NCBI RefSeq assembly: GCF_018446385.1
Contig: NC_055997.1
Span: forward strand, 45,884,254-45,948,253
Reading direction: 5' to 3'
Origin: Zingiber officinale
Lineage: Eukaryota > Streptophyta > Magnoliopsida > Zingiberales > Zingiberaceae
Length of the DNA stretch: 64,000 bases
Each line of letters begins with the position of its first letter. Position 1 is the first letter of the stretch. The notes under the pieces are model-generated. The model was not told the origin of the DNA, did no database searches, and saw nothing but the letters and a program-made list of their open reading frames with translations. Position numbers and translations under genes: made by a program. This document shows positions 1 to 64,000 of the stretch, in pieces.

Positions 1-686
1 TCGTGACCATGAACTCTGAGCTTCAGAAGAAACATGAGTTAGTGGGCGCTTACGATAAGGTTGAACATCTTCGTCAACTATATCAAGGACAAGCGCGGCA
101 TGAGAGATTTGAGATCTCAAGGGCACTATTTTAGTGCAAGATGTCAGATGGGGCTCCCGTAGGCCCATATGTACCCAAAATGATTGGGTACATAGAAAAC
201 CTACAGAGGCTGGGATTCCCGCTTGGCTAAGAGCTGGCCACTGACCTAATCTTGCAATCCTTGCCAGATAGCTATAGTCAGTTCGTTCTAAACTACAATA
301 TGAATGAAATTGACAACCCACTGCCCGAGCTGCTTAGCATGTCAAGAACTACTGAGCTAAACCTTAAGAAGGCAAAGCCCCACTCTGTTCTGATGGTTCA
401 GAAACACAAGGGCAAGGGCAAGCCCAAAGGCAACAGAAAGTCCCAAGCCAAGGGCAAAGGCAAGGCACTGAATCCTAAAGGAGGAGTCGCCAAGGATGCT
501 ACCTGCTTCCACTACGGTCAGACCGGGCACTGGAAGAGGAACTGCAAGGTGTACCTGGAAGATTTTAAGAAGAAGCGAAGTGAGACTTCCACTTCAGGTA
601 TATATGTTATAGAAGTCAATCTATCTATTTCTTTATCATGGATATTAGATACCGGAAGTGCATCTCACATTTGTACTAATGTGTAG
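1..686 (+). pseudogene. A1 gag (copia nucleocapsid region), broken
   Basis: This is the C-terminal half of a copia gag. The open segment 252-686 holds a Lys/Gly-rich linker (about residues 48-75) and then a zinc knuckle whose second cysteine is tyrosine (C-F-H-Y then G-H and C, near nt 507-548), so metal binding is probably lost. The reading continues directly into the protease motif D-T-G-S-A-S-H near 648, as in copia polyproteins, and stops at a TAG at 684. Upstream, 1-251 is gag in a frame with stops. The same region exists on the minus strand at 8838-9713 with an intact CCHC, which supports the damage call. Confidence 0.8.
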
Positions 687-2541
687 GCGCTGAGAAATAG
701 CAGGGCATTGGCAAAGGGCGAGGTGGACCTACGCGTAGGCAATGGAGCATGGGTTGTTGCTATTGCTGTAGGGACTTATCATCTATCTCTGCCCTCTGGG
801 CTTGTATTAGAATTAGATGAATGTTGTTATGTGCCTGCATTAACTAAGAACATAATTTCAGTTTCTTATTTGGACAAGAAAGGTTTCTCTTTTATTATAA
901 AGGACAAATGTTATTCTGTTTATTTAAAAGATATGTTTAATTGTAGTGCACCTCTGATGAACGGATTCTACATTCTAGATCTTGAAAGCCCTATCTATAA
1001 CATAAATACCAAGAGGTTCAAGTCAAATGACCTGAACCAAACCTATCTCTGGCACTGTCGCTTAGGTCATATAAATGACAAGCGCTTATCCCAGCTCCAT
1101 AAGGATGGTTTGCTGGACTCATTTGATTTTGAATCTTATGAAACGTGCGAGTCATGCCTACTAGGCAAGATGACCAAGACTCCCTTTAGTGGGCACAGCG
1201 AAAGAGCGACTGATTTGTTAGGACTCATACATAGTGATGTATGTGGCTCTTTCATTATCGCTGTAAGAGGCGGTTATAGGTACTTCATCACATTTACTGA
1301 TGACTTCAGTAGATATGGTTATGTGTACTTGATGACACATATGTCAGAATCCTTTGAAAAGTTCAAAGAAGAACCAGCTTGGCAAGAGTATTAAGATACT
1401 TCGATTAGATCGAGGTGGAGAATACCTTAGCCATGAGTTTCGTGACTACCTAGCTGAGTGTGGGATTCTATCCCAACTCACTCCTCCTGGAACACCACAG
1501 TGGAATGGTGTATCCGAAAGGAGGAATCGTACCCTATTAGATATGGTACGATCTATAATGAGTCACACAGATCTTCCGTCATACCTTTGGGGCTATGCTC
1601 TAGACACGGCAGCTTTTATACTCAACTAAGTTCCATCCAAGGCCGTGATAAAGACACCATATAGGATATGGACTGGGAGAGATGCCCAGGTGTCTTTCAT
1701 GAGGATTTGGGGTTGTGAGGCTTATGTTCGACGTCAAGTCTCAGACAAGTTAGGACCCAAATGCGACAAGTGCTACTTTATTGGATCTCCCAAGGAAACT
1801 AAGGGATATTATTTCTACATTCCCAGTCAGCACAAGGTAGTTGTAGCAAAGACTGGGGTCTTTCTAGAAAGGGACTTTGTTTCTAGAAAGACTAGTGGGA
1901 GCACGTTCGATCTTGAAGAAGTTCAAGATTCGAACAATAGCACTGAAGCCTCGATGGAAGTTGAACTGGAACCACAAAGTGTTGTGGATTATGTTGTTCC
2001 ACAAGGAGTTGAGGAACAACAACCAGTTCAAGTAGACATACCTCTTCGCAGGTCTGATAGGATACGTCGTCAGCTTGAAAGATACTCATTTCTCTTGTCT
2101 GACCATGATGACGTTGTGCTCATAGATGATGAGCCTACCACCTATCAGGAAGCTGTGATGAGACCAAATTCCGAGAAATGGTTAGAGGCCAAGAGATTCG
2201 AAATAGAATCCATGTACACCAACCAAGTATGGACTTTGGTTGATCCACCTGAAGGGGTAAAACCCATTGGGTGTAAGTGGGTCTTTAAGAGAAAGACTGA
2301 CATGGATGGACTTATCTATAAGGATCGCTTGGTAGCTAAAGGTTTCAAGCAGATTCATGGTATTGACTATGATGAAACCATTTCACTAGTAGCGATGTTT
2401 AAGTCCATTCGGATCATGCTTGCTATTACAGCATACCATGACTATGAGATATGGCAGATGGATGTCAAAACCATGTTTCTGAATCGAAACTTACTCGAGG
2501 ATGTGTACATGACACAACCTGAGGGTTTTGTAGATCCATAG
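687..2541 (+). pseudogene. A1 protease-integrase-RT N-terminal region
   Basis: Copia pol, first part. The segment 708-1394 carries the rest of protease, then the integrase zinc-binding HHCC region (H at L-W-H, G-H-I-N, C-E-S-C, about 1045-1160) and the first catalytic aspartates (I-H-S-D near 1228, T-D-D-F-S near 1297). A frameshift at 1354-1394 moves the reading into 1354-1629, which has G-G-E-Y and the glutamate context N-G-V-S-E-R-R-N. A stop at 1627 follows. The segment 1645-2541 carries the integrase tail and the start of reverse transcriptase (W-V-F-K-R-K, Q-M-D-V-K-T). Transcription would come from the off-window 5' LTR. Confidence 0.85.
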
Positions 2542-3705
2542 CATACTAGCAGAGTATGCAAGCTGCATAGGTCCATTTATGGACTAAAGCAAGCTTCTCG
2601 GAGCTAGAATCTTTGATTCGATGATGCAATCAAATAGTTTAGTTTCATCAAGAATGAAGATGAGCCTTGTGTCTACAAGAAGGTTGTAGGGGATATAGTT
2701 GTCTTCCTCATATTGTATGTGGATGACATACTACTCATTGGGAAGGACATCCCTATGCTTCAATCTGTCAAGACCTGGCTAGGGAGTTGCTTCTCAATGA
2801 AGGACTTAGGTGAGGCATCCCGCATTCTAGGGATACAGATCTATAGAGATAGATCTAAGAGATTGCTTGGCCTAAGTCAGAGTACATATATTGACAAGGT
2901 ACTCCTTCAGTTTGCCATGCAGAACTCCAAGAAGGGATTTATGCCGATATCACATGGCGTGAGTCTTTCGAAGACTCAAGGTCCCTCTTCTAGAGAGGTG
3001 AGAGACCGCATTGCTCAGATCCCTTATGCCTCAGCCATAGGATCGATCATGTACGCCATGCTATGTACTCGACCTGATGTCTCGTATGCTTTGAGCATGA
3101 CGAGCAGATACCAGTCAGATCCAAGTGAAAGTCACTGGATAGCGGTCAAGAATATTCTTAAGTACTTAAGAAGGACTAAAGAATATTTCTTGATATATGG
3201 AGGCAATGACGAGCTAGCTGTAAAGGGTTATAGTGATGCCAGCTTCCAGACCGATCAGGATGATTATCGATCGCAGTTAGGGTTCGTATTTTGCATAAAT
3301 GGTGGTGCTGTGAGCTGGAAGAGTTCAAAGCAAGACACAGTAGCAGATTCCACGACAGAGGCCGAGTACATTACTGCATCAGAGGCAGCAAAGGAGGTAG
3401 TTTGGATCTGCAAGTTCATCACTAAACTTGGGGTGGTTCCCAGTATCGCTGACCCTATTGAGCTCTATTGTGACAACAATGGAGCTATAGCACAGGCGAA
3501 GGAACCTTGCTCACACCAGCGGACCAAACACATACTACGGCGCGTCCATCTTATTCGAGAGGTTATTGAGAGAGGAGATGTGAAGATTTGCAAAGTACCT
3601 ACAGAGGCTAACATCACAGATCCCTTGACCAAGGCTTTGGCACAGAGGAAGCATGATGGTCACACTAGGTCATTGGGCCTTAGAGCCTACACTGATTGGC
3701 ACTAG
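2542..3705 (+). pseudogene. A1 reverse transcriptase C-terminus and RNase H
   Basis: The end of copia pol. Stops near 2539 and 2605 break the link to the upstream RT part. The long open segment 2713-3705 starts at the catalytic box Y-V-D-D (2716). It continues through the RT thumb and connection and ends in RNase H, with S-D-A-S near 3235, the T-E-A-E-Y box near 3355 and the terminal D-P-L-T-K-A-L typical of copia. The stop TAG at 3703 is 14 bp before the LTR, so the 3' end of pol is intact. Active-site residues are present, but upstream stops make the polyprotein non-functional. Confidence 0.88.
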
Positions 3706-3719
3706 TGCTAGTGGAAGCT
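3706..3719 (+). promoter_or_regulatory. Polypurine tract of A1
   Basis: A purine-rich stretch (GTGGAAGCT at its end) immediately precedes the LTR start TGTTAG. It would prime plus-strand DNA synthesis. In A2 the matching site reads GTGGGAGAT, so this copy looks mutated. Confidence 0.6.
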
Positions 3720-5555
3720 TGTTAGTTAGAGCCCTAGAGCCAATCATTTGATGATTGTATTATGGACTTGTTGTAACATATTCTTATATAAATAAAGACA
3801 AGTGTTTTGGTTATTATACTTACTTGTATTGGTGCCCAATAAACTAAGTATAATAGCGTCCTTGAGTAGAAGGTTCTCACCTACATCAATCGGTTAGTTG
3901 AACCGATAGTGAGATGATATAGGGAACACTACTCTTAATCATTCCTAGTCGAGTATTAACATTCAGGGGCAACGTTAATGCAATAACACTAGCATGTAGG
4001 TCAGCTCGATGACTTGATCTCACAAGTCATGGATATAAAGATATCAAGTTAACACATGGGTATGCATTAGAGAATGTATACTGAATGACCCACCATGAGA
4101 AAGTATCATGAATCGTTATATGAGTGTCATATACTTTCTCATGTGGCTATTAGTATGACTACTAGTCCTTAGACCTGAAGTCACCATGGTTCCCTACATA
4201 AGGAGTTATATACTTTGATTTCATCAAACGTCACCCGTAACCGGGTGGACTATAAAGGCGATTACTGGGTATGTAACGAATTATGCAGAGGGATGTGAGT
4301 GATGTAGATGAGATCTATCCCTCCTATATGACGGGAGCGACATCGATATTCTTGATAGAGTGAGACCACGAAGTGCATGGTCATGCCCAAATGAGTCAAT
4401 ATGAGATATTGAGCTCATTTGATTTAGTGAGTCTACATGGAGTTCAAGATTTAGTTTGATCAGAGGATGACATGGTCTATGCCTCACATTGATCAATCTA
4501 GATGTCTTGGATAGAAGGACACTTGTCATATATTGTGAGGAGTCACAATTAGTAGTCACAAGGTGATGTTGGATCTCAACATTCTTGTAACTTGGGTAGT
4601 AATGATGTGTTGCTAGATACCGCTCATTACTTATGCCCTTAAATGGGTTTAGGGGCATTGCCAACATTACAAGAACCTATAGGGTCATACACTAAGGACA
4701 ATTAGATGGAGATTAGGTTCATATGATGAACCAAGAGGATTAGATTCATTTGATGAATCAAATTGGATTAAGAGTAATCCTAATTGGGCTAATTGAGTTG
4801 GACTCAAGTTGATTCATATGTTCAATGAGTCTAATTTAGATTATGACTCATTGAATCAATTTAATTAAATGAATTAGATTCATTATATTAAATTGGCTTG
4901 AATTAAATGGTTGGATTAGATCAACCATGAGAGAGATTAAGTCAAGTTTGACTTGACTTGGGAGGAAGATGAAGAGTCAAGTTTGACTTAACTTTATGCC
5001 ACCTCATTGGTGAGTTGGCATTGAGTGGACCAATGATGATGCTCCATATCATCATGGTTGCTTAAGTGGGATGCCACCTCATGGGAGTTACCAAGAGTTG
5101 TGACACTTGGCATTCCATGGGAGTTACACATGCTCTTAATGTGGCCGGCCACATGAATGGGTGGAATAAGTTTCATTTTGTGAATTATTCTCATTCATTC
5201 CATCATCTTCTTCCTTGCTCCATTTTCTTCTCTCCCTCTCCTCATCTTGCCGAACCTAACTAAGGTGCTAGCACACTTTAGTTTGGTGATCTCCTTCTTG
5301 TGTTCGTGTGGATACTTCTAGAGGGTTGTCTACTTTGGCAACCTTGAGATCCGGCACCATTGGACGAGCGGGATTCGCGTAGGGCGCGCATCAAGGGTAT
5401 ATTTTTTGTTTCTCTTTGTCGATCTACTGTAGATTAAGGTTTAGAAACTCGTACTCGTATTTTACTTTATTTTTCTTTGCACGGATCCGGTGGCTGGGGC
5501 TTTCAGAGTTTCCGCGAAGCGAAAACGCGATTTTCACGGCCCGAAAAATCCAACA
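3720..5555 (+). repeat. 3' LTR of A1 (family A, 1836 bp)
   Basis: It starts TGTTAGTTAGAGCCC right after the polypurine tract and ends in CCGAAAAATCCAACA. Recognisable copies lie at 5556-6303 (-), 18385-20207 (-), 20208-21755 (-) and 62108-64000 (+). No GC-rich palindrome cluster of the kind in elements B, D and E is seen. Short open frames inside it, read on either strand, recur only because the LTR recurs and are not genes. Confidence 0.9.
4094..4143. repeat. 13-bp inverted repeat (hairpin) in family A LTR
   Basis: CATGAGAAAGTAT at 4094-4106 is perfectly inverted as ATACTTTCTCATG at 4131-4143, with a 24-bp loop. The arms recur in the other family A LTRs (for example 5877-5926 and 62482-62532), so the structure is kept despite sequence decay. 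Confidence 0.75.
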
Positions 5556-6303
5556 TAGACCGTGTCATCCTCTACTCATTCTAAATCTTGAACTCCAAGT
5601 AGACTCACTCAATCAAATGAGCTCAACATCTCATATTGACTCATTTGGGTATGGCCATGCACTTAGTGGTCTCACTCTATCAAGAATATCGATGTCTCTC
5701 CCGTCATATAGGAGGGATGATCCCATCTACATCACTCACATCCCTCCACATAATTTGTTACATACCCAGTAATCGCCCAGTTATGGGTGACGTTTGACGA
5801 AGCCAAAGTACGTAACTCCTTATGTAGGGAACCATGGTGACTTCAGGTCCAAGAACTAGTAGTCATACTAATAACCACATGAGAAAGTATATGATACTCA
5901 TATAAAGATCCATGATACTTTCTCATGGCGGGTCATTTAGTTTACATTCTCCAATGCATACCCATGTGTCAACTTGATATCTCCATATCCATGACTTGTG
6001 AGATCAAGTCATCGAGTTGACCTACATGCTATTCTCGTCGCATTAACATTCTCCCTGAATGTTAATACTCGACTAGGAATGATTAAGAGTAGTGTTCCCT
6101 ATATCATCTCACTATCGATTCAACCAATCGATTAATATAGGTAAGATCCTTCTACTCAAGGACGCTATTATACTTAGTTATTTGGCACCAATACAAGTAA
6201 GTATAATAATTAAAAACAAATGTCTTTATTTATATACAAGAATATGATACAACGAGTTCAAACAACGATCATCAAATGATTGGCTCTAGGGCTCTAACTA
6301 ACA
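5556..6303 (-). repeat. 3' LTR fragment of A2
   Basis: The start of the LTR (TGTTAGTTAGAGCC on the minus strand at 6303) down to a cut at 5556. It lacks about 1.06 kb present in the 5' LTR at 18385-19440. The cut lies exactly at the 3' end of A1, so the missing part probably continues left of A1 outside the window. Confidence 0.85.
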
Positions 6304-6314
6304 ATCTCCCACTA
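6304..6314 (-). promoter_or_regulatory. Polypurine tract of A2
   Basis: On the minus strand GTGGGAGAT directly precedes the LTR start TGTTAG. It sits just after the end of RNase H, as expected for a plus-strand primer. Confidence 0.65.
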
Positions 6315-6317
6315 GCA

Positions 6318-7931
6318 CTAGTACCAATCAGTGTAGGCTCTAAGGCCTAATGACCTAGTGTGACCATCATGCTTCCTCTGTGCCAAAGCCTTGGTCAAGG
6401 GATCTGTGATGTTAGCCTCTGTGGGTACTCTGCAAATCTTCACATCTCCTCTCTCGATAATCTCTCGAATGAGATGGAAGCGCCGTAGTATGTGTTTGGT
6501 CCGCTGGTGTGAGCGAGGTTCCTTAGCCTGTGCTATTGCTCCGTTGTTGTCACAATAGAGCTCTATGGGGTCAGCTATGCTAGGAAACACCCCAAGCTCA
6601 GTGATGGACTTGCGGATCCAAATTGCCTCCTTTGCTGCCTCTGATGCAGTAATATACTCGGCCTCTGTTGTAGAATCAGCGACTGTGTCCTGCTTCGAAG
6701 TCTTCCAGCTCATAGCACCACCATTAATGCAAAACACGAACCCTGACTGCGATCGATAATCATCCTGGTCGGTCTGGAAGCTAGCATCACTGTAACCCTT
6801 TACAGCTAGCTCGTCATCGCCTCCTTATATCAAGAAATATTCTTTAGTCCTTCTTAAGTACTTAAGAATATTCTTGATCGCTATCCAGTGACTTTCACCT
6901 GGGTCTGACTGGTATCTGCTCATCATGCTCAAAGCATACGAGACGTCAGGACAAGTACATAGCATGACATACATGATAGATCCTATGGCTGAGGCATAAG
7001 GGATCTGATCCATGCGGTCTCTCTCCTCTCTAAAAGAGGGACCTTGAGTCTTCGAAAGACTCACACCATGTGACATCGACAGAAATCCCTTCTTGGAGTT
7101 TTGCATGGCAAACCGTAGGAGTACCTTGTCAATATATGTACTCTGACTTAGGCCAAGCAACCTCTTAGATCTATCTCTATAGATCTGTATGCCTAGAATG
7201 CCGGATGCTTCACCTAAGTCCTTCATTGAGAAACAAGTCCCTAGCCAAGTCTTGACAGACTGTAGCAAAAGGATGTTTTTTCCAATGAGTAGTATGTTAT
7301 CCACATACAATATGAGGAAGACAACTATGTCCCCTACAACCTTCTTGCAGACACAAGATTCATCTTTATTCTTGATGAAACCAAACTATTTGATTGCATC
7401 ATCAAATCGAATATTCTAGCTCCGAGAAGCTTGCTTTAGTCCATAAATGGACCTATGCAGCTTGCATACTCTGCCAGTATGCTGTGGATCTATAAAACCC
7501 TCAGGTTGTGTCATGTACACATCCTCAAGCAGGTTTCCATTCAGAAACGCGGTTTTGACATCCATCTGCCATATCTCATAGTCATGGTATGCTGCAATAG
7601 CAAGCATAATCCGAATGAACTTAAACATCGCTACTGGAGAAAAGGTTTCATCATAGTCAATACCATGAATTTGCTTGAAACCTTTAGCTACCAAGCGACC
7701 CTTATGAATAAGTCCATCCATGTTAGTCTTTCTCTTAAAGATCCACTTACACCCAATGGGTTTTACCCCTTTAGGTGGATCAACCAAATGCCATACTTGG
7801 TTGGTGTACATGGACTCCATCTCGGATCTCATGGCCTCTAGCCATTTCTCAAAATCTGGTCTCATCACAACTTCCTGATAGGTGGTGGGCTCATCATCCT
7901 CTATGAGCACAACGTCATCATGGTCAGACAA
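6318..7931 (-). pseudogene. A2 reverse transcriptase and RNase H
   Basis: Three open pieces (7931-7416, 7310-6825, 6737-6318) cover copia RT and RNase H. The first has W-I-F-K-R-K and Q-M-D-V-K-T-A-F-L-N-G. The second begins with the catalytic box as Y-V-D-N, so the second aspartate is lost. The third has S-W-K-T-S-K-Q-D-T-V-A-D and the T-E-A-E-Y box and ends in D-P-L-T-K-A-L. Stops separate the pieces. It aligns collinearly with 2100-3705 on the plus strand. The YVDN change alone would be expected to abolish polymerisation. Confidence 0.87.
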
Positions 7932-8021
7932 GAGAAATGAGTATCTCTCAGGCTGACGACGTACCCTATCAGACCTGGGAAGAGGTATGTCTACTTGAAC
8001 TGGCTGTTGTTCCTCAACTCC

Positions 8022-8830
8022 TTATGGAACAACATCATCCACAACACTTTGTGGTTCCAGTTCAACTTCCATCGAGGCTTCAGTGCTATTGTTCGCATCT
8101 TGAACTTCTTCAAGATCGAACGTACTCCCACTAGTCTTTCTAGAAACAAAATCCCTTTCTAGAAATACCCCAGTCACCTTGTGTTGACTGGGAATGTTGA
8201 AGTAATATCCCTTAGTTTCCTTGGGATATCCGATAAAATAGCACTCGTCGGATTTGGGTCCTAGTTTGTCTGAGACTTGACGTCTAATGTAAGCCTCACA
8301 ACCCCAAATCCTCATAAAAGACACCTGGGCATCTCTCCCAGTCCATATCCTATATGGTGTCTTTATTACAGCCTTGGATGGAACTCGGTTGAGTATAAAG
8401 GATGTCGTGTCTACCTAAGCGACAATGTCAAAGATAGGTTTGGTTCATGTCATTTGACTTGAACCTCTTGGTATTTATGTTATAGATAGGGCTCTCAAGG
8501 TCTAGAATATAGAGTCCGTTCATTAGAGGTGCACTACAATAGAACATATCATTTAAACAAACTGAACAACATTTGTTCTTTATTATAAATGAAAACCCTT
8601 TCTTGTCCAAACAAGAAACTGATATAATGTTCTTAGTCAAAGCAGGCACATAACAACAATCATCCAACTCTAATACAAGCCAGAGGGCAAAGATAGAAAA
8701 TAAGTCCCTACAGCAACAACAACAACCCGTGCTCCATTGCCTACGCGTAGGTCCACCTCGCCCTTCGTCAATGCCCTGCTATTTCTCAGCGCCTGCACAT
8801 TAGTACAAATGTGAGAAGCACATCCGGTAT
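8022..8830 (-). pseudogene. A2 protease/integrase remnant with core deletion
   Basis: The piece 8667-8428 holds the region between protease and integrase and ends at N-Q-T-Y-L, just before the integrase HHCC region. The next piece, 8324-8022, is already the integrase tail (M-R-I-W-G-C-E-A-Y). Compared with A1, sequence equal to about 1069-1601 is missing between them. The HHCC histidines and cysteines and all three catalytic acidic residues are therefore deleted. The junction reads through C-T-T-A-G-G-T followed by A-G-A-C-A-C-G near 8400-8410. A2 could not integrate by its own means. Confidence 0.8.
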
Positions 8831-8837
8831 CTAATAC

Positions 8838-9713
8838 TCATGATGAAGAAATAGATAGATTGACTTCTATAATATATATACCTGAAGTGGAAGTCTCACT
8901 TCTCTTCTTCTTAAGATCTTCCAGGTAGACTTTGCAGTTCCTCTTCCAGTGCCCGGTCTGACCGCAGTGGAAGCAGGTAGCATCCTTGGCGACCCCTCCT
9001 TTAGGCTTCAGTGCCTTGCCTTTGCCCTTGGCTTTGGACTTTCCCTTGCCTTTAGGCTTGCCCTTGCCCTTGTGTTTCTGAACCATCAGAATAGAGTTGG
9101 GCTTAACCTTCTTAAGGTTGAGCTCAGCAGTTCGTAACATACTAAGCAATTCGGGCAGTGGCTTGTCAATTTCGTTCATGTTGTAGTTCATGACAAATTG
9201 ACTGTAGCTCTCTAGCAAAGACTACAAGATCAGGTCAGTGGCCATCTCTTGGCCAAGTGGGAATCCCAACCTCTGTAGATTCTCTATGTACCCAATCATC
9301 TAGAGTACATATGGACCTACGGGAGCCCCATCTGACATCTTATACTGAAATAGTTCTCTTGAGATCTCAAATCTCTCGTGCCGAGCTTGTCCTTGATATA
9401 GTTGACGAAGATGTTCAACTATATCATAAGCACCCATTAACTCATGAAGCTTCTGAAGCTCAGAGTTCATGGTCGCGAGCATTAGACATGATACATCTAA
9501 TGCGTCATCTTGATGCTTCTTGTAAGCATCTTTGTCTACTCGTGTGGCATTGGCAGGAGGAGCCTCCAGAATGGGCTGCTCTAGAACGTGCAGTTTACAT
9601 TCTTGGGTGAGAACTATTCTTAGATTCCTGTACCGGTCCAGGAAATTTACTCCGTTGAGCTTGTCCTTGTCAAGGACAGAACGCCGAGAGAAGGTGTTCG
9701 TGTTTGACGTCAT
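8838..9713 (-). pseudogene. A2 gag (copia capsid/nucleocapsid)
   Basis: Starts at an ATG at 9713 with the N-terminal signature T-N-T-F-S-R-R-S-V-L-D-K-D-K-L-N-G, typical of copia gag that selects a genome and packages it in virus-like particles. The first piece runs 9713-9300, a frame break follows, and 9218-8838 carries the Lys/Gly-rich linker and an intact CCHC knuckle (C-F-H-C then G-H and C, near 8950). An untranslated leader lies upstream. About 290 codons in total, the usual size for this gag type. Confidence 0.82.
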
Positions 9714-10432
9714 AGTAATCTACAACAGAAAAAAATAAAGAAAAATAAATATCATATTCCAATTAATCATCTAATTAGGCCTTTAATTAAATGATGCTCC
9801 CACTAATTTCTATAATTCATGTGGGACAAGATCCACATCATACTATGCCCTGAGTTAACTTTGGCTAAAAAGCCCAAGACTTAGCATGATCGATAGGTAA
9901 CTAATTACCAATTACATCTCTATGCAAATCTTTGTTTATAGGATCAAGATCCGCATTTATATTAAAACTCGAGTTAGCTTTGGCTAATACGCCCAAGAGT
10001 TAATATAAATGTGATTTTGTCCTATCTTCCAACTATTGGATAAATGCCTATAGTTAAACTTGATTTAACTAGTTATACTCAATCTAATTGAGTTTTACTC
10101 ACCCATGCGTTGATAGGCGGGACCAAGATTGTCCCTCCATACCCTACTAAGATAATATGTGTTGCTCTGCTTTGGCAGATTCAACAACAACATGTGATCG
10201 AGGTAGTGATAGATATCACGGCATGGTAGGCATTACGAGTTGTCGCGATTGAGATCTAATCTAATCGATGAGGTGTATCATATACTCGATTTAGATCTAA
10301 TCTAATCGTTAGGGCGCATCATGTACGCGATTTAGATCTAATCTAATCGTCGAAGTGTATCATATACGTGATTGATCGAATCAAATCGTTAAGGGGCTAA
10401 TTAATTACTTATTCTAGCATGCATCACATATA
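9714..10432 (-). other. A2 leader, 3' part; 41-bp tandem repeats
   Basis: No coding signal. This is the untranslated leader between primer site and gag, interrupted at 10433 by element B. At about 10245-10400 a unit with G-A-T-C-T-A-A-T-C-T-A-A-T-C-G repeats about 3.5 times with a 40-41 bp period (10253, 10293, 10334). The leader continues at 17571. Confidence 0.6.
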
Positions 10433-10972
10433 TGTTAGGATCCTTTGTACGGCTAGAGAGGGGGGGTGTGAATAGCCGCCCCCAATCGATCGTTTCTTTC
10501 TACAATGTCGAGTTAGCGCAGCGGAAATAAAACAATAGAAGCGACAAAGAAAGAAATCAAACCTCAAACTCGATGGATGTAACGAGGTTCGGAGATGAAC
10601 TCCTACTCCTCGGCGTGTCCGTGAGGTGGACGAGCCCTATCAATCCGTCGGTGGATGAGTCCCCGGAGAACCGGCTAATAATATACTCCTTGTGGGTGGA
10701 GAAACCTCACCACAAAGTCTCTTGCAACAGCAAGATAAGTGTACAAGAAATACAGCAAGAAGCAAGAGCAATATGAATGTAAAAACAAACGCTAGCTTGC
10801 CTTCGACTGGTTTCCGTTGACGAAGCAGCAACTTCACGGAAGAGCGAGCAGCAGCAGCTGACCCAGTCGTAGAATGAAACTCACGCGAAGCTTCAGAGGA
10901 GCTCAACAAAGCTCAAGCACGCAGAGCAGAAGAGAGAAGAGTTATCGCGCGGCGACCGACCCTTTTATACTG

Positions 10973-10979
10973 CGAAGGC
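10973..10979 (-). promoter_or_regulatory. TATA box, element B 3' LTR
   Basis: TATAAAA on the minus strand, about 50 bp downstream of the GATCGGTC/GACCGATC palindrome cluster. The equivalent site in the 5' LTR is at 16268-16274. Confidence 0.65.
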
Positions 10980-11024
10980 GGCAAGAAACTACGAAGAAAT
11001 CTGGCGTTGCGGCGCGGCTGGTAC

Positions 11025-11360
11025 TGAATCGGTCGGGGACGATCGGGACCTATTCGATCGGTCCCGGACCGATCAGCTTTCTTCCGACGCCCACCTTCGC
11101 GGGTTACGATCGGTGCGTGGACCGATCGAGCCCGGATCGGTCCACGACCGATCCCAACCCTGCTTTCTCGGCGACATTGTCTCGATCGGTCCCCCGATCG
11201 GGACGTAACTTTGATCGATGTGGACGATCGGCTGCCTCTCTTTGCCTCTGTTACTGGCGATCGGTCACCGATCGATGGCAACGAAACTTGACCGATGTCG
11301 ATGGTCACCGGACCGATCGAGCAAACAAATATCCTGGATCGGTCGGTGACCGATCCAGTG
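11025..11360. repeat. GATCGGTC/GACCGATC palindrome cluster (B, 3' LTR)
   Basis: More than ten copies of GATCGGTC or its complement GACCGATC, often paired head to head a few bases apart (for example at 11030-11075 and 11105-11155). They lie just upstream of the TATA box in transcription direction. Confidence 0.85.
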
Positions 11361-11559
11361 GGTTTGGCCCAAACCAAGTCCCAAGACTTCAAACCAATAT
11401 CCGGTCAACCTTGACCTATTGGTACTTCATCCCTAGCATCGGTCACTCCTTGACCTGCTAGAACTCCCCGCCAAGTGTCCGGTCAATCCCTTTGACCTAC
11501 TTGGACTTTCCTCAACACGGATGTCCGATCATCCATCCATCTGGATTTTCCTGCACGGC

Positions 11560-12060
11560 TTCACTTACGGGACTTTCACCGCTTCACTCACCGAGATTTC
11601 CACCGCCTAACATCCCGTTAGGACTTTCCCCTTGGCTTCACTCACGGGACTTTCACAGCTTCACTCACCAGGACTTTCCCTTTCACCTAGCTTCACTCAC
11701 TAGGATTTTCACTGGCACTCACCGTGATTTCCACCTAGCTTCACTCACTAGGGTTTTCACCTGGCTTCACTCACCAGGACTTTCTCCAACTGCCTGGCTT
11801 CACTCACCAGGACTTTCCGACTGCCTGGCTTCACTCACCAGGACTTTCTCCCGTGCCAAACTCCCTGTTTGGACTTTCCCCGTGCCAAGTCTCCATACTT
11901 GGACTTTCCGCGTGCCAAGCTACCTGCTTGGACTTTTCCCCGTGCCAAGTCTCCGTACTTGGACTTTTCCAGTGCCAAGTCTCCATACTTGGACTTTTCG
12001 CGTGCCAAGCTCCCTGCTTGGACTTTTCCGTTTGCCAAGTCTCCATACTTGGACTTTTCA
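11560..12060. repeat. Short tandem repeats in B 3' LTR (U3)
   Basis: Two arrays lie next to each other: units around GCTTCACTCAC(C)AGGACTTT (about 11570-11850) and units around GTGCCAAGTCTCCATACTTGG (about 11850-12060, roughly 30-bp period). The overlapping open frames on both strands across 11490-12100 come from this repetition and are not genes. Confidence 0.85.
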
Positions 12061-12293
12061 GGTCAACCAGGTCAACCTTGACCTAGGGTTGCACCAATAA
12101 TCTCCCAACCATCTATTCTTGTCTCACATCAAGAATACAACTCTTCCACGAGTGTCAAACATCAACATGCAACTCAACTAGGTCAATCTTGACCTAAGGT
12201 TGCATCAACAATCTTCCCAAGTCAAACATCAAAATACAACTCGAGTCAAGTCAACTCGAGTCGGGTCAACCTTGACCTAAGGTTGCACCAACA

Positions 12294-12625
12294 ATCTCCC
12301 CCTTTTTGATGTTTGACAAAATCATAATCAAGTTAGGTTAACCCGATAACCTAACTTAGGTTTTCCAACCATCTTCCAATGTCCAATGTTCTTTCCTTGA
12401 ACATTCTCTGGATTTTCCCTTAGGTTAACCCGATAACCTAACTTGGGTTCTCCAATAATTCTCCCCCTTTTTGACACACATCAAAAGGTATTCCAATGTT
12501 CTTCCTCGAACATTCCTTGACATTCTTTCCCTAGCTTAGGTTAAACCGATAACCTAACTTGGGTTCTCTAATAATTCTCCAATGAACACTCTCCCCTTTT
12601 TGACACACATCAAAAAGAAAAAGGA
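12294..12625 (-). promoter_or_regulatory. Polypurine tract of B, repeated three times
   Basis: The true tract (minus strand AAAAAGGGGGAGAT) is at 12294-12307, next to the 3' LTR. Near-copies occur at about 12461-12475 and 12590-12602, each with a neighbouring TTGACACACATCAAAA or similar block. The sequence AGGTTAACCCGATAACCTAA is repeated at about 12334, 12423 and 12538. Confidence 0.65.
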
Positions 12626-12817
12626 GAGTATCAAGGTCAAGAGTTTCTTCCTAATGAAAGTCCCATACCTTTCATTGAAACTCTTATTTTCCCTTTGATA
12701 CTAAGCTCAACAATCCACTTAATGATAATCCCATATCACTAATCCTCAAGGAGTAAAAACTCAAAAGCCAACTCCCCTTGACCATTGCACCAACAATGTC
12801 TTGGAGAGTTTCAAACC

Positions 12818-12823
12818 TTTATA
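12818..12823 (-). promoter_or_regulatory. Internal TATA-like box of element B
   Basis: TATAAA on the minus strand, about 65 bp downstream of the internal palindrome cluster at 12885-12985. No ORF of useful length follows before the 3' LTR at 12293. It mirrors the ORF2 promoters of D and E, but its gene is missing. Confidence 0.4.
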
Positions 12824-12884
12824 AATCTAAAACCAATCGTACGAAATTTCAGACATGCGAATTTCAAAGACATTACGCTTATCG

Positions 12885-12985
12885 AGACCTCCTGGATCGG
12901 TCACGGACCGATCCACTCTGGATCGGTCCGGTGACCGATCCAGCCCTCTGGATCGGTCCATCCGACCGATCCAGCCTCTGCTGGA
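12885..12985. repeat. Internal GATCGGTC/GACCGATC cluster of element B
   Basis: Three paired motifs (GGATCGGTC...GACCGATCC) within 100 bp, lying inside the element between gag and the 3' LTR. It is the same motif as in the LTR but outside any LTR duplication. Confidence 0.85.
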
Positions 12986-12989
12986 TCTT

Positions 12990-14190
12990 TCCGAAATTGA
13001 AACCCTAATAAATTCGAAAATTCGAAAAATTGTGAAATTTTGAGAATACATTCCTCATAACATACATTATCATGGAAAAATAGTTTTCTATGAAAATAGT
13101 TTCCATTTTCAAATCTTGATACAAAATTTGAAAACTTTGAAATAGTTCAAAGTTAAGTCATCTTTGTATCATCTTGCTCAATGAAGAATGCTATCACTAG
13201 GAAAGCTTCATCAAGGTTTTCAAATCAATTTTAAAATGCTTTTAAAACCATTTGAATTTAGGACCATAATCTTAGGGCTAAATGTACATGACTTGTACAC
13301 AAGCTTTCCCTATGATCCCTATTTTCTTGAATTAGGCTCATCTAGGTACAAAACCTATGCACCTTGATCCTAACTCATGATCCTAATATCTCACACACAT
13401 CTAAAGTGTATCAAACACATCCAAGTCAATTTTGATGTGAGATATGGGTTAAGGTCAACTTAGGCTAAGTTCTCATGCATTTTCTAAACACCAATTTGAT
13501 CTCAATATCAAATTATATGTTTGTCCTTAAATCAATTCAATTGATTATTAATGCAAGAGATGATGACATGGCATAAAATGGTATCATAAATGAAAACATG
13601 TGCCAATGTCATGATGTCATGGCATAAAGTTTGAAACTAAACTAACACATGACATATTATTACCTAAGCATTATCATGGCATTTCAAATGATCATAAATT
13701 AAATATGATGTCATGACATGGCATATGGCAAACAACCATGGTAAGTTAACACAAATAAAATACCTAGATTACCTATCTAAGTATCCTTAATCACTTAGCT
13801 AACTTAAATTCTAATCCTAGATTGCCCAAAGTGCTCCAAGAAAATGTCAAAACCCAAATTGACATTTCTTGATCTCTTGTTTGATTTATACCATTTAAAA
13901 TTCTACAAGAGTAGCACTTCTAAGTTAAGGCCCGGATTGCCTTGATTACCTAAGAGAATATCAAAATCCCAATTTGATATTTCTCTAGGTTTTTCCAAAT
14001 TGTGTCACATTAAAGTAAGATTAATATATTCTCACTTTGGCACACTTTACTCTTCCAAGGAGTGAATGATAAAGATTATTCCATTTCATTTTCAAAGGTT
14101 TCCAAAAACCTTGAAAATGCTCCTTGAGTGTCAATTTCCTCAAAGTTGGGTTAACTACCCTTCTTATTGGAGTTGACACTCTCTAACCCA
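12990..14190. other. AT-rich non-coding spacer of element B
   Basis: No reading frame or pol motif was found on either strand. The stretch is AT-rich, with many short CATG/ATGACATGGCAT-like variants around 13560-13740. It occupies the place where pol would stand in an autonomous element. Confidence 0.6.
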
Positions 14191-14191
14191 T

Positions 14192-15664
14192 TTATGGGGT
14201 AGAGAAGATGCTCCTAGGAACCCAATACCTATTTGAGCTCATTGGGTTCACTAAATATTCACTAGGGATAACTTCCCTAGCAACCCTCCTAATGACCCTC
14301 TTAGGCTTTGAAGCCTTGGTCATTTGGGTCTCATCAAGGTCAACTATAGGGGTGACTCCCCTTGTAACCTTGGTAATGGTCTTCCTAGCCCTAGGTTTTG
14401 TTCCATAATCGAATGGAACATTATGATAGGTGGGCTTGACCATTTGGGACTTAGGTTTGTAACCCAAACCTTTCTTGTCCTTGAACATTTGACCCTTAGG
14501 CCCTAGAGTTGACTTCTCTAAATTTTTAAGGGCCTTTTCTAGGGTATCAAGCCTTGACCTCAAGACTTGATTCTCCGTTTCTAATACCTCAATTTTTGAT
14601 TTATCACTCTTTCTTGAGGTATTCCTAGGCATATGTCTCGTCTTCTTGGGATTTCTACCTAGGTTTTCCTTAACTTTAGAAGCGTTAATCCTAGGGTTGG
14701 TGTTTCTAGTGTTATCCTTACCTAGACTAACATGCTTGGCACCTAAGCACATATATCGATTCCTAAGATTATCATGCTTATCATTCTTGACAATTGCAAT
14801 AAAACTACTAGCATGTGTTCTATTTGAATTGCAAGAATGAGACTTAAATGTTACCTTAGGGTTTGCCTTAGCTCCCCCTATCAATGTGCCCGGTCTCTTG
14901 CCCTTGTGAGGTTGCCTCCCCCTTGGACATTGACTCCGATAGTGTCCCCGTTGCTTGCATTGAAAGCACACGATGTGCTCCTTGCCCTTGCGTTTCGGGA
15001 CTCCGGCTTCCTTGACCTTTGGCGCCGGTGGAGTCTTTCTTACCCTCTTTGGACACTTACTCTTGTAATGTCCATGTTCCCTACACTCAAAGCACATAAT
15101 ATGTAATTTGATTGAACTTAAATTGCTTGAGTTACCTAGGGTTGAGGGTGGATGCGAGCTCTCTTCTTCATCCCTCCCGGAGGTAGAAGCTTCTTCTTCT
15201 TGCTTCGAACTTGAAGAAGAACTCTCCTCCTCTTCTTCCTTGGATGTTGAGTAGCCCTCAACTCCCAATTCGCTTCTTCCATGATGTGAGCTACTTGACT
15301 CACTAGGCTCCTCTTCATGGCTTGAAGTGGAGCTCTCCTCATGGAGTTTGTCCAAGTTGTTCCACAACTCCTTGGCATTGTTGTACCTATCTATCTTGCA
15401 CAAAACATTATTAGGTAAAGCAAATTCAATAATTTTTGTTACCTCGTCATTGATTTCGGATTGTCGGATTTGCTCTTTCGTCCACTCCTTCTTCTTGATA
15501 GGTTTTCCTTCCTCATCCATCGGAGGGGAAAACCCTTCTTGTACACAAAACCAATTTAACATATTAGTTCTAAGAAAATACATCATCCTTACCTTCCAAT
15601 ATGTGAAGTTGTCGTGAGACTCGTAGAAGGGTTGAATGGTGATGTCTTCTCCATAGAGATCCAT
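14192..15664 (-). CDS. Element B Gag (UBN2-type copia gag with two zinc knuckles)
   Basis: A single intact frame of 490 residues. I chose the ATG at 15664 because the open frame upstream of it runs into the tRNA primer site. The N-terminal 100 residues contain F-T-Y-W-K-V-R-M and K-E-L-W-N-N-L, the copia gag (UBN2/DUF4219-like) capsid signature. A Ser/Glu-rich acidic stretch follows, then two CCHC knuckles (C-F-E-C..G-H..C and C-F-Q-C..G-H..C). After a basic region comes a short coiled coil (V-L-E-T-E-N-Q-V-L-R-S-R-L) and a tail ending N-R-Y-W-V-P-R. Expected role: forming particles and packaging B RNA. An intact gag without pol suggests selection for packaging while enzymes come from another element. 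Confidence 0.85.
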   Translation of the reverse strand: MDLYGEDITIQPFYESHDNFTYWKVRMMYFLRTNMLNWFCVQEGFSPPMDEEGKPIKKKEWTKEQIRQSEINDEVTKIIEFALPNNVLCKIDRYNNAKELWNNLDKLHEESSTSSHEEEPSESSSSHHGRSELGVEGYSTSKEEEEESSSSSSKQEEEASTSGRDEEESSHPPSTLGNSSNLSSIKLHIMCFECREHGHYKSKCPKRVRKTPPAPKVKEAGVPKRKGKEHIVCFQCKQRGHYRSQCPRGRQPHKGKRPGTLIGGAKANPKVTFKSHSCNSNRTHASSFIAIVKNDKHDNLRNRYMCLGAKHVSLGKDNTRNTNPRINASKVKENLGRNPKKTRHMPRNTSRKSDKSKIEVLETENQVLRSRLDTLEKALKNLEKSTLGPKGQMFKDKKGLGYKPKSQMVKPTYHNVPFDYGTKPRARKTITKVTRGVTPIVDLDETQMTKASKPKRVIRRVAREVIPSEYLVNPMSSNRYWVPRSIFSTP

Positions 15665-15711
15665 CTCTAGCCCGTGCTCCCCCGGGTGTTGATCCGTCGA
15701 AGAGCGGCCTC

Positions 15712-15723
15712 GCTCTGATACCA
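15712..15723 (-). promoter_or_regulatory. Primer binding site of element B (tRNA-iMet type)
   Basis: TGGTATCAGAGC on the minus strand, two bases from the 5' LTR end. It is complementary to the 3' end of plant initiator tRNA-Met and sets the element's orientation. Confidence 0.9.
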
Positions 15724-16267
15724 CTTGTTAGGATCCTTTGTACGGCTAGAGAGGGGGGGTGTGAATAGCCGCCCCCAATCGATCGTTTCTTTCTACAATG
15801 TCGAGTTAGCGCAGCGGAAATAAAACAATAGAAGCGACAAAGAAAGAAATCAAACCTCAAACTCGATGGATGTAACGAGGTTCGGAGATGAACTCCTACT
15901 CCTCGGCGTGTCCGTGAGGTGGACGAGCCCTATCAATCCGTCGGTGGATGAGTCCCCGGAGAACCGGCTAATAATATACTCCTTGTGGGTGGAGAAACCT
16001 CACCACAAAGTCTCTTGCAACAGCAAGATAAGTGTACAAGAAATACAGCAAGAAGCAAGAGCAATATGAATGTAAAAACAAACGCTAGCTTGCCTTCGAC
16101 TGGTTTCCGTTGACGAAGCAGCAACTTCACGGAAGAGCGAGCAGCAGCAGCTGACCCAGTCGTAGAATGAAACTCACGCGAAGCTTCGGAGGAGCTCAAC
16201 AAAGCTCAAGCACAGCAGCACTTAGAACAGGAAGAAGGAAGAAGAGTTATCGCAGCCGTAGCCCTCC

Positions 16268-16274
16268 TTTTATA
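16268..16274 (-). promoter_or_regulatory. TATA box of element B 5' LTR
   Basis: TATAAAA (context GGTATAAAAGGAGGG) on the minus strand, about 60 bp downstream of the palindrome cluster. It fits a plant core promoter, with the transcript starting some 30 bp further down. Confidence 0.75.
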
Positions 16275-16334
16275 CCTGCGAAGAAAGCGAAGAAACTACA
16301 GAAGAAATCTGGCCGTTGCGGCGCGCGGCTGGTA

Positions 16335-16655
16335 CTGAATCGGTCGGGGACCGATCGGACCTATTCGATCGGTCCCGGACCGATCGCTTTCTTCCTGCCC
16401 ACCTTCATGCGGGTTACGATCGGTGCGTGGACCGATCGAACCCGGATCGGTCCACGACCGATCCCAACCCTGCTTTCTCGGCGACATTGTCTCGATCGGT
16501 CCCGCCGATCGGGACATCGATCGTGGACCGATCGGCTGCCTCTCTTTGCCTCTGTTGCTGGCGATCGGTCACCGATCGATCAGCAAATTCAGCACGCCCG
16601 ATCGGTCACCGGACCGATCGGGACACCTCTGGATCGGTGCGGTGACCGATCCGAG
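16335..16655. repeat. GATCGGTC/GACCGATC palindrome cluster (B, 5' LTR)
   Basis: Dense copies of GATCGGTC and GACCGATC, mostly in opposed pairs with spacers of a few bases, directly upstream of the TATA box. Spacer and copy number differ from the 3' LTR, so individual repeats turn over while the motif is kept. Confidence 0.85.
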
Positions 16656-17570
16656 CTTGTTTGGCCCAAACCAAGTCCCAAGACTTCCAAACCAATATCC
16701 GGTCAACCTTGACCTATTGGTACTTCATCCCTAGCATCTGGTCACTCCCTTGACTGCTAGAACTTCCCGCCAAGTGTCCGGTCAATCCCTTTGACCTACT
16801 TGGACTTTCCTCAACACCGGATGTCCGATCATCCATCCATCTGGATTTTCCTGCAGCTTCACTTACGGGACTTTCACCGCTTCACTCACGATTTCCACAC
16901 CGCCTAACATCCCGTTAGGACTTTCCCAGCTTCACTCACGGGACTTTCACCGCTTCACTCACGGGACTTTCCCTTTCACCTAGCTTCACTCACTAGGATT
17001 TTCACGCTTCACTCCCATTTGCCCAGCTTCACTCACTAGGTCTTTCCCCCTGGCTTCACTCACGGGACTTTCTCCAACCGCTGGCTTCACTCACGGGACT
17101 TTCCATTGCCTGGCTTCACTCACGGGACTTTCCCGTGCCAAACTCCTGCTTGGACTTTCCCGTGCCAAGTCTCCATACTTGGACTTTCCGCGTGCCACCC
17201 TTGGACTTTTCCCGTGCCAAGTCTCCGTACTTGGACTTTTCCAGTGCCAAGTCTCCATACTTGGACTTTTCGCGTGCCAAGCTCCCTGCTTGGACTTTTC
17301 CGTTTGCCAAGTCTCCATACTTGGACTTTTCAGGTCAACCAGGTCAACCTTGACCTAGGGTTGCACCAATAATCTCCCAACCATCTATTCTTGTCTCACA
17401 TCAAGAATACAACTCTTCCACGAGTGTCAAACATCAACATGCAACTCAACTAGGTCAATCTTGACCTAAGGTTGCATCAACAATCTTCCCAAGTCAAACA
17501 TCAAAATACAACTCGAGTCAAGTCAACTCGAGTCGGGTCAACCTTGACCTAAGGTTGCACCAACAATATA

Positions 17571-18370
17571 CACACACGAGAAATTAATTAAATATTTTGT
17601 GATTAGTCATGACCCTACTACGATCTTCTCAAGCCAATGAGAAGATCGGATGGTCAACCTAAGGTCAACAACTTCTCAAGCTCCTCCCTTTGACCACCTT
17701 GTGTTGCTCGCACCCTCTTCGTAACTCCGTCTCGAGTGGACCTTCCACCGCTCCATTTTGTACATTATAAAAGTGAAACTCAAGTTACATTCGAGTCTAA
17801 ACTAATTTACAACAGGAAATATAAAATAGAGGAAGGCACGACGCGTAGGTCGCGAATCAAGTACAACACGCACAAACGCAAAATGGCACGCAGGCCATAT
17901 TATGAATTACAACACAATTTTTCAATCTTATTGGGTCTTTTGAGCCATGACCATCACAAAATAATACATAATTCTAAATTATGCAATTTTTATAAATTTC
18001 TGTAATTTTTATTACAATTTTTATGAGTAAAAATTCCCAGCGGTCCTGTTTAGCGATTTTCGGGTGCAATCGCGGAACGAAGCCCCTTGCGGGGTTAGGG
18101 GCAGCGCCCCTACCCGCGATATAACCATCACGAGTGTTCCTAAGCGATCCTATAGCGCCTTAGTCCGCTGTCCCAAAACGATTTGGGGCGAAACCTTACC
18201 GTTTTAGAAAAATCTTCTTGGTAGTCTAAGCCTACAAGTGTCTAAATACTTGTACTTCGCTTCTACGAGAAAAATACCCATAAAAATACCAAAAATCATA
18301 ATTTTACAGAAAGTTACAGATCTGTAATTTTCATAAAATACAAATTAAAACACATACTCACTTCGCATGT
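17571..18370 (-). other. A2 leader, 5' part
   Basis: Non-coding leader of A2 continuing from 10432 across the B insertion. It contains a short hairpin (GATCTTCTC..GAGAAGATC near 17630-17658). No other structure was seen. Confidence 0.6.
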
Positions 18371-18383
18371 GGCTCTAATGCCA
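18371..18383 (-). promoter_or_regulatory. Primer binding site of A2 (mutated tRNA-iMet type)
   Basis: TGGCATTAGAGCC on the minus strand, next to the LTR end. It differs from the usual TGGTATCAGAGCC at two positions, both explained by transitions. Confidence 0.75.
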
Positions 18384-18384
18384 C

Positions 18385-20207
18385 TGTTGGGTTTTTCGAG
18401 CAGCAAAAACCGCTTTTTGTGTTGCGGAAACCCCGAAACCTCCGCCACCGGATCCATTCGAAGAATAAAATTTCGTAAAACTTCGAGTATGAGTTTTCTA
18501 ACCTAGATCTACAAAGGAGAAGCGTTTACCCTTGATGCGAAGCCCTTCGTGTAATCCCGCTCATCCAAAGTTCGTCGGATCCCGAAAGTATCAAAGTAGA
18601 TACTTCTCTATGTATATCCACACGAACAAATGATGAAGAAACCTAACAAAAGGTGTGCTAGCACCCTTTGAAAGATTCGGCCAAAGAGGAGGAGAGGGAG
18701 AGAATAAAGAGCTCGAGGAAGAAGAAGAAGAAGTTACAAAACAAAATTGAAACTCCACAAGCACTAAAAGTGGCCGACCACTTTTCATGAGGGGTTATAT
18801 ACTCCATGGAATTTCAAGAGTCAAAAACTCTTGATCTCCCTCATGAGGTGGCACACACATGTGCTAGCCTTGATGATGTGGCATATCACCATTAGCCACT
18901 TAATGCCAACTCACCAATGAGGTGGCAAATGGTCAAGTCAAACTTGACCCTTCATCTTCCTCTCAAGTCAAATCAAACTTGGCCACTTCTCTCCCTTGGT
19001 TGATCTAATCTAACCATTGGTTCAAGTCAATTGTAATTTAATGAATCTCTATTCATTGAATTAAATTAATTAAATGAGTCTAAGTCCAAATTAGACCCCC
19101 TTAACACATGAACCAAATTGAGTCCAACTCAATTAGCTCAATTTGGATTACTCTTAATCCAATTTGGTTCATCACATGGACCTAATCCTTTAGGTTCATC
19201 AAATGAACCTAATCTCCATCTAATTGTCCTTTGTGTCTGACCCTATAGGTTCTTATAACGTTGGCAATGCTCCTAAACTCATTTAGGAGCATAAGTAATG
19301 AGTGGTATCTAGCAACACATCATTACTACCCAAGTTACAAGAATGTTGATATCTAACATCACCTTGTGACTACTAATTGTGACTCATCACAATATATGAC
19401 AAGTGCCCTTCTATCCTTGACATCTAGATTGATCAATGTGAGACATAGACTGTGTCATTCTCTAATCAATCTAAATCTTGAGCTCCAAGTAGACTCACTC
19501 AATCAAATGAGCTCAACATCTCATATTGGCTCATTTGGGCATGGCCATGCACTTAGTTGTCTCACTCTATCAAGAATATCGATGTCTCTCCCGTCATATA
19601 GGAGGGATAGATCCCATCTATATCACTCACATCCCTCCGCATAATTTGTTACATACCCAGTAATCGCCTTTATAGTCCACCCAGTTACGGGAGACGTTTG
19701 ACGAAGCCAAAGTATGTAACTTGTTATGTAGGGAACCACGGTGACTTCAGGTCCAAGAACTAGTAGTCATACTAATAGCCACATGAGAAAGTATATGATA
19801 CTCATATAATGATCCATGATAATTTCTCATGGCGGGGCATTCAGTATACATTCTCCAATGCATACCCATGTGTCAACTTGATATCTCCATATCCATGACT
19901 TGTGAGATCAAGTCATCGAGTTAACCTACATGCTAGTCTCGTCGCATTAACATTGTCCCTGAATGTTAATACTCGACTAGGAATAATTAAGAGTAGTGTT
20001 CCCTATATCATCTCACTATCGATTCAACCAATCGATTGATATAGGTAAGAACCTTCTACTCAAGGACGCTATTATACTTAGTTATTTGGCACCAATACAA
20101 GTAAGTATAATAACCAACAACAAATGCCTTTATTTATATACAAGAATATGATACAACGAGTCCATACAACAATCATCAAATGATTAGCTCTAGGGCTCTA
20201 ACTAACA
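18385..20207 (-). repeat. 5' LTR of A2 (1823 bp)
   Basis: Minus-strand start TGTTAGTTAGAGC at 20207 and end CGAAAAACCCAACA at 18385, followed by the primer site. Full length, similar to 3720-5555 in opposite orientation. Confidence 0.9.
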
Positions 20208-21755
20208 GTATCCACACAAGCAAGAGATGGAGAAACCAAACAAAAGGTGCGCTAGCACCTTTGAAGGTCTCGGCCAAGGAGGAGGAGAGGGAGAGAAGAA
20301 GCAAGGAATGAGGAAGAAGATGGAAGTTACACCAAGCACATCAAATGCCCATATAAATTGGCCAGCCACTTCATGAGAGGATTTTATCTCCATGGGATAC
20401 CAAGAGTCACAACTCTTGATCTCCCTCATGAGGTGGCACACACATAAGCCAACCTTGATGATGTGGAACATCATCATTGGCCCACTTAATGCCAACTCAC
20501 AAATGAGGTGGCAATGGTCAAGTCAAACTTGACCACTTCTCTCCCATGGTTGATCAAATCTAACCATTGGTTCAAGTCAATTTTAATTTAATAAATCTCT
20601 ATTCATTAAATTAAATTGTCTCATGAGTCTAAGTCCAAATTAGACTCATTTAACACATGAACCAAATTGAGCCCAACTCAATTAGTTTACTTTGGATTAC
20701 TCTTAATCCAATTTGGTTCATCATATGAACTTAATCCTCTTGGTTTATCAAATGAACCTAATCTCCATCTAATTTCCCTTTGTGTGTGACCCTATAGGTT
20801 CTTGTAACGTTGGCAATGCTCCTAAACCCATTTAGAAGCATAAGTAATGAGCGGTATCGAGCAACACATCATTACTACCCAAGTTACAAGAATATTGAGA
20901 TCCAACATCACCTTTGTGACTACTAATTGTGACTTTTCACAATATATAACAAGTGTCCTTCTATCCTAAACATCCAGATTGATTAATGTGAGGCATAGAC
21001 CGTGTCATCCTCTAATCAATGTAAATCTTGAATCCCAAGTAGACTCACTCAATCAAATGAGCTTAGCATCTCATATTGACTCATTTGGGCATGGCCATGC
21101 ACTTAGTGGTCTCACTCTATCAAGAATATCGATGTCTCTCTTGTCATATAGGAGGGATAGATCCCATCTACATCACTCACATCCCTCCGCATAATTTGTT
21201 ACATACCCAGTAATCGCCTTTATAGTCCACCCAGTTACGGTTGACGTTTGACGAAGCCAAAGAATGTAACTCCTTATGTAAGGAACCATGGTGACTTCAA
21301 GTCCAAGGACTAGTAGTCATACTAATAGCCACATGAGAAAATATATGACACTTATATAATGATCCATGATACTTTCTCATGGCGGGTCATTCAGTATACA
21401 TTCTCCAATGCATACCCATGTGTCAACTTGATATCTCTATCTCCATGACTTGTGAGATCAAGTCATCGAGTTGACCTACATGCTAGTCTCGTTGTATTAA
21501 CATTGTCCTTGAATGCTAATACTTGACTAGGAATGATTAAGAGTAGTGTTTCCTATATCATCTCACTATTGATTCAACTAACCGATTGATATAGGTAAGA
21601 ACCTTCTACTCAAGGATGCTATTATACTTAGTTATTTGACACCAATACAAGTAAGCATAATAACCATAAACAAATGTCTTTATATATATAAGAATATGAT
21701 ACAATGAGTCCATACAACAATCATCAAATGATTGACTCTAGGGCTCTAACTAACA
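20208..21755 (-). repeat. LTR A3 (family A), truncated where A2 inserted
   Basis: It starts TGTTAGTTAGAGCC on the minus strand at 21755 and runs to 20208, where the A2 LTR begins in mid-sequence. No polypurine tract lies beyond 21755, so this is the outer end of a 5' LTR or a solo LTR. The likely A2 target duplication is GTATC (20208-20212); the partner is off-window. Confidence 0.85.
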
Positions 21756-21869
21756 TTTTCTGCATCAGAAGCCTATGAGCTTCAATAGAATTACAACTTC
21801 CCCACATACGTGGTCATTCCCACCCCTAGGGATCGTCCTCATCTTCCTCCAGAAAATGTGGTGATTTTC

Positions 21870-22610
21870 TGGGAATAGGTTTTATGTGATTTTAGGTTTC
21901 CCATTCATCCTTTCTTTGTTGACATTAGTAGATATTTTGACCTTCCCCTAAATCAACTTATCCCTCAATCATTTTCTATCATAGTTGGTTTTGTCATTGT
22001 TTCCCGTTTACTGGATTTTCCTTTATCTACTCAACTTTTTCATCACTTTTTTGTTCCTCACCAAGTGGAAGATAGTGTTTCTAAGTTTCAATCATGCCCT
22101 AAAACTACCCTGTTTTATAGAATTCCTCCTCAAGGAGAATGTCGGGATAAGTTTTTCTTTATGCCTCTTCCTTCTCCACCTTTATACCCCATAACTTGGC
22201 ATTGGGAGCTTTCCACTATTCCCCAATTGGGAAATATCTTAGAAAATTCTATTCTTCGTTCTTCAATGGGAAAATTAAATGGCACAAAATTTAACTTAGC
22301 TGACCTAATCGCCGGAGGCTTATTATTCACTTTCGGCCTTAGCACAGCAGACGCAACCTTAGATGTTTCCTTTGGTAAGATTATTCTTCTTACTCATGTT
22401 TTGAACCATTATTGTGTTGTTTCTAACATAAATTTCTCTTTTTCTTCAGCTGGTGCTATCATTCCTGCCTTTTTGTACAAAAATACTCGCTTGACAAGGG
22501 CGGCTGTAACTAGAATGGGTGAAGAATTATCGAGAGATCACCATCTTAATCCTCCCTCTTCTTCCCTTGGCCTATTACCTCCATCTCAACCCTCAAACCC
22601 TTCAAAATAA
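21870..22610 (+). pseudogene. Relic of a plant putative gypsy-type transposon protein (PF04195-like)
   Basis: Reading the plus strand with one stop near 21877 gives a domain with F-P-I-H-P-F-F-V-D, then L-I-P-Q-S-F-S-I-I-V-G-F-V and later D-K-F-F-F-M. That spacing is typical, from memory, of the plant family called putative gypsy-type transposon. The open part is 22065-22610. A GT-AG intron of 75 nt fits at 22375-22449 (GTAAGA ... TTCTTCAG). No LTR or pol motif accompanies it, and the left side is cut by LTR A3. Such proteins usually sit in non-autonomous or composite retroelements. Identification is by motif memory only. Confidence 0.45.
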
Positions 22611-22930
22611 GAGGGTCCCTTTGTGGTGAAATGCCGAAGACCTCGTACCTGAGCTCGTTGCCCCCTTTCACACACCATAACTGATTTTGAGCAAGTTCAT
22701 ATTATTCCTTCCCAAATCTCCCACTCTAGAGGTAAAGCAATTACTCCTTCTACACATATCCATTCCCATTTTGCATTAAATATGATGAGATAAGGACTTC
22801 TCATTCCTATGTCTCTTGTTACTCCTCCAACTGCTTCTTTACCGGAAGAGGTATCCACTGCTCCTGAGGATACATTGCCCCGGTGCACACAAGTAGAGAA
22901 CATACATAAACTTGTAAAGCAAGAACTATT
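22611..22930. other. Non-coding remainder downstream of the relic
   Basis: Probably the continuation of the relic gene's transcript or host element. I see no domain. The left border of the element C LTR falls near 22931 (TGATGCAGCGGGGCC) but is not fixed. Confidence 0.35.
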
Positions 22931-23232
22931 GATGCAGCGGGGCCGGCAAGAGAGGGTTGAATCGCTTGAAACAAAAAAATATACCCTTCCTCTATCCTTG
23001 GACTGAGATTAGTGAGGCAATTATAAACAGAAATAATAAATTAAAAAATAAGTAAAAGGTCACTATTTACTTGGTTACAACCTAGGTGGTTGTCAATCCA
23101 AGGAGGTTGCAAAGCTCACTAAGAATCTCCTTCTCTGAAGGTGGAGAAGCCTTTTACACACAATGAAAGCTCAGAAAAGTCTAGGAAAGTGATTATAGTA
23201 GTTGTTATTTTATTTCCTAGCTCCAAGGGCCT

Positions 23233-23239
23233 TTTTATA
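23233..23239 (-). promoter_or_regulatory. TATA box of element C LTR
   Basis: TATAAAA in the context GAGCTATAAAAAGGCC on the minus strand, about 40 bp downstream of the GC-rich half-palindrome cluster. Confidence 0.6.
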
Positions 23240-23274
23240 GCTCCTGAAAATCCTATCCGTAACTTGAGGGTGCC

Positions 23275-23480
23275 TCTAAAGGGGTTGGAGGGCACCTCCA
23301 GTGAGGCGCAGTGGATAAAGATTTATCCACTGCCAACGACTAACTTTCTGGTCGAAGGTCCCTTCCATGCTCATGGAGGGTGCCTTCCATGCCCATGGAA
23401 GGCGCCTCCCGCCTAAAGATTGCAGATGCGCGGGAGCGCCTCGGAGGCACCTTCAATGTCTTTTAAAGGCACCTCTAGAA
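23275..23480. repeat. GGAGGCGCCTCC-like cluster in C LTR
   Basis: Degenerate palindromes and halves: GGAGGGCACCTCC (about 23286), CCATGCTCATGGAGGGTGCC, CCATGGAAGGCGCCTCC (about 23395), GCGCCTCGGAGGCACC (about 23435) and AGGCACCTC (about 23466). It is less regular than the clusters of B, D and E. Confidence 0.6.
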
Positions 23481-24130
23481 GCAAGTATAGTCTCCATACG
23501 CTCTTCTGCTACTCCGATCGCCTAGGTGATTGCGACCAACCGAAATAGGGCTCCCCGGAACGTAATTTCTGGCCTTCTCTTCAAGCAGGCTTCCAATACG
23601 ACTTCTCATTCCTCGAACATCGTGTATGTTCTTCTTGTCCACCAGTGTACTCTTCCACAGCACCTCGTCCCTCTGATGCACCGAACCCATCGGCTCTCTT
23701 CCCGTGCCATCCTTGTCGCTAGCTTCGTCTTCCGCTCGACTTCTTGTGCTCCTAACCTCCTGCACACTTAGACACAGGGATCAAACCAAAATAGGACCTA
23801 ACCTAACTTAGTTGTTGATCACACCAAAATAACCACAGGGTCCAACAATCTCTCACTTTTTGATGTGCATCGACCCAAGTTGAAGTTAGGGTAATAACGA
23901 ACAAGATGTAATAAAAGAATTGACAAAGATGTAATAAAAAAATCATAACTCCCTCTAAACTTGTACCTATTTCTCCCCCTTTTTTCACATAAAAAAAGGG
24001 TATAATAAGAAACTAACTTGACATTTAAAAAAATGAAGTTTTCAAATAATTGACAAAGATTGAAAGTATTTCATTAATTTCACAAGCTTATCAGTTTGTC
24101 AATTAAATATTCAATTCAAGAATTGGCTTT

Positions 24131-24826
24131 CAGGATGTGGTGAGGCACTAGGCCTTCTTAGTTATTGGATCATCAACCACTTCTAGACAAAGCCTCTTAA
24201 AGAATTTAAACATTTAACTTTTCTGAAAGCCTTAGATAAAAAAAATGTTTAATCTAAGTATGATTTTGGAACCCAGTATAGGTTCCTTCCTACTAGGGTT
24301 AGCTAAGAATGGGGGGTACATATTTTCTGGGAATTCTTCTAAGTTGTCTCTGATATTTTCAAATGTACTAGTTTAACTTTCCATAAATTCTAAGTTTTAA
24401 CTTTTGAAAGTTATTTGGTTTCCAGCATGCATCTTTTTTCAAACTTACATTTTGCATTTTCAATTTATCATTTTCCAGGATGTGGTGAGCCACTAGGCCT
24501 TCTTAGTTATTGGATCATCAACCACTTATAGACAAAGTCTCTTAAAGAATTTAAACATTTAACTTTTCTGAAAGCCTTAGATAAAAAAAATGTTTAATCT
24601 AAGTATGATTTTGGAACCCAGTATAGGTTCCTTCCTACTAGGGTTAGCTAAGAATTGGGGGGGGGGGGTATATATTATCTGGGAATTCTTCTAAGTTATC
24701 TCTGATATTTTCAAATGTACTAGTTTAACTTTCCATAAATTCGAAGTTTTAACTTTTGAAAGTTATTTGGTTTCCAGCATGCATCTTTTTTCAAACTTTC
24801 ATTTTGCATTTTCAATTTATCATTTT
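24131..24826. repeat. Tandem duplication, 347-bp unit, in element C
   Basis: The block beginning AGGATGTGGTGAG at 24131 is repeated starting at 24478 with very few differences, including the G-run that grows from about six to about ten. It lies downstream of gag. Confidence 0.85.
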
Positions 24827-25224
24827 CTAACTTTAAATTGTTAAATAATTCTAAGGGGTATGTTTTTGCTAAGTTTAATTTTAACTCAGCATTTTCCTTT
24901 TCTAATTTTACTAAATCTTTAGAAAGAATTTTAATAAAATTAAAGGACTGCTTAGGAGATAGAGCACGTACCTTACTTACCTCAATTTCTGATATTCCCC
25001 CTTCATCACTGATTTCTTCTGATAACCCTCCCCCTTCATCAATGCTCATCTCTAAGCTGGTTTCATCTTCTACTTGATGGTTCACCATTAGGGCTAGTCT
25101 TGAGAAGGCCTCAATCTCAGACTCAGAGGTTGGTTATTCATCCCATGTGGCCTTCAGGTTCTTGTATTCGGAGGATGTTGGTCTTTTGTACTTTTCCTTT
25201 TCCTTCTTCTTTAGTTTAGGGCAG
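24720..25224 (-). pseudogene. Element C gag, C-terminal part
   Basis: Reading the minus strand from the D insertion point, the frame continues the interrupted zinc knuckle (C-P-K-L-K-K-K), reaches a stop near 25140 and then an acidic stretch and coiled coil (25088-24720: L-S-K-D-L-V-K-L-E-K-E-N-A-E-L-K). The same order (knuckle, acidic, coiled coil) is seen in the gags of B and E. It is the second half of the gag at 53271-54117. Confidence 0.72.
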
Positions 25225-26364
25225 TGTTCGCTCTCCGCAAGTGTACGGAAATGTCGCAAGTAATATAAAAGATTATCGTATCCACAGGGACTGGAATAAG
25301 CACTAGAAATGTCTCAATGCGAATTAGCTAAGCAACTATCCAATCGTTTCAAAAGCAAAGTAAAGGTAAACAAATCTAATCTTAAAGATCAACAAACAAG
25401 AGTTTAGTGTTTTGGATTATGCTAAAGGGAGATTCTAGGAGTTTCGGTTTCTTTGTAAGATTTCTTGAATGTAAATGGTTCACCAATTCTTATCCCTCAA
25501 TTGCCAAACATGTAGAAAGTTGTCGGTTCTCTCTTGCAATAGACAACCGGCTAAGGACTGAGAAATGTATCTAAATAGGATTAATTAGACATGAACCTAC
25601 GTTGTCCTTACACAGAAGCACACCTATTACTATGCCTTCCTCGGATATCAACATAGAAGCCCACAACTTATTAATCTATCAAGATACAAGAAACTAATCA
25701 CAAGATCCATCCTACTCTCTTGAATATTCCCATTTCCTCTTCAAGATTATCTCCCAAACGTCCTTACACGGGCTTGCACCTGTCACGTGGATCCCTCGGA
25801 TGATCGAGTGAGAGTTTATCTTTACAAAGTCCACAAGAAATCCAAACAATCAATCAAGAATGAGAATTAAGCACAAATCATTATTAATCATTCAAGATCT
25901 AATTGATACAAGCAAGACAATGTCATTGAAACAAGAAAATGTCAAATCCATAAGAGAATACATCAATCCATCATACAAATACTCCCTTAATCCTAGAATA
26001 CAAGATCTACTCCATGAATCGAGGAAGAAAACCCGAAGAAATAGAGATTACAAGCATTTCTTAAATCTCCAATCCAAGAAATCAAGAAGAGGGGGAAAGA
26101 GAAAACTTATCTACGAAGAAGCCTCGTCTTCGGATCCAAACCTCGCTCCGGAGTCGAAATCGTCGAGATCTCCCTTAGAATCGCCCAGATATCCTCCCAA
26201 GAATGGGAGGAAACCACCAAATCTTGCTTTCTCCCAAAGGGGGAGAGATTCCCTTTCAATTCATGAAGAAGGGTTTAAATAGAGGAGGGAATCGGGCGCC
26301 ACACGGCCCCGTGACACGGCCGTGTGAGATTCGCACGGCCATGTCCAGTTCCCTCTCTGCCAAA
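25225..26364 (-). repeat. 3' LTR of D, first part (left of CACTA insertion)
   Basis: The plus-strand end reads TGTTCGCTCTCCGC, identical to 51625 onward. It includes the TATA-like box (TATTTAAA, near 26275-26282) and the first ACACGGCCGTGT motifs. It is cut at 26364 by the CACTA element and resumes at 36636. Confidence 0.92.
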
Positions 26365-26600
26365 CACTACAACAAAATCGCTCATAGACATCAGTGGAAC
26401 AACAACGGTTTTAGGCTAAAACCGATGTCTTTGAGTATTTTACACCGGTTTTTTTAAAAACCGGTGTCTATGAGCGCAGATTTTAGCTCATAGACATCGG
26501 TTTTTTAGGCGATGTCTATGAGCGCCCTTTTTTTGGTTAATAGACACCGATTTTAACATCGGTTTTTAAAATCCGATGTTAATGAACCCAAATAATATTT
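26365..26600. repeat. CACTA left terminal and subterminal repeats
   Basis: The terminal inverted repeat of about 28 bp is followed by several direct and inverted copies of the AGACATCGGTTTT/AAACCGATGTCT motif, the expected transposase binding region. Confidence 0.8.
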
Positions 26601-26805
26601 TAATTTTTCTCCACAAGCCAAAATCTGCACACTGTGAATTCCCTCCAAACCTAAATCTTTATCCCGCCCTTCCTCCGCGCAACATCTCTCTCGTGATAAC
26701 CTAAACCTCCGACCATCCAACCATCCGACCATCCGACCATCTCTCTCAGCCTAAACCTAAACCTCCGACCATATCTCTCAACCTCATCTCCCTCGTCCCC
26801 CCTTC

Positions 26806-27189
26806 CTAGATCCTCTCCCGATCAGGATCAAGACACGACGAACTTGCTTCTCCATCCAACCACACCGCATCTCCTCCAACTCCTCCATTTGGTTGAGAAG
26901 AAGAGGCCTTGGTAGCGTACAGCATTCCCACCCGCGCGTCCAGAGCCACCGGCACCACCTCCTCCGCCACCTCCGCGAACAGCGGGCTGAACCGCAGCAG
27001 GTACGGCTCCCGGCACGTCGTCCCCTCCGGGCACACCGCCAGGCCCCCCTCCACCGCCAGCAGCCGCCGCATCGTCGCCGCGTCTCGTCCCCTGTCCCGG
27101 GTCAGCCGCACAGTCCGCATCGGCGCCAACGCCTCCGACACCCGGCTATGTATGGCCACACCGGCCTTGACCATGTCCCTAATCGGCAT
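26806..27189 (-). pseudogene. Captured fragment of a glycerol-3-phosphate acyltransferase gene
   Basis: The minus-strand frame of about 127 codons contains R-T-V-R-L-T-R-D-R, then [17 protein letters not shown] and [15 protein letters not shown]. These match, from memory, the acyltransferase blocks III and IV of plant GPAT1-8 proteins, which acylate glycerol-3-phosphate for cutin and suberin. The N-terminal phosphatase-like part, the earlier acyltransferase blocks and the C-terminus are absent. The GC content is far above that of the surrounding DNA, as for a captured grass- or monocot-type exon. It is probably not a working enzyme. It lies inside the CACTA element, beside its left end. Confidence 0.8.
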
Positions 27190-27311
27190 TGAGAAGCTAC
27201 AATGCCTTTAATCGGCACAGTGCCTAGAAGCAAAAATTGGCACGGGCTTTGTCTCTCCTCTTCATTTTTCTTTCTTTTTTTTCCTCTCTCGCATGACCGA
27301 CGCCCCCAAAT

Positions 27312-27701
27312 TGATAAGATCCTTTAATGGATCTTTTCAAATAAATCTATTAATTTTATTTCCTTTTTAAAATAAGTTTTAGACTTTTTCTTTTTATTTT
27401 AGATAAGTTTTAATTTGACATTTTCTCATGAAAATGTATTTTTATTTTATTTTTCTTTTACACCTTTTCTTTTGAAAAGGTAGTTTTATTTTATTTTTCT
27501 TTTAGACCTTTTCTTTTTGAAAAGGTAGTTTAGGTCTCTATTTAAAGAGACGTTATGTAACTTTGGAAGATAAGTAATTTCCCTTTTAATTAATAAATTT
27601 CGTTTGATTATTGAAGGCCAATCCCCTCGAAGCGATCACCGTATCCCCTTTTCCCTTTTTTTTTCGATTTTTTCACGTGATAAGCCCCCGGGTTCCTATC
27701 A
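27312..27701 (+). repeat. 5' LTR of F
   Basis: TGATAAG ... CCTATCA, 390 bp, nearly identical to 32173-32563. The primer site ACTTGGTATCAGAGCG follows at 27702. Confidence 0.93.
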
Positions 27702-27703
27702 AC

Positions 27704-27716
27704 TTGGTATCAGAGC
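27704..27716 (+). promoter_or_regulatory. Primer binding site of F (tRNA-iMet type)
   Basis: TTGGTATCAGAGC begins three bases after the LTR end. Confidence 0.85.
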
Positions 27717-27768
27717 GAGTTCATTTCATCTTTGTCCTATAGTATCTCGCATCAACTTCAACAAGTGC

Positions 27769-28756
27769 ATGGTCTTAACCCGACTTCAAGAAAAGAAAAT
27801 TCACTCTGTCATGACGATCGGAGGATCTCATCCTGACGCCAAATGGGCTCTGGAATTTGAAGCTAAGCACGAGACAAGGATGGATAAACTTGAAAAAACT
27901 ATGGCATCATTGGTCACAATAGTGCAAGAATTGAAGGATCGTTTAGAAGCAGATTCCAGCTCAAGCATACTAATCAAAAAGGGAATAAATCAACAAACTC
28001 GACAACAACAATATGACCAAGGAGCAAACTCAAATGAAGATCGAGAGCACAACCATCTACGTATGAAGGTGGAATTTCCTCGCTGGGAGAACAACGATCC
28101 GATTGGATGGATTTCAAGGGCTGAAAAATATTTTCACTTCCACAGCACGTCGGACAATGCAAAGGTAGAATTAGCATCTATAAATCTTGAAGGCGATGTC
28201 ATCCAATGGTATGACTGGCTTGAAGCATGCCATGGGCCTCCAAAATGGGAGAAATTCAAGGAAGAACTCATTAATCGATTTGGTCCCTCCGGTTATGAGA
28301 ATGTTGATGGAGAATTGGCCAAAATTCGACAGACTTCAACCGTACTAGAGTACCAAGGACGATTCGAGCGACTCTATAATCGAACTCGTGATTGGTTAGA
28401 AAAGCAACTACTGGGCACTTTTATTGAAGGACTTCGCCTTGATATACGATGAGAAGTAAAAATGAATCAACCCCCGCACCATGAAAGCTGCCTTATCCTT
28501 TGCACGACTACAAGAAGAGAAGATCAATGAGGAAGGAAGAAGAAATAACAAGGTAATTCGTGAAAACCCATCACATTATTCAACACCTCGTAGATTGACA
28601 AAAGAAGAGATCAAGGAAAGGATGGCAAAGGGATTATGTTGGCATTGCGATGAAAAGTGGCACCGTGGTCATCAATGCAAGCAAAAGAGGATACTGATGA
28701 TTGAACCAATAGAGAACTCTGAGGAAGAAGATGATTTCTATGAAGGTGAAACATAA
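27769..28756 (+). pseudogene. F gag
   Basis: I chose the ATG at 27769 (M-V-L-T-R-L-Q-E-K-K) because the frame upstream of it runs into the LTR. A coiled-coil-like N-terminus is followed by the gypsy capsid (F-P-R-W-E-N-N-D-P-I-G-W, then W-Y-D-W-L and F-K-E-E-L-I-N-R-F). The first frame ends with TGA at 28450. An extra C in a C-run near 28470 shifts the rest, 28481-28756, which carries the CCHC knuckle (C-W-H-C then H and C, near 28637-28680) and ends with TAA at 28754. Confidence 0.85.
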
Positions 28757-28786
28757 GATAATATCAACGAAGTACAAGATGACTCT

Positions 28787-31375
28787 ATGGCAATATCAGT
28801 ACATGCCTTAGAAGGACTACAAACTCCGCAAACAATGAAGGTAAAAGGATTCATTAAAAAGCAACCAGTAATGATACTTATAGATTCAGGAAGCACCAAC
28901 AATTTTCTAGACTCAACCTTAGCAAGAAGGCTTAAACAAAAAATAGAGCGAGCATCTACATTTGATGTTAAGGTGGCGGATGGAAGATCACTTACAAGTC
29001 CAGGAAAATGCGAAGGTATTAAAATTATCTTACCAAATTATGAATTAATCACAGATCTTTTTCTTCTACCCCTGGATGGATGCGATGTTGTACTTGGAGC
29101 ACAATGGTTGAGAACATTAGGAGACATAATATGGAATTTCTCTCAACTAACAATGCGCTTCCAAGATCAAGGAAAAGAAGTTTGCATCAGAGGCAAGAGA
29201 CAAGATACTATCACATCAATCAGTAGTTATCAGGCAGAGCGGCTATTAAAGAAAGATTGCTCCATTTTTCTTATGCAACTCTCCATCAAAAAGGATCATA
29301 AAGGTACCTCATATACCCCTCCAGAATTAGAGACACTTCTTTCTAAATTTTCTATGATATTTGCTGAGCCAAAGGGACTTCCTCCATCACGTTCACATGA
29401 TCATCGTATACCTCTAATACCGGGGAGTGCACCAGCAAATGTTAGACCTTATCGCTACCCTTACATACAGAAGGAGGTAATTGAGAAGATTGTACAAGAG
29501 ATGCTTCAAGCTGGTATTGTTCGCCCAAGTGTAAGCCCATACTCATCTCCAGTACTGCTTGTGCGAAAGAAAGATGGAAGTTGGCGAATGTGTGTAGATT
29601 ATCGGGCACTCAATAAAATTACAGTGAAAGATAAGTATCCCATCCCCATCATTGATGAATTACTTGATGAATTAGGAGGTTCCTCATTCTTCTCAAAATT
29701 GGATCTTCGCTCAGGCTTCCATCAGATAAGGATCTATCAGCCGGACATTCCAAAAACAGCCTTTCGGACTCATGATGGTCATTATGAATTTTTAGTCATG
29801 CCTTTCGGTTTAACTAATGCACCTTCTACATTCCAAAGTTTGATGAACGATATTTTCAGGCCTTATCTCCGCAAGTTTGTTTTGATTTTCTTTGATGATA
29901 TCCTTGTTTATAGTTCATCATTCGAAGATCATTTGCATCACCTTTATAAAGTACTCACTCTTTTACGTGAGCATTCTCTTTTTGTGAAAAGATCTAAGTG
30001 CAGCTTTGGGACAACTAAGGTGGAATACCTTGGTCATATTGTAAGTAAAAAAGGAGTAGCTACTGATCCCTCAAAGGTGCTAGTTATGAAGGAGTGGCCC
30101 ACCCCAAAGAATATCAAGGCATTACGTGGTTTTCTGGGTCTCACAGGTTATTATCGTAAATTTGTAAAAAATTATGGAAAGATTAGCGCTCCACTAACGG
30201 CTTTGTTAAAGAAAGATGCATTTAGATGGTGTCCTGAAGCAGAAAACGCATTTCAAAATTTAAAGGAGGCTATGACGACAACACCAGTTCTTGCACTACC
30301 TAATTTCAATAAGCAATTTGTCATTGAAGCCGATGCATCTGGAGTTGGAATCGGAGCAGTACTTATGCAAGAAGGACAACCATTAGCTTTTACTAGCAAG
30401 GCACTATCTCCTCTACATCAACAGATGTCAATTTATGACAAGGAAATGTTGGCTATCATACATGCCGTTACAAAATGGAGACCCTATCTTCTTGGCCGAT
30501 GCTTTCAAATACGAACTGATCATAAGAGTCTTAAGTTCATCTTGGATCAACGTATCTCAAATATGGATCAACAAAAATGGATCAAGAGACTTTTAGGATA
30601 TGATTATGAAATCATTTACAAGAAGGGAACGGAAAATACAGTAGCTGATGCTTTATCTCGCCTTCCTAACCAAATAGAGTTCACTGCTATATCCTTAGTA
30701 ACTTGCAAAATCTTGGAGAACATTAAAAAAGAGCAAAAGGAAAATTCAGCGGCACAGGCTCTCATCCAAAACATATTACAAAATTCATCACCAGAACCCC
30801 ACTATTCTTGGGATGGAGAAATTTTACGATATAAAAATAGAATCTTCCTTCCAGCAAACTCAGTTGAAAAGGAAGTAATACTGGAGGAATTTCATTGTTC
30901 ACCAATTGCAGGGCATTCTGGCTTCCTACGCACGTATAAATGGATTTCAAGAGCTTTCTATTGGAAGGGAATGAAGAAGAATACCAAAAACTTTGTTGCT
31001 GAATGTGATATATGTCAAAGAAACAAAGGAGAAAATGTAGCAAGACCAGGTCTTCTTCAACCCCTTCCTATACCTGAACAAATTTGGACAGACATTTCCA
31101 TGGACTTCATAGATGGGTTACCCACTTCACAAGGTCAAAGTACTATCATGGTGGTCGTTGATCGTCTGACAAAGTATGCCCATTTTTGTACATTATCGCA
31201 TCCTTATACTATTGCCCGTGTTGCTCAAGAATTTGTTGACCATATAATCAAACTACATGGTCTACCAAGATTTATTGTCACTGATAGAGATCCGGTTTTC
31301 ACAAGTAAATTTTGGAGAGAAATATTCCAATTGCAAGGTACTAAACTTAATTTTAGCACATCCTACCACCCATAG
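28787..31375 (+). pseudogene. F pol: protease, RT, RNase H, integrase (N-terminal part)
   Basis: An open stretch of 862 codons. Protease has the D-S-G-S-T active site (near 28885). Reverse transcriptase runs about 29500-30100 with V-D-Y-R-A-L-N and the catalytic F-F-D-D-I-L-V-Y (near 29890). RNase H has I-E-A-D-A-S (near 30325) and T-D-H-K-S-L. Integrase has its zinc-binding H-H-C-C (H in G-H-S-G, C-D-I-C, about 30910-31015), the first catalytic D in T-D-I-S-M-D-F and the second in V-T-D-R-D-P-V-F. The frame ends at a TAG (31373) in a conserved H-P-Q-S context, which looks like a CAG to TAG change. Confidence 0.92.
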
Positions 31376-32143
31376 TCTGATGGACAAACAGAGGTTGTTA
31401 ATTGATGTTTAGAGAATTATTTACGTTGCTTAACTGGTGATAGACCCAAGGAGTGGGTTCGTTGGCTTCCATGGGCAGAATGGTGGTACAATACGACCTA
31501 CCACTCAGCTATTAAGATTACCCCATTTGAGGCCGTTTATGGATGTATATCACCCTCAGTTAGCTCATACACACGTGGATCAACAAATGTGCATCAAGTC
31601 GATCAAAATCTACGCACAAGGGACCAAATATTGCAACTTTTGAAAAACAACTTATGCGATGCACAAGCAAGAATGAAGCAATTGGCCGACATGCATCGTT
31701 CGGAAAGAGAATTTGCAATAGGAGATTGGGTTTTTCTAAAACTACAACCATACAAACAAGTTTCAATTCGTTGTTCAAACTCTATGAAGTTGTCACCGAA
31801 ATTTTATGGCCCTTATAAAGTGATGGAACGTATTGGACCTGTTGCTTATCGCTTGGAGCTTCCACAAGATTCTAAAATACACCCTGTATTTCACGTGTCT
31901 TGTTTAAAGAAGAAACTAGGCGATAAATTTACTCCTCAACAACATCTTCCTGAAGTGAATTCAGATGGTGAAGTTAAATTTCAACCTTATGCTATTTTAG
32001 AAAGGAGACTTGTGAAGAAGAACAATCAAGCAACAGTTGAGCTATTAATTCAATGGGACAATTTTTCTATCGATGATGCAACATGGGAATTATATGATAC
32101 CATTCAAGAAAAATTTCCAGAATTTATTGATAAACAACCTTGA
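31376..32143 (+). pseudogene. F integrase C-terminus and chromodomain
   Basis: Continues the same frame after the stop. A second stop (TGA at about 31403) lies in a conserved V-N-R-C-L-E context. The region 31589-32143 is the integrase tail (L-S-P-K-F-Y-G-P-Y, H-P-V-F-H-V-S-C-L-K) followed by a chromodomain (L-I-Q-W-D-N-F-S-I-D-D-A-T-W-E, about 32040-32090). Chromodomains direct integration to modified chromatin in gypsy chromoviruses. The TGA at 32141 is followed 30 bp later by the LTR. Confidence 0.88.
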
Positions 32144-32157
32144 GGACAAGGTTGTTT

Positions 32158-32172
32158 TGAAGGGCGGTGGAA
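32158..32172 (+). promoter_or_regulatory. Polypurine tract of F
   Basis: Purine-rich GAAGGGCGGTGGAA directly upstream of the 3' LTR. Confidence 0.75.
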
Positions 32173-32563
32173 TGATAAGATCCTTTAATGGATCTTTTCA
32201 AATAAATCTATTAATTTTATTTCCTTTTTAAAATAAGTTTTAGACTTTTTCTTTTTATTTTAGATAAGTTTTAATTTGACATTTTCTCATGAAAATGTAT
32301 TTTTATTTTATTTTTCTTTTACACCTTTTCTTTTGAAAAGGTAGTTTTATTTTATTTTTCTTTTAGACCTTTTCTTTTTGAAAAGGTAATTTAGGTCTCT
32401 ATTTAAAGAGACGTTATGTAACTTTGGAAGATAAGCAATTTCCCTTTTAATTAATCAATTTCGTTTGATTATTGGAGGCCGATCCCCTCGAAGCGATCAC
32501 CCTATCCCCCTTTTCCCTTTCTCTTTCGATTTTTTCACGTGATAGGCCCCTGGGTTCCTATCA
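32173..32563 (+). repeat. 3' LTR of F
   Basis: A 391-bp direct copy of the left LTR, ending CCTATCA and followed by the duplication CAAAT. Confidence 0.93.
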
Positions 32564-32568
32564 CAAAT

Positions 32569-34840
32569 CCGCCTTCTCGTGATCTGCTCCAAGCGGCGAC
32601 AACAGCAACTCCGACGGCGTTTGAGAAGGGCAACTCAGAGGAGGACGAAGCTGGCCTTCAGCATTTACTCCGGTGAGGATCCCTCTTCTCCATTTTCCCC
32701 GAATTATCCATCAACAGGCGGCGGATTTAATTAGGGTTTTCACCGGCGTGGTTGCGCCGGAGGATTCCCTCATCTCTGATTTGACCAAGTCTGAAATCCC
32801 TTGCCGACGTGGTAGCGAGAGAAGGGAAACTCAAAGGAGGACGGAGCTGGCCTTGAACATCTTCTCTGGTGAAGCCTTACTGAAATCCAACACTGAGGCT
32901 GTTGTGGACTTCCACGAACGTGGTTGCGAATGCTGGCATGATCCCAGCAACTTCAATCTTCAATTCTGGCAGCAAGCTTCATTTCATCTCTCTGCTATTC
33001 AACTTCGCGTAGTTTGTGTTGGTGGAATCAGTAGATCAGAGGGTGAGGACAGTAATTTTTGTGTAATCTGTTGCTCTTCACTGAAGTGTTTAACTGCGGG
33101 AAGAACCAGCCATTATGTATCATTGTCCGGGATCAGTTTAGTCATCTGTATTGTTGTCCACCGGCGTTGCTGGTTCCATCTCCGGGCCCCCTTGTGACAA
33201 AGGAGGTAGTCGATTGGAGTTGATCGAGGAATAGTGGTTTGGATAGTTAGTTTATTTTCCTATTGAATGTTTCATGTTTAGTTGTTAGTTTACTTTTGTG
33301 TTTAATCTATGTGTTATTTCCTTATGATACATGTGGAGTGTTTAGCTTTACTTTGTTTAGTTTTATTTATGTATGATTGTTAATCTTGTATCATAGGGTG
33401 ACAATGTGATACATGTTTAGCTTTTATGCATAGTTAGGTTTTATTTGATTGTTGTTAAGTTGATTAGTCAATTGTTTTTTGTTTAACTGTTGCTTTCTTT
33501 ATGTATGGCCACACCGGCAACTTTGGGCATGTTTTATCCAGGGAGGAAGCATCTGCAAGCTTGCGACGTCAAGTAAAAGAGAAAGAAAACCAGAGGAAAA
33601 GGAGCTGTCCACTGCCTCATTTTGTGGATTGGGTGCACTGATTTAGCTTAAAGTATACAACGGTGGTGATTCCCAGTGGGACCTCCAAAACATTCTCTCA
33701 ATCATCTCCCCCATACTTGTTGATTGCTTATGTGAGTTTAGTCCACATTCTCTCAATTATCTCCCCCATACTTGTTGATTGCTTATGTGAGTTTAGTCCT
33801 CTCATCAAACAATTTCACATCAGTGCCAATGAGGTGAGATTTCACAGATAATGCAAAATATTGAATGTGCTGTTTAAATAATGCAGGTACGGATTTCATC
33901 TGATTTTTCCATTCTTGCAAGTAGGTCACTGGACAGCAGACAGATAAAAAAAACAAAAAACAAAAAAAAAGCAAGATCATACCTTTTCCATGTTGATCCT
34001 AGGAAATGGTTTCACAGAGATGATGATAACATTCTTAAAGATGTAATGTATGCCCCTCTCCTTAGTGGCTCCATCCAAGCCAGCATAATCTGTCTCTGCC
34101 ATGGGTGGGTGGGAGTAGAGATACCCCAGAAAGAGGCAGCTTGTGCCACTATTATCTCATGAACATGAGAACCAGGGCATCTTCAGACTGCTGGTGGAAC
34201 TCACCACTCAACATAAATGAGTACTTTGAGAAAAATGCACCAGAAAGTAAGTGGTCCCTAAAGTCATCCTATTCCTTGCGAAAACAATAGGTTCAGCTGG
34301 ACGATAAGCATACACATCCAATTCCATACTTCGTGATCCCATGAGCATCATGCTTTCTCCTTTTTCTGCCCCTTTATCTTATTGGATTTCTTGAGTTTGG
34401 ATGAGCTGATGGTAGGCAACATCGCGAGAAGATGTCACTGTTTTTGTGGTGTTGGAGCTAGAGGATATTTTTTGGGAAGGAAGATGCACAGAGACATGGT
34501 TGCATTAGTTTACTGCCACAGGCTTGCACCAGTTGCACATTCTGATCTTCTTTTTGGCTGAGTTTCATGTGGTAAATAGTGCTCTTATAATGGTCCTTGG
34601 AAGAGCAAAGGTGAATCTGCAGTGACAGAGTAGTGGATTACATTATGTATCATTCTGAATAATTCCATAGCATTGCCTGAGGATGATTTAGTTTAGCTGT
34701 TGCAGTATCCACTTTGCATTGATAATCTTCTCTTGGGCAGATACACAGATGGAAGGACTGGGAAAAGGATACGACATCGGCTGAGTATGCCTTCACGACT
34801 GGTATATATATGTTCACTATTCTTTGTTTTTTTGTCCCAG
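32569..34840. other. CACTA interior, mostly non-coding, with small tandem repeats
   Basis: No recognised protein domain. About 32625-32680 and 32816-32875 are imperfect copies of one GC-rich segment (GAGGACG(A/G)AGCTGGCCTT), 190 bp apart, with possible GT-AG boundaries. A 55-bp unit is tandemly repeated at 33691-33800. A phrase of 18 bp, ATGTATGGCCACACCGGC, is shared with the GPAT fragment near 27148. The region may be captured gene pieces; I cannot name their source. Confidence 0.5.
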
Positions 34841-36062
34841 ATTTGCATCCTTGGATCCTAGTTTGAGTGGTAAAAGTGCAGAACCAGTATATCGTGATGC
34901 AAAAGGTTTGAGTTCTCTGACACAGCATTGAATTTGAAATTTTTTCATGTACATTTGGAAGCCCAGATTCTACCGGTTTTGTAGTTTTATATTTGCATGT
35001 TTCTGACTGCTGAGTGACTGAATTATTTTCTGCAGGGAAAGCTATTTCAAAGGAAGAGCTACTGAAACCAAAGGAGGAAGAGAAACCAAAGGTATTTTTC
35101 ACACACTTCATCTTTGATTTGGTGGTCATGTTTACCATACGTGTCAGTTAATTCCCAAGAGCTATATTTTTTTGTTTCACTTTTATTGTTAGCTATATGA
35201 GCACAACATGCTATGCTTTTGATTTATTATTACAGCTATTTATCAGAAAGGAGAATTATTGGTACACTTTTGATTGTTTAATTATAGGCTCTCTTAGTTG
35301 GAAGCAAGTGTAGTGCTGATTGTGTAGGAGTGATTTGTAACCCTTATTATTATTTATTAGTTTTTGCACAATTTTTTATGTTGGATCCATTGCTGTCTAG
35401 TTGATTTTTATTTGCTCTTTTTGTTTCTTTAAGTTCACTTCCATTTGCAATCTCTTCATATATTAGTGACTAATGGTTGGTTGCTGTTCCTGGATTTGTT
35501 ATAGCGCTATTGGTTGTTTCTACTAAAGAAAGTTAACTTTTATCAGGAATATTCTTCTGTGATCTTCCTACACAATTGGGAGACTTTGTAAAACCAAAGT
35601 AACTAATTTATTAGGTTGAAATGATAGATAGATGAGTGATCTCAGTCTTGGCATGACTAACATTTTTTTTTTATGTTCAAAACCTTTCATTTTGTTTTGT
35701 ATGGTTCTCTCTAAGAGCATGGACCTAGTTATCTTTTGACAGCTGAATATGATTCTTTTACTTCATTTGTAACTGCAAATTCAACTTTCTGATACCTTGT
35801 GAATCACTGAAGATCCTTATTGCAAGCATTGAAGTAAGCATTGATGTGGTTGAGATAAATGATGAATAGGTCTCTTTTTAAGCATTCAAATTAGTCATCT
35901 TGTTACCTGTTGCTCTTACTACTTTTTCAACTATGATTTTTGGTCTTGATTTACTAATATATTATTTATGTGTTTTTACAGTTTACAAATCTCAAGTACT
36001 CCAGAGTTGAAATTGATGAAGTGCGGTTTGAGTGGGCTGAATGCATGCTAGATTACATTTGA
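34841..36062 (+). pseudogene. Three exon-like blocks resembling the end of a BUD13-type splicing factor gene
   Basis: Exons 34841-34905, 35036-35091 and 35982-36062 are bounded by AG/GT sites (TGTCCCAG, TTCTGCAG, TTTTACAG upstream) and join in one frame. The encoded text includes L-D-P-S-L-S-G-K, E-P-V-Y-R-D and I-S-K-E-E-L-L-K, then E-E-K-P-K, and ends E-V-R-F-E-W with a TGA. From memory this resembles the C-terminal part of plant BUD13, a pre-mRNA retention and splicing factor. The final exon departs from it, so it may be a chimera. It lies inside the CACTA element, and long introns make up most of it. Similarity is judged by eye only. Confidence 0.45.
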
Positions 36063-36319
36063 GACAGTTGTACCTTGATGTGTTAACAGAATGTTATACT
36101 TTGATTTTAATATCTATTAGCTAGCTTTTGATGTAAAAAGAATGTTTGGGTATTTTATGGATATTGTTGTAAGAAGATTATTTATATAATTTGTGAATAT
36201 TTGTGTATTTTATGGATATTATTGAATGAAGAATATTTGTACAATTTGTGAATATTTGTGTATTTTTTTTTGTTATTGTCGGTTTTAAAATCAAATTTGT
36301 GTTGTTAAAAAATATACAT

Positions 36320-36632
36320 ATTACATCGGTTTTCCACCGATGTAAAACCGGTGTTATAAAGTAATATTACATCGGTCATTTACCGCTGCCAAAACTGGTG
36401 TTATTAACATACAATATTACATCGGTTTTACACCGTTGATGAAACGGTGTCGTTAAGTGATACTACACCGGTTAATAACCGATTCGAAGACCGGTGTCGT
36501 TAAGTGATACTACACCGGTTTTAACCCGATGTCTAAAATGGTAGACTTTTAACATCGGCTTCATAGACATCGGTCGAAAATCAAATAGACACCGGTGGAA
36601 AACCGATGTCTATGAGCGATTTTGTTGTAGTG
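36320..36632. repeat. CACTA right subterminal and terminal repeats
   Basis: Many ACATCGGTTTT/ACACCGGTT motifs in both orientations, then the inverted terminal repeat ending TTTTGTTGTAGTG at 36632, followed by the AAA duplication. Confidence 0.85.
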
Positions 36633-36635
36633 AAA

Positions 36636-37141
36636 GCTGCACGACCGTGTGTCTCCACACGGCCAGAACCCTTCTGCTCTCTGGAAATACTACACGGCCG
36701 TGTAGTGCACATGGCCACAGCCTGCTTGGTCTCTGGAAATCTCACACGGCCGTGTAGATCCACACGACCATGTAAGGCTTCTGCTCTGGTAGGCTTCAAA
36801 TCTTGACACGGCCGTGCGAGGTTCACACGGCCATGTCATCTTCCTCTTCTGTTGGTGCCAAACTCCACACGGCCCGAGCTCCATACCAGTGCAGGGCCGT
36901 GTGAGGTACATGGCCCGGTGCTTTCTCCCTTTGCTTCCTCCAATGCATGCCCAAAGATGTAGATTCTTCACCAAATCGACTCCTGTGTACAGAAAATGCA
37001 CAAAAAGCAGATCTCCGAACCAAAAGAGTAAATATGCTAAAAGGAAAGTTGGAAGTATAAAAATGCATAGATCAAGCATGCTCAAAATATGTAAATGTGC
37101 GTAAAAACATGCATAAAAAAGTATATAATCTACGCACATCA
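36636..37141 (-). repeat. 3' LTR of D, second part (right of CACTA)
   Basis: Resumes at GCTGC after the AAA duplication and ends ACGCACATCA at 37141. It carries most of the ACACGGCCGTGT cluster. The two parts together total 1646 bp, the same as the 5' LTR. Confidence 0.92.
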
Positions 37142-37156
37142 CACCCCCAGACTTAA
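37142..37156 (-). promoter_or_regulatory. Polypurine tract of D
   Basis: Minus-strand AGTCTGGGGGTG immediately before the LTR start TGATGTGCGTAG. It defines this LTR as the 3' one. Confidence 0.75.
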
Positions 37157-38215
37157 ACTTTTGCTTGTCCTCAAGCAAAATGCTGCAGTCTAAATTCATA
37201 TGTTCTACAACACATTCATAAAACCCAGTGCACTTTCCTAACTCTATCAAAAAGTTTCATTAACAAGCATGATCATGGAAACAAGTAAAGTGTGGTTCAA
37301 GCATAAGAATCTTGTGCGCAGTGTAAAAGTAACTCAACACCCTTCAAGTTTCAATGCATGTCCTAGTCAAGTCGTCATCAAATTTGAATTCCTAGTGTTC
37401 CCAGTGAAAGACAAGTAACCAGTGATAGGCACTTACTCACCATTCACTTGGTTCATATTTCTCAACTAACCCAAGGTCTCAAAGGTATGCTCAATCTCAA
37501 GAGAAGCTAAACAGTCATTTCCCCAGTAACCTAACTCGGTCTCAAAGGGGTGACTTGCTAGATTCCACTCATGACAACTGTTTTTTATATCCCCTATTAT
37601 TCTTTTATTTATTTATTTATTTTTTTTATAAGTGTTTGCATTGTGCAAAACTTATTCACAAATGTACCTTTAGCACACATGTTGGGATATTTTGATTTTT
37701 CCAAATGAGCTTTAATGATTTGAGTCTCATCCAGTAACCAAAATGAAAGTTGAGAAATCACCATGGAAACCAAGTACTAAACAAACAAGATGAATCATGA
37801 CTATTTCAATGACATCAACTATTCAAGCATCAAGCACAAGTGTAGTGAAGATAAAATCCTTAAGGTTGAACCAAAACTAAAACTCATCACCATAAGATTC
37901 TTAGCTTATTAATGCTTCCCAAGATAGAAAAAAGAACTACACAAAGTTTACTACTAGCATCATTCGAACATCATGAATCAAGACAATAATCGTGCTAACA
38001 TTTCACTTGAATCCAAGAAAGCATATAAGTGAAGTTTTGATGTTCTCAAACTATTTTGCCATGATTATTTCAAAAACAAACACAAGCAAAATAAAGCAAC
38101 AAGCAATGAAAATAAGAACCAACATGAAAAGCTAACAAAAACTAAAAACTGAAAACCAAACTAAACAATACATGACACCCCCCCTCGACTTAAACTTTTC
38201 ATCGTCCCGATGAAA
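37157..38215 (-). other. 3' untranslated region of element D
   Basis: AT-rich and without a coding frame, between ORF2 and the polypurine tract. It includes a T-rich, (TTTA)n-like stretch near 37600-37630. Nothing else recognised. Confidence 0.6.
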
Positions 38216-38728
38216 TCAGTATGGTGGAGGAGGTGGAGGTGGACGAGGGAAAGGAGGTCTACGACGTGGTTGGCCAATAGGAAAACTAGGAAAACCTGGA
38301 ATCTCACCCAAGGATCTATGATAGTCATATAAAGCATCTACTTGTTGGCTAGTAAGCGTCATACTCTGCATAAAATCTCTCATCCTAGCCTGATCAGTAT
38401 CATAATCCTGCACAAACTCAGCCACTTGACCTTGAAAATTCCTCGTAAACTGAAAATGATTTTGTACCTCCCTAAACTGATCATCAGATAAAGAGAAGCG
38501 CCCCTCCAACATTTTTCGTTGGGAATCTTGCTTCTCATGAAGTGATTCTAGAGACGTACGAAAATCTGAAAAATCAAACTTAGAAGATCCCGTGCCATAT
38601 GCAAAAGAATGCCTAGCAGGCTCCATAAAGCTAGAAGGTTGCGTGTGTCCAGATGACGAGGGCTCATGATGTGGCTCAGTGTCTCCAGGTATAGAAGGGT
38701 TATCCTCAAAATCTAACTCAGAAATCAC
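38216..38728 (-). CDS. Element D ORF2, C-terminal part (split by E)
   Basis: The last 170 codons of D's second gene, displaced 8.5 kb from the rest by element E. It begins right after the target duplication and continues the same frame as 48282-47287 (the spliced-out length is a whole number of codons). It contains a Ser/His/Pro-rich stretch, a helical segment rich in Gln/Asp/Arg and a Pro-rich tail ending in a run of prolines. Such tails are common in plant Athila-type second ORFs. No membrane segment is visible here. Function unknown. Confidence 0.75.
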   Translation of the reverse strand: MISELDFEDNPSIPGDTEPHHEPSSSGHTQPSSFMEPARHSFAYGTGSSKFDFSDFRTSLESLHEKQDSQRKMLEGRFSLSDDQFREVQNHFQFTRNFQGQVAEFVQDYDTDQARMRDFMQSMTLTSQQVDALYDYHRSLGEIPGFPSFPIGQPRRRPPFPRPPPPPPPY

Positions 38729-39324
38729 CCAATTGTTGGTGCGGGAAGCATCTGACGATCGAACCTGAGTTTTGATAATGGCAAAGGATTCAAAGTTAAG
38801 GGTTGTTGTAATCTAACATGGTTGAATGAGTATTTCAGGAAAGTCCTAGCTGCGGTTAGGCAAAGGGAAAAACCCTAGGGGGTGGTAACCCTAGGTCATA
38901 GGGGGTGGTAACCCTATGCGGAAAGTCTTGGCAGGTCGATGGCTTCAGGCAAAAGTCCTAGGGGGTGGTAACCCTAGGTGGAAAGTCCTGGTGTCGCGAA
39001 CCAGGTGAAAAGTCTGGACTAGCCGGGAAGCGGATGTCCAGCAGAAAGTCCGGAAGCATCGAGTGCTGAGCAAAAGTCCAGTCGATCTGGAGGATCGACT
39101 GGCAACAGGTAAATCTCCTGAGATGAGTAGGTGAGGACGCGCTCCCTGTAGAGGGAACAGTAGGCGTCGGGTCGACCTAGGATTTCCGGTTGGAAATCCG
39201 AAGTCAGACTCGGACAGTCCGAAGACTGTCAATTCTTCTTTATGATGTTTTGTCTTATTCTAATATTGTCTTGCAGGGGATTTTGCTCGGACTAACCTTT
39301 GTTTGCAGGTGAGGAACCTGTTGG

Positions 39325-39500
39325 AAAAAGGCTGTCCGGGCGCTCGGGATGGATCCGGGCGCCCGGAGGTCCGGGCGCCCGGAACAGGTCCAGGCGCCCG
39401 GGACCAAAGTTTATCCCCTGCGCGAAGTTGACACGTGCAGCATCCTGGTTGGCTGGCCACGTCACACTCCAGGCGCCCGGAAGGGATCCAGGCGCCCGGA
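39325..39500. repeat. TCCGGGCGCCCGGA palindrome cluster (E, 5' LTR)
   Basis: Six to seven copies of (T)CC(G/A)GGCGCCCGGA, several perfect, ending directly at the TATA box. The same cluster with altered copy number is at 46690-46880. Confidence 0.9.
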
Positions 39501-39506
39501 ACATCA

Positions 39507-39513
39507 TATAAAA
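39507..39513 (+). promoter_or_regulatory. TATA box of element E 5' LTR
   Basis: TATAAAA (CATCATATAAAAGAAGG), about 8 bp after the last palindrome. The copy in the 3' LTR is at 46884-46890. Confidence 0.8.
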
Positions 39514-39911
39514 GAAGGGTCAAGGTGCAGCTTCAAAATAGACAAGAATCTAAGTAATCTCCCTGCGACAAGCTGCTAACGACTCGATCCAGAAAGTGCT
39601 GCAACGACACCCCGACAACCCGGAGCTTCGATTTAGTCTTTTGTTGTCGGTATAATCTGTTTACTGCTTTAAATTGTAGTTAATCTGTAATAGTTTTATC
39701 GTGCTTATAGTTGTTTCCCACGGAAAGCGATCAAGGATCGCGGGCCTTCGAGTAGGAGTCGCCTTAGGCTCCGAACGAAGTAAATCTTCCTGTCTCTCTG
39801 TGTTTGTTATTTCTTTATTCCGCTGCGCTTTTACTCGTTTGTTTTACGAATCGAAAGAAATAGCCACGAACGCTATTCACCCCCCCTCTAGCGTGGTCTC
39901 GATCCAACAAT

Positions 39912-39923
39912 TGGTATCAGAGC
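39912..39923 (+). promoter_or_regulatory. Primer binding site of element E (tRNA-iMet type)
   Basis: TGGTATCAGAGC, two bases after the LTR end at 39909. Confidence 0.92.
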
Positions 39924-40167
39924 GGGGTCATTTTGAATTGGTGCAACCACCTTTCAAAACAAATTTTTCTTTCGATTTTATATTTTTCGGAGTCAATTAG
40001 AATTTAGCCTTAAAGTTTTATTCTAATTCTTTTATCGAATCGGATTTTGCCCGAAGTTGGTGCAACACCACTCGAGCTCGTTATTATTACTATTCTTTAT
40101 TCCCGCACTACTAATCCAAGACGTAGTCTTGGAACATATATTTTTTTTGTTTTGTTGCATATTACAA

Positions 40168-41619
40168 ATGGCTCAACAAGAGGGGTTCAGTACTGTTCGT
40201 CCCCCACTATTCTCCGGAGATGATTTCGGTTATTGGAAGCGAAGAATGGAGACGTATCTGAAGATTCAGTTCGAAACATGGATGATCATTAAGACAGGAC
40301 TTCAGCTACCTTCCGATGACGACGGCAAACCAACCCCCTGCGAGAAGTGGGACGCCTCTCTAATCAAAAAGGTGGAAGCCGACGCCAAAGCTACCTGCAC
40401 CCTCCCGTGCGGCCTTACCAAAGAAGAACTCAACAGAGTCGGCCCGTTCTCTTCCGCAAAGGAGCTCTGGGAAAAGCTAGTCGAACTCCACGAAGGCACT
40501 AACGACACCAAGGTAAGTAAAAGAGATCTTTTACTTAATAAATTATATAATCTAAAGATGCAGGAAGGCGAGACGGCAAGTTCTCTACATGCGAGAATCC
40601 AAGACATCCTCAATTCTCTTCACGGAATCGGACAAAAGATAGAGAATCGGGACGTCATAAGGTATATTTTAAACTCATTTCCAAGGAACACATTGTGGGC
40701 ATCAATGGTAGATGCCTACAAAGTTTCCAAGGACTTGTCTTCAATAAAATTAGACGAATTATTTTGTGAATTTGAACTTCATGAGCAGACTAATGCACAG
40801 CCAACCGAGAAAGGTATTGAGTTGGTTGCAGGTACAAGTCGAACACGGGAACCGAGATCAAGACGAAGAACGGAACCGGAGTCGGAGGTTGAACCAGACT
40901 TAGACGATGAAGACATTGAAATTACAACCGAGCTGGTAAACCTCGTAAAGAAGCTCTACAAAACGAAGAGCTTCAACAAAAGAGATCTAAAAAAGGCAGT
41001 AAAAACGAGGGAAGGTTCACAGAACTCAAAGATGAAGTTTGAAGTTACATGCTACGGCTGCAACCAAAAAGGGCACATCAAATCCAACTGCCCTAACCTG
41101 AAGGAGGTCAAAAAGCAAAGAAGGAAAAAGGTCCTTAAGGCAACATGGGACGAATCTTCATCGGAGGACGACGACGACAAGCTCGAACAGACGAGTCTAC
41201 TCGCATTAATGGCCCGGGACCAAATCGTCGAATCCGGAAGCGAGAGCGAGTCCGAGGCGGAGTCCGAGCAAAGCCACGGATCCGTATCCGTTTCCGAAGG
41301 ACCAGACCCCGCTGTAAGTATCTCCCGGTTAAACATTTTAGTTAGTTATTTATTGCGCAAATTAGCTAAGTCAAACCTGAAAGTTAAGTCACTTCTAAAG
41401 GAAGTATCTGTCCTTAAAGAAGTGGCTGACACTAAAACCTTACCTGACCAGAGTCAGACTGAATTTCCAAATCAAGTTCATAAACTTGAGGAAGAAAATT
41501 CAAGTCTAAAAAATCAGGTTAAAGATTTAAAAACTACTTTAAAACGGTTTTCTTTGGGCTCCAAGAACTTGGACTTAATTCTTGGGACACAAAGGGCCAT
41601 TTACAATAAAACTGGCTAG
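40168..41619 (+). CDS. Element E Gag (UBN2-type copia gag)
   Basis: An intact frame of 483 residues. The ATG at 40168 (M-A-Q-Q-E-G-F) was preferred; the upstream extension has no ATG. Domains in order: capsid with F-G-Y-W-K-R-R-M and K-E-L-W-E-K-L-V-E-L-H-E-G (residues about 25-115), L-N-S-L-H-G-I-G (about 155), one CCHC knuckle (C-Y-G-C..G-H..C, about 295-310), an acidic Ser/Glu region and a coiled coil near the C-terminus (L-E-E-E-N-S-S-L-K-N-Q-V). Just after the stop, the frame around 41680-41770 still spells A-W-V-P-K and Q-Y-W-V-P-K, the linker found before protease in some copia lineages, where the protease is lost. Confidence 0.9.
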   Translation: MAQQEGFSTVRPPLFSGDDFGYWKRRMETYLKIQFETWMIIKTGLQLPSDDDGKPTPCEKWDASLIKKVEADAKATCTLPCGLTKEELNRVGPFSSAKELWEKLVELHEGTNDTKVSKRDLLLNKLYNLKMQEGETASSLHARIQDILNSLHGIGQKIENRDVIRYILNSFPRNTLWASMVDAYKVSKDLSSIKLDELFCEFELHEQTNAQPTEKGIELVAGTSRTREPRSRRRTEPESEVEPDLDDEDIEITTELVNLVKKLYKTKSFNKRDLKKAVKTREGSQNSKMKFEVTCYGCNQKGHIKSNCPNLKEVKKQRRKKVLKATWDESSSEDDDDKLEQTSLLALMARDQIVESGSESESEAESEQSHGSVSVSEGPDPAVSISRLNILVSYLLRKLAKSNLKVKSLLKEVSVLKEVADTKTLPDQSQTEFPNQVHKLEEENSSLKNQVKDLKTTLKRFSLGSKNLDLILGTQRAIYNKTG

Positions 41620-43235
41620 GATATAAAAGTAAATATAAATCTTACTTATCCTTAATAGACAAACAAAGTAGTAACACAGCCCAAGCATGGGTCCCCAAGT
41701 CCAAATTGATCAATCAAGTTGGACTTGGTCAATACTGGGTCCCGAAGGATCAAATACATTATCTCGATAGACCATATCGAGGCCGTGATCCAGGGGGAGC
41801 AAAGAGAAAAACGATAATTCGAAATTAAATTATAAATTAAAAAATTAAATTCAAAATTCAAAATTCAAAAATTAAATTCAAAATTCAAAATTAGATTATA
41901 AATTCAAAAATGAAACTCAAAATTCGAAATTAAATTATAAATTCAAAAATGAAACTCAAAATTCAAAATTAAATTATAAATTCAAAAATTAAATTCAAAA
42001 TTCAAAATTAGATTATAAATTCAAAAATGAAACTCAAAATTCGAAATTCAAATTCAAAAATTCAAAAATTAAATTCAAAAATTAAATGAAATTCAAAATT
42101 CGAAATTAAATTAAAAATCTAAAATCAAATTCAAAATTCGAAATTAAATTAAAATTTAAAATTCGAAATTAAATTAAAAATCAAAAATTAAAATTCGAAA
42201 TTCAAAATTAAACAAATCAAAATTATAAATGAAAAATAGAAGGAGGGTCCAAACTAGCTGGCACCTCCAACTGAACTACCCGACAGGGTAACTGAACCTA
42301 ATTTACCCGGAATGGGTAAAACAAGAATGGATTACCTGGCAGGGTATTTAAGGTTAGATTAAAAAGAGATAAGTTTAACTTGAACCACAGTACTGGTGAA
42401 GTTTTTGGATGATAGTACGTTAGGGAAACTTGGGCATCGCATGTCTAGGAAGATATGGCTTCGACCTGGTGCATTTGGCCAAGTGGAACTGACCGAAGCT
42501 ACCCTTAAATGGATCCTAACTAGTTAGACCAAGTTTTAGTATTAAGTTCAATGGGTAGGACTATTTGGAAGACCTCGAAGGCATGGTTACTTTAATAAGC
42601 TCCTTGTGACTCACCATAGCCCAGAAGTTTATCCAAAGAATGCTTACTTGTTGAATCCAAAGCTAAACCTGAATCTAACACAAGACTAAACAAAACCCTT
42701 AAATTGAACCTCAATTCATCTCACAACAATTATAGGATTCCCTGATTGAAAATTTAGATCGGGTGAGATGACTAAGTAATTAAAATCAAACTGATAATTA
42801 ATTCATAACTCAAAATTCTTTTTTTATTTGAAAAATCAATTTCAAATGAATTTCAAAATTAATTTAAAAAACTTTTCAAAATCAATTTCAAAATTATTTA
42901 AACTTTTCAAAAATCAATTTCAAAATTATCTAAAAATCTTTTCAAAAATCTTTTCAAAAATAAATTTCAAAATTATTTAAATCTTTTTCAAAATTAAGCT
43001 CAAAATTACTTAAAAATCTTTTCAAAATGAATTTCAAAATTTATCAAAATGAATTTCAAAATTTTTCAAAATGAATTTCAAAATTATTTTTTCCAAATTA
43101 ATTCAAACTCAATTTCAAAATTTGAATTAATTCTCAATTAAAGATGGTTAAGAATCAATTTTATTTAAGCATCTTTAATCATACTTACATTAAGATTAAA
43201 TTAAAAATTAAAGCTTAATAATAATACCACGGTCA
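41620..43235 (+). other. AT-rich spacer of E with AAATTC-repeat arrays
   Basis: It occupies the place of pol. From about 41800 to 42235 and 42820 to 43110 it is a low-complexity array of AATTCAAAATT(C/A)-like units, Ns of variable length. Between them (42240-42820) is unique-looking non-coding DNA. No frame longer than a few dozen codons and no pol motif. Confidence 0.7.
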
Positions 43236-43348
43236 AAAACCGGGGGCAGGCGCCCCCGGTATTCAGACCCCGGGCGCCCGCAGCGATCCCGGGCGCCCCG
43301 CCTCACACGACCCCGAGCGCCCGGAACACGTCCGGGTGCCCGGAACCC
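43236..43348. repeat. Internal GGGCGCCCGG palindrome cluster of E
   Basis: About seven copies or variants (GGGGGCAGGCGCCCCC, CCCGGGCGCCCG, CCCGGGCGCCCC, GAGCGCCCGG, CCGGGTGCCCGG). Same motif as in the LTR, but outside it and immediately before a TATA box. Confidence 0.9.
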
Positions 43349-43350
43349 CT

Positions 43351-43358
43351 TATATATA
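43351..43358 (+). promoter_or_regulatory. Internal TATA box, ORF2 promoter of E
   Basis: TATATATA (CCCCTTATATATAGGGGG) a few bases after the internal palindrome cluster and 148 bp before the ORF2 ATG. Arrangement and spacing match the LTR promoter. Confidence 0.7.
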
Positions 43359-43505
43359 GGGGGCAGCAGGCGCCCCCTACCCTTGCACTCAAATCTTCCT
43401 CCTTAGCTTCCTAGCTTATTTGCGAAGATTTTGAAAATTAAAATTTTTCGCGGTTGATCCGGAGTCGCAACTCAACCGAGGTCGTCAGTTCTAAAATTTA
43501 TTACA

Positions 43506-44823
43506 ATGGCTCCTCGGTAAAATTTTTATCCCCTCCTAAACTTTCTTTCTTATAATCTTTTCTTAGTGTAATGTTAGTTTGATATTTAGGAAGCGTACTA
43601 AATCTGGTGCTGGGCCCTCTACCCCTAGCATTGACCCTAGGTTTCCCACCGAAGAACTTAGGATTAAGTTTATGTCAACAAATTACATGGCCATTAGAAC
43701 CAAATGTATAGACAGATCGTTCTTTTTAGGCTCCTGTATTCCAGTCTCCGAGACTATAAACCACTATAGGCTGCGAAACCTAGTTGAGTGCGCCAGCGCA
43801 GTAAACATAAGTCTATGTGCCGAATTTTACAACAACCTAGTGAAAGTAGACGACTACACCTATACCACTAGGGCAGCTGGCACGGATATCACATTATCTC
43901 CCACCACCATTCGTGAGTTTCTAGGGTTACGAGAGTCACCATGCACCTTTTTATGCTACCCTCCTAGGGAGCTACCTTTTGGAGATCCCTACTCACATAT
44001 TACCCTTGATACGATCTATTCGTCCTTCTTTGAGGACCAGCGTGATCCCACTGAGACCCAGTTTAGGTCACTTAACCTTAGAATTCAGGACTACGCCCTT
44101 TATAGGGTTCTAGTACTTTGTATTCTACCGCTTACCACTCACGACATTGCGGTGATGCGTCCATTTCACTCTTTCCTGCTCTATGCCCTGTGTCAGAGGT
44201 TAGATATAGACATCAGTCTTCACATCTTTTCCACTATCATTTATGCAGCTGGATTCGTGACCAGTAGACGAGTACATATGCCTTATTGTCATATTCTGAC
44301 AGCTTACATGGCCTCATTACACATTGACGTCACCACAGGTGACATCCGCTACATGACCGAGTTTGACATCATAGGAGCTAGGAACTTTTCCCTAGCGAAT
44401 ATCCATATAGACGATGAGGGTACCATGTCCTGGCGTAGGGGGGCACAGCACCAGCAGGCGGAGGAGGCAGAGCATGATGAGTTCATGTTGGCACTATTTC
44501 CTGAGGAGGCTGCTCCTGCCCCACCACCTCCTCGAGCACCACACCCAGCTCCCCGCACTCTCGCTGATCGAGTCTCCGGACTAGAGAGGACTATGTCGAG
44601 TCTCCGGCACAAGAACTCCAAGTTTCATCAGTCCATGCGACGAGAAGTCTCTGATCTTCGACGAGAGGTTCGACAGGAGGTCTCCGACTTACGACGAGAC
44701 GTACGACAGGAGCTCTCCGACTTGCGCCGAGATCTACGAGAGGATGACCGAGCTCGTCACACTGAGATCCTGACACTACTCCGGTCGCTGGGTTCCGGAC
44801 CACCTCCCTCATCATCTCAGTAG
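43506..44823 (+). CDS. Element E ORF2: putative plant transposon protein, spliced
   Basis: Exons 43506-43516 and 43590-44823 encode 414 residues. The start is M-A-P-R-K-R-T-K; splicing a 73-nt intron (GTAAAATTT ... GATATTTAG) joins the ATG to the long frame without a shift. Without it the long frame has no ATG near its 5' end. Residues about 60-250 contain F-Y-N-N-L, then D-I-T-L-S-P-T-T-I-R-E-F-L-G-L, the signature (by memory) of the plant 'putative plant transposon protein' domain seen in Athila-type second ORFs. The middle is Pro/Ala-rich. The C-terminus has an 11-residue repeat (S-D-L-R-R-E-V-R-Q-E-V, three times) that should form a coiled coil. No signal peptide or membrane helix is obvious. 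Function unknown. Confidence 0.85.
43517..43589 (+). other. Predicted intron of E ORF2
   Basis: 5' site CTCCTCG|GTAAAA, 3' site TTGATATTTAG|GAAGCG, 73 nt, AT-rich; the usual size of small plant introns. Removing it restores an 11-nt first coding exon in frame. Confidence 0.7.
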
Positions 44824-46093
44824 TTCCTACTGTTGCTCTATTATGACTCTAGTACAGCTTGTAGCAGCTCTATTATGACTCTTGTATCTATATCGACTTT
44901 TTAGTCTAATGGACAGTTTCACTTCAGGCTTGATTAACTATACCTTAACCTAATAAATTAGTCCTTTAGTCACATTCTTTTATAAATTCTAGGAAAAACA
45001 GTTTTTCAAAACTCCAATTTTAATAAACTTTCAAAAGTTGGGTTTAGTTTAGGATTTCCCCTAGACATCATGTTCCCCTAGAATTAAGCCAAAGCATCTC
45101 ACAACACCTAGGTTTACCTTGATTGTGTTTGTAAAACATAGAACGGTGTGAGATGCATAGGGTACAGCCTGGACTCAAGAATGCTTATTTCTGTGCATCA
45201 ATATGAGTCTGGGCATTAAATACATAATTAACAGTAATCAAATCAAGTCTTCCAGCCTTAGTCAAATCTAACTGGATCAATTGACTTGACTTGACTAACC
45301 AGGTGAACACTGTTGCCCTCTAGGCAATCAGCAAGCAGCTAAATGGTTAGACAGTTGGTGGAGGCAATATTAAAGTTTAAGCATGTTTGTACTTAAGGGC
45401 TCTGATACCTGATCAAAACCAAATCTTGACTCATGCTTGGACTTTAGAACACTGAAACCTTACTAAAACTAAATTAAGGTTATCTCCTCTCCTTTGCCTT
45501 AAGTATTCCTGAAATTTATCTCAAAAACATTCCTTAAACAGTTTTATCAAAATTTTCTCCAAACTTAACTTTCAAATATCTTCTTCTTTGAAATTTTTTT
45601 TTAAAACCCTTTTGAAAATTCATTAAGTTGTTAAAGCTTTAAAAATTATTTTTCCTTGCAAATTTATTTGAAAATCTCTGAAGTTGAAACCTGTATTTTG
45701 AAAAAAAAAATTTCTATGAAAATTTTGGAAACCAATATTTTTCTATAGACTCAAAAAAGAGCTCATGTTTTTCTATGTCTATTCAAACAAAATAAATTCT
45801 AAGGTGTTCTCCTTCACTTTCCTTGCCTAAAATAAAATGTTTTTTAATTCTATCTTGAAAATTAAGTTTTTCAAAACTAGCTCATTTTTGATATATGGCA
45901 AAGGGGCAGAGTAGAGAAATTCAAAGTAGAGAAATTCAAAAGAAAAAGGAAACCTTGTATTAAGGGGGAGCTTCACAAAAAGTTTAAGTGTTAGCTTAAG
46001 TTAGACGTTCATTTGAATTTAGATACTTAAGTTTGCATAATATACTTATGCGTTTGTTTTTTCACTTAACTTTGAATTTGGGTTGCCATAATC
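44824..46093 (+). other. 3' region of element E
   Basis: Non-coding, with T- and A-rich tracts (45540-45740). No gene seen. It ends at the polypurine tract. Confidence 0.6.
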
Positions 46094-46107
46094 AAAAAGG
46101 GGGAGAT
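46094..46107 (+). promoter_or_regulatory. Polypurine tract of element E
   Basis: AAAAAGGGGGAGAT directly upstream of the 3' LTR. Identical to the tract of element B read on its own strand. Confidence 0.9.
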
Positions 46108-47286
46108 TGTTGGTGCGGGAAGCATCTGACGATCGAACCTGAGTTTTGATAATGACAAAGGATTCAAAGTTAAGGGTTGTTGTAATCTAACATGGTTGAA
46201 TGAGTATTTCAGGAAAGTCCTAGCTGCGGTTAGGCAAAGGGAAAAACCCTAGGGGGTGGTAACCCTAGGTCATAGGGGGTGGTAACCCTATGCGGAAAGT
46301 CTTGGCAGGTCGATGGCTTCAGGCAAAAGTCCTAGGGGGTGGTAAACCTAGGTGGAAAGTCCTGGTATCGTGAACCAGGTGAAAGTCTGGACTAGCCGGG
46401 AAGCGGATGTCCAGCAGAAAGTCCGGAAGCATCGAGTGCTGAGCAAAAGTCCAGTCGATCTGGAGGATCGACTGGCAGAGAGGAGTAGGTGAGGACGCGC
46501 TCCCCGTAGAGGGAACAGTAGGCGTCGGGTCGACCTAGGATTTCTGATTGGAAATCCGAAGTCAGACTCGGACAGTCCGAAGACTGTCAATTCTTCTTTA
46601 TGATGTTTTGTCTTATTCTAACACTGTCTTGCAGGGGATTTTGCTCGGACTAACCTTTGTTTGCAGGTGAGGAACCTGCTGGAAAAAGGCTGTCCGGGCG
46701 CCAGGGATGGATCCGAGCGCCCGGGATGGATCCGGGCGCCCGGAGGTCCGAGCGCCCGGAACAGGTCCGGGCGCCCGGGACCAAAGTTTATCCCCTGCCC
46801 GAAGTTGACACGTGTAGCATCCTGGTTGGCTGGCCACGTCACACTCCAGGAGCCCGGAAGGGATCCAGGCGCCCGGAACATCATATAAAAGAAGGGTCAA
46901 GGTGCAGCTTCAAAATAGACAAGAATCTAAGTAATCTCCCTGCGACAAGCTGCTAACGACTCGATCCAGAAAGTGCTGCAACGACACCCCGACAACCCGG
47001 AGCTTCAATTTAGTCTTTTGTTGTCGGTATAATCTGTTTACTGCTTTAAATTGTAGTTAATCTGTAATAGTTTTATCGTGCTTATAGTTGTTGCCCACGG
47101 AAAGCGATCAAGGATCGCGGGCCTTCGAGTAGGAGTCGCCTTAGGCTCCGAACGAAGTAAATCTTCCTGTCTCTCTGTGTTTGTTATTTCTTTATTCCGC
47201 TGCGCTTTTACTCGTTTGTTTTACGAATCGAAAGAAATAGCCACGAACGCTATTCACCCCCCCTCTAGCGTGGTCTCGATCCAACA
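46108..47286 (+). repeat. 3' LTR of element E (1179 bp)
   Basis: Nearly identical to the 5' LTR. Differences include small indels (for example around 46380 and 46478) and one extra palindrome copy. Followed by CCAAT. Confidence 0.95.
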
Positions 47287-48282
47287 CCAATTAGCCGGGT
47301 TACGAATTGTAGTTCGTTCAGGAAAAGGAAGGGGTAAAGGAGAACCACTCCTCATAGGAAACGTGAAACCATTCTCATCCCGAACGATCATTTTCATAGT
47401 AAGGCATGTATCAATGTCAATCATGTCATTACCATGAATTATTTCCAACCCATCAACATCAAGATTTAAATTATAAGCTATTCGGGTAATCAAACCACCA
47501 AAAACAATCGATCCCGATGATGCCCTAGCCGATCTCAATAAGGTTTGAACAAAATGAAAACCAGAGTCAAATTCAACCTTATAAAGCATAGCCCATAAAG
47601 CATAAAGCTCTATCTTTTTAACCACCCCATCACTCTCTCCCCTACCAAAAATAGTTTTACTCATGACTCTATGTAGATACCTAAAGATGGGGTTCTGCAT
47701 ATGGGAGGCCTTAGCTCTTGAAGGTTCATAAGGTTGAGCTAACCCAGTTATTGCATTCCAAAAATGATTCCAATTAAACCTTGGATCAAACCTACGAGGG
47801 CTACCGGTGGTTATTCCAAAACAGGAATTAAAGTCACTAAATGCCCATAGAAATTCTTGATTCATTAATCTAAAAGAGATTTTTCCAGAATAATCATCTT
47901 CATTAGTAAAATGGACATCCAATGAACTTAAAAATTCCAAAACAAGACGAGGATATGTAGGCAAATGTGTGTACATAATATCACTCCAATCCAAAAATCC
48001 AATCATCAAATCTACATCTTCCCTAATTCCAAGCATATCAAGAACAGTTTGGTCCATATATCTAGTACACACTATCTTTCTATTGACAAGAATTGCAAAT
48101 CTAGTTACTTGATCATCATTTCTAAATACAATATTGAATTCATTGTCATTACCTTCGTTGCGTGAAGTCCTTTTGCCTTTGCCCTTCACTGGTTGTTTTC
48201 CTTTGTCCCTTGATGGCTCCTTCTCTTTGTCTCCACTAGATCCACCACCCCCTTTGCGAAGTCTCTTCAAAATATTGGACAT
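47287..48282 (-). CDS. Element D ORF2, N-terminal part (Athila-type second ORF)
   Basis: Starts at the ATG at 48282 and runs 332 codons to the E insertion, continuing at 38728. A basic, Gly/Lys/Ser-rich N-terminus (about 45 residues) may serve nuclear targeting or nucleic-acid binding. The body has S-F-R-L-M-N-Q-E-F-L-W-A-F and F-N-W-N-H-F-W, then N-P-I-F-R-Y-L-H-R-V and I-F-G-R-G-E-S-D-G, the pattern of Athila-type 'putative plant transposon protein' ORFs. Later comes G-G-L-I-T-R-I-A. The full gene would encode about 502 residues. It was open until E inserted. No envelope-like transmembrane segment was noticed. Confidence 0.85.
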
Positions 48283-48461
48283 CTTGACAAGTTTAGATAG
48301 GGGAAGAATTATCTAGAGTTGTGGAACTCAAAGAACAAAACTTCAAAGAACAAAAGATCTTAGGTTAAGAGAACAAAAAGTCCAAGTCTTAGGGAGGAGG
48401 AGAATCGGATCTAAGAGATCTTGAGAGATTAGAGAGGGGTTTTTAAGAAATTGGGGGAGAA

Positions 48462-48470
48462 AGATATATT
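48462..48470 (-). promoter_or_regulatory. Internal TATA-like box, ORF2 promoter of D
   Basis: AATATATCT on the minus strand, about 20-25 bp after the internal ACACGGCC cluster and about 180 bp before the ORF2 ATG at 48282. Confidence 0.5.
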
Positions 48471-48489
48471 TTGGAGAGTCGGGGGTGTG

Positions 48490-48835
48490 CGGAACACGGC
48501 CAAGATCTGGCCGTGTGAGGTAAGAAGAAGACTTTAATAGTTCTCCTACACGGGCCGTGTAGATCTACACGGCCTCCCCATCTTTCCTCTCGGGATTCTT
48601 TGCACGGGCCGTGTATATCCACACGGCCTCCCCCTCTTCCTTCTCTGGATTCCTCGCACGGCCGTGTCTGGGACACGGCTTCTCCATCCTTCCTCTCGGG
48701 CGTGTTTTTGACACGGCCTAGATCCTTTTCTCCTCGGAAGATGCTATACGGCCGTGTCTGGATGACACGGCCTAAGCACTTCCCTTCTCTGCAACTTTTC
48801 CCTAGCCGTGTATAGCACACGGCCGAGCTCCGTTT
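48490..48835. repeat. Internal ACACGGCCGTGT cluster of D
   Basis: About ten copies of ACACGG(C/G)CCGTGT or halves (CACACGGCC, GGCCGTGT) between the gag-PR stop and ORF2. It is the same motif as in the D LTRs and lies outside them. Confidence 0.9.
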
Positions 48836-48975
48836 TGCACCTAACCTGAAAACAAAAATCAAAAGAATGCATCAAACTAAAAGAAATTTAGATACAGATC
48901 AAAACTAACTAAAAGAACCTTTGGGTTGCCTCCCAAGAAGCGCTTGTTTAAGGTCTTTAGCTCGACCAAACTTTA

Positions 48976-51369
48976 TCATTCATTTCTTTTCCTCGCCCTT
49001 GGAGGACAGATATACTTTTCGTTTTTGTTGGGGGGTCTTCTCCCAACATCTTCCACCACATTATCTCCTTCATTTGGTGGCCTTCCATGAGGATGGAAAT
49101 TCCATTCCTCAAGTTTATAAATGCTTGACCTGCTACAAGCATTTAAAAGAGACGAGACATGGTTAGAGATTTTAGATAAATCATATTCCAACTTTTCCTT
49201 ACCAATTACCAAAGAAAGCTTATGATTTTTGACATCAATTATAGCTCCAGCTGTAGCAAGGAAAGGTCTTCCTAATATGATAGGAATCCTAGGGTCCTCT
49301 TCCATGTCCAACACGACAAAATCTGTGGGAATAACATTCCCATCCACCTCTACTGGCACATCTTCTAAAATACCCAAAGGGTACCTGCAGGAATGATCGG
49401 CAAGTTGAAGTGCCATAGTAGTAAGTTTAATGTTTTTGAAACCTAATTTATTACAAATTGAATAAGGAATGAGGCTAACACTCGCCCCCAAATCACAGAA
49501 AGCTTTTTCAAAAAATTCTTTTCCTATGTTGCAAGGGATATAAAAGCTCCCTGGGTCCTTCAGTTTTGGAGAAGTGTTCCTCTCAAAAATAGCACTACAT
49601 TCCTCACTGAGCGCAATGGTCTCGACCTCTCCTCTTCTTCTCTTGTTTGACATGAGATCCTTCAGGAATTTGGCAAATCTAGGCATTTGCAGAATAGCAT
49701 CGATAAGAGGTACCTCTACACAAATTTTCTTAACTTTTTCTAGAAACTTGCCAAATTCTTCATCTTTCTTGAGCATTGTAAGTCTTTGAGGAAAAGGGAC
49801 AACTTTGCTCTGATGGTTCAGTGGAAGAGTTTCTTCAACCTCAATGGTACTCTCCTCATTAGCTTGAATCTGATTTGATATAGGAGGAGAGAGCTCTTCT
49901 TCTTTTTGTATCCCTTTTGAAACAGTCACTTGGGAGTCTCCCAAGGTCCGTCCGCTCCTAAGCTCAATCCTATTGCAATGCTCCATAGGATTCACATCAG
50001 GTTTTCCTGGAAGTTGCCCTGGTGCTCTGGATGATGAGGAAGCGAGTTGGGCAATTTGACTATCCTGGATCATTTGATGCTTTTCAGAATTATCCATTCT
50101 TTGGATGAGCTTTGCTATATCTTGCTTCATTTCATTCTGACTTGAGATAATTTCTTCAAGCATCTTTTCAACATTTGACTTTGGTAAGCCTTGAGAAGAT
50201 AGATGTTGAAAATTTTGTTGCCCAGCTTGAAAATTTGGTCTTGCCCCCATAGATGGTCCTTGATCTTGATTGTTTCTGTAAGAAAGATTTGGATGACTCT
50301 TCCATCCAGGGTTATAAGTATTTGAGTATGGGTTGTTCTGCCTTTGATTGTAACTCATGATTGCATCACATTGTTCAAGTTGATTGATTTGTGCAGTGAT
50401 AGCTCCCAATGGACATGAGTCATTTGAATGCTCTGAACTCCCACATACTTCACAAGATGTACTAATAGCATTGACCATATTAGCACTAGTCCCCATATTC
50501 TCAAATTTCTTTTTAAGAGCGTCCAATTTTGCAGACAAAAGAGTGACTGCATCTACCTCAAACTTCCCTGATGCTTTAATTGTTGGGTTTACAGAGGAAT
50601 AGCCACAACTTCTTTCATTTGCCCATTGATGATGATTTTGTGCTACACTTTCAATGATTTCTTCGGCTTCATCTAAGCTTTTGTTCATAAGTGCCCCTCC
50701 AACAGCTGAATCAAGGGACACTTTGGTATGATAATTGATACCATTATAAAAAGTATGCAACACTAACCATCTTTCCAACCCATGATGTGGGCATTGTCTG
50801 AGCATACTATTATATCTATCCCATGCTTCAAAAAGAGATTCTGAGTCAGTTTGCTTGAAGCTTGCAATTAAATTCCTCATATGAGCTGTTTTGCTTGGTG
50901 GAAAGAACTTATCAAGAAACTGTTGCTCACACTGCTCCCAAGTGGTGATGCTATTAGGGGCCAAAGAATTCAGCCATTGCTTTGCCCTATCTCTTAGAGA
51001 AAACCCAAATAACAATAATCTAACTGCATCTGAAGGAACTCCATTCATTTTCATGGTACCACATATTTCATAAAAGACCTCTAAGTGTTGATTAGGGTCC
51101 TCATGAGGTCCTCCACCGAATTGGTTCTGCTGCACCATAGATATGATTGCAGGTTTGATCTCAAAGTTATTAGCTTCCACCGAAGGTCTTGAAATACTAG
51201 ATCGAAAACCTCTCGCATAGGGTGCTGCATAATCCTTAAGTGGTCTATTCGCCATGTTCAAATGTTCCTGTTCTTCAATTTGCCTTTGCAGAATTCTTCT
51301 TTTATGGAAAGTTCTATCAATCTCAGGGTCAAAAGGAAAGAATTCCCCTGCAAAGTTAGATCTTCGCAT
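48976..51369 (-). CDS. Element D Gag-protease (Athila-like gypsy)
   Basis: An intact frame of 797 residues from the ATG at 51369 (M-R-R-S-N-F-A-G-E-F). The capsid domain of the Retrotrans_gag type spans about residues 80-250 (W-L-N-S-L, then F-L-D-K-F-F-P and a Y-N-x-M-L-R-Q-C-P-H-H motif). A short knuckle C-E-V-C-x-x-x-x-H-x-x-x-x-C follows near residue 310 and a Gln-rich middle after that. The protease near residue 640 has D-L-G-A-S-V-S-L-I-P, the Athila-type form of the active site with Leu in the Ser position, and I-P-I-I-L-G-R-P-F-L. The frame stops shortly after protease, with no RT. The neighbouring DNA is the internal promoter of ORF2. Confidence 0.9.
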   Translation of the reverse strand: MRRSNFAGEFFPFDPEIDRTFHKRRILQRQIEEQEHLNMANRPLKDYAAPYARGFRSSISRPSVEANNFEIKPAIISMVQQNQFGGGPHEDPNQHLEVFYEICGTMKMNGVPSDAVRLLLFGFSLRDRAKQWLNSLAPNSITTWEQCEQQFLDKFFPPSKTAHMRNLIASFKQTDSESLFEAWDRYNSMLRQCPHHGLERWLVLHTFYNGINYHTKVSLDSAVGGALMNKSLDEAEEIIESVAQNHHQWANERSCGYSSVNPTIKASGKFEVDAVTLLSAKLDALKKKFENMGTSANMVNAISTSCEVCGSSEHSNDSCPLGAITAQINQLEQCDAIMSYNQRQNNPYSNTYNPGWKSHPNLSYRNNQDQGPSMGARPNFQAGQQNFQHLSSQGLPKSNVEKMLEEIISSQNEMKQDIAKLIQRMDNSEKHQMIQDSQIAQLASSSSRAPGQLPGKPDVNPMEHCNRIELRSGRTLGDSQVTVSKGIQKEEELSPPISNQIQANEESTIEVEETLPLNHQSKVVPFPQRLTMLKKDEEFGKFLEKVKKICVEVPLIDAILQMPRFAKFLKDLMSNKRRRGEVETIALSEECSAIFERNTSPKLKDPGSFYIPCNIGKEFFEKAFCDLGASVSLIPYSICNKLGFKNIKLTTMALQLADHSCRYPLGILEDVPVEVDGNVIPTDFVVLDMEEDPRIPIILGRPFLATAGAIIDVKNHKLSLVIGKEKLEYDLSKISNHVSSLLNACSRSSIYKLEEWNFHPHGRPPNEGDNVVEDVGRRPPNKNEKYICPPRARKRNE

Positions 51370-51601
51370 ACACAAGAATAAGATAGCAGATGGCAATTCG
51401 ACACAAAAAGAAAAGAAGAAAAAATAGATGGATCAAAAATGCAGAATTGAATTTGTACAAAAAGAATTAACAAGAAGTGAAAGTTATACAAGAAAGTAAA
51501 AACAGAAATCTACTGATTAGTTACAACTATACAATATGAAAGGAAAATAAATGTTATGTTTAGTCTAACTCAATTGATAATTCCTAATGTTATAGCGCAG
51601 T

Positions 51602-51621
51602 CCCCGGCAACGGCGCCAAAA
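51602..51621 (-). promoter_or_regulatory. Primer binding site of D
   Basis: TTTTTGGCGCCGTTGCCG on the minus strand, three bases from the LTR. It is the site type used by Athila/Tat-lineage gypsy elements; I believe it matches tRNA-Asp, which should be checked. Confidence 0.75.
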
Positions 51622-52674
51622 ACTTGTTCGCTCTCCGCAAGTGTACGGAAATGTCGCAAGTAATATAAAAGATTATCGTATCCACAGGGACTGGAATAAG
51701 CACTAGAAATGTCTCAATGCGAATTAGCTAAGCAACTATCCAATCGTTTCAAAAGCAAAGTAAAGGTAAACAAATCTAATCTTAAAGATCAACAAACAAG
51801 AGTTTAGTGTTTTGGATTATGCTAAAGGGAGATTCTAGGAGTTTCAGTTTCTTTGTAAGATTTCTTGAATGTAAATGGTTCACCAATTCTTATCCCTCAA
51901 TTGTCAAACATGTAGAAAGTTGTCGGTTCTCTCTTGCAATAGACAATCGGCTAAGGACTGAGAAATGTATCTAAATAGGATTAATTAGACATGAACCTAC
52001 GTTGTCCTTACACAGAAGCGCACCTATTACTATGCCTTCCTCGGATATCAACATAGAAGCCCACAACTTATTAATCTATCAAGATACAAGAAACTAATCA
52101 CAAGATCCATCCTACTCTCTTGAATATTCTCATTTCCTCTTCAAGATTATCTCCCAAACGTCCTTACACGGGCTTGCACCTGTCACGTGGATCCCTCGGA
52201 TGATCGAGTGAGAGTTTATCTTTACAAAGTCCACAAGAAATCCAAACAATCAATCAAGAATGAGAATTAAGCACAAATCATTATTAATCATTCAAGATCT
52301 AATTGATACAAGCAAGACAATGTCATTGAAACAAGAAAATGGCAAATCCATAAGAGAATACATCAATCCATCATACAAATACTCCCTTAATCCTAGAATA
52401 CAAGATCTACTCCATGAATCGAGGAAGAAAACCCGAAGAAATAGAGATTACAAGCATTTCTTAAATCCCCAATCCAAGAAATCAAGAAGAGGGGGAAAGA
52501 AAAAACTTATCTACGAAGAAGCCTCGTCTTCGGATCCAAACCTCGCTCCGGAGTCGAAATCGTCGAGATCTCCCTTAGAATCGCCCAAAAATCCTCCCAA
52601 GAATGGGCGGAAACCACCAAATCTTGCTTTCTCCCAAAGGGGGAGAGATCCCCTTTCAATTCATGAAGAAGGGT

Positions 52675-52682
52675 TTAAATAG
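52675..52682 (-). promoter_or_regulatory. TATA-like box of D 5' LTR
   Basis: TATTTAAA (CCTCTATTTAAACCC) on the minus strand, about 20 bp downstream of the palindrome cluster. Confidence 0.65.
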
Positions 52683-52697
52683 AGGAGGGAATCGGGC

Positions 52698-53050
52698 GCC
52701 ACACGGCCCCGTGACACGGCCGTGTGAGATTCACACGGCCATGTCCAGTTCCCTCTCTGCCAAAGCTGCATGGTCGTGTGTCTCCACACGGCCAGAACCC
52801 TTCTGCTCTCTGGAAATGCTACACGGCCGTGTAGTGCACACGGCCACAGCCTGTTTGGTCTCTGGAAATCTCACACGGCCGTGTAGATCCACACGGCCAT
52901 GTAAGGCTTCTGCTCTGGTAGGCTTCAAATCTTGACACGGCCGTGCGAGGTTCACACGGCCATGTCATCTTCCTCTTCTGTTGGTGCCAAACTCCACACG
53001 GCCCGAGCTCCATACCAGTGCAGGGCCGTGTGAGGTACACGGCCCGGTGC
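52698..53050. repeat. ACACGGCCGTGT palindrome cluster (D, 5' LTR)
   Basis: About a dozen motifs including four perfect ACACGGCCGTGT, typically a full palindrome followed some 12 bp later by a CACACGGCC half. Just upstream of the TATA-like box. Confidence 0.92.
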
Positions 53051-53270
53051 TTTCTCCCTTTGCTTCCTCCAATGCATGCCCAAAGATGTAGATTCTTCAC
53101 CAAATCGACTCCTGTGTACAGAAAATGCACAAAAAGCAGATCTCCGAACCAAAAGAGTAAATATGCTAAAAGGAAAGCTGGAAGTATAAAAATGCATAGA
53201 TCAAGCATGATCAAAATATGTAAATGTGCGTAAAAACATGCATAAAAGAGTATATAATCTACGCACATCA

Positions 53271-54117
53271 GGCAGTCATCCTTCATGTGCCCTTCTTCAT
53301 TGTAGTTGTGACAGCGGACCTTCCTTTTGCTTCGATAATCCTTATTCATCTGTGATTTAAATTTATTAGATCGAATAAACTTATTGAACTTTCTTACCAT
53401 TAGGGCAGCTTCATCTTCATCAATTGATTTTTCGGAGTCAGAATCATTCATTATTGCCTTTAGGGCAATGTTTTGGCTTGGTTTCTTTTGTCCTGCACAC
53501 CGAGATTAGTGTAATTCATAAATAGAAAAGAGATTGTCTAGTGTACTTACCTCGAGATCCTTTGAGATATAGTAGGAGTCTACTATAGATGTCCATTCCG
53601 GTGTTCTTGGGAACGCATTTAATGCATACCTTTGTGTGTCCCGATTCGTTACTATTTCTCAGAGGCTTGAGAATCCGGTGATTAGCTCCTTGGGTCTTTC
53701 ATATAATTGTGCTACTGACTCTCCTTCCATCCGGAGGTTCGTTAGTTGATTCTGGAGCACGTCCCGTCTCACAAGCTTTGTTTTGGAAGTTCCTTCATGC
53801 AGTTCTAGGAACTTCTCCCAAAGTTCCTTTGCTGAGTCATAATCTCCGATTCGATTTACTTCTTGGGGTGGAAGTACGTTGAGTAGGTGGAACTCGACTC
53901 ATCCGTTTGCTACGAAGTTTGCATGTTCCTTCTTGGTCCACTGATATTCTTCTTTTTTTTCTCCTTGGGGGGTTTTTGGAGCTACAAAACCGTATTTAAT
54001 TATTAGTGGAATTTCGAAGTCAGTTTTGAAGAATACCTCCATGTTTTTCTTCCATGACGCAAATTCTCCTTCAAAATTTGGTGGATAAATCGTTGGTTGT
54101 CCGGTGATAACTAGCAT
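53271..54117 (-). pseudogene. Element C gag, N-terminal part
   Basis: Minus-strand copia gag. The frame 54117-53899 contains F-A-S-W-K-K-N-M-E-V-F-F, the UBN2-type capsid start. After frame breaks, the E-L-W-E-K-F-L-E-L-H-E-G-T region is visible near 53830. The frame 53451-53281 has an acidic block and the start of a zinc knuckle (C-H-N-Y..E-G-H-M-K-D-D-C) with Tyr for the second Cys. Element D entered within the last knuckle codons, and the other half is at 25224-24720. Old and inactive. Confidence 0.75.
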
Positions 54118-54119
54118 TT

Positions 54120-55650
54120 TGATGCATTATTTCTGCCGTTAATTTTCATGTTGTAATCTTTTATATGATTAATTGTTGATTCTTATCATGTTTATTGAGT
54201 TGGATTCATATTATGGGCTTTGTTATAATTCTTCCTATTTTTATGGATTTCTACTTATAATTGTGCACTTTTATTTTTAGGGATTGAACTCAAGTTGAAC
54301 CAAATTGAATCTAAAGAATTGAGTTAATAAGAAGTCCAATCTGAAGAAATCTAAAGTAAATTAAATGAAGAGATCTTATTTTCTAATCTCAAGATCGATC
54401 AGGACTGCAAGTGTAGATATGGCATTATCTGAGCCACTCATCTTGATCTAGCCATCTTGACCATTCAATGGGTTCTAGTTGATCTCGACCATTCACTTAG
54501 ATTTGATTTCAGCCACTCCATTAGATCTAGATTGATCAGGACCGTCGAATCAAATCTAGGGGAATAAAATCCACAAAGCCTTCATCTTCTATGTTCGTGT
54601 TTTTCTCCTCGCATTGGCTAGGGCTCGCGATGCCCACTTCCCTTCGTCTCTTTCTTCACATCTCCGGTCGACGACCTCTCTTCCCTTACCTTCACTACCG
54701 CCGGCTGGCCATTCCCTTTCCATTCTTCTTCTTTTTTATTCTGAGCGGCGAGCGACAACAGTTTCTTCTAGGCGGCAGTAGGCTTCGGCAGCGACTCCGT
54801 TCATCCACCTCGCCACCATCGGGCACAACCCGCAATATCCAGGATCTGACAACACTGCTCCATGATTACCTTGTCAATCAGACATTGCTCAGCCATAGAT
54901 CGATTCTGACAACTGTGAGATTTCCCACTTTCACCGATCAGCCCGGTTTCATCCGAGCTCAACTAGGTTCATCCCTGCATCCACCGGCCACCATTTTCCC
55001 ATAGAAAGCTTCTTCTCCCATTGTTGATATGTTGGTTTGCATGGTTGTTGATTTGATGTAATTGATGTTTCTTTTAGTTGGTTGATGAATGCTTGTACTT
55101 AAGTTGCTCTCCCCTATTTTAGATTTTCAAGTACTCATGTCATTTTGATTCATGTTCATAATGTGTTGGACAAAATGATTCTGTCAATAGTTAGGTTTAA
55201 ATTTGTGCACTTTATTTTGCTTAATTCTTACTTGTCTTGTCTCCTTCAATTGCTTTAAGTTCTGTTCTTCATTTGGATGTCATTAGGTTAGACTAGTTTT
55301 ATTTAATGCTCTAGATTTCATCCAATGCTTACTATATGTTACTTTAATTTCCATGCAATCATATTTTAAGTTAGACTAGATTTTCATACTTGCATTGCTC
55401 TTTTGTTCATTAGGTTTAATTTCATACTTGTTTTGTTATTTCATATCATAGTTTAGAACTCAAACCCAACCCATTCATTTTCATGTTAAAAATTCAAAGC
55501 ACTAATCAATCCTGAATATATCATCCGATCATTATATTCCTTGTGAGACGACCCAAGTCATCTCTATACTACTTTAGTGTAGAGGGGTTCAGTGACTTTA
55601 ATTATAATTTTGGTAAGCTCCCATAGTACGACACTCAAGAGCTCATATCA
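54120..55650 (+). repeat. 5' LTR of gypsy element G (1531 bp)
   Basis: Starts TGATGCATTATTTC right after element C gag and ends GAGCTCATATCA. It is followed at once by TTTTGGCACCGTTGCC (55654-55669), a mutated form of the D-type primer site, which makes it an LTR of an Athila/Tat-lineage element. The rest of G is not seen because another element begins within the next 0.7 kb. The open frame 54591-55004 inside it is C/T-rich leader sequence and not a convincing gene. Confidence 0.7.
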
Positions 55651-55653
55651 AAA

Positions 55654-55673
55654 TTTTGGCACCGTTGCCAGAG
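55654..55673 (+). promoter_or_regulatory. Degenerate primer binding site of G
   Basis: TTTTGGCACCGTTGCCAGAG compares with TTTTTGGCGCCGTTGCCGGGG in D; the differences are G to A transitions. Confidence 0.6.
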
Positions 55674-56343
55674 AAGTGTAGTGGTGTTTGATAATTTTAG
55701 GATTACTTCTTATTTTTTTTTAAAAAAAGTGTCAAATGCATTAATGTTCATAGATTCATGTGTTTGATATCATATACTCCTGTGTCTTCTAATCTTGTAT
55801 GTTAGTACCCATAGAGTACTTAGCAAGATTTTAGATATTTTTTTATCATGAATAAAAATAGGCCTTATGTGTAAATTTGCAAAAATAATAAAAATAGAAC
55901 CAAAAAGAGATGACCAAGGTTTGAACCTTGGATCTCTTACTAGATACATGTATGTGTTAACCAATAGACCAAGAGAAGTTATTGTTAGAGAGAGAAGTGA
56001 CAATATAGTTAAGAGTAAGAAAAGAGCTTCTTTCATTTAGAAGGAGAAGTTAGAGTAGCCTTCTTCCTCTCAAAAGAAAAGAGGATTCTTGCTTCCTCTT
56101 TTCATTAAGGAGGAGTAAAAGAAAGAAGAAGGAAAAGTGCATTTTCCCTTCCTCCTCTCATGATGAATAAAAGGGGAAACTAAAGAAGAAAATTCATTTT
56201 CTCCCCTTCCTCCTCCCTCCTCCTCACCGTGACCAAGAGCCTCTCCCCACCTCCATTGCCGAAACCCAAACAAAGCAAGAAGCTCCTCTCTAGGAAGGTT
56301 CTACAATCAAAGATTTCTTCCCTAAGGAAATCAAACACAAGGA
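55674..56343. other. Junction of G and H; contains a TATA-like site and leader-like DNA
   Basis: No coding region. AATAAAAGGGG near 56165 followed by C/T-rich DNA looks like a promoter and transcript start. The H LTR may therefore begin in this stretch and not at 56344. A tRNA-like stretch lies at 55905-55985. Confidence 0.45.
55905..55985 (-). ncRNA. tRNA-like/SINE-like sequence (degenerate)
   Basis: On the minus strand, TGGTCTATTGG (55971-55961) resembles an RNA polymerase III A box and GGTTCAAACC (55927-55918) a B box, 33 bp apart. The B box sits in a perfect CCAAGGTTCAAACCTTGG-like hairpin, as a T arm would. No full cloverleaf was found. Confidence 0.4.
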
Positions 56344-59146
56344 TGTAAGTATCCCCTCACCTGTGGTACAAGTCGCTTACGAAATTTCCGTGAGGTTAGA
56401 ATGCTTCAAAATAAAAAAATAAAATAAAAGAAAGAAACCTATGCTCATGGATCTCATTATGTTATGATATGAACTTAGTTAAAGATTTATGTTGGATGTT
56501 GTTTAAAGCATGATCTTCTTCTTTTTATGATTCGGCCATGAATGTTTTAGGGCCATAAGAAGCGTAAAAATCTAATCTAACATGTTTATAGACTCCCTTA
56601 TGATATGATGAGAACTTGGCTAGGTACTCATGTATATATGTTGCTTGGAAATTTGATTTTCCTTTATGTAAAGTTTCGGCCATGATAGATTCTAGGGCTT
56701 CAAGAAGCCCAAAATCTAATTTAACTTGCTTATAGATTCCTTTGTGATATGATATGAACTTGACCAAATATCCATGTTTGTATGTTGCTTGGAAATTTTA
56801 ATTCCTTTATAGTAAAGGTTCGGCCATGATGGGTTTAGGGTTTCAAGAAGCTTAGAACCTAATCTAACATGCTTATAGACTCCCTTATGATATGATAAGA
56901 ACATGATTAGTTATTCATGTTTGTATATTGCTTGGAAATTTTATTTTCCTTTATGAAAAGGTTCGGCCATGATGGGTCTAGGGTTTCAAGAAGCTCAAAA
57001 CCTAATTTAACTTGCTTATAGATTCCTTTATGATAGGAGATGAACTTGACTAAGTATTCATGCTTGTATGTTGCTTGGAAATTTTATTTTCCTTCATGTA
57101 AGGGTTTGGCCATGATGGAGCTAGGGTCCCAAGAAGCTTAGAACCTACTCTAACATGCTTATAGACTCCCTTATGATATGATAAGAACTTGGCTAGGTAT
57201 TCATGTTTGTATGTTGCTTGGAATTTATTTTTCCTTTCCTTGAAGTTTCGGCCATGATAGGGTATGGAGTTCATGAAGTTTAAAACCTAATTTAACATGC
57301 TCATAGACTTCTTTATGATATGACATGAGCTTGGCTAGGTATTCATGTTTGTATGTTGCTTAGAAGTTTATTTCCTTTCATGAACTTTCGGCCATGACTA
57401 TATTCTAGGGTTCAAGGAAGTTTAAATTTAAACTTAGCAAGCTCATGGATTTCCCTTATGATATGATATGAAGTTAGCTTGGTATTCTTATGCTTGTATA
57501 AAACTTAGTTTCATGCTCTTAAAGGTTCGGCCACAACCAAGTTAAAAGGCCTAGGAAGCTTAGAACCTACTACCTATGCTCATGATATTCTTTATAGTTT
57601 ATGACATGAAATTGATTTAAGGTTCACATGCTTATATGTTGTTGTAACCTAAAACTAAGCATGGTGACTTTCGGCCACCATATGAAATTAGGGTTAAAGA
57701 CCCAATTATGACTTTGCTAGGTGTCTCACATACTAGGATATGAATTAGGAGATGCTAGTAAATGTTTTCCATGTATGATTATGTTTTCCTATGATGCTTT
57801 ATATGCTTATTTAAGTATGCTCATGAACTATGCATGATGATGACTCTTATGATGTGTTTTATGCTTAAGTATGCATGCTTTATGATAAGACAAGTAACAT
57901 GCCTATTTATGTATGTTTATGAACTATGCATGAAATGATTCTTATGATGACTATGTACCCAAGCATGTATGATTTCAAATATGTAGCATGCTCATTTACG
58001 TAAGCTTATGAACCAGGCATGATAATGATTTTTATGATGGCTATGTGCCCAAGTATATATGCCTTATAATATGATAAGAAAATGGTTAAGAGTTGCTTCC
58101 CTTAAGTTGGGATTAAGAGCACTCTTCATGTTAAGACAAGAGCATGACATTTATGATGATATGATATGACAGTTATGATGATATGATATGCATGACATGT
58201 ATTTTACTTAGTATGACTTGTACCAAGGGTGGGCTCCATAAGCGCCCCTAGGCCGACGGACTATGAATGGGTCTTGTAAAAAGGGATGGGCTCCTTAGTA
58301 CGCCCCTAGGCCGACGGACTGTGAACGGGTCTAGATCTCTAGTAGGTTCGGGGCTAGCTACCCTGTCCTAGGGATTGCGCGCATTTATGAATGTATGTGG
58401 TACAAGCCGGGCCCTCATGATGATGATATTATGTTTAAGTATTAAAAGATATGTTTAAAGACATCTTGCACTTGACATGGCATATGCTTTAAAAAGATAT
58501 TTTGCATAATGCACCCATTCATGATATGATATGTTTTTTTTGGAATTATATGACATGATGTTATGCCATACTCTTATGACTTATAGGACATGATGTTATA
58601 AGATGTTTTGTTTATGATTAATATGATCTGATGATATGTTATGCTTCTATGATTCACATCACATGATTCCTTTATTTATGATATGTTAGAGTATGATATT
58701 TCTTAATAATATGATATGATAGGAGGCTATGTTCACATGATATAATGTTAGATGATTATGTCTCCATTGATTATATGCTTATATGACTATGATATGAGAT
58801 ACGGTTTTTGTGAGTAGGAAAAGGATCTTACTGAGCCTGTGTGCTCATAGCTTACTTTCCTTGTACCACAGATAAAGGCAAGGATTGGATGATCTAAGAG
58901 AGCTGCAGGAGAGGCAAGGAGGTGTGTGTGGCAGTGGCTCAGCTAAGACAAATAAAGACCTGCTATGTTATTTTTGTTATGTCTGACATGAACCAAGTGT
59001 ATTTATGTTACATTCCAGTATAACTTCATGACATTTCCGCTGCTTTATGTTACTAGAAAGAAATTTTAAATATGCATGTGTATCCTGGAATAGTTAAGTA
59101 AGTAAGTAGCCCTGTCCCTTTAGTAGCAGGGAGGGCGGGCGTTACA
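56344..59146 (+). repeat. 5' LTR of Tekay-like gypsy element H (left border unsure)
   Basis: Ends GGGCGGGCGTTACA at 59146, followed by a tRNA-iMet primer site. The left border is either TGTAAGTATCCC at 56344 or lies up to 0.6 kb further left. Contents: the array of about 142-bp repeats (56500-57700), ATGATATGATATG-rich DNA (57700-58200 and 58440-58800) and two copies of TAGGCCGACGGACT (near 58249 and 58306). Confidence 0.55.
56500..57700. repeat. Tandem array of about 142-bp repeats in the H LTR
   Basis: About eight to nine imperfect copies, marked by TTCGGCCATGAT at roughly 56531, 56686, 56820, 56962, 57106, 57248, 57388, 57527 and 57670. Each unit also has TATGATATGA and TGTATGTTGCTTGGAA. 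Repeated short open frames on the minus strand arise from it. Confidence 0.85.
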
Positions 59147-59149
59147 GTT

Positions 59150-59162
59150 TGGTATCAGAGCC
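59150..59162 (+). promoter_or_regulatory. Primer binding site of H
   Basis: TGGTATCAGAGCC (tRNA-iMet type) three bases after the LTR end. Confidence 0.9.
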
Positions 59163-59485
59163 AGGTTAGCCTTTCCACTGCACACACTTCGAGTCTCTTT
59201 CTGCCGCTCCAAGTAAGAATTTCTATGCTTAGTATATTTCTTTTTATGATGCTTATGCTTAGTTAATTTTTTTTATTTTTATTTATTTTATTTATAATGC
59301 TTTAGTTGTATGCATGCTTACCTTATTCTTTTAAGTCACAGTTTTAGTTTAGGTTGCATGATGGTAGGTTAGGGATGATAACACAACAAACTTACAAATA
59401 ATTAGAAATGATGATACCCTTTCGTTCGCCTGGTTAGAAACGATAATAACTTACGCTTGCTCTATTGTCATTAATGAAGATAAGG

Positions 59486-60697
59486 ATGGCAAGAAGACGT
59501 AATACCAGAGCAGAGGAGACAGCACCTCCACCTGATCTGATACATGTAGTTACCAAGCTCCAGCGTCAGGTTACGGAACAGCAACAGATGATCACTGCTC
59601 TGCTGAAACAACAAGGGAATCCTGCCACCCTGCCAGGACATCAGAACGTAGTACCAGTAATACCTACAGCTATACCAGTACCACCGGCACCTGCACCACC
59701 GGTAGGCCCAACTCCAGTGGTTCGTCAGGAGGCATATCTGATTCAGTGGCAGAGACTGAAGCCGAAAGCTTTCTCTGGTAACTGTGAACCATGGGACGCA
59801 CAGGCCTGGTTCAAGACTGTGGAGAGCATAGTGGAGTTACTGGATTGGCCTGAGCACGAAAAAGTCAAATGCGCATCATTCTTCCTTACCGGAGATGCCA
59901 GGATGCGGTGGGACAGAGTGAAAGAAAAAAGACAAATAAATCAGATGACATGGACAGTCTTCGAGACGGAATTTTTCGAAAAATTTTTCCATATGCGAGT
60001 CACAAATAAACACTATGATGAGTTCACCGAGTTCCGGCAAGGTGATCTATCGGTCAATGAAGCTGTTAAGAAATTCAACCGCCTAGCACGTCTGTGCCCA
60101 GAGTTGGTCAGCACGGAGAGAGAAAGGGTCAGACTTATGCTGAAGATGCTCAGACCTGAGATAGCCCTGAACGTGGTCGGAGGAGTTAATAGACCGCAGA
60201 CCGCCGAAGAATTAATCAGCAGCGCTCTGATCACGGAACACTATCAAAAGGCGATGAATGAGGGCAAGAATCAAACTCAGTCGGGAGGACAGAAATCTAA
60301 AAGCACCCGAACCAGCTGGAAAGGAAATCACAGTGGCAAGAGGAAGCAATGGAATGATTCCAAGAGTGGTCCAGCAAGCAAGCAGCTCACATTTCCTCAG
60401 TGTACCACCTGCGGGAAGAAACACCCGGGAATATGCCGTATAGGTACAAATAGATGCTACAGCTGTGGAATGGAAGGACATATGGCCAGAAACTGTCCTA
60501 CACAGATCCAGACACCTACCCCTCCGCAAGTTCAGAAGAGAGGTGCTCCCCCACAGCTACACCTGATGCAAGATGCGATAGAAGGCCCGCAGATAAGCCA
60601 AGGGAGACTGGAAGCTCCGCCAGTAACGACGAATGCCAGAATTTTCTCCATCACCAAGGAGGATGCGGACAATGCTTCTACGGTCGTCACAGGTTAG
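59486..60697 (+). CDS. Element H Gag (Tekay-like gypsy)
   Basis: An open frame of 403 residues from the ATG at 59486 (M-A-R-R-R-N-T-R); an in-frame ATG lies four codons upstream. A coiled-coil and Pro/Ala-rich N-terminus precedes the gypsy capsid: W-F-K-T-V-E-S-I-V and W-D-R-V-K, F-E-T-E-F-F-E-K-F-F, F-R-Q-G-D-L-S-V, F-N-R-L-A-R-L-C-P (residues about 90-220). A basic region and a CCHC knuckle (C-Y-S-C..G-H..C, about residues 325-340) follow. Frame and length are normal, but the following protease and RT are missing. Confidence 0.88.
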   Translation: MARRRNTRAEETAPPPDLIHVVTKLQRQVTEQQQMITALLKQQGNPATLPGHQNVVPVIPTAIPVPPAPAPPVGPTPVVRQEAYLIQWQRLKPKAFSGNCEPWDAQAWFKTVESIVELLDWPEHEKVKCASFFLTGDARMRWDRVKEKRQINQMTWTVFETEFFEKFFHMRVTNKHYDEFTEFRQGDLSVNEAVKKFNRLARLCPELVSTERERVRLMLKMLRPEIALNVVGGVNRPQTAEELISSALITEHYQKAMNEGKNQTQSGGQKSKSTRTSWKGNHSGKRKQWNDSKSGPASKQLTFPQCTTCGKKHPGICRIGTNRCYSCGMEGHMARNCPTQIQTPTPPQVQKRGAPPQLHLMQDAIEGPQISQGRLEAPPVTTNARIFSITKEDADNASTVVTG

Positions 60698-60974
60698 CTA
60701 CCTAATTTTAGTCAATATACTAAAGTTTTATCTGATATTGAAAGTGAATCATTATCTAATACTGAAGGTGAATCAATAGTCAAATTTATTGGGAAGCCGA
60801 GAAACATTATGTGTCACTGGGTCGAAAATATGTCCGGGCAACTCTCTACCCTGACCTTAGCACCGACATTATTCGACAATATATTGCAAAAGCAAACTAG
60901 TGACCAAAGCCTCCAAAGGATTAAGCAATAAACCTTAGAGGGAAAGGATGACGGATTCCGTATTGCGGACAGTG
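60698..60974 (+). other. Deleted pol region of H
   Basis: About 0.3 kb replaces roughly 2.5 kb of protease, RT and RNase H. The left part has a repeated GATATTGAAAGTGAATCA/AATACTGAAGGTGAATCA block of unknown origin. Confidence 0.6.
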
Positions 60975-62107
60975 GAATATTATATCTCAGGGATTGATTA
61001 TGTATTCCAGGGGATCCAGAGTTGTGAAAGAAGATACTGGAAGAGGCCCATGCAACACCCTATGTGATGCATCCGGGTTCCACTAAGATGTACCAAGATC
61101 TGAAAAAGAAGTTCTGGTGGTCCGGTATGAAAAGAGACGTGGCTCAGTATGTCAGTACCTGTTTGACCTGCCAGCAGGTTAAAACAGAACACCAGAGACC
61201 TGGAGGATTACTGCAGTCAATCCAAATTCCAGAATGGAAATGGGAAGATATCTCTATGGATTTCATCTCGGGATTACCCAAGACGACAAATGGTTACGAC
61301 TCTATATGGGTAATCGTGGACAGATTGACGAAATCTAGCCACTTTCTGGCAATTAAGATGACCTATTCTGTTGAGCAATTAGCTCAATTATATGTCAAAG
61401 AAATTGTCAGATTACATGGGATTCCTAAGACCATTATTTCTGACAGAGATGGTCACTTTATTTCTCATTTTTGGGAATGTGTTCAAAAAGCCCTTGGCAC
61501 CAAGCTATTGTTCAGTACTGCCTTCCACCCTCAGACCGACGGACAAACAGAAAGGGTAAATCAAGTACTAGAAGACATGTTACGGGCTTGCGCCTTAGAT
61601 TTCAAAGGGAGTTGGTGCCGATATTTAAGTTTAGCGGAATTCGCCTACAATAATAGTTATCAGGCTACTATTGGAATGGCACCCTACGAGGCTCTGTATG
61701 GAAGGAAATGTAGGTCCCCTATATGCTGGTACGAAGGTGGTGAAAAGAAGGAGATGGGAGTTCAAACAAAATTCATTGACAACACCACCCGTGTTATACA
61801 GAACATCCGCCAAAGAATAGAAATAGCTCAGTGCCGACAAAAGAGTTATGCAGATAAAAGACGAAGGCCCTTAGAATTCAGTGTCGGAGATGCAGTATTC
61901 ATTAAGGTAGCTCCAATGAAAGGAGTGATGAGGTTTGGAAAGAAGGGAAAACTAAGCCCGCGTTATGTAGGCCCATATCAAGTCTGAAAAGAGTTGGCAA
62001 GGTGGCCTACGAACTAGCGCTACCTCAGGAGATGTCAGCTATCCACAATGTGTTCCATGTTTCAATGCTAAAGAAATGTATTCCGAGCACGGACCAAGTG
62101 ATCGAAC
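60975..62107 (+). pseudogene. H integrase remnant
   Basis: Integrase with zinc-binding H-P-G-S and C-L-T-C-Q-Q (about 61070-61180), the first catalytic Asp in E-D-I-S-M-D-F (near 61250), the second in I-S-D-R-D-G-H-F and the Glu in Q-T-E-R-V-N-Q. The clean stretch is 61064-61987. Upstream stops (TGA at 60996 and 61025) lie where arginine codons are expected. After 61987 a frameshift leads into H-N-V-F-H-V-S-M-L-K-K. It ends at 62107 where LTR A4 begins. A chromodomain, if present, is cut off. Confidence 0.85.
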
Positions 62108-64000
62108 TGTTAGCTAGAGCCCTAGAGCCAATCATTTGATGATTGTATTTTGGACTTATTGTATCATATTCTATATAAATAAAGGCATTTGGATTTTGGT
62201 TATTATACTTACTTGTATTGGTGCCAAATAAACTAAGTATAATAATGTCCTTGAGTAGATGGTTCTCACCTATATCAATCGGTTAGTTGAACCGATAGTG
62301 AGATGATATAGGGAATACTACTCTAAATCATTCCTAGTCGAGTATTAACATTCAGGGACAATGTTAATGCAATAAGACTAGCATGTAGGTCAACTCGATG
62401 ACTTGATCTCACAAGTCATGGATATGGAGATATCAAGTTGACACATGGGTATGCATTGGAGAATGTATACTGAATGACCCGCCATGAGAAAGTATCATGG
62501 ATTGTTATATGAGTGTCATATACTTTCTCATGTGGCTATTAGTATGACTATTAGTCCTTAGACCTGAAGTCACCATGGATCCCTACATAAGGAGTTATGT
62601 ACTTTGGTTTTGTCAAACGTTACCCGTAACTGGGGGACTATAAAGGCGATTACTGGGTATATAACGAATTATGTAGAGGGATGTGAGTGATGTAGATGGG
62701 ATTTATCCCTCCCATATGACGGGAGCGACATCGGTATTCTTGATAGAGTGAGACCACTAAGTGCATGGCCATGCCCAAATGAGTCAACATTAGATGTTGA
62801 GCTCATTTGATCGAGTGAGTCTACTTGGAGTTCAAGATTTAGATTGATTAGAGGATGACACGGTCTATGCCTCATATTGATCAATCTAGATGTCTAGGAT
62901 AGAAGGACAATGTCACATATTGTGAGGAGTCACAATTAGTAGTCACAAGGTGATGTTGGATCTCAACATTCTTGTAACTTGGGTAGCAATGATGTATTGC
63001 TAGATGTCGCTCATTGCTTATGTTTCTAAAGGAGTTTAGAAACATTGCCAACGTTACAAGAATCTATTGGGTCACACACAAAGAATAAGTGGATGGAGAT
63101 TAGGTTCATATGATGAACCCATTGGATTAGGTTCATATGATGCACCAAAGATTGGATTCAAATTAGACTTATTGAGTTAGACTCAATTAGATTCAATTGT
63201 TGAATGAGTCTAATTTAAATTTGATTCATTGAGTCAATTTATATTAATGAATTGAGATTCATTAAATTGAAATTGACTTGAATCAAATGTTGGATTTAAA
63301 TCAACAAGGAAGAAATTGGTCAATTTTGACTTGACCAAATGGAAGTTGAAACATCAAGTTTGAGTTGATGCATTTGCCACATCATGTAGGTTGACTCATC
63401 CTACATGGCATGACACATCCTTGCCACATCATCACCACCTCATAATGGTGTGCCACCTCATGGAGGTTACACACCCATTCCTTTTAATGTGGCCGGCCAC
63501 ATTAAATGAGGGGGTTACATTTGTGTGGCCGGCCACACACTTGATGATGGGTGAATGCAATTGATTTGCATTCATTCTAGTTTCTTCTTCCTTGGATGCT
63601 TGCTTCTCCTTGCTGTTGCCGTGACTTCCATGGTGAGGAGAGGGTGTATGAGTTGTGTTCCAAGAGAATAAAGGAAAGTGAAGAGCACAAAGGATGATAC
63701 TACTAGTGAGTGTATAAGATTTCCTTTTTGTATCTTCTTCTTTTCTTCCTTTCCAATCCCATCCGAGAGCTCTAGAAAGTGCTAGCACACTTGGGGCTCT
63801 CTTCTCCATCCTTTGAGTGTGAGAGACACTCCTTGTTCGTGTGGATATCATTAGAGGAGTGTCTACATTGACACTCTCGAGATCCGGCGTACCGTTGGAC
63901 GAGCGGGATTTGCGAGGGCACGCTTCAAGGGTAAAATTCTTAACATGTAGATATAGGAGTAGATCTAAAGTTTTGAAACTCGTACTTGTATTTCATTCGG
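62108..64000 (+). repeat. LTR A4 (family A), running off the window
   Basis: Starts TGTTAGCTAGAGCCC inside the H integrase tail and follows the family A LTR to the window end, still about 100 bp short of its end. It may be a solo LTR or the 5' LTR of a complete element. The expected duplication is CGAAC (62103-62107) to the right. Confidence 0.88.

Follow-up and report, generated by a model that had tools for sequence, protein, structure and literature searches.

Retroelements of the window and their palindromic boxes

The window (the whole stretch of 64,000 nucleotides of Zingiber officinale DNA that was analysed) contains four elements, B to E, with clusters of palindromic boxes. Element B (10433..17567, minus strand) is bounded by LTRs at 10433-12295 and 15726-17567 (TSD ATATA) and carries a gag-type ORF (14192-15727) with CCHC present; neither pol nor RT was found in 10433..17567. 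The U3 of its 5' LTR holds an array of GATCGGTC-N3..5-GACCGATC boxes (16335..16660, minus strand), with a TATA box at 16268-16274, and the same array is found in the U3 of the 3' LTR (11056..11356, minus strand). An inner array of three boxes lies downstream of gag (12895..12971, minus strand) and has been kept even though B has no env-like ORF. The 5' junction reads CA/AGTGG/TATCAGAGC, with TATCAGAGC (the PBS) at 15712 on the minus strand. The PPT, AGGGGGAG-AT/TG, is found at 12292 (minus strand), at the 3' LTR, and the linker has two PPT octamers (12296 and 12461).

Element E (38732..47286, plus strand; LTRs at 38732-39909 and 46106-47286) encodes a copia gag (40027-41619, plus strand), and no pol or RT was found in 38732..47286. 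A direct scan allowing up to two mismatches identified six TCCGGGCGCCCGGA-type boxes in the U3 of the 5' LTR (39335..39500, plus strand), followed by TATAAAAG at 39507, and seven in the U3 of the 3' LTR (46693..46877, plus strand), with the TATA box 6 bp further. An inner array of four boxes, each with one to three mismatches, lies at 43269..43344 (plus strand), and TATATATAG is located 6 bp past it, at 43351, which is the spacing seen between array and TATA box in the LTRs. This array and TATATATAG form a putative promoter of the env-like gene. The env-like ORF itself (43567..44823, plus strand, 418 aa from stop to stop) matched PF20167 at 4.9e-10, below the Pfam cut-off, and its product has a long helix at the C-terminal end. 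It is likely exon 2, and a candidate mini-exon starts with an ATG at 43506, followed by the donor GTAA. The 5' junction is CA/ATTGG/TATCAGAGC, with the PBS at 39915 (plus strand); the PPT AGGGGGAG-AT/TG is at 46098 (plus strand), and there are two or three PPT octamers (41792, 45963 and 46098). Published Sirevirus junctions consist of the PPT AGGGGGAG-AT/TG and the PBS CA/A(T or G)TGG/TATCAGAGC, and Sirevirus linkers have an average of four PPT octamers (PMC2829016). Since the PPT and PBS junctions of B and E match the published ones, both are classified as Sirevirus-type Ty1/copia elements without pol.

Element C is probably of the same kind, a Sirevirus-type Ty1/copia element without pol. 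The U3 of its LTR contains a GGAGG-GCCTCC-type array (23275..23480, minus strand), with TATAAAAAG at about 23233-23239. This cluster is the weakest among the four: only two places have at most two mismatches to the box GGAGGCGCCTCC, the GGAGG arm is present in only one of the four inverted repeats, and the box lacks the CGG-CCG core of the B, D and E boxes. A PPT octamer near C, at 23973, is followed by AA and not by AT/TG; this may not be the terminal PPT of C.

Element D (25225..53270, minus strand; TSD GGCAG) is split by a CACTA element and by element E, and its LTRs lie at 51625-53270 and at 25225-26364 plus 36633-37141. Its gag-protease ORF (48976..51432, minus strand, 818 aa) matched PF03732 (4e-21) and Asp_protease_2 (3.8e-5); RT and INT were looked for in this ORF and neither was found, and no RT was found in D as a whole. 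ATHILA ORF-1 (47254..48312, minus strand) matched PF03078 (6.9e-24) and, below the cut-off, PF20167 (2.7e-4). A ACACGGCCGTGT-type array occupies the U3 of the 5' LTR (52698..53050, minus strand), with TATTTAAA at about 52675-52682, and an inner array lies between gag-PR and the ATHILA ORF (48494..48822, minus strand). CACGG/CCGTG half-sites numbered 18 in 573 bp of U3 and 16 in 663 bp around the inner array, and elsewhere in D there were none in the 2457-bp gag-PR ORF and one in 1046 bp of R-U5. The PBS, with GGCGCCGTTGCCGGG at 51603 (minus strand), adjoins the end of the 5' LTR at 51625; a PBS containing GGCGCCGTTGCCGGG is typical of Athila. D is accordingly classed as an Athila-type Ty3/gypsy element with boxes at two sites, as in Sireviruses. 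Among 23346 first-look candidates for D gag-PR matches, 55 were scored; their frames, all of 813-846 aa, are too short for gag-pol. We also considered D and the neighbouring copia gag as a composite, in the window and in a second locus (L027), and rejected it: the flank identity was 67 percent, indicating separate insertions into related elements.

When the env-like protein of Sireviruses and the ORF of Athila were compared as profiles (3 and 9 sequences), they matched with an E value of 6.6e-5 and a probability of 63.8 percent, and BLASTP between the two accessory proteins gave nothing convincing (E 0.027). This is moderate evidence that the accessory ORFs of D and E are distantly related, since the profile comparison is its single source. 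The predicted structure of the D protein (pLDDT 80.8) had no match at E<=0.001 in the PDB (253 at E<=10) or in BFVD (458 at E<=10). The model of the E protein was poor (pLDDT 40.7, 3 sequences) and confident in the C-terminal helix only.

Palindrome excess and position relative to the TATA box

Inverted repeats were scanned with an arm of at least 6, an arm GC content of at least 0.5 and a spacer of at most 8, and were compared with 100 dinucleotide shuffles. The two LTRs of B contained 8 (shuffled mean 1.04, maximum 4) and 6 (1.09, maximum 4), C contained 4 (0.38, maximum 3), and D contained 5 in one LTR (0.77, maximum 2) and 3 in the larger half of the other (0.36, maximum 3). The values for the two LTRs of E, 1 (0.60, maximum 2) and 2 (0.72, maximum 2), were not significant. 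The four clusters proposed by the first-pass annotation were thus confirmed where it had placed them, by inverted-repeat excess in B, C and D and by the direct box scan in E. Its placement of them in U3 was correct but incomplete, the boxes recurring inside B, D and E, and its assignment of B, C and E to copia and of D to gypsy/Athila was upheld except that C is only probably copia. The proposal of one palindrome per family was supported. Genome-wide, each pattern greatly exceeded its backwards-read version (B, 195310 versus 2; E, 26318 versus 1; D, 19923 versus 35; C, 8940 versus 85).

The TATA positions also proved real. A TATA-like box was found downstream of the cluster, in the direction of transcription, in all 9 measured stretches, at 6-87 bp: 64 and 87 bp in B, 6 and 6 in E, 19 in D and 47 in C, and 23, 36 and 50 bp in further copies (L027, L001 and L025, respectively). 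The CpG observed/expected ratio was 1.43 in the B cluster, 0.91 in E, 0.71 in D and 0.58 in C (whole window, 0.62). As to a possible helical phasing of box spacing, the best period in B was 10.25 bp (R 0.45), from 70 spacings that are non-independent because 32-bp units repeat, and in D it was 10.25-10.5 bp (R 0.66; 15 spacings only); E did not agree, with the best period near 9.5 (9 spacings only).

Boxes beside pol and upstream of accessory ORFs

The first-pass annotation had regarded the clusters as a mark of pol-less elements, absent from the pol-bearing elements A, F and H. Indeed, scans for clusters flagged none in A or F, nor at 57.5-64 kb of the window, the presumed place of H, but the same scans leave E and C unflagged, and pol and boxes occur together elsewhere. 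L025 encodes a copia gag, an integrase and RVT_2 (5.3e-79), after which comes an array of the B box; the next stretch, L026, has an env-like ORF as well as four PPTs, and its 3' LTR again carries this box. A matching 5' LTR was looked for in L025 and not found. The LTR-like stretch before gag is without a TATCAGAGC PBS, and its similarity to the LTR of L026 is limited to some 200 bp at 74 percent; this stretch may be part of a different element. What ties pol to the boxes at this locus is thus the array in the linker together with the 3' LTR. In L034, RNase H and integrase are directly followed by an array and then by an ATHILA ORF. Boxes are therefore present in pol-bearing elements of both lineages, in the linker and 3' LTR of L025/L026 and before the ATHILA ORF of L034, and the claim of a pol-less class mark fails.

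Upstream of ATHILA-family matches, 8-16 half-sites were counted within 400 bp in four of the six pieces (L035 to L038), against a maximum of 5 in 100 control block pieces of 1700 bp and also of 5 in 80 pieces of 2400 bp. With a count of 5, L034 does not exceed the top value among the 80. CACG-N2..8-CGTG palindromes, a pattern picked post hoc, numbered 5 in L034, 5 in L035, 3 in L036, 5 in L037, 2 in L038 and 0 in L039; 76 of the 80 block pieces had none, three had one and one had two. No clear array was seen in L039, a piece within gag-PR, nor in two of the six PF20167 upstream pieces (L030 and L031). TATATAAG lies about 15 bp past the array in L028, and TTTTTAAATAG is placed before the last box in L034. 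A pattern search for an internal TATA box gave none in L025, L030, L031, L032, L033 and the D copies L027 and L004. A short first exon (ATG, then a GT donor) was found downstream in 7 of the 8 Sirevirus-type loci examined.

Interpretation of the arrays

We interpret the clusters as family-specific palindromic regulatory boxes of the RM-box kind, placed at LTR and accessory-gene promoters, a reading to which the sequence evidence gives a probability of about 0.6. Each array would serve a promoter as its upstream regulatory region, and an element with an accessory gene would consequently have two co-regulated promoters, that of the LTR and that of the gene. The box sequence would drift in concert within a family because every copy must fit one trans-acting partner, whether a factor of the host or a protein that the element encodes. 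The first-pass annotation had taken the palindromes for binding sites of a regulator; of this, a cis-regulatory role is plausible. Two counter-points may be recorded: family-specific boxes are odd under a single host factor, and the arm covariation of the B boxes (see below) is not required by a simple protein half-site model.

A bolder version, which we consider doubtful, would see a mobile module common to Sireviruses and Athila, made of a palindrome-box promoter and a PF20167/ATHILA-type gene whose protein binds the palindrome of its own family. The protein would have a globular domain, to which some members add a long C-terminal helix, and might thus be dimeric; it would act at its own promoter and at the LTR as an activator or anti-silencer. 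Coevolution of box and protein would then lead to one palindrome per family, and nonautonomous derivatives such as B would retain boxes that could be switched on in trans.

Alternatively, what matters may be hairpins formed by RNA of U3 and the linker (or by extruded DNA), serving for instance in RNA packaging or giving rise to small RNAs that set silencing, a case made for the Sireviruses of maize. This reading is tentative and rather unlikely. In its favour, complementary flanks lengthen the stems of B boxes well beyond what arms re-paired at random within a cluster give (146, against a mean of 100.8 and a highest value of 133 among 5000 permutations; 66 unique sites from 16 clusters), and the spacer of B is 3-5 nt in the 100 sites listed of 195310, although the pattern allowed 0-10. 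RNA fold z-scores were -9.55 for B, -8.20 for D, -6.35 for C and -4.26 for E, and an excess of small RNAs over Sirevirus palindrome regions has been reported (PMC10760457, citing Bousios et al. 2016). However, the palindromes of D and E are uninterrupted, and their arms show no partner-specific covariation (D, 8 versus 10.4 for 23 sites and 45 versus 46.0 for 29 sites taken as outward pairs; E, 1 versus 0.8 for 9 sites), and a place beside the TATA box and the accessory gene suits DNA regulation. Template switching during reverse transcription, which would perfect inverted repeats and duplicate units without any function, would yield the covariation in B too, as well as the repeated spacings of 31-32 and 53-55 bp. 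It is nevertheless improbable, since several families, belonging to two superfamilies, have their arrays at the same pair of positions, since the D gag-PR ORF has none and R-U5 almost none, and since the TATA box stays in place.

That the boxes mark pol-less elements and were convergently selected for parasitism agrees with the window, where B, C, D and E carry arrays and none was seen on A or F. The boxes alongside pol in L025/L026 (with the 5' LTR caveat) and L034 make it highly improbable, as do some repeat pairs of a 200-kb block that had no pol match to our queries and also no cluster (e.g., block 44001-46651), and the boxes published in Sireviruses that were compared by RT/RH (PMC2829016). 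Lineage (SIRE and Athila on one side, A and F on the other) gives a better account of the correlation between pol and boxes in the window.

Comparison with known systems

The first-pass annotation knew of no description of the class-wide pattern; boxes of this kind had been published for Sireviruses in 2010. RM boxes are palindromic, family specific, CpG rich and of high copy number, with mostly a CGG-CCG core; an element has at least eight, placed before the TATA box of the LTR and also before the env-like gene, and pol-bearing elements have them too (Bousios et al. 2010, PMC2829016). The B box, CGGTC..GACCG, closely resembles the motifs published for Osr10, Osr8 and Barbara, and B and E agree with RM boxes in box number and in both locations, although the inner array of B has no env-like ORF; the C box differs in its missing core. 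The 2010 study calls the boxes Sirevirus specific, from a comparison limited to Ty1/copia elements, which left the Athila case open (PMC2829016). The present set adds pol-less derivatives and an Athila-type Ty3/gypsy family, and the two-site layout in the latter (in U3 and in the interval from gag-PR to the ATHILA ORF) looks new. Among the titles and abstract openings listed in literature searches, mostly outside the subscription literature, none dealt with palindromes in Athila, and the word palindrome is absent from the main text of a study of sunflower Athila (PMC11728184).

A feature called Sirevirus specific thus also occurs in a Ty3/gypsy lineage, at the same two places and with a distantly related accessory gene. 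The function of the plant "env-like" gene becomes testable, the boxes being a defined candidate DNA target for its protein. The inner array and TATA box are a candidate for the promoter that was sought and left unsettled in 2010 (PMC2829016). The arrays are moreover a huge genomic feature: one of the palindromes alone occurs some 195,000 times in this assembly of 3.09 Gb.

Other systems resemble parts of this arrangement. Bousios et al. in 2016 reportedly described palindrome hairpins with small RNAs in maize Sireviruses. TR-GAG elements are gag-only, with LTRs and gag but no pol; B is like them, whereas E differs by its env-like ORF and D by its protease and ATHILA ORF. VANC is an element-encoded, sequence-specific protein that acts on the noncoding regions of its own VANDAL transposon. 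Its anti-silencing activity (PMC5735166, PMC10398659) offers an analogy for a self-encoded regulator, with the differences that VANDALs are DNA transposons, that the protein is unrelated and that the present case is built on sequence only. The maize hairpins share with our arrays a palindrome-rich cis region of the LTR and hairpin potential (PMC10760457), but D is Ty3/gypsy. The additional ORF of sunflower Athila, with similarity to PF20167/PF03078 and a predicted nuclear signal (PMC11728184), belongs to the same protein family as the accessory ORF of D and, distantly, that of E.

Palindrome clusters in the window and the genome

The window (C12:45884254-45948253; assembly of 3.09 Gb in 211 contigs) consists of nested LTR elements. 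Palindrome clusters (boxes) and TATA boxes were located where the first-pass annotation had placed them in elements B (10433-17567, minus strand), C (U3 near 23275-23480, minus), D, an Athila-type element (25225-53270, minus), and E (38732-47286, plus). D is split by E and by a CACTA transposon (26364-36632, ends CACTACAACAAAATCGCT, 3-bp duplication AAA) that is inserted into the 3' LTR of D and contains a pol-bearing gypsy chromovirus with a chromodomain (27312-32563). The copia A elements also carry pol; two A-type elements (1-9478) lie tail to tail (inverted) and are about 90 to 91% identical. A unit of ~143 bp is repeated six times in tandem at 56441-57571, and a Transposase_28 ORF (PF04195), a domain known from Retand elements (PMC6317226), lies next to C (21879-22610). 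The D copies in the window and in the fetched stretch L027 each lie within a copia gag-like stretch (53271-54126 and 8938-9714, respectively), with insertion sites ~46 bp apart, a possible insertion preference.

Genome-wide, the palindromes were found far more often than by chance: 195,310 copies for B, 26,318 for E, 19,923 for D, and 8,940 for C, against 2, 1, 35, and 85, respectively, for the patterns read backwards. The B box is the clearest spaced inverted repeat: among the first 100 sites listed, the spacer was 4 at 78 sites, 5 at 12, and 3 at 10. Near its start (17165-17536 and 11885-12264), the B LTR has two further sets, CCAAGT-N6-ACTTGG (four copies) and GGTCAA-N2-TTGACC (three copies), and the linker near the polypurine tract (PPT) holds a TAGGTT-N8-AACCTA set from 12334 over about 200 bp. 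The weakest of the four clusters is that of C. We also counted the best single palindromic word in 25 LTR or repeat-pair stretches. All nine stretches of the B, D, and L025/L026 types contained it 3 to 9 times (for three of them, L025, window B, and block 181250, the top-scoring word was a palindrome other than the named box), E and C contained it twice each, and the 14 other stretches, pol-bearing or not, contained it 0 to 2 times. Since E and C score within the range of these 14, the word count does not set them apart, and the evidence for their clusters is the inverted-repeat shuffle test and the box scan. For E, the excess of inverted repeats was not significant in the shuffle test; the direct scan gave six boxes with at most two mismatches in one LTR and seven in the other.

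Sirevirus-type elements

Palindromic repeated motifs (RM boxes) are described for 13 Sireviruses and share a CGG-CCG core in every element except Tnd-1; they lie upstream of the TATA box in the LTR and, in env-bearing elements, also upstream of env (PMC2829016). The PPT/att and PBS junctions of Sireviruses are present in B and E, so these appear to be Sirevirus-type elements and their clusters RM boxes. C is probably also Sirevirus-type with RM boxes, since the gag-like stretch beside D resembles the E gag; for C itself, no LTR border was identified, and the test for the PPT junction was negative. At L021, the box TCGGTCGACCGA (spacer 0) occurs six times in 236 bp from base 83 (C1:60160083), by a copia gag-like stretch, and resembles a motif published for Vitis, CGGTCGACCG.

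Boxes in elements with pol

The proposal that the boxes mark pol-less elements did not hold. The locus L025/L026 (C1:220000-233999) combines copia gag (3690-5342), integrase, and RVT_2 (5.3e-79) with arrays of the B box, one after pol (L025, 9218-9591) and one in the 3' LTR (L026, 2201-2625). The first array is followed by an env-like stretch (29% identical to the E ORF, 2.3e-36, in two frames) and by four PPT octamers, the last one with AT/TG. An LTR-like stretch before gag (L025, 1991-3603; boxes at 2736-3042) is about 70% identical to the B LTR. It has no PBS of the type TATCAGAGC, and its identity to the L026 LTR (from 1742) is 74% over only about 200 bp. It may belong to another element, the elements being chimeric or neighboring. 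As the two do not form a matching pair, the link between pol and the boxes is carried by the linker array and the 3' LTR.

For Athila, the evidence on pol and boxes comes from arrays upstream of the ATHILA ORF. Six pieces upstream of ATHILA-family matches were fetched, of 92 scored from 4,833 first-look candidates. The maximum number of half-sites per 400 bp was 5 in L034, 16 in L035, 14 in L036, 8 in L037, 11 in L038, and 0 in L039, which lies inside gag-PR. Pieces of the 200-kb comparison block reached a maximum of 5 (1 of 100 pieces of 1,700 bp; 1 of 80 of 2,400 bp), and L034 does not stand out from them in half-site number. The pattern CACG-N2..8-CGTG, chosen post hoc, occurs 5, 5, 3, 5, 2, and 0 times in L034 to L039, respectively, and in 80 block pieces it was absent from 76, single in 3, and double in 1. 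An open frame of 653 aa with RNase H and integrase ends at 1959 in L034, ahead of the array (2113-2280); the integrase-like stretch of L038 was detected by tblastn only, and its 90-aa frame had no Pfam match. L035 is a member of the D family (95% in gag-PR), with L036 (56%) and L037 (61%) as relatives, and the core of the box differs between Athila families (CACGGCCGTG, CACGCCCGTG, and CACGACCGTG). Of 23,346 first-look candidates for D gag-PR, 55 matches were scored; they were 96 to 100% identical, with frames of 813 to 846 aa (13 without internal stop); these sampled D copies end before RT.

Inner arrays and accessory ORFs

Second arrays of the same boxes, absent from the first-pass annotation, occur inside B (12895-12971), E (43269-43344), and D (48494-48822). 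In E and D, an accessory ORF lies directly downstream. That of E (43567-44823) matches PF20167 at 4.9e-10 (40 bits, under the Pfam cutoff of 45) and a Zingiber officinale protein at 51% identity over 30% of the ORF; that of D (47254-48312) matches PF03078 (6.9e-24) and, under the cutoff, PF20167 (2.7e-4). AT-rich short-period repeats lie between gag and the inner array of E (41800-42240). The D half-sites CACGG/CCGTG number 18 within 573 bp of U3 and 16 within 663 bp of the inner region, against 0 in the 2,457-bp gag-PR ORF and 1 in 1,046 bp of R-U5. Among other D copies, the LTR array is found in L027 and L001 and the inner array in L027 and L004.

Upstream of PF20167 genes (six pieces fetched, of 150 scored from 7,315 first-look candidates), one palindromic word occurred 6 to 7 times in four pieces (L028, L029, L032, and L033), only twice in L031, and once in L030. 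In the control, 4 of 189 window and block pieces held at least 6 copies of one word, B arrays among them. These boxes also vary by family, being CAGTCGACTG in L028, Sirevirus-like as judged from its pol end (80% to L025 over 40 residues), and TCGATC-N4-GATCGA in L029, L032, and L033, which share spacings of 31 to 32 and 53 to 55 bp with B.

The inner array of E is followed 6 bp downstream (43351) by TATATATAG, as the E LTR array is by TATAAAAG; L028 has TATATAAG ~15 bp past its array, and L034 has TTTTTAAATAG ahead of the last box. By pattern search, no inner TATA-like box was found in L025, L030, L031, L032, or L033, and one was found in one of three D inner arrays, the window copy only. Downstream, seven of the eight Sirevirus-type loci (all but L029) have an ATG with a first exon of 3 to 8 codons and then a GT donor, with splice sites judged by eye and pattern. 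The inner TATA-like boxes and short first exons support a putative promoter of the accessory gene's own and predicted splicing of its transcript.

Possible roles of the boxes

The boxes keep their placement, are family specific, and change from one family to another. We favor the reading that they would act as regulatory DNA sites at two promoters; in B, hairpins may have an additional or alternative role. The partner arms of B covary: partner-arm extension was 146, against a mean of 100.8 and a maximum of 133 in 5,000 within-cluster permutations (66 unique perfect-arm sites), and 215 against 127.6 (maximum 165 of 2,000) in a looser site set. The covariation suggests either a constraint on hairpins or template-switch correction. 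No covariation was seen in the small samples of D arms (8 versus 10.4; 23 unique sites, one mismatch allowed), D outward pairs (45 versus 46.0; 29 sites), or E arms (1 versus 0.8; 9 sites, two mismatches allowed). RNA fold z-scores were strongly negative for B, C, D, and E, as would be expected of palindrome arrays as such.

Comparison with described elements

The pattern, given in the first-pass annotation as not known to have been reported, is already known for Sireviruses, where the motifs were termed Sirevirus specific on comparison with Ty1/copia only (Bousios et al. 2010, PMC2829016). For palindrome arrays in Athila, we found no description among the listed results of literature searches or in the consulted parts of PMC11963269, PMC2774666, PMC2410132, PMC6317226, PMC11728184, and PMC10760457, a set that covers little of the subscription literature; maize Ty3 elements generally lack an obvious structure peak (PMC10760457). 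Compared as profiles, the accessory proteins of E type (3 sequences) and of D type (9 sequences) align collinearly over 212 columns (E value, 6.6e-5; probability, 63.8%), a match not given by plain BLASTP. A C-terminal coiled-coil-like helix is visible in the E ORF; inspection by eye indicates one in some Athila relatives, and the ORF of D itself shows none. The accessory ORFs of SIRE elements form 19 groups with little similarity among them (PMC6317226). P0003, P0009, and the D protein match both PF20167 and PF03078, and both families, together with a predicted nuclear signal, are reported for a sunflower Athila ORF (PMC11728184).
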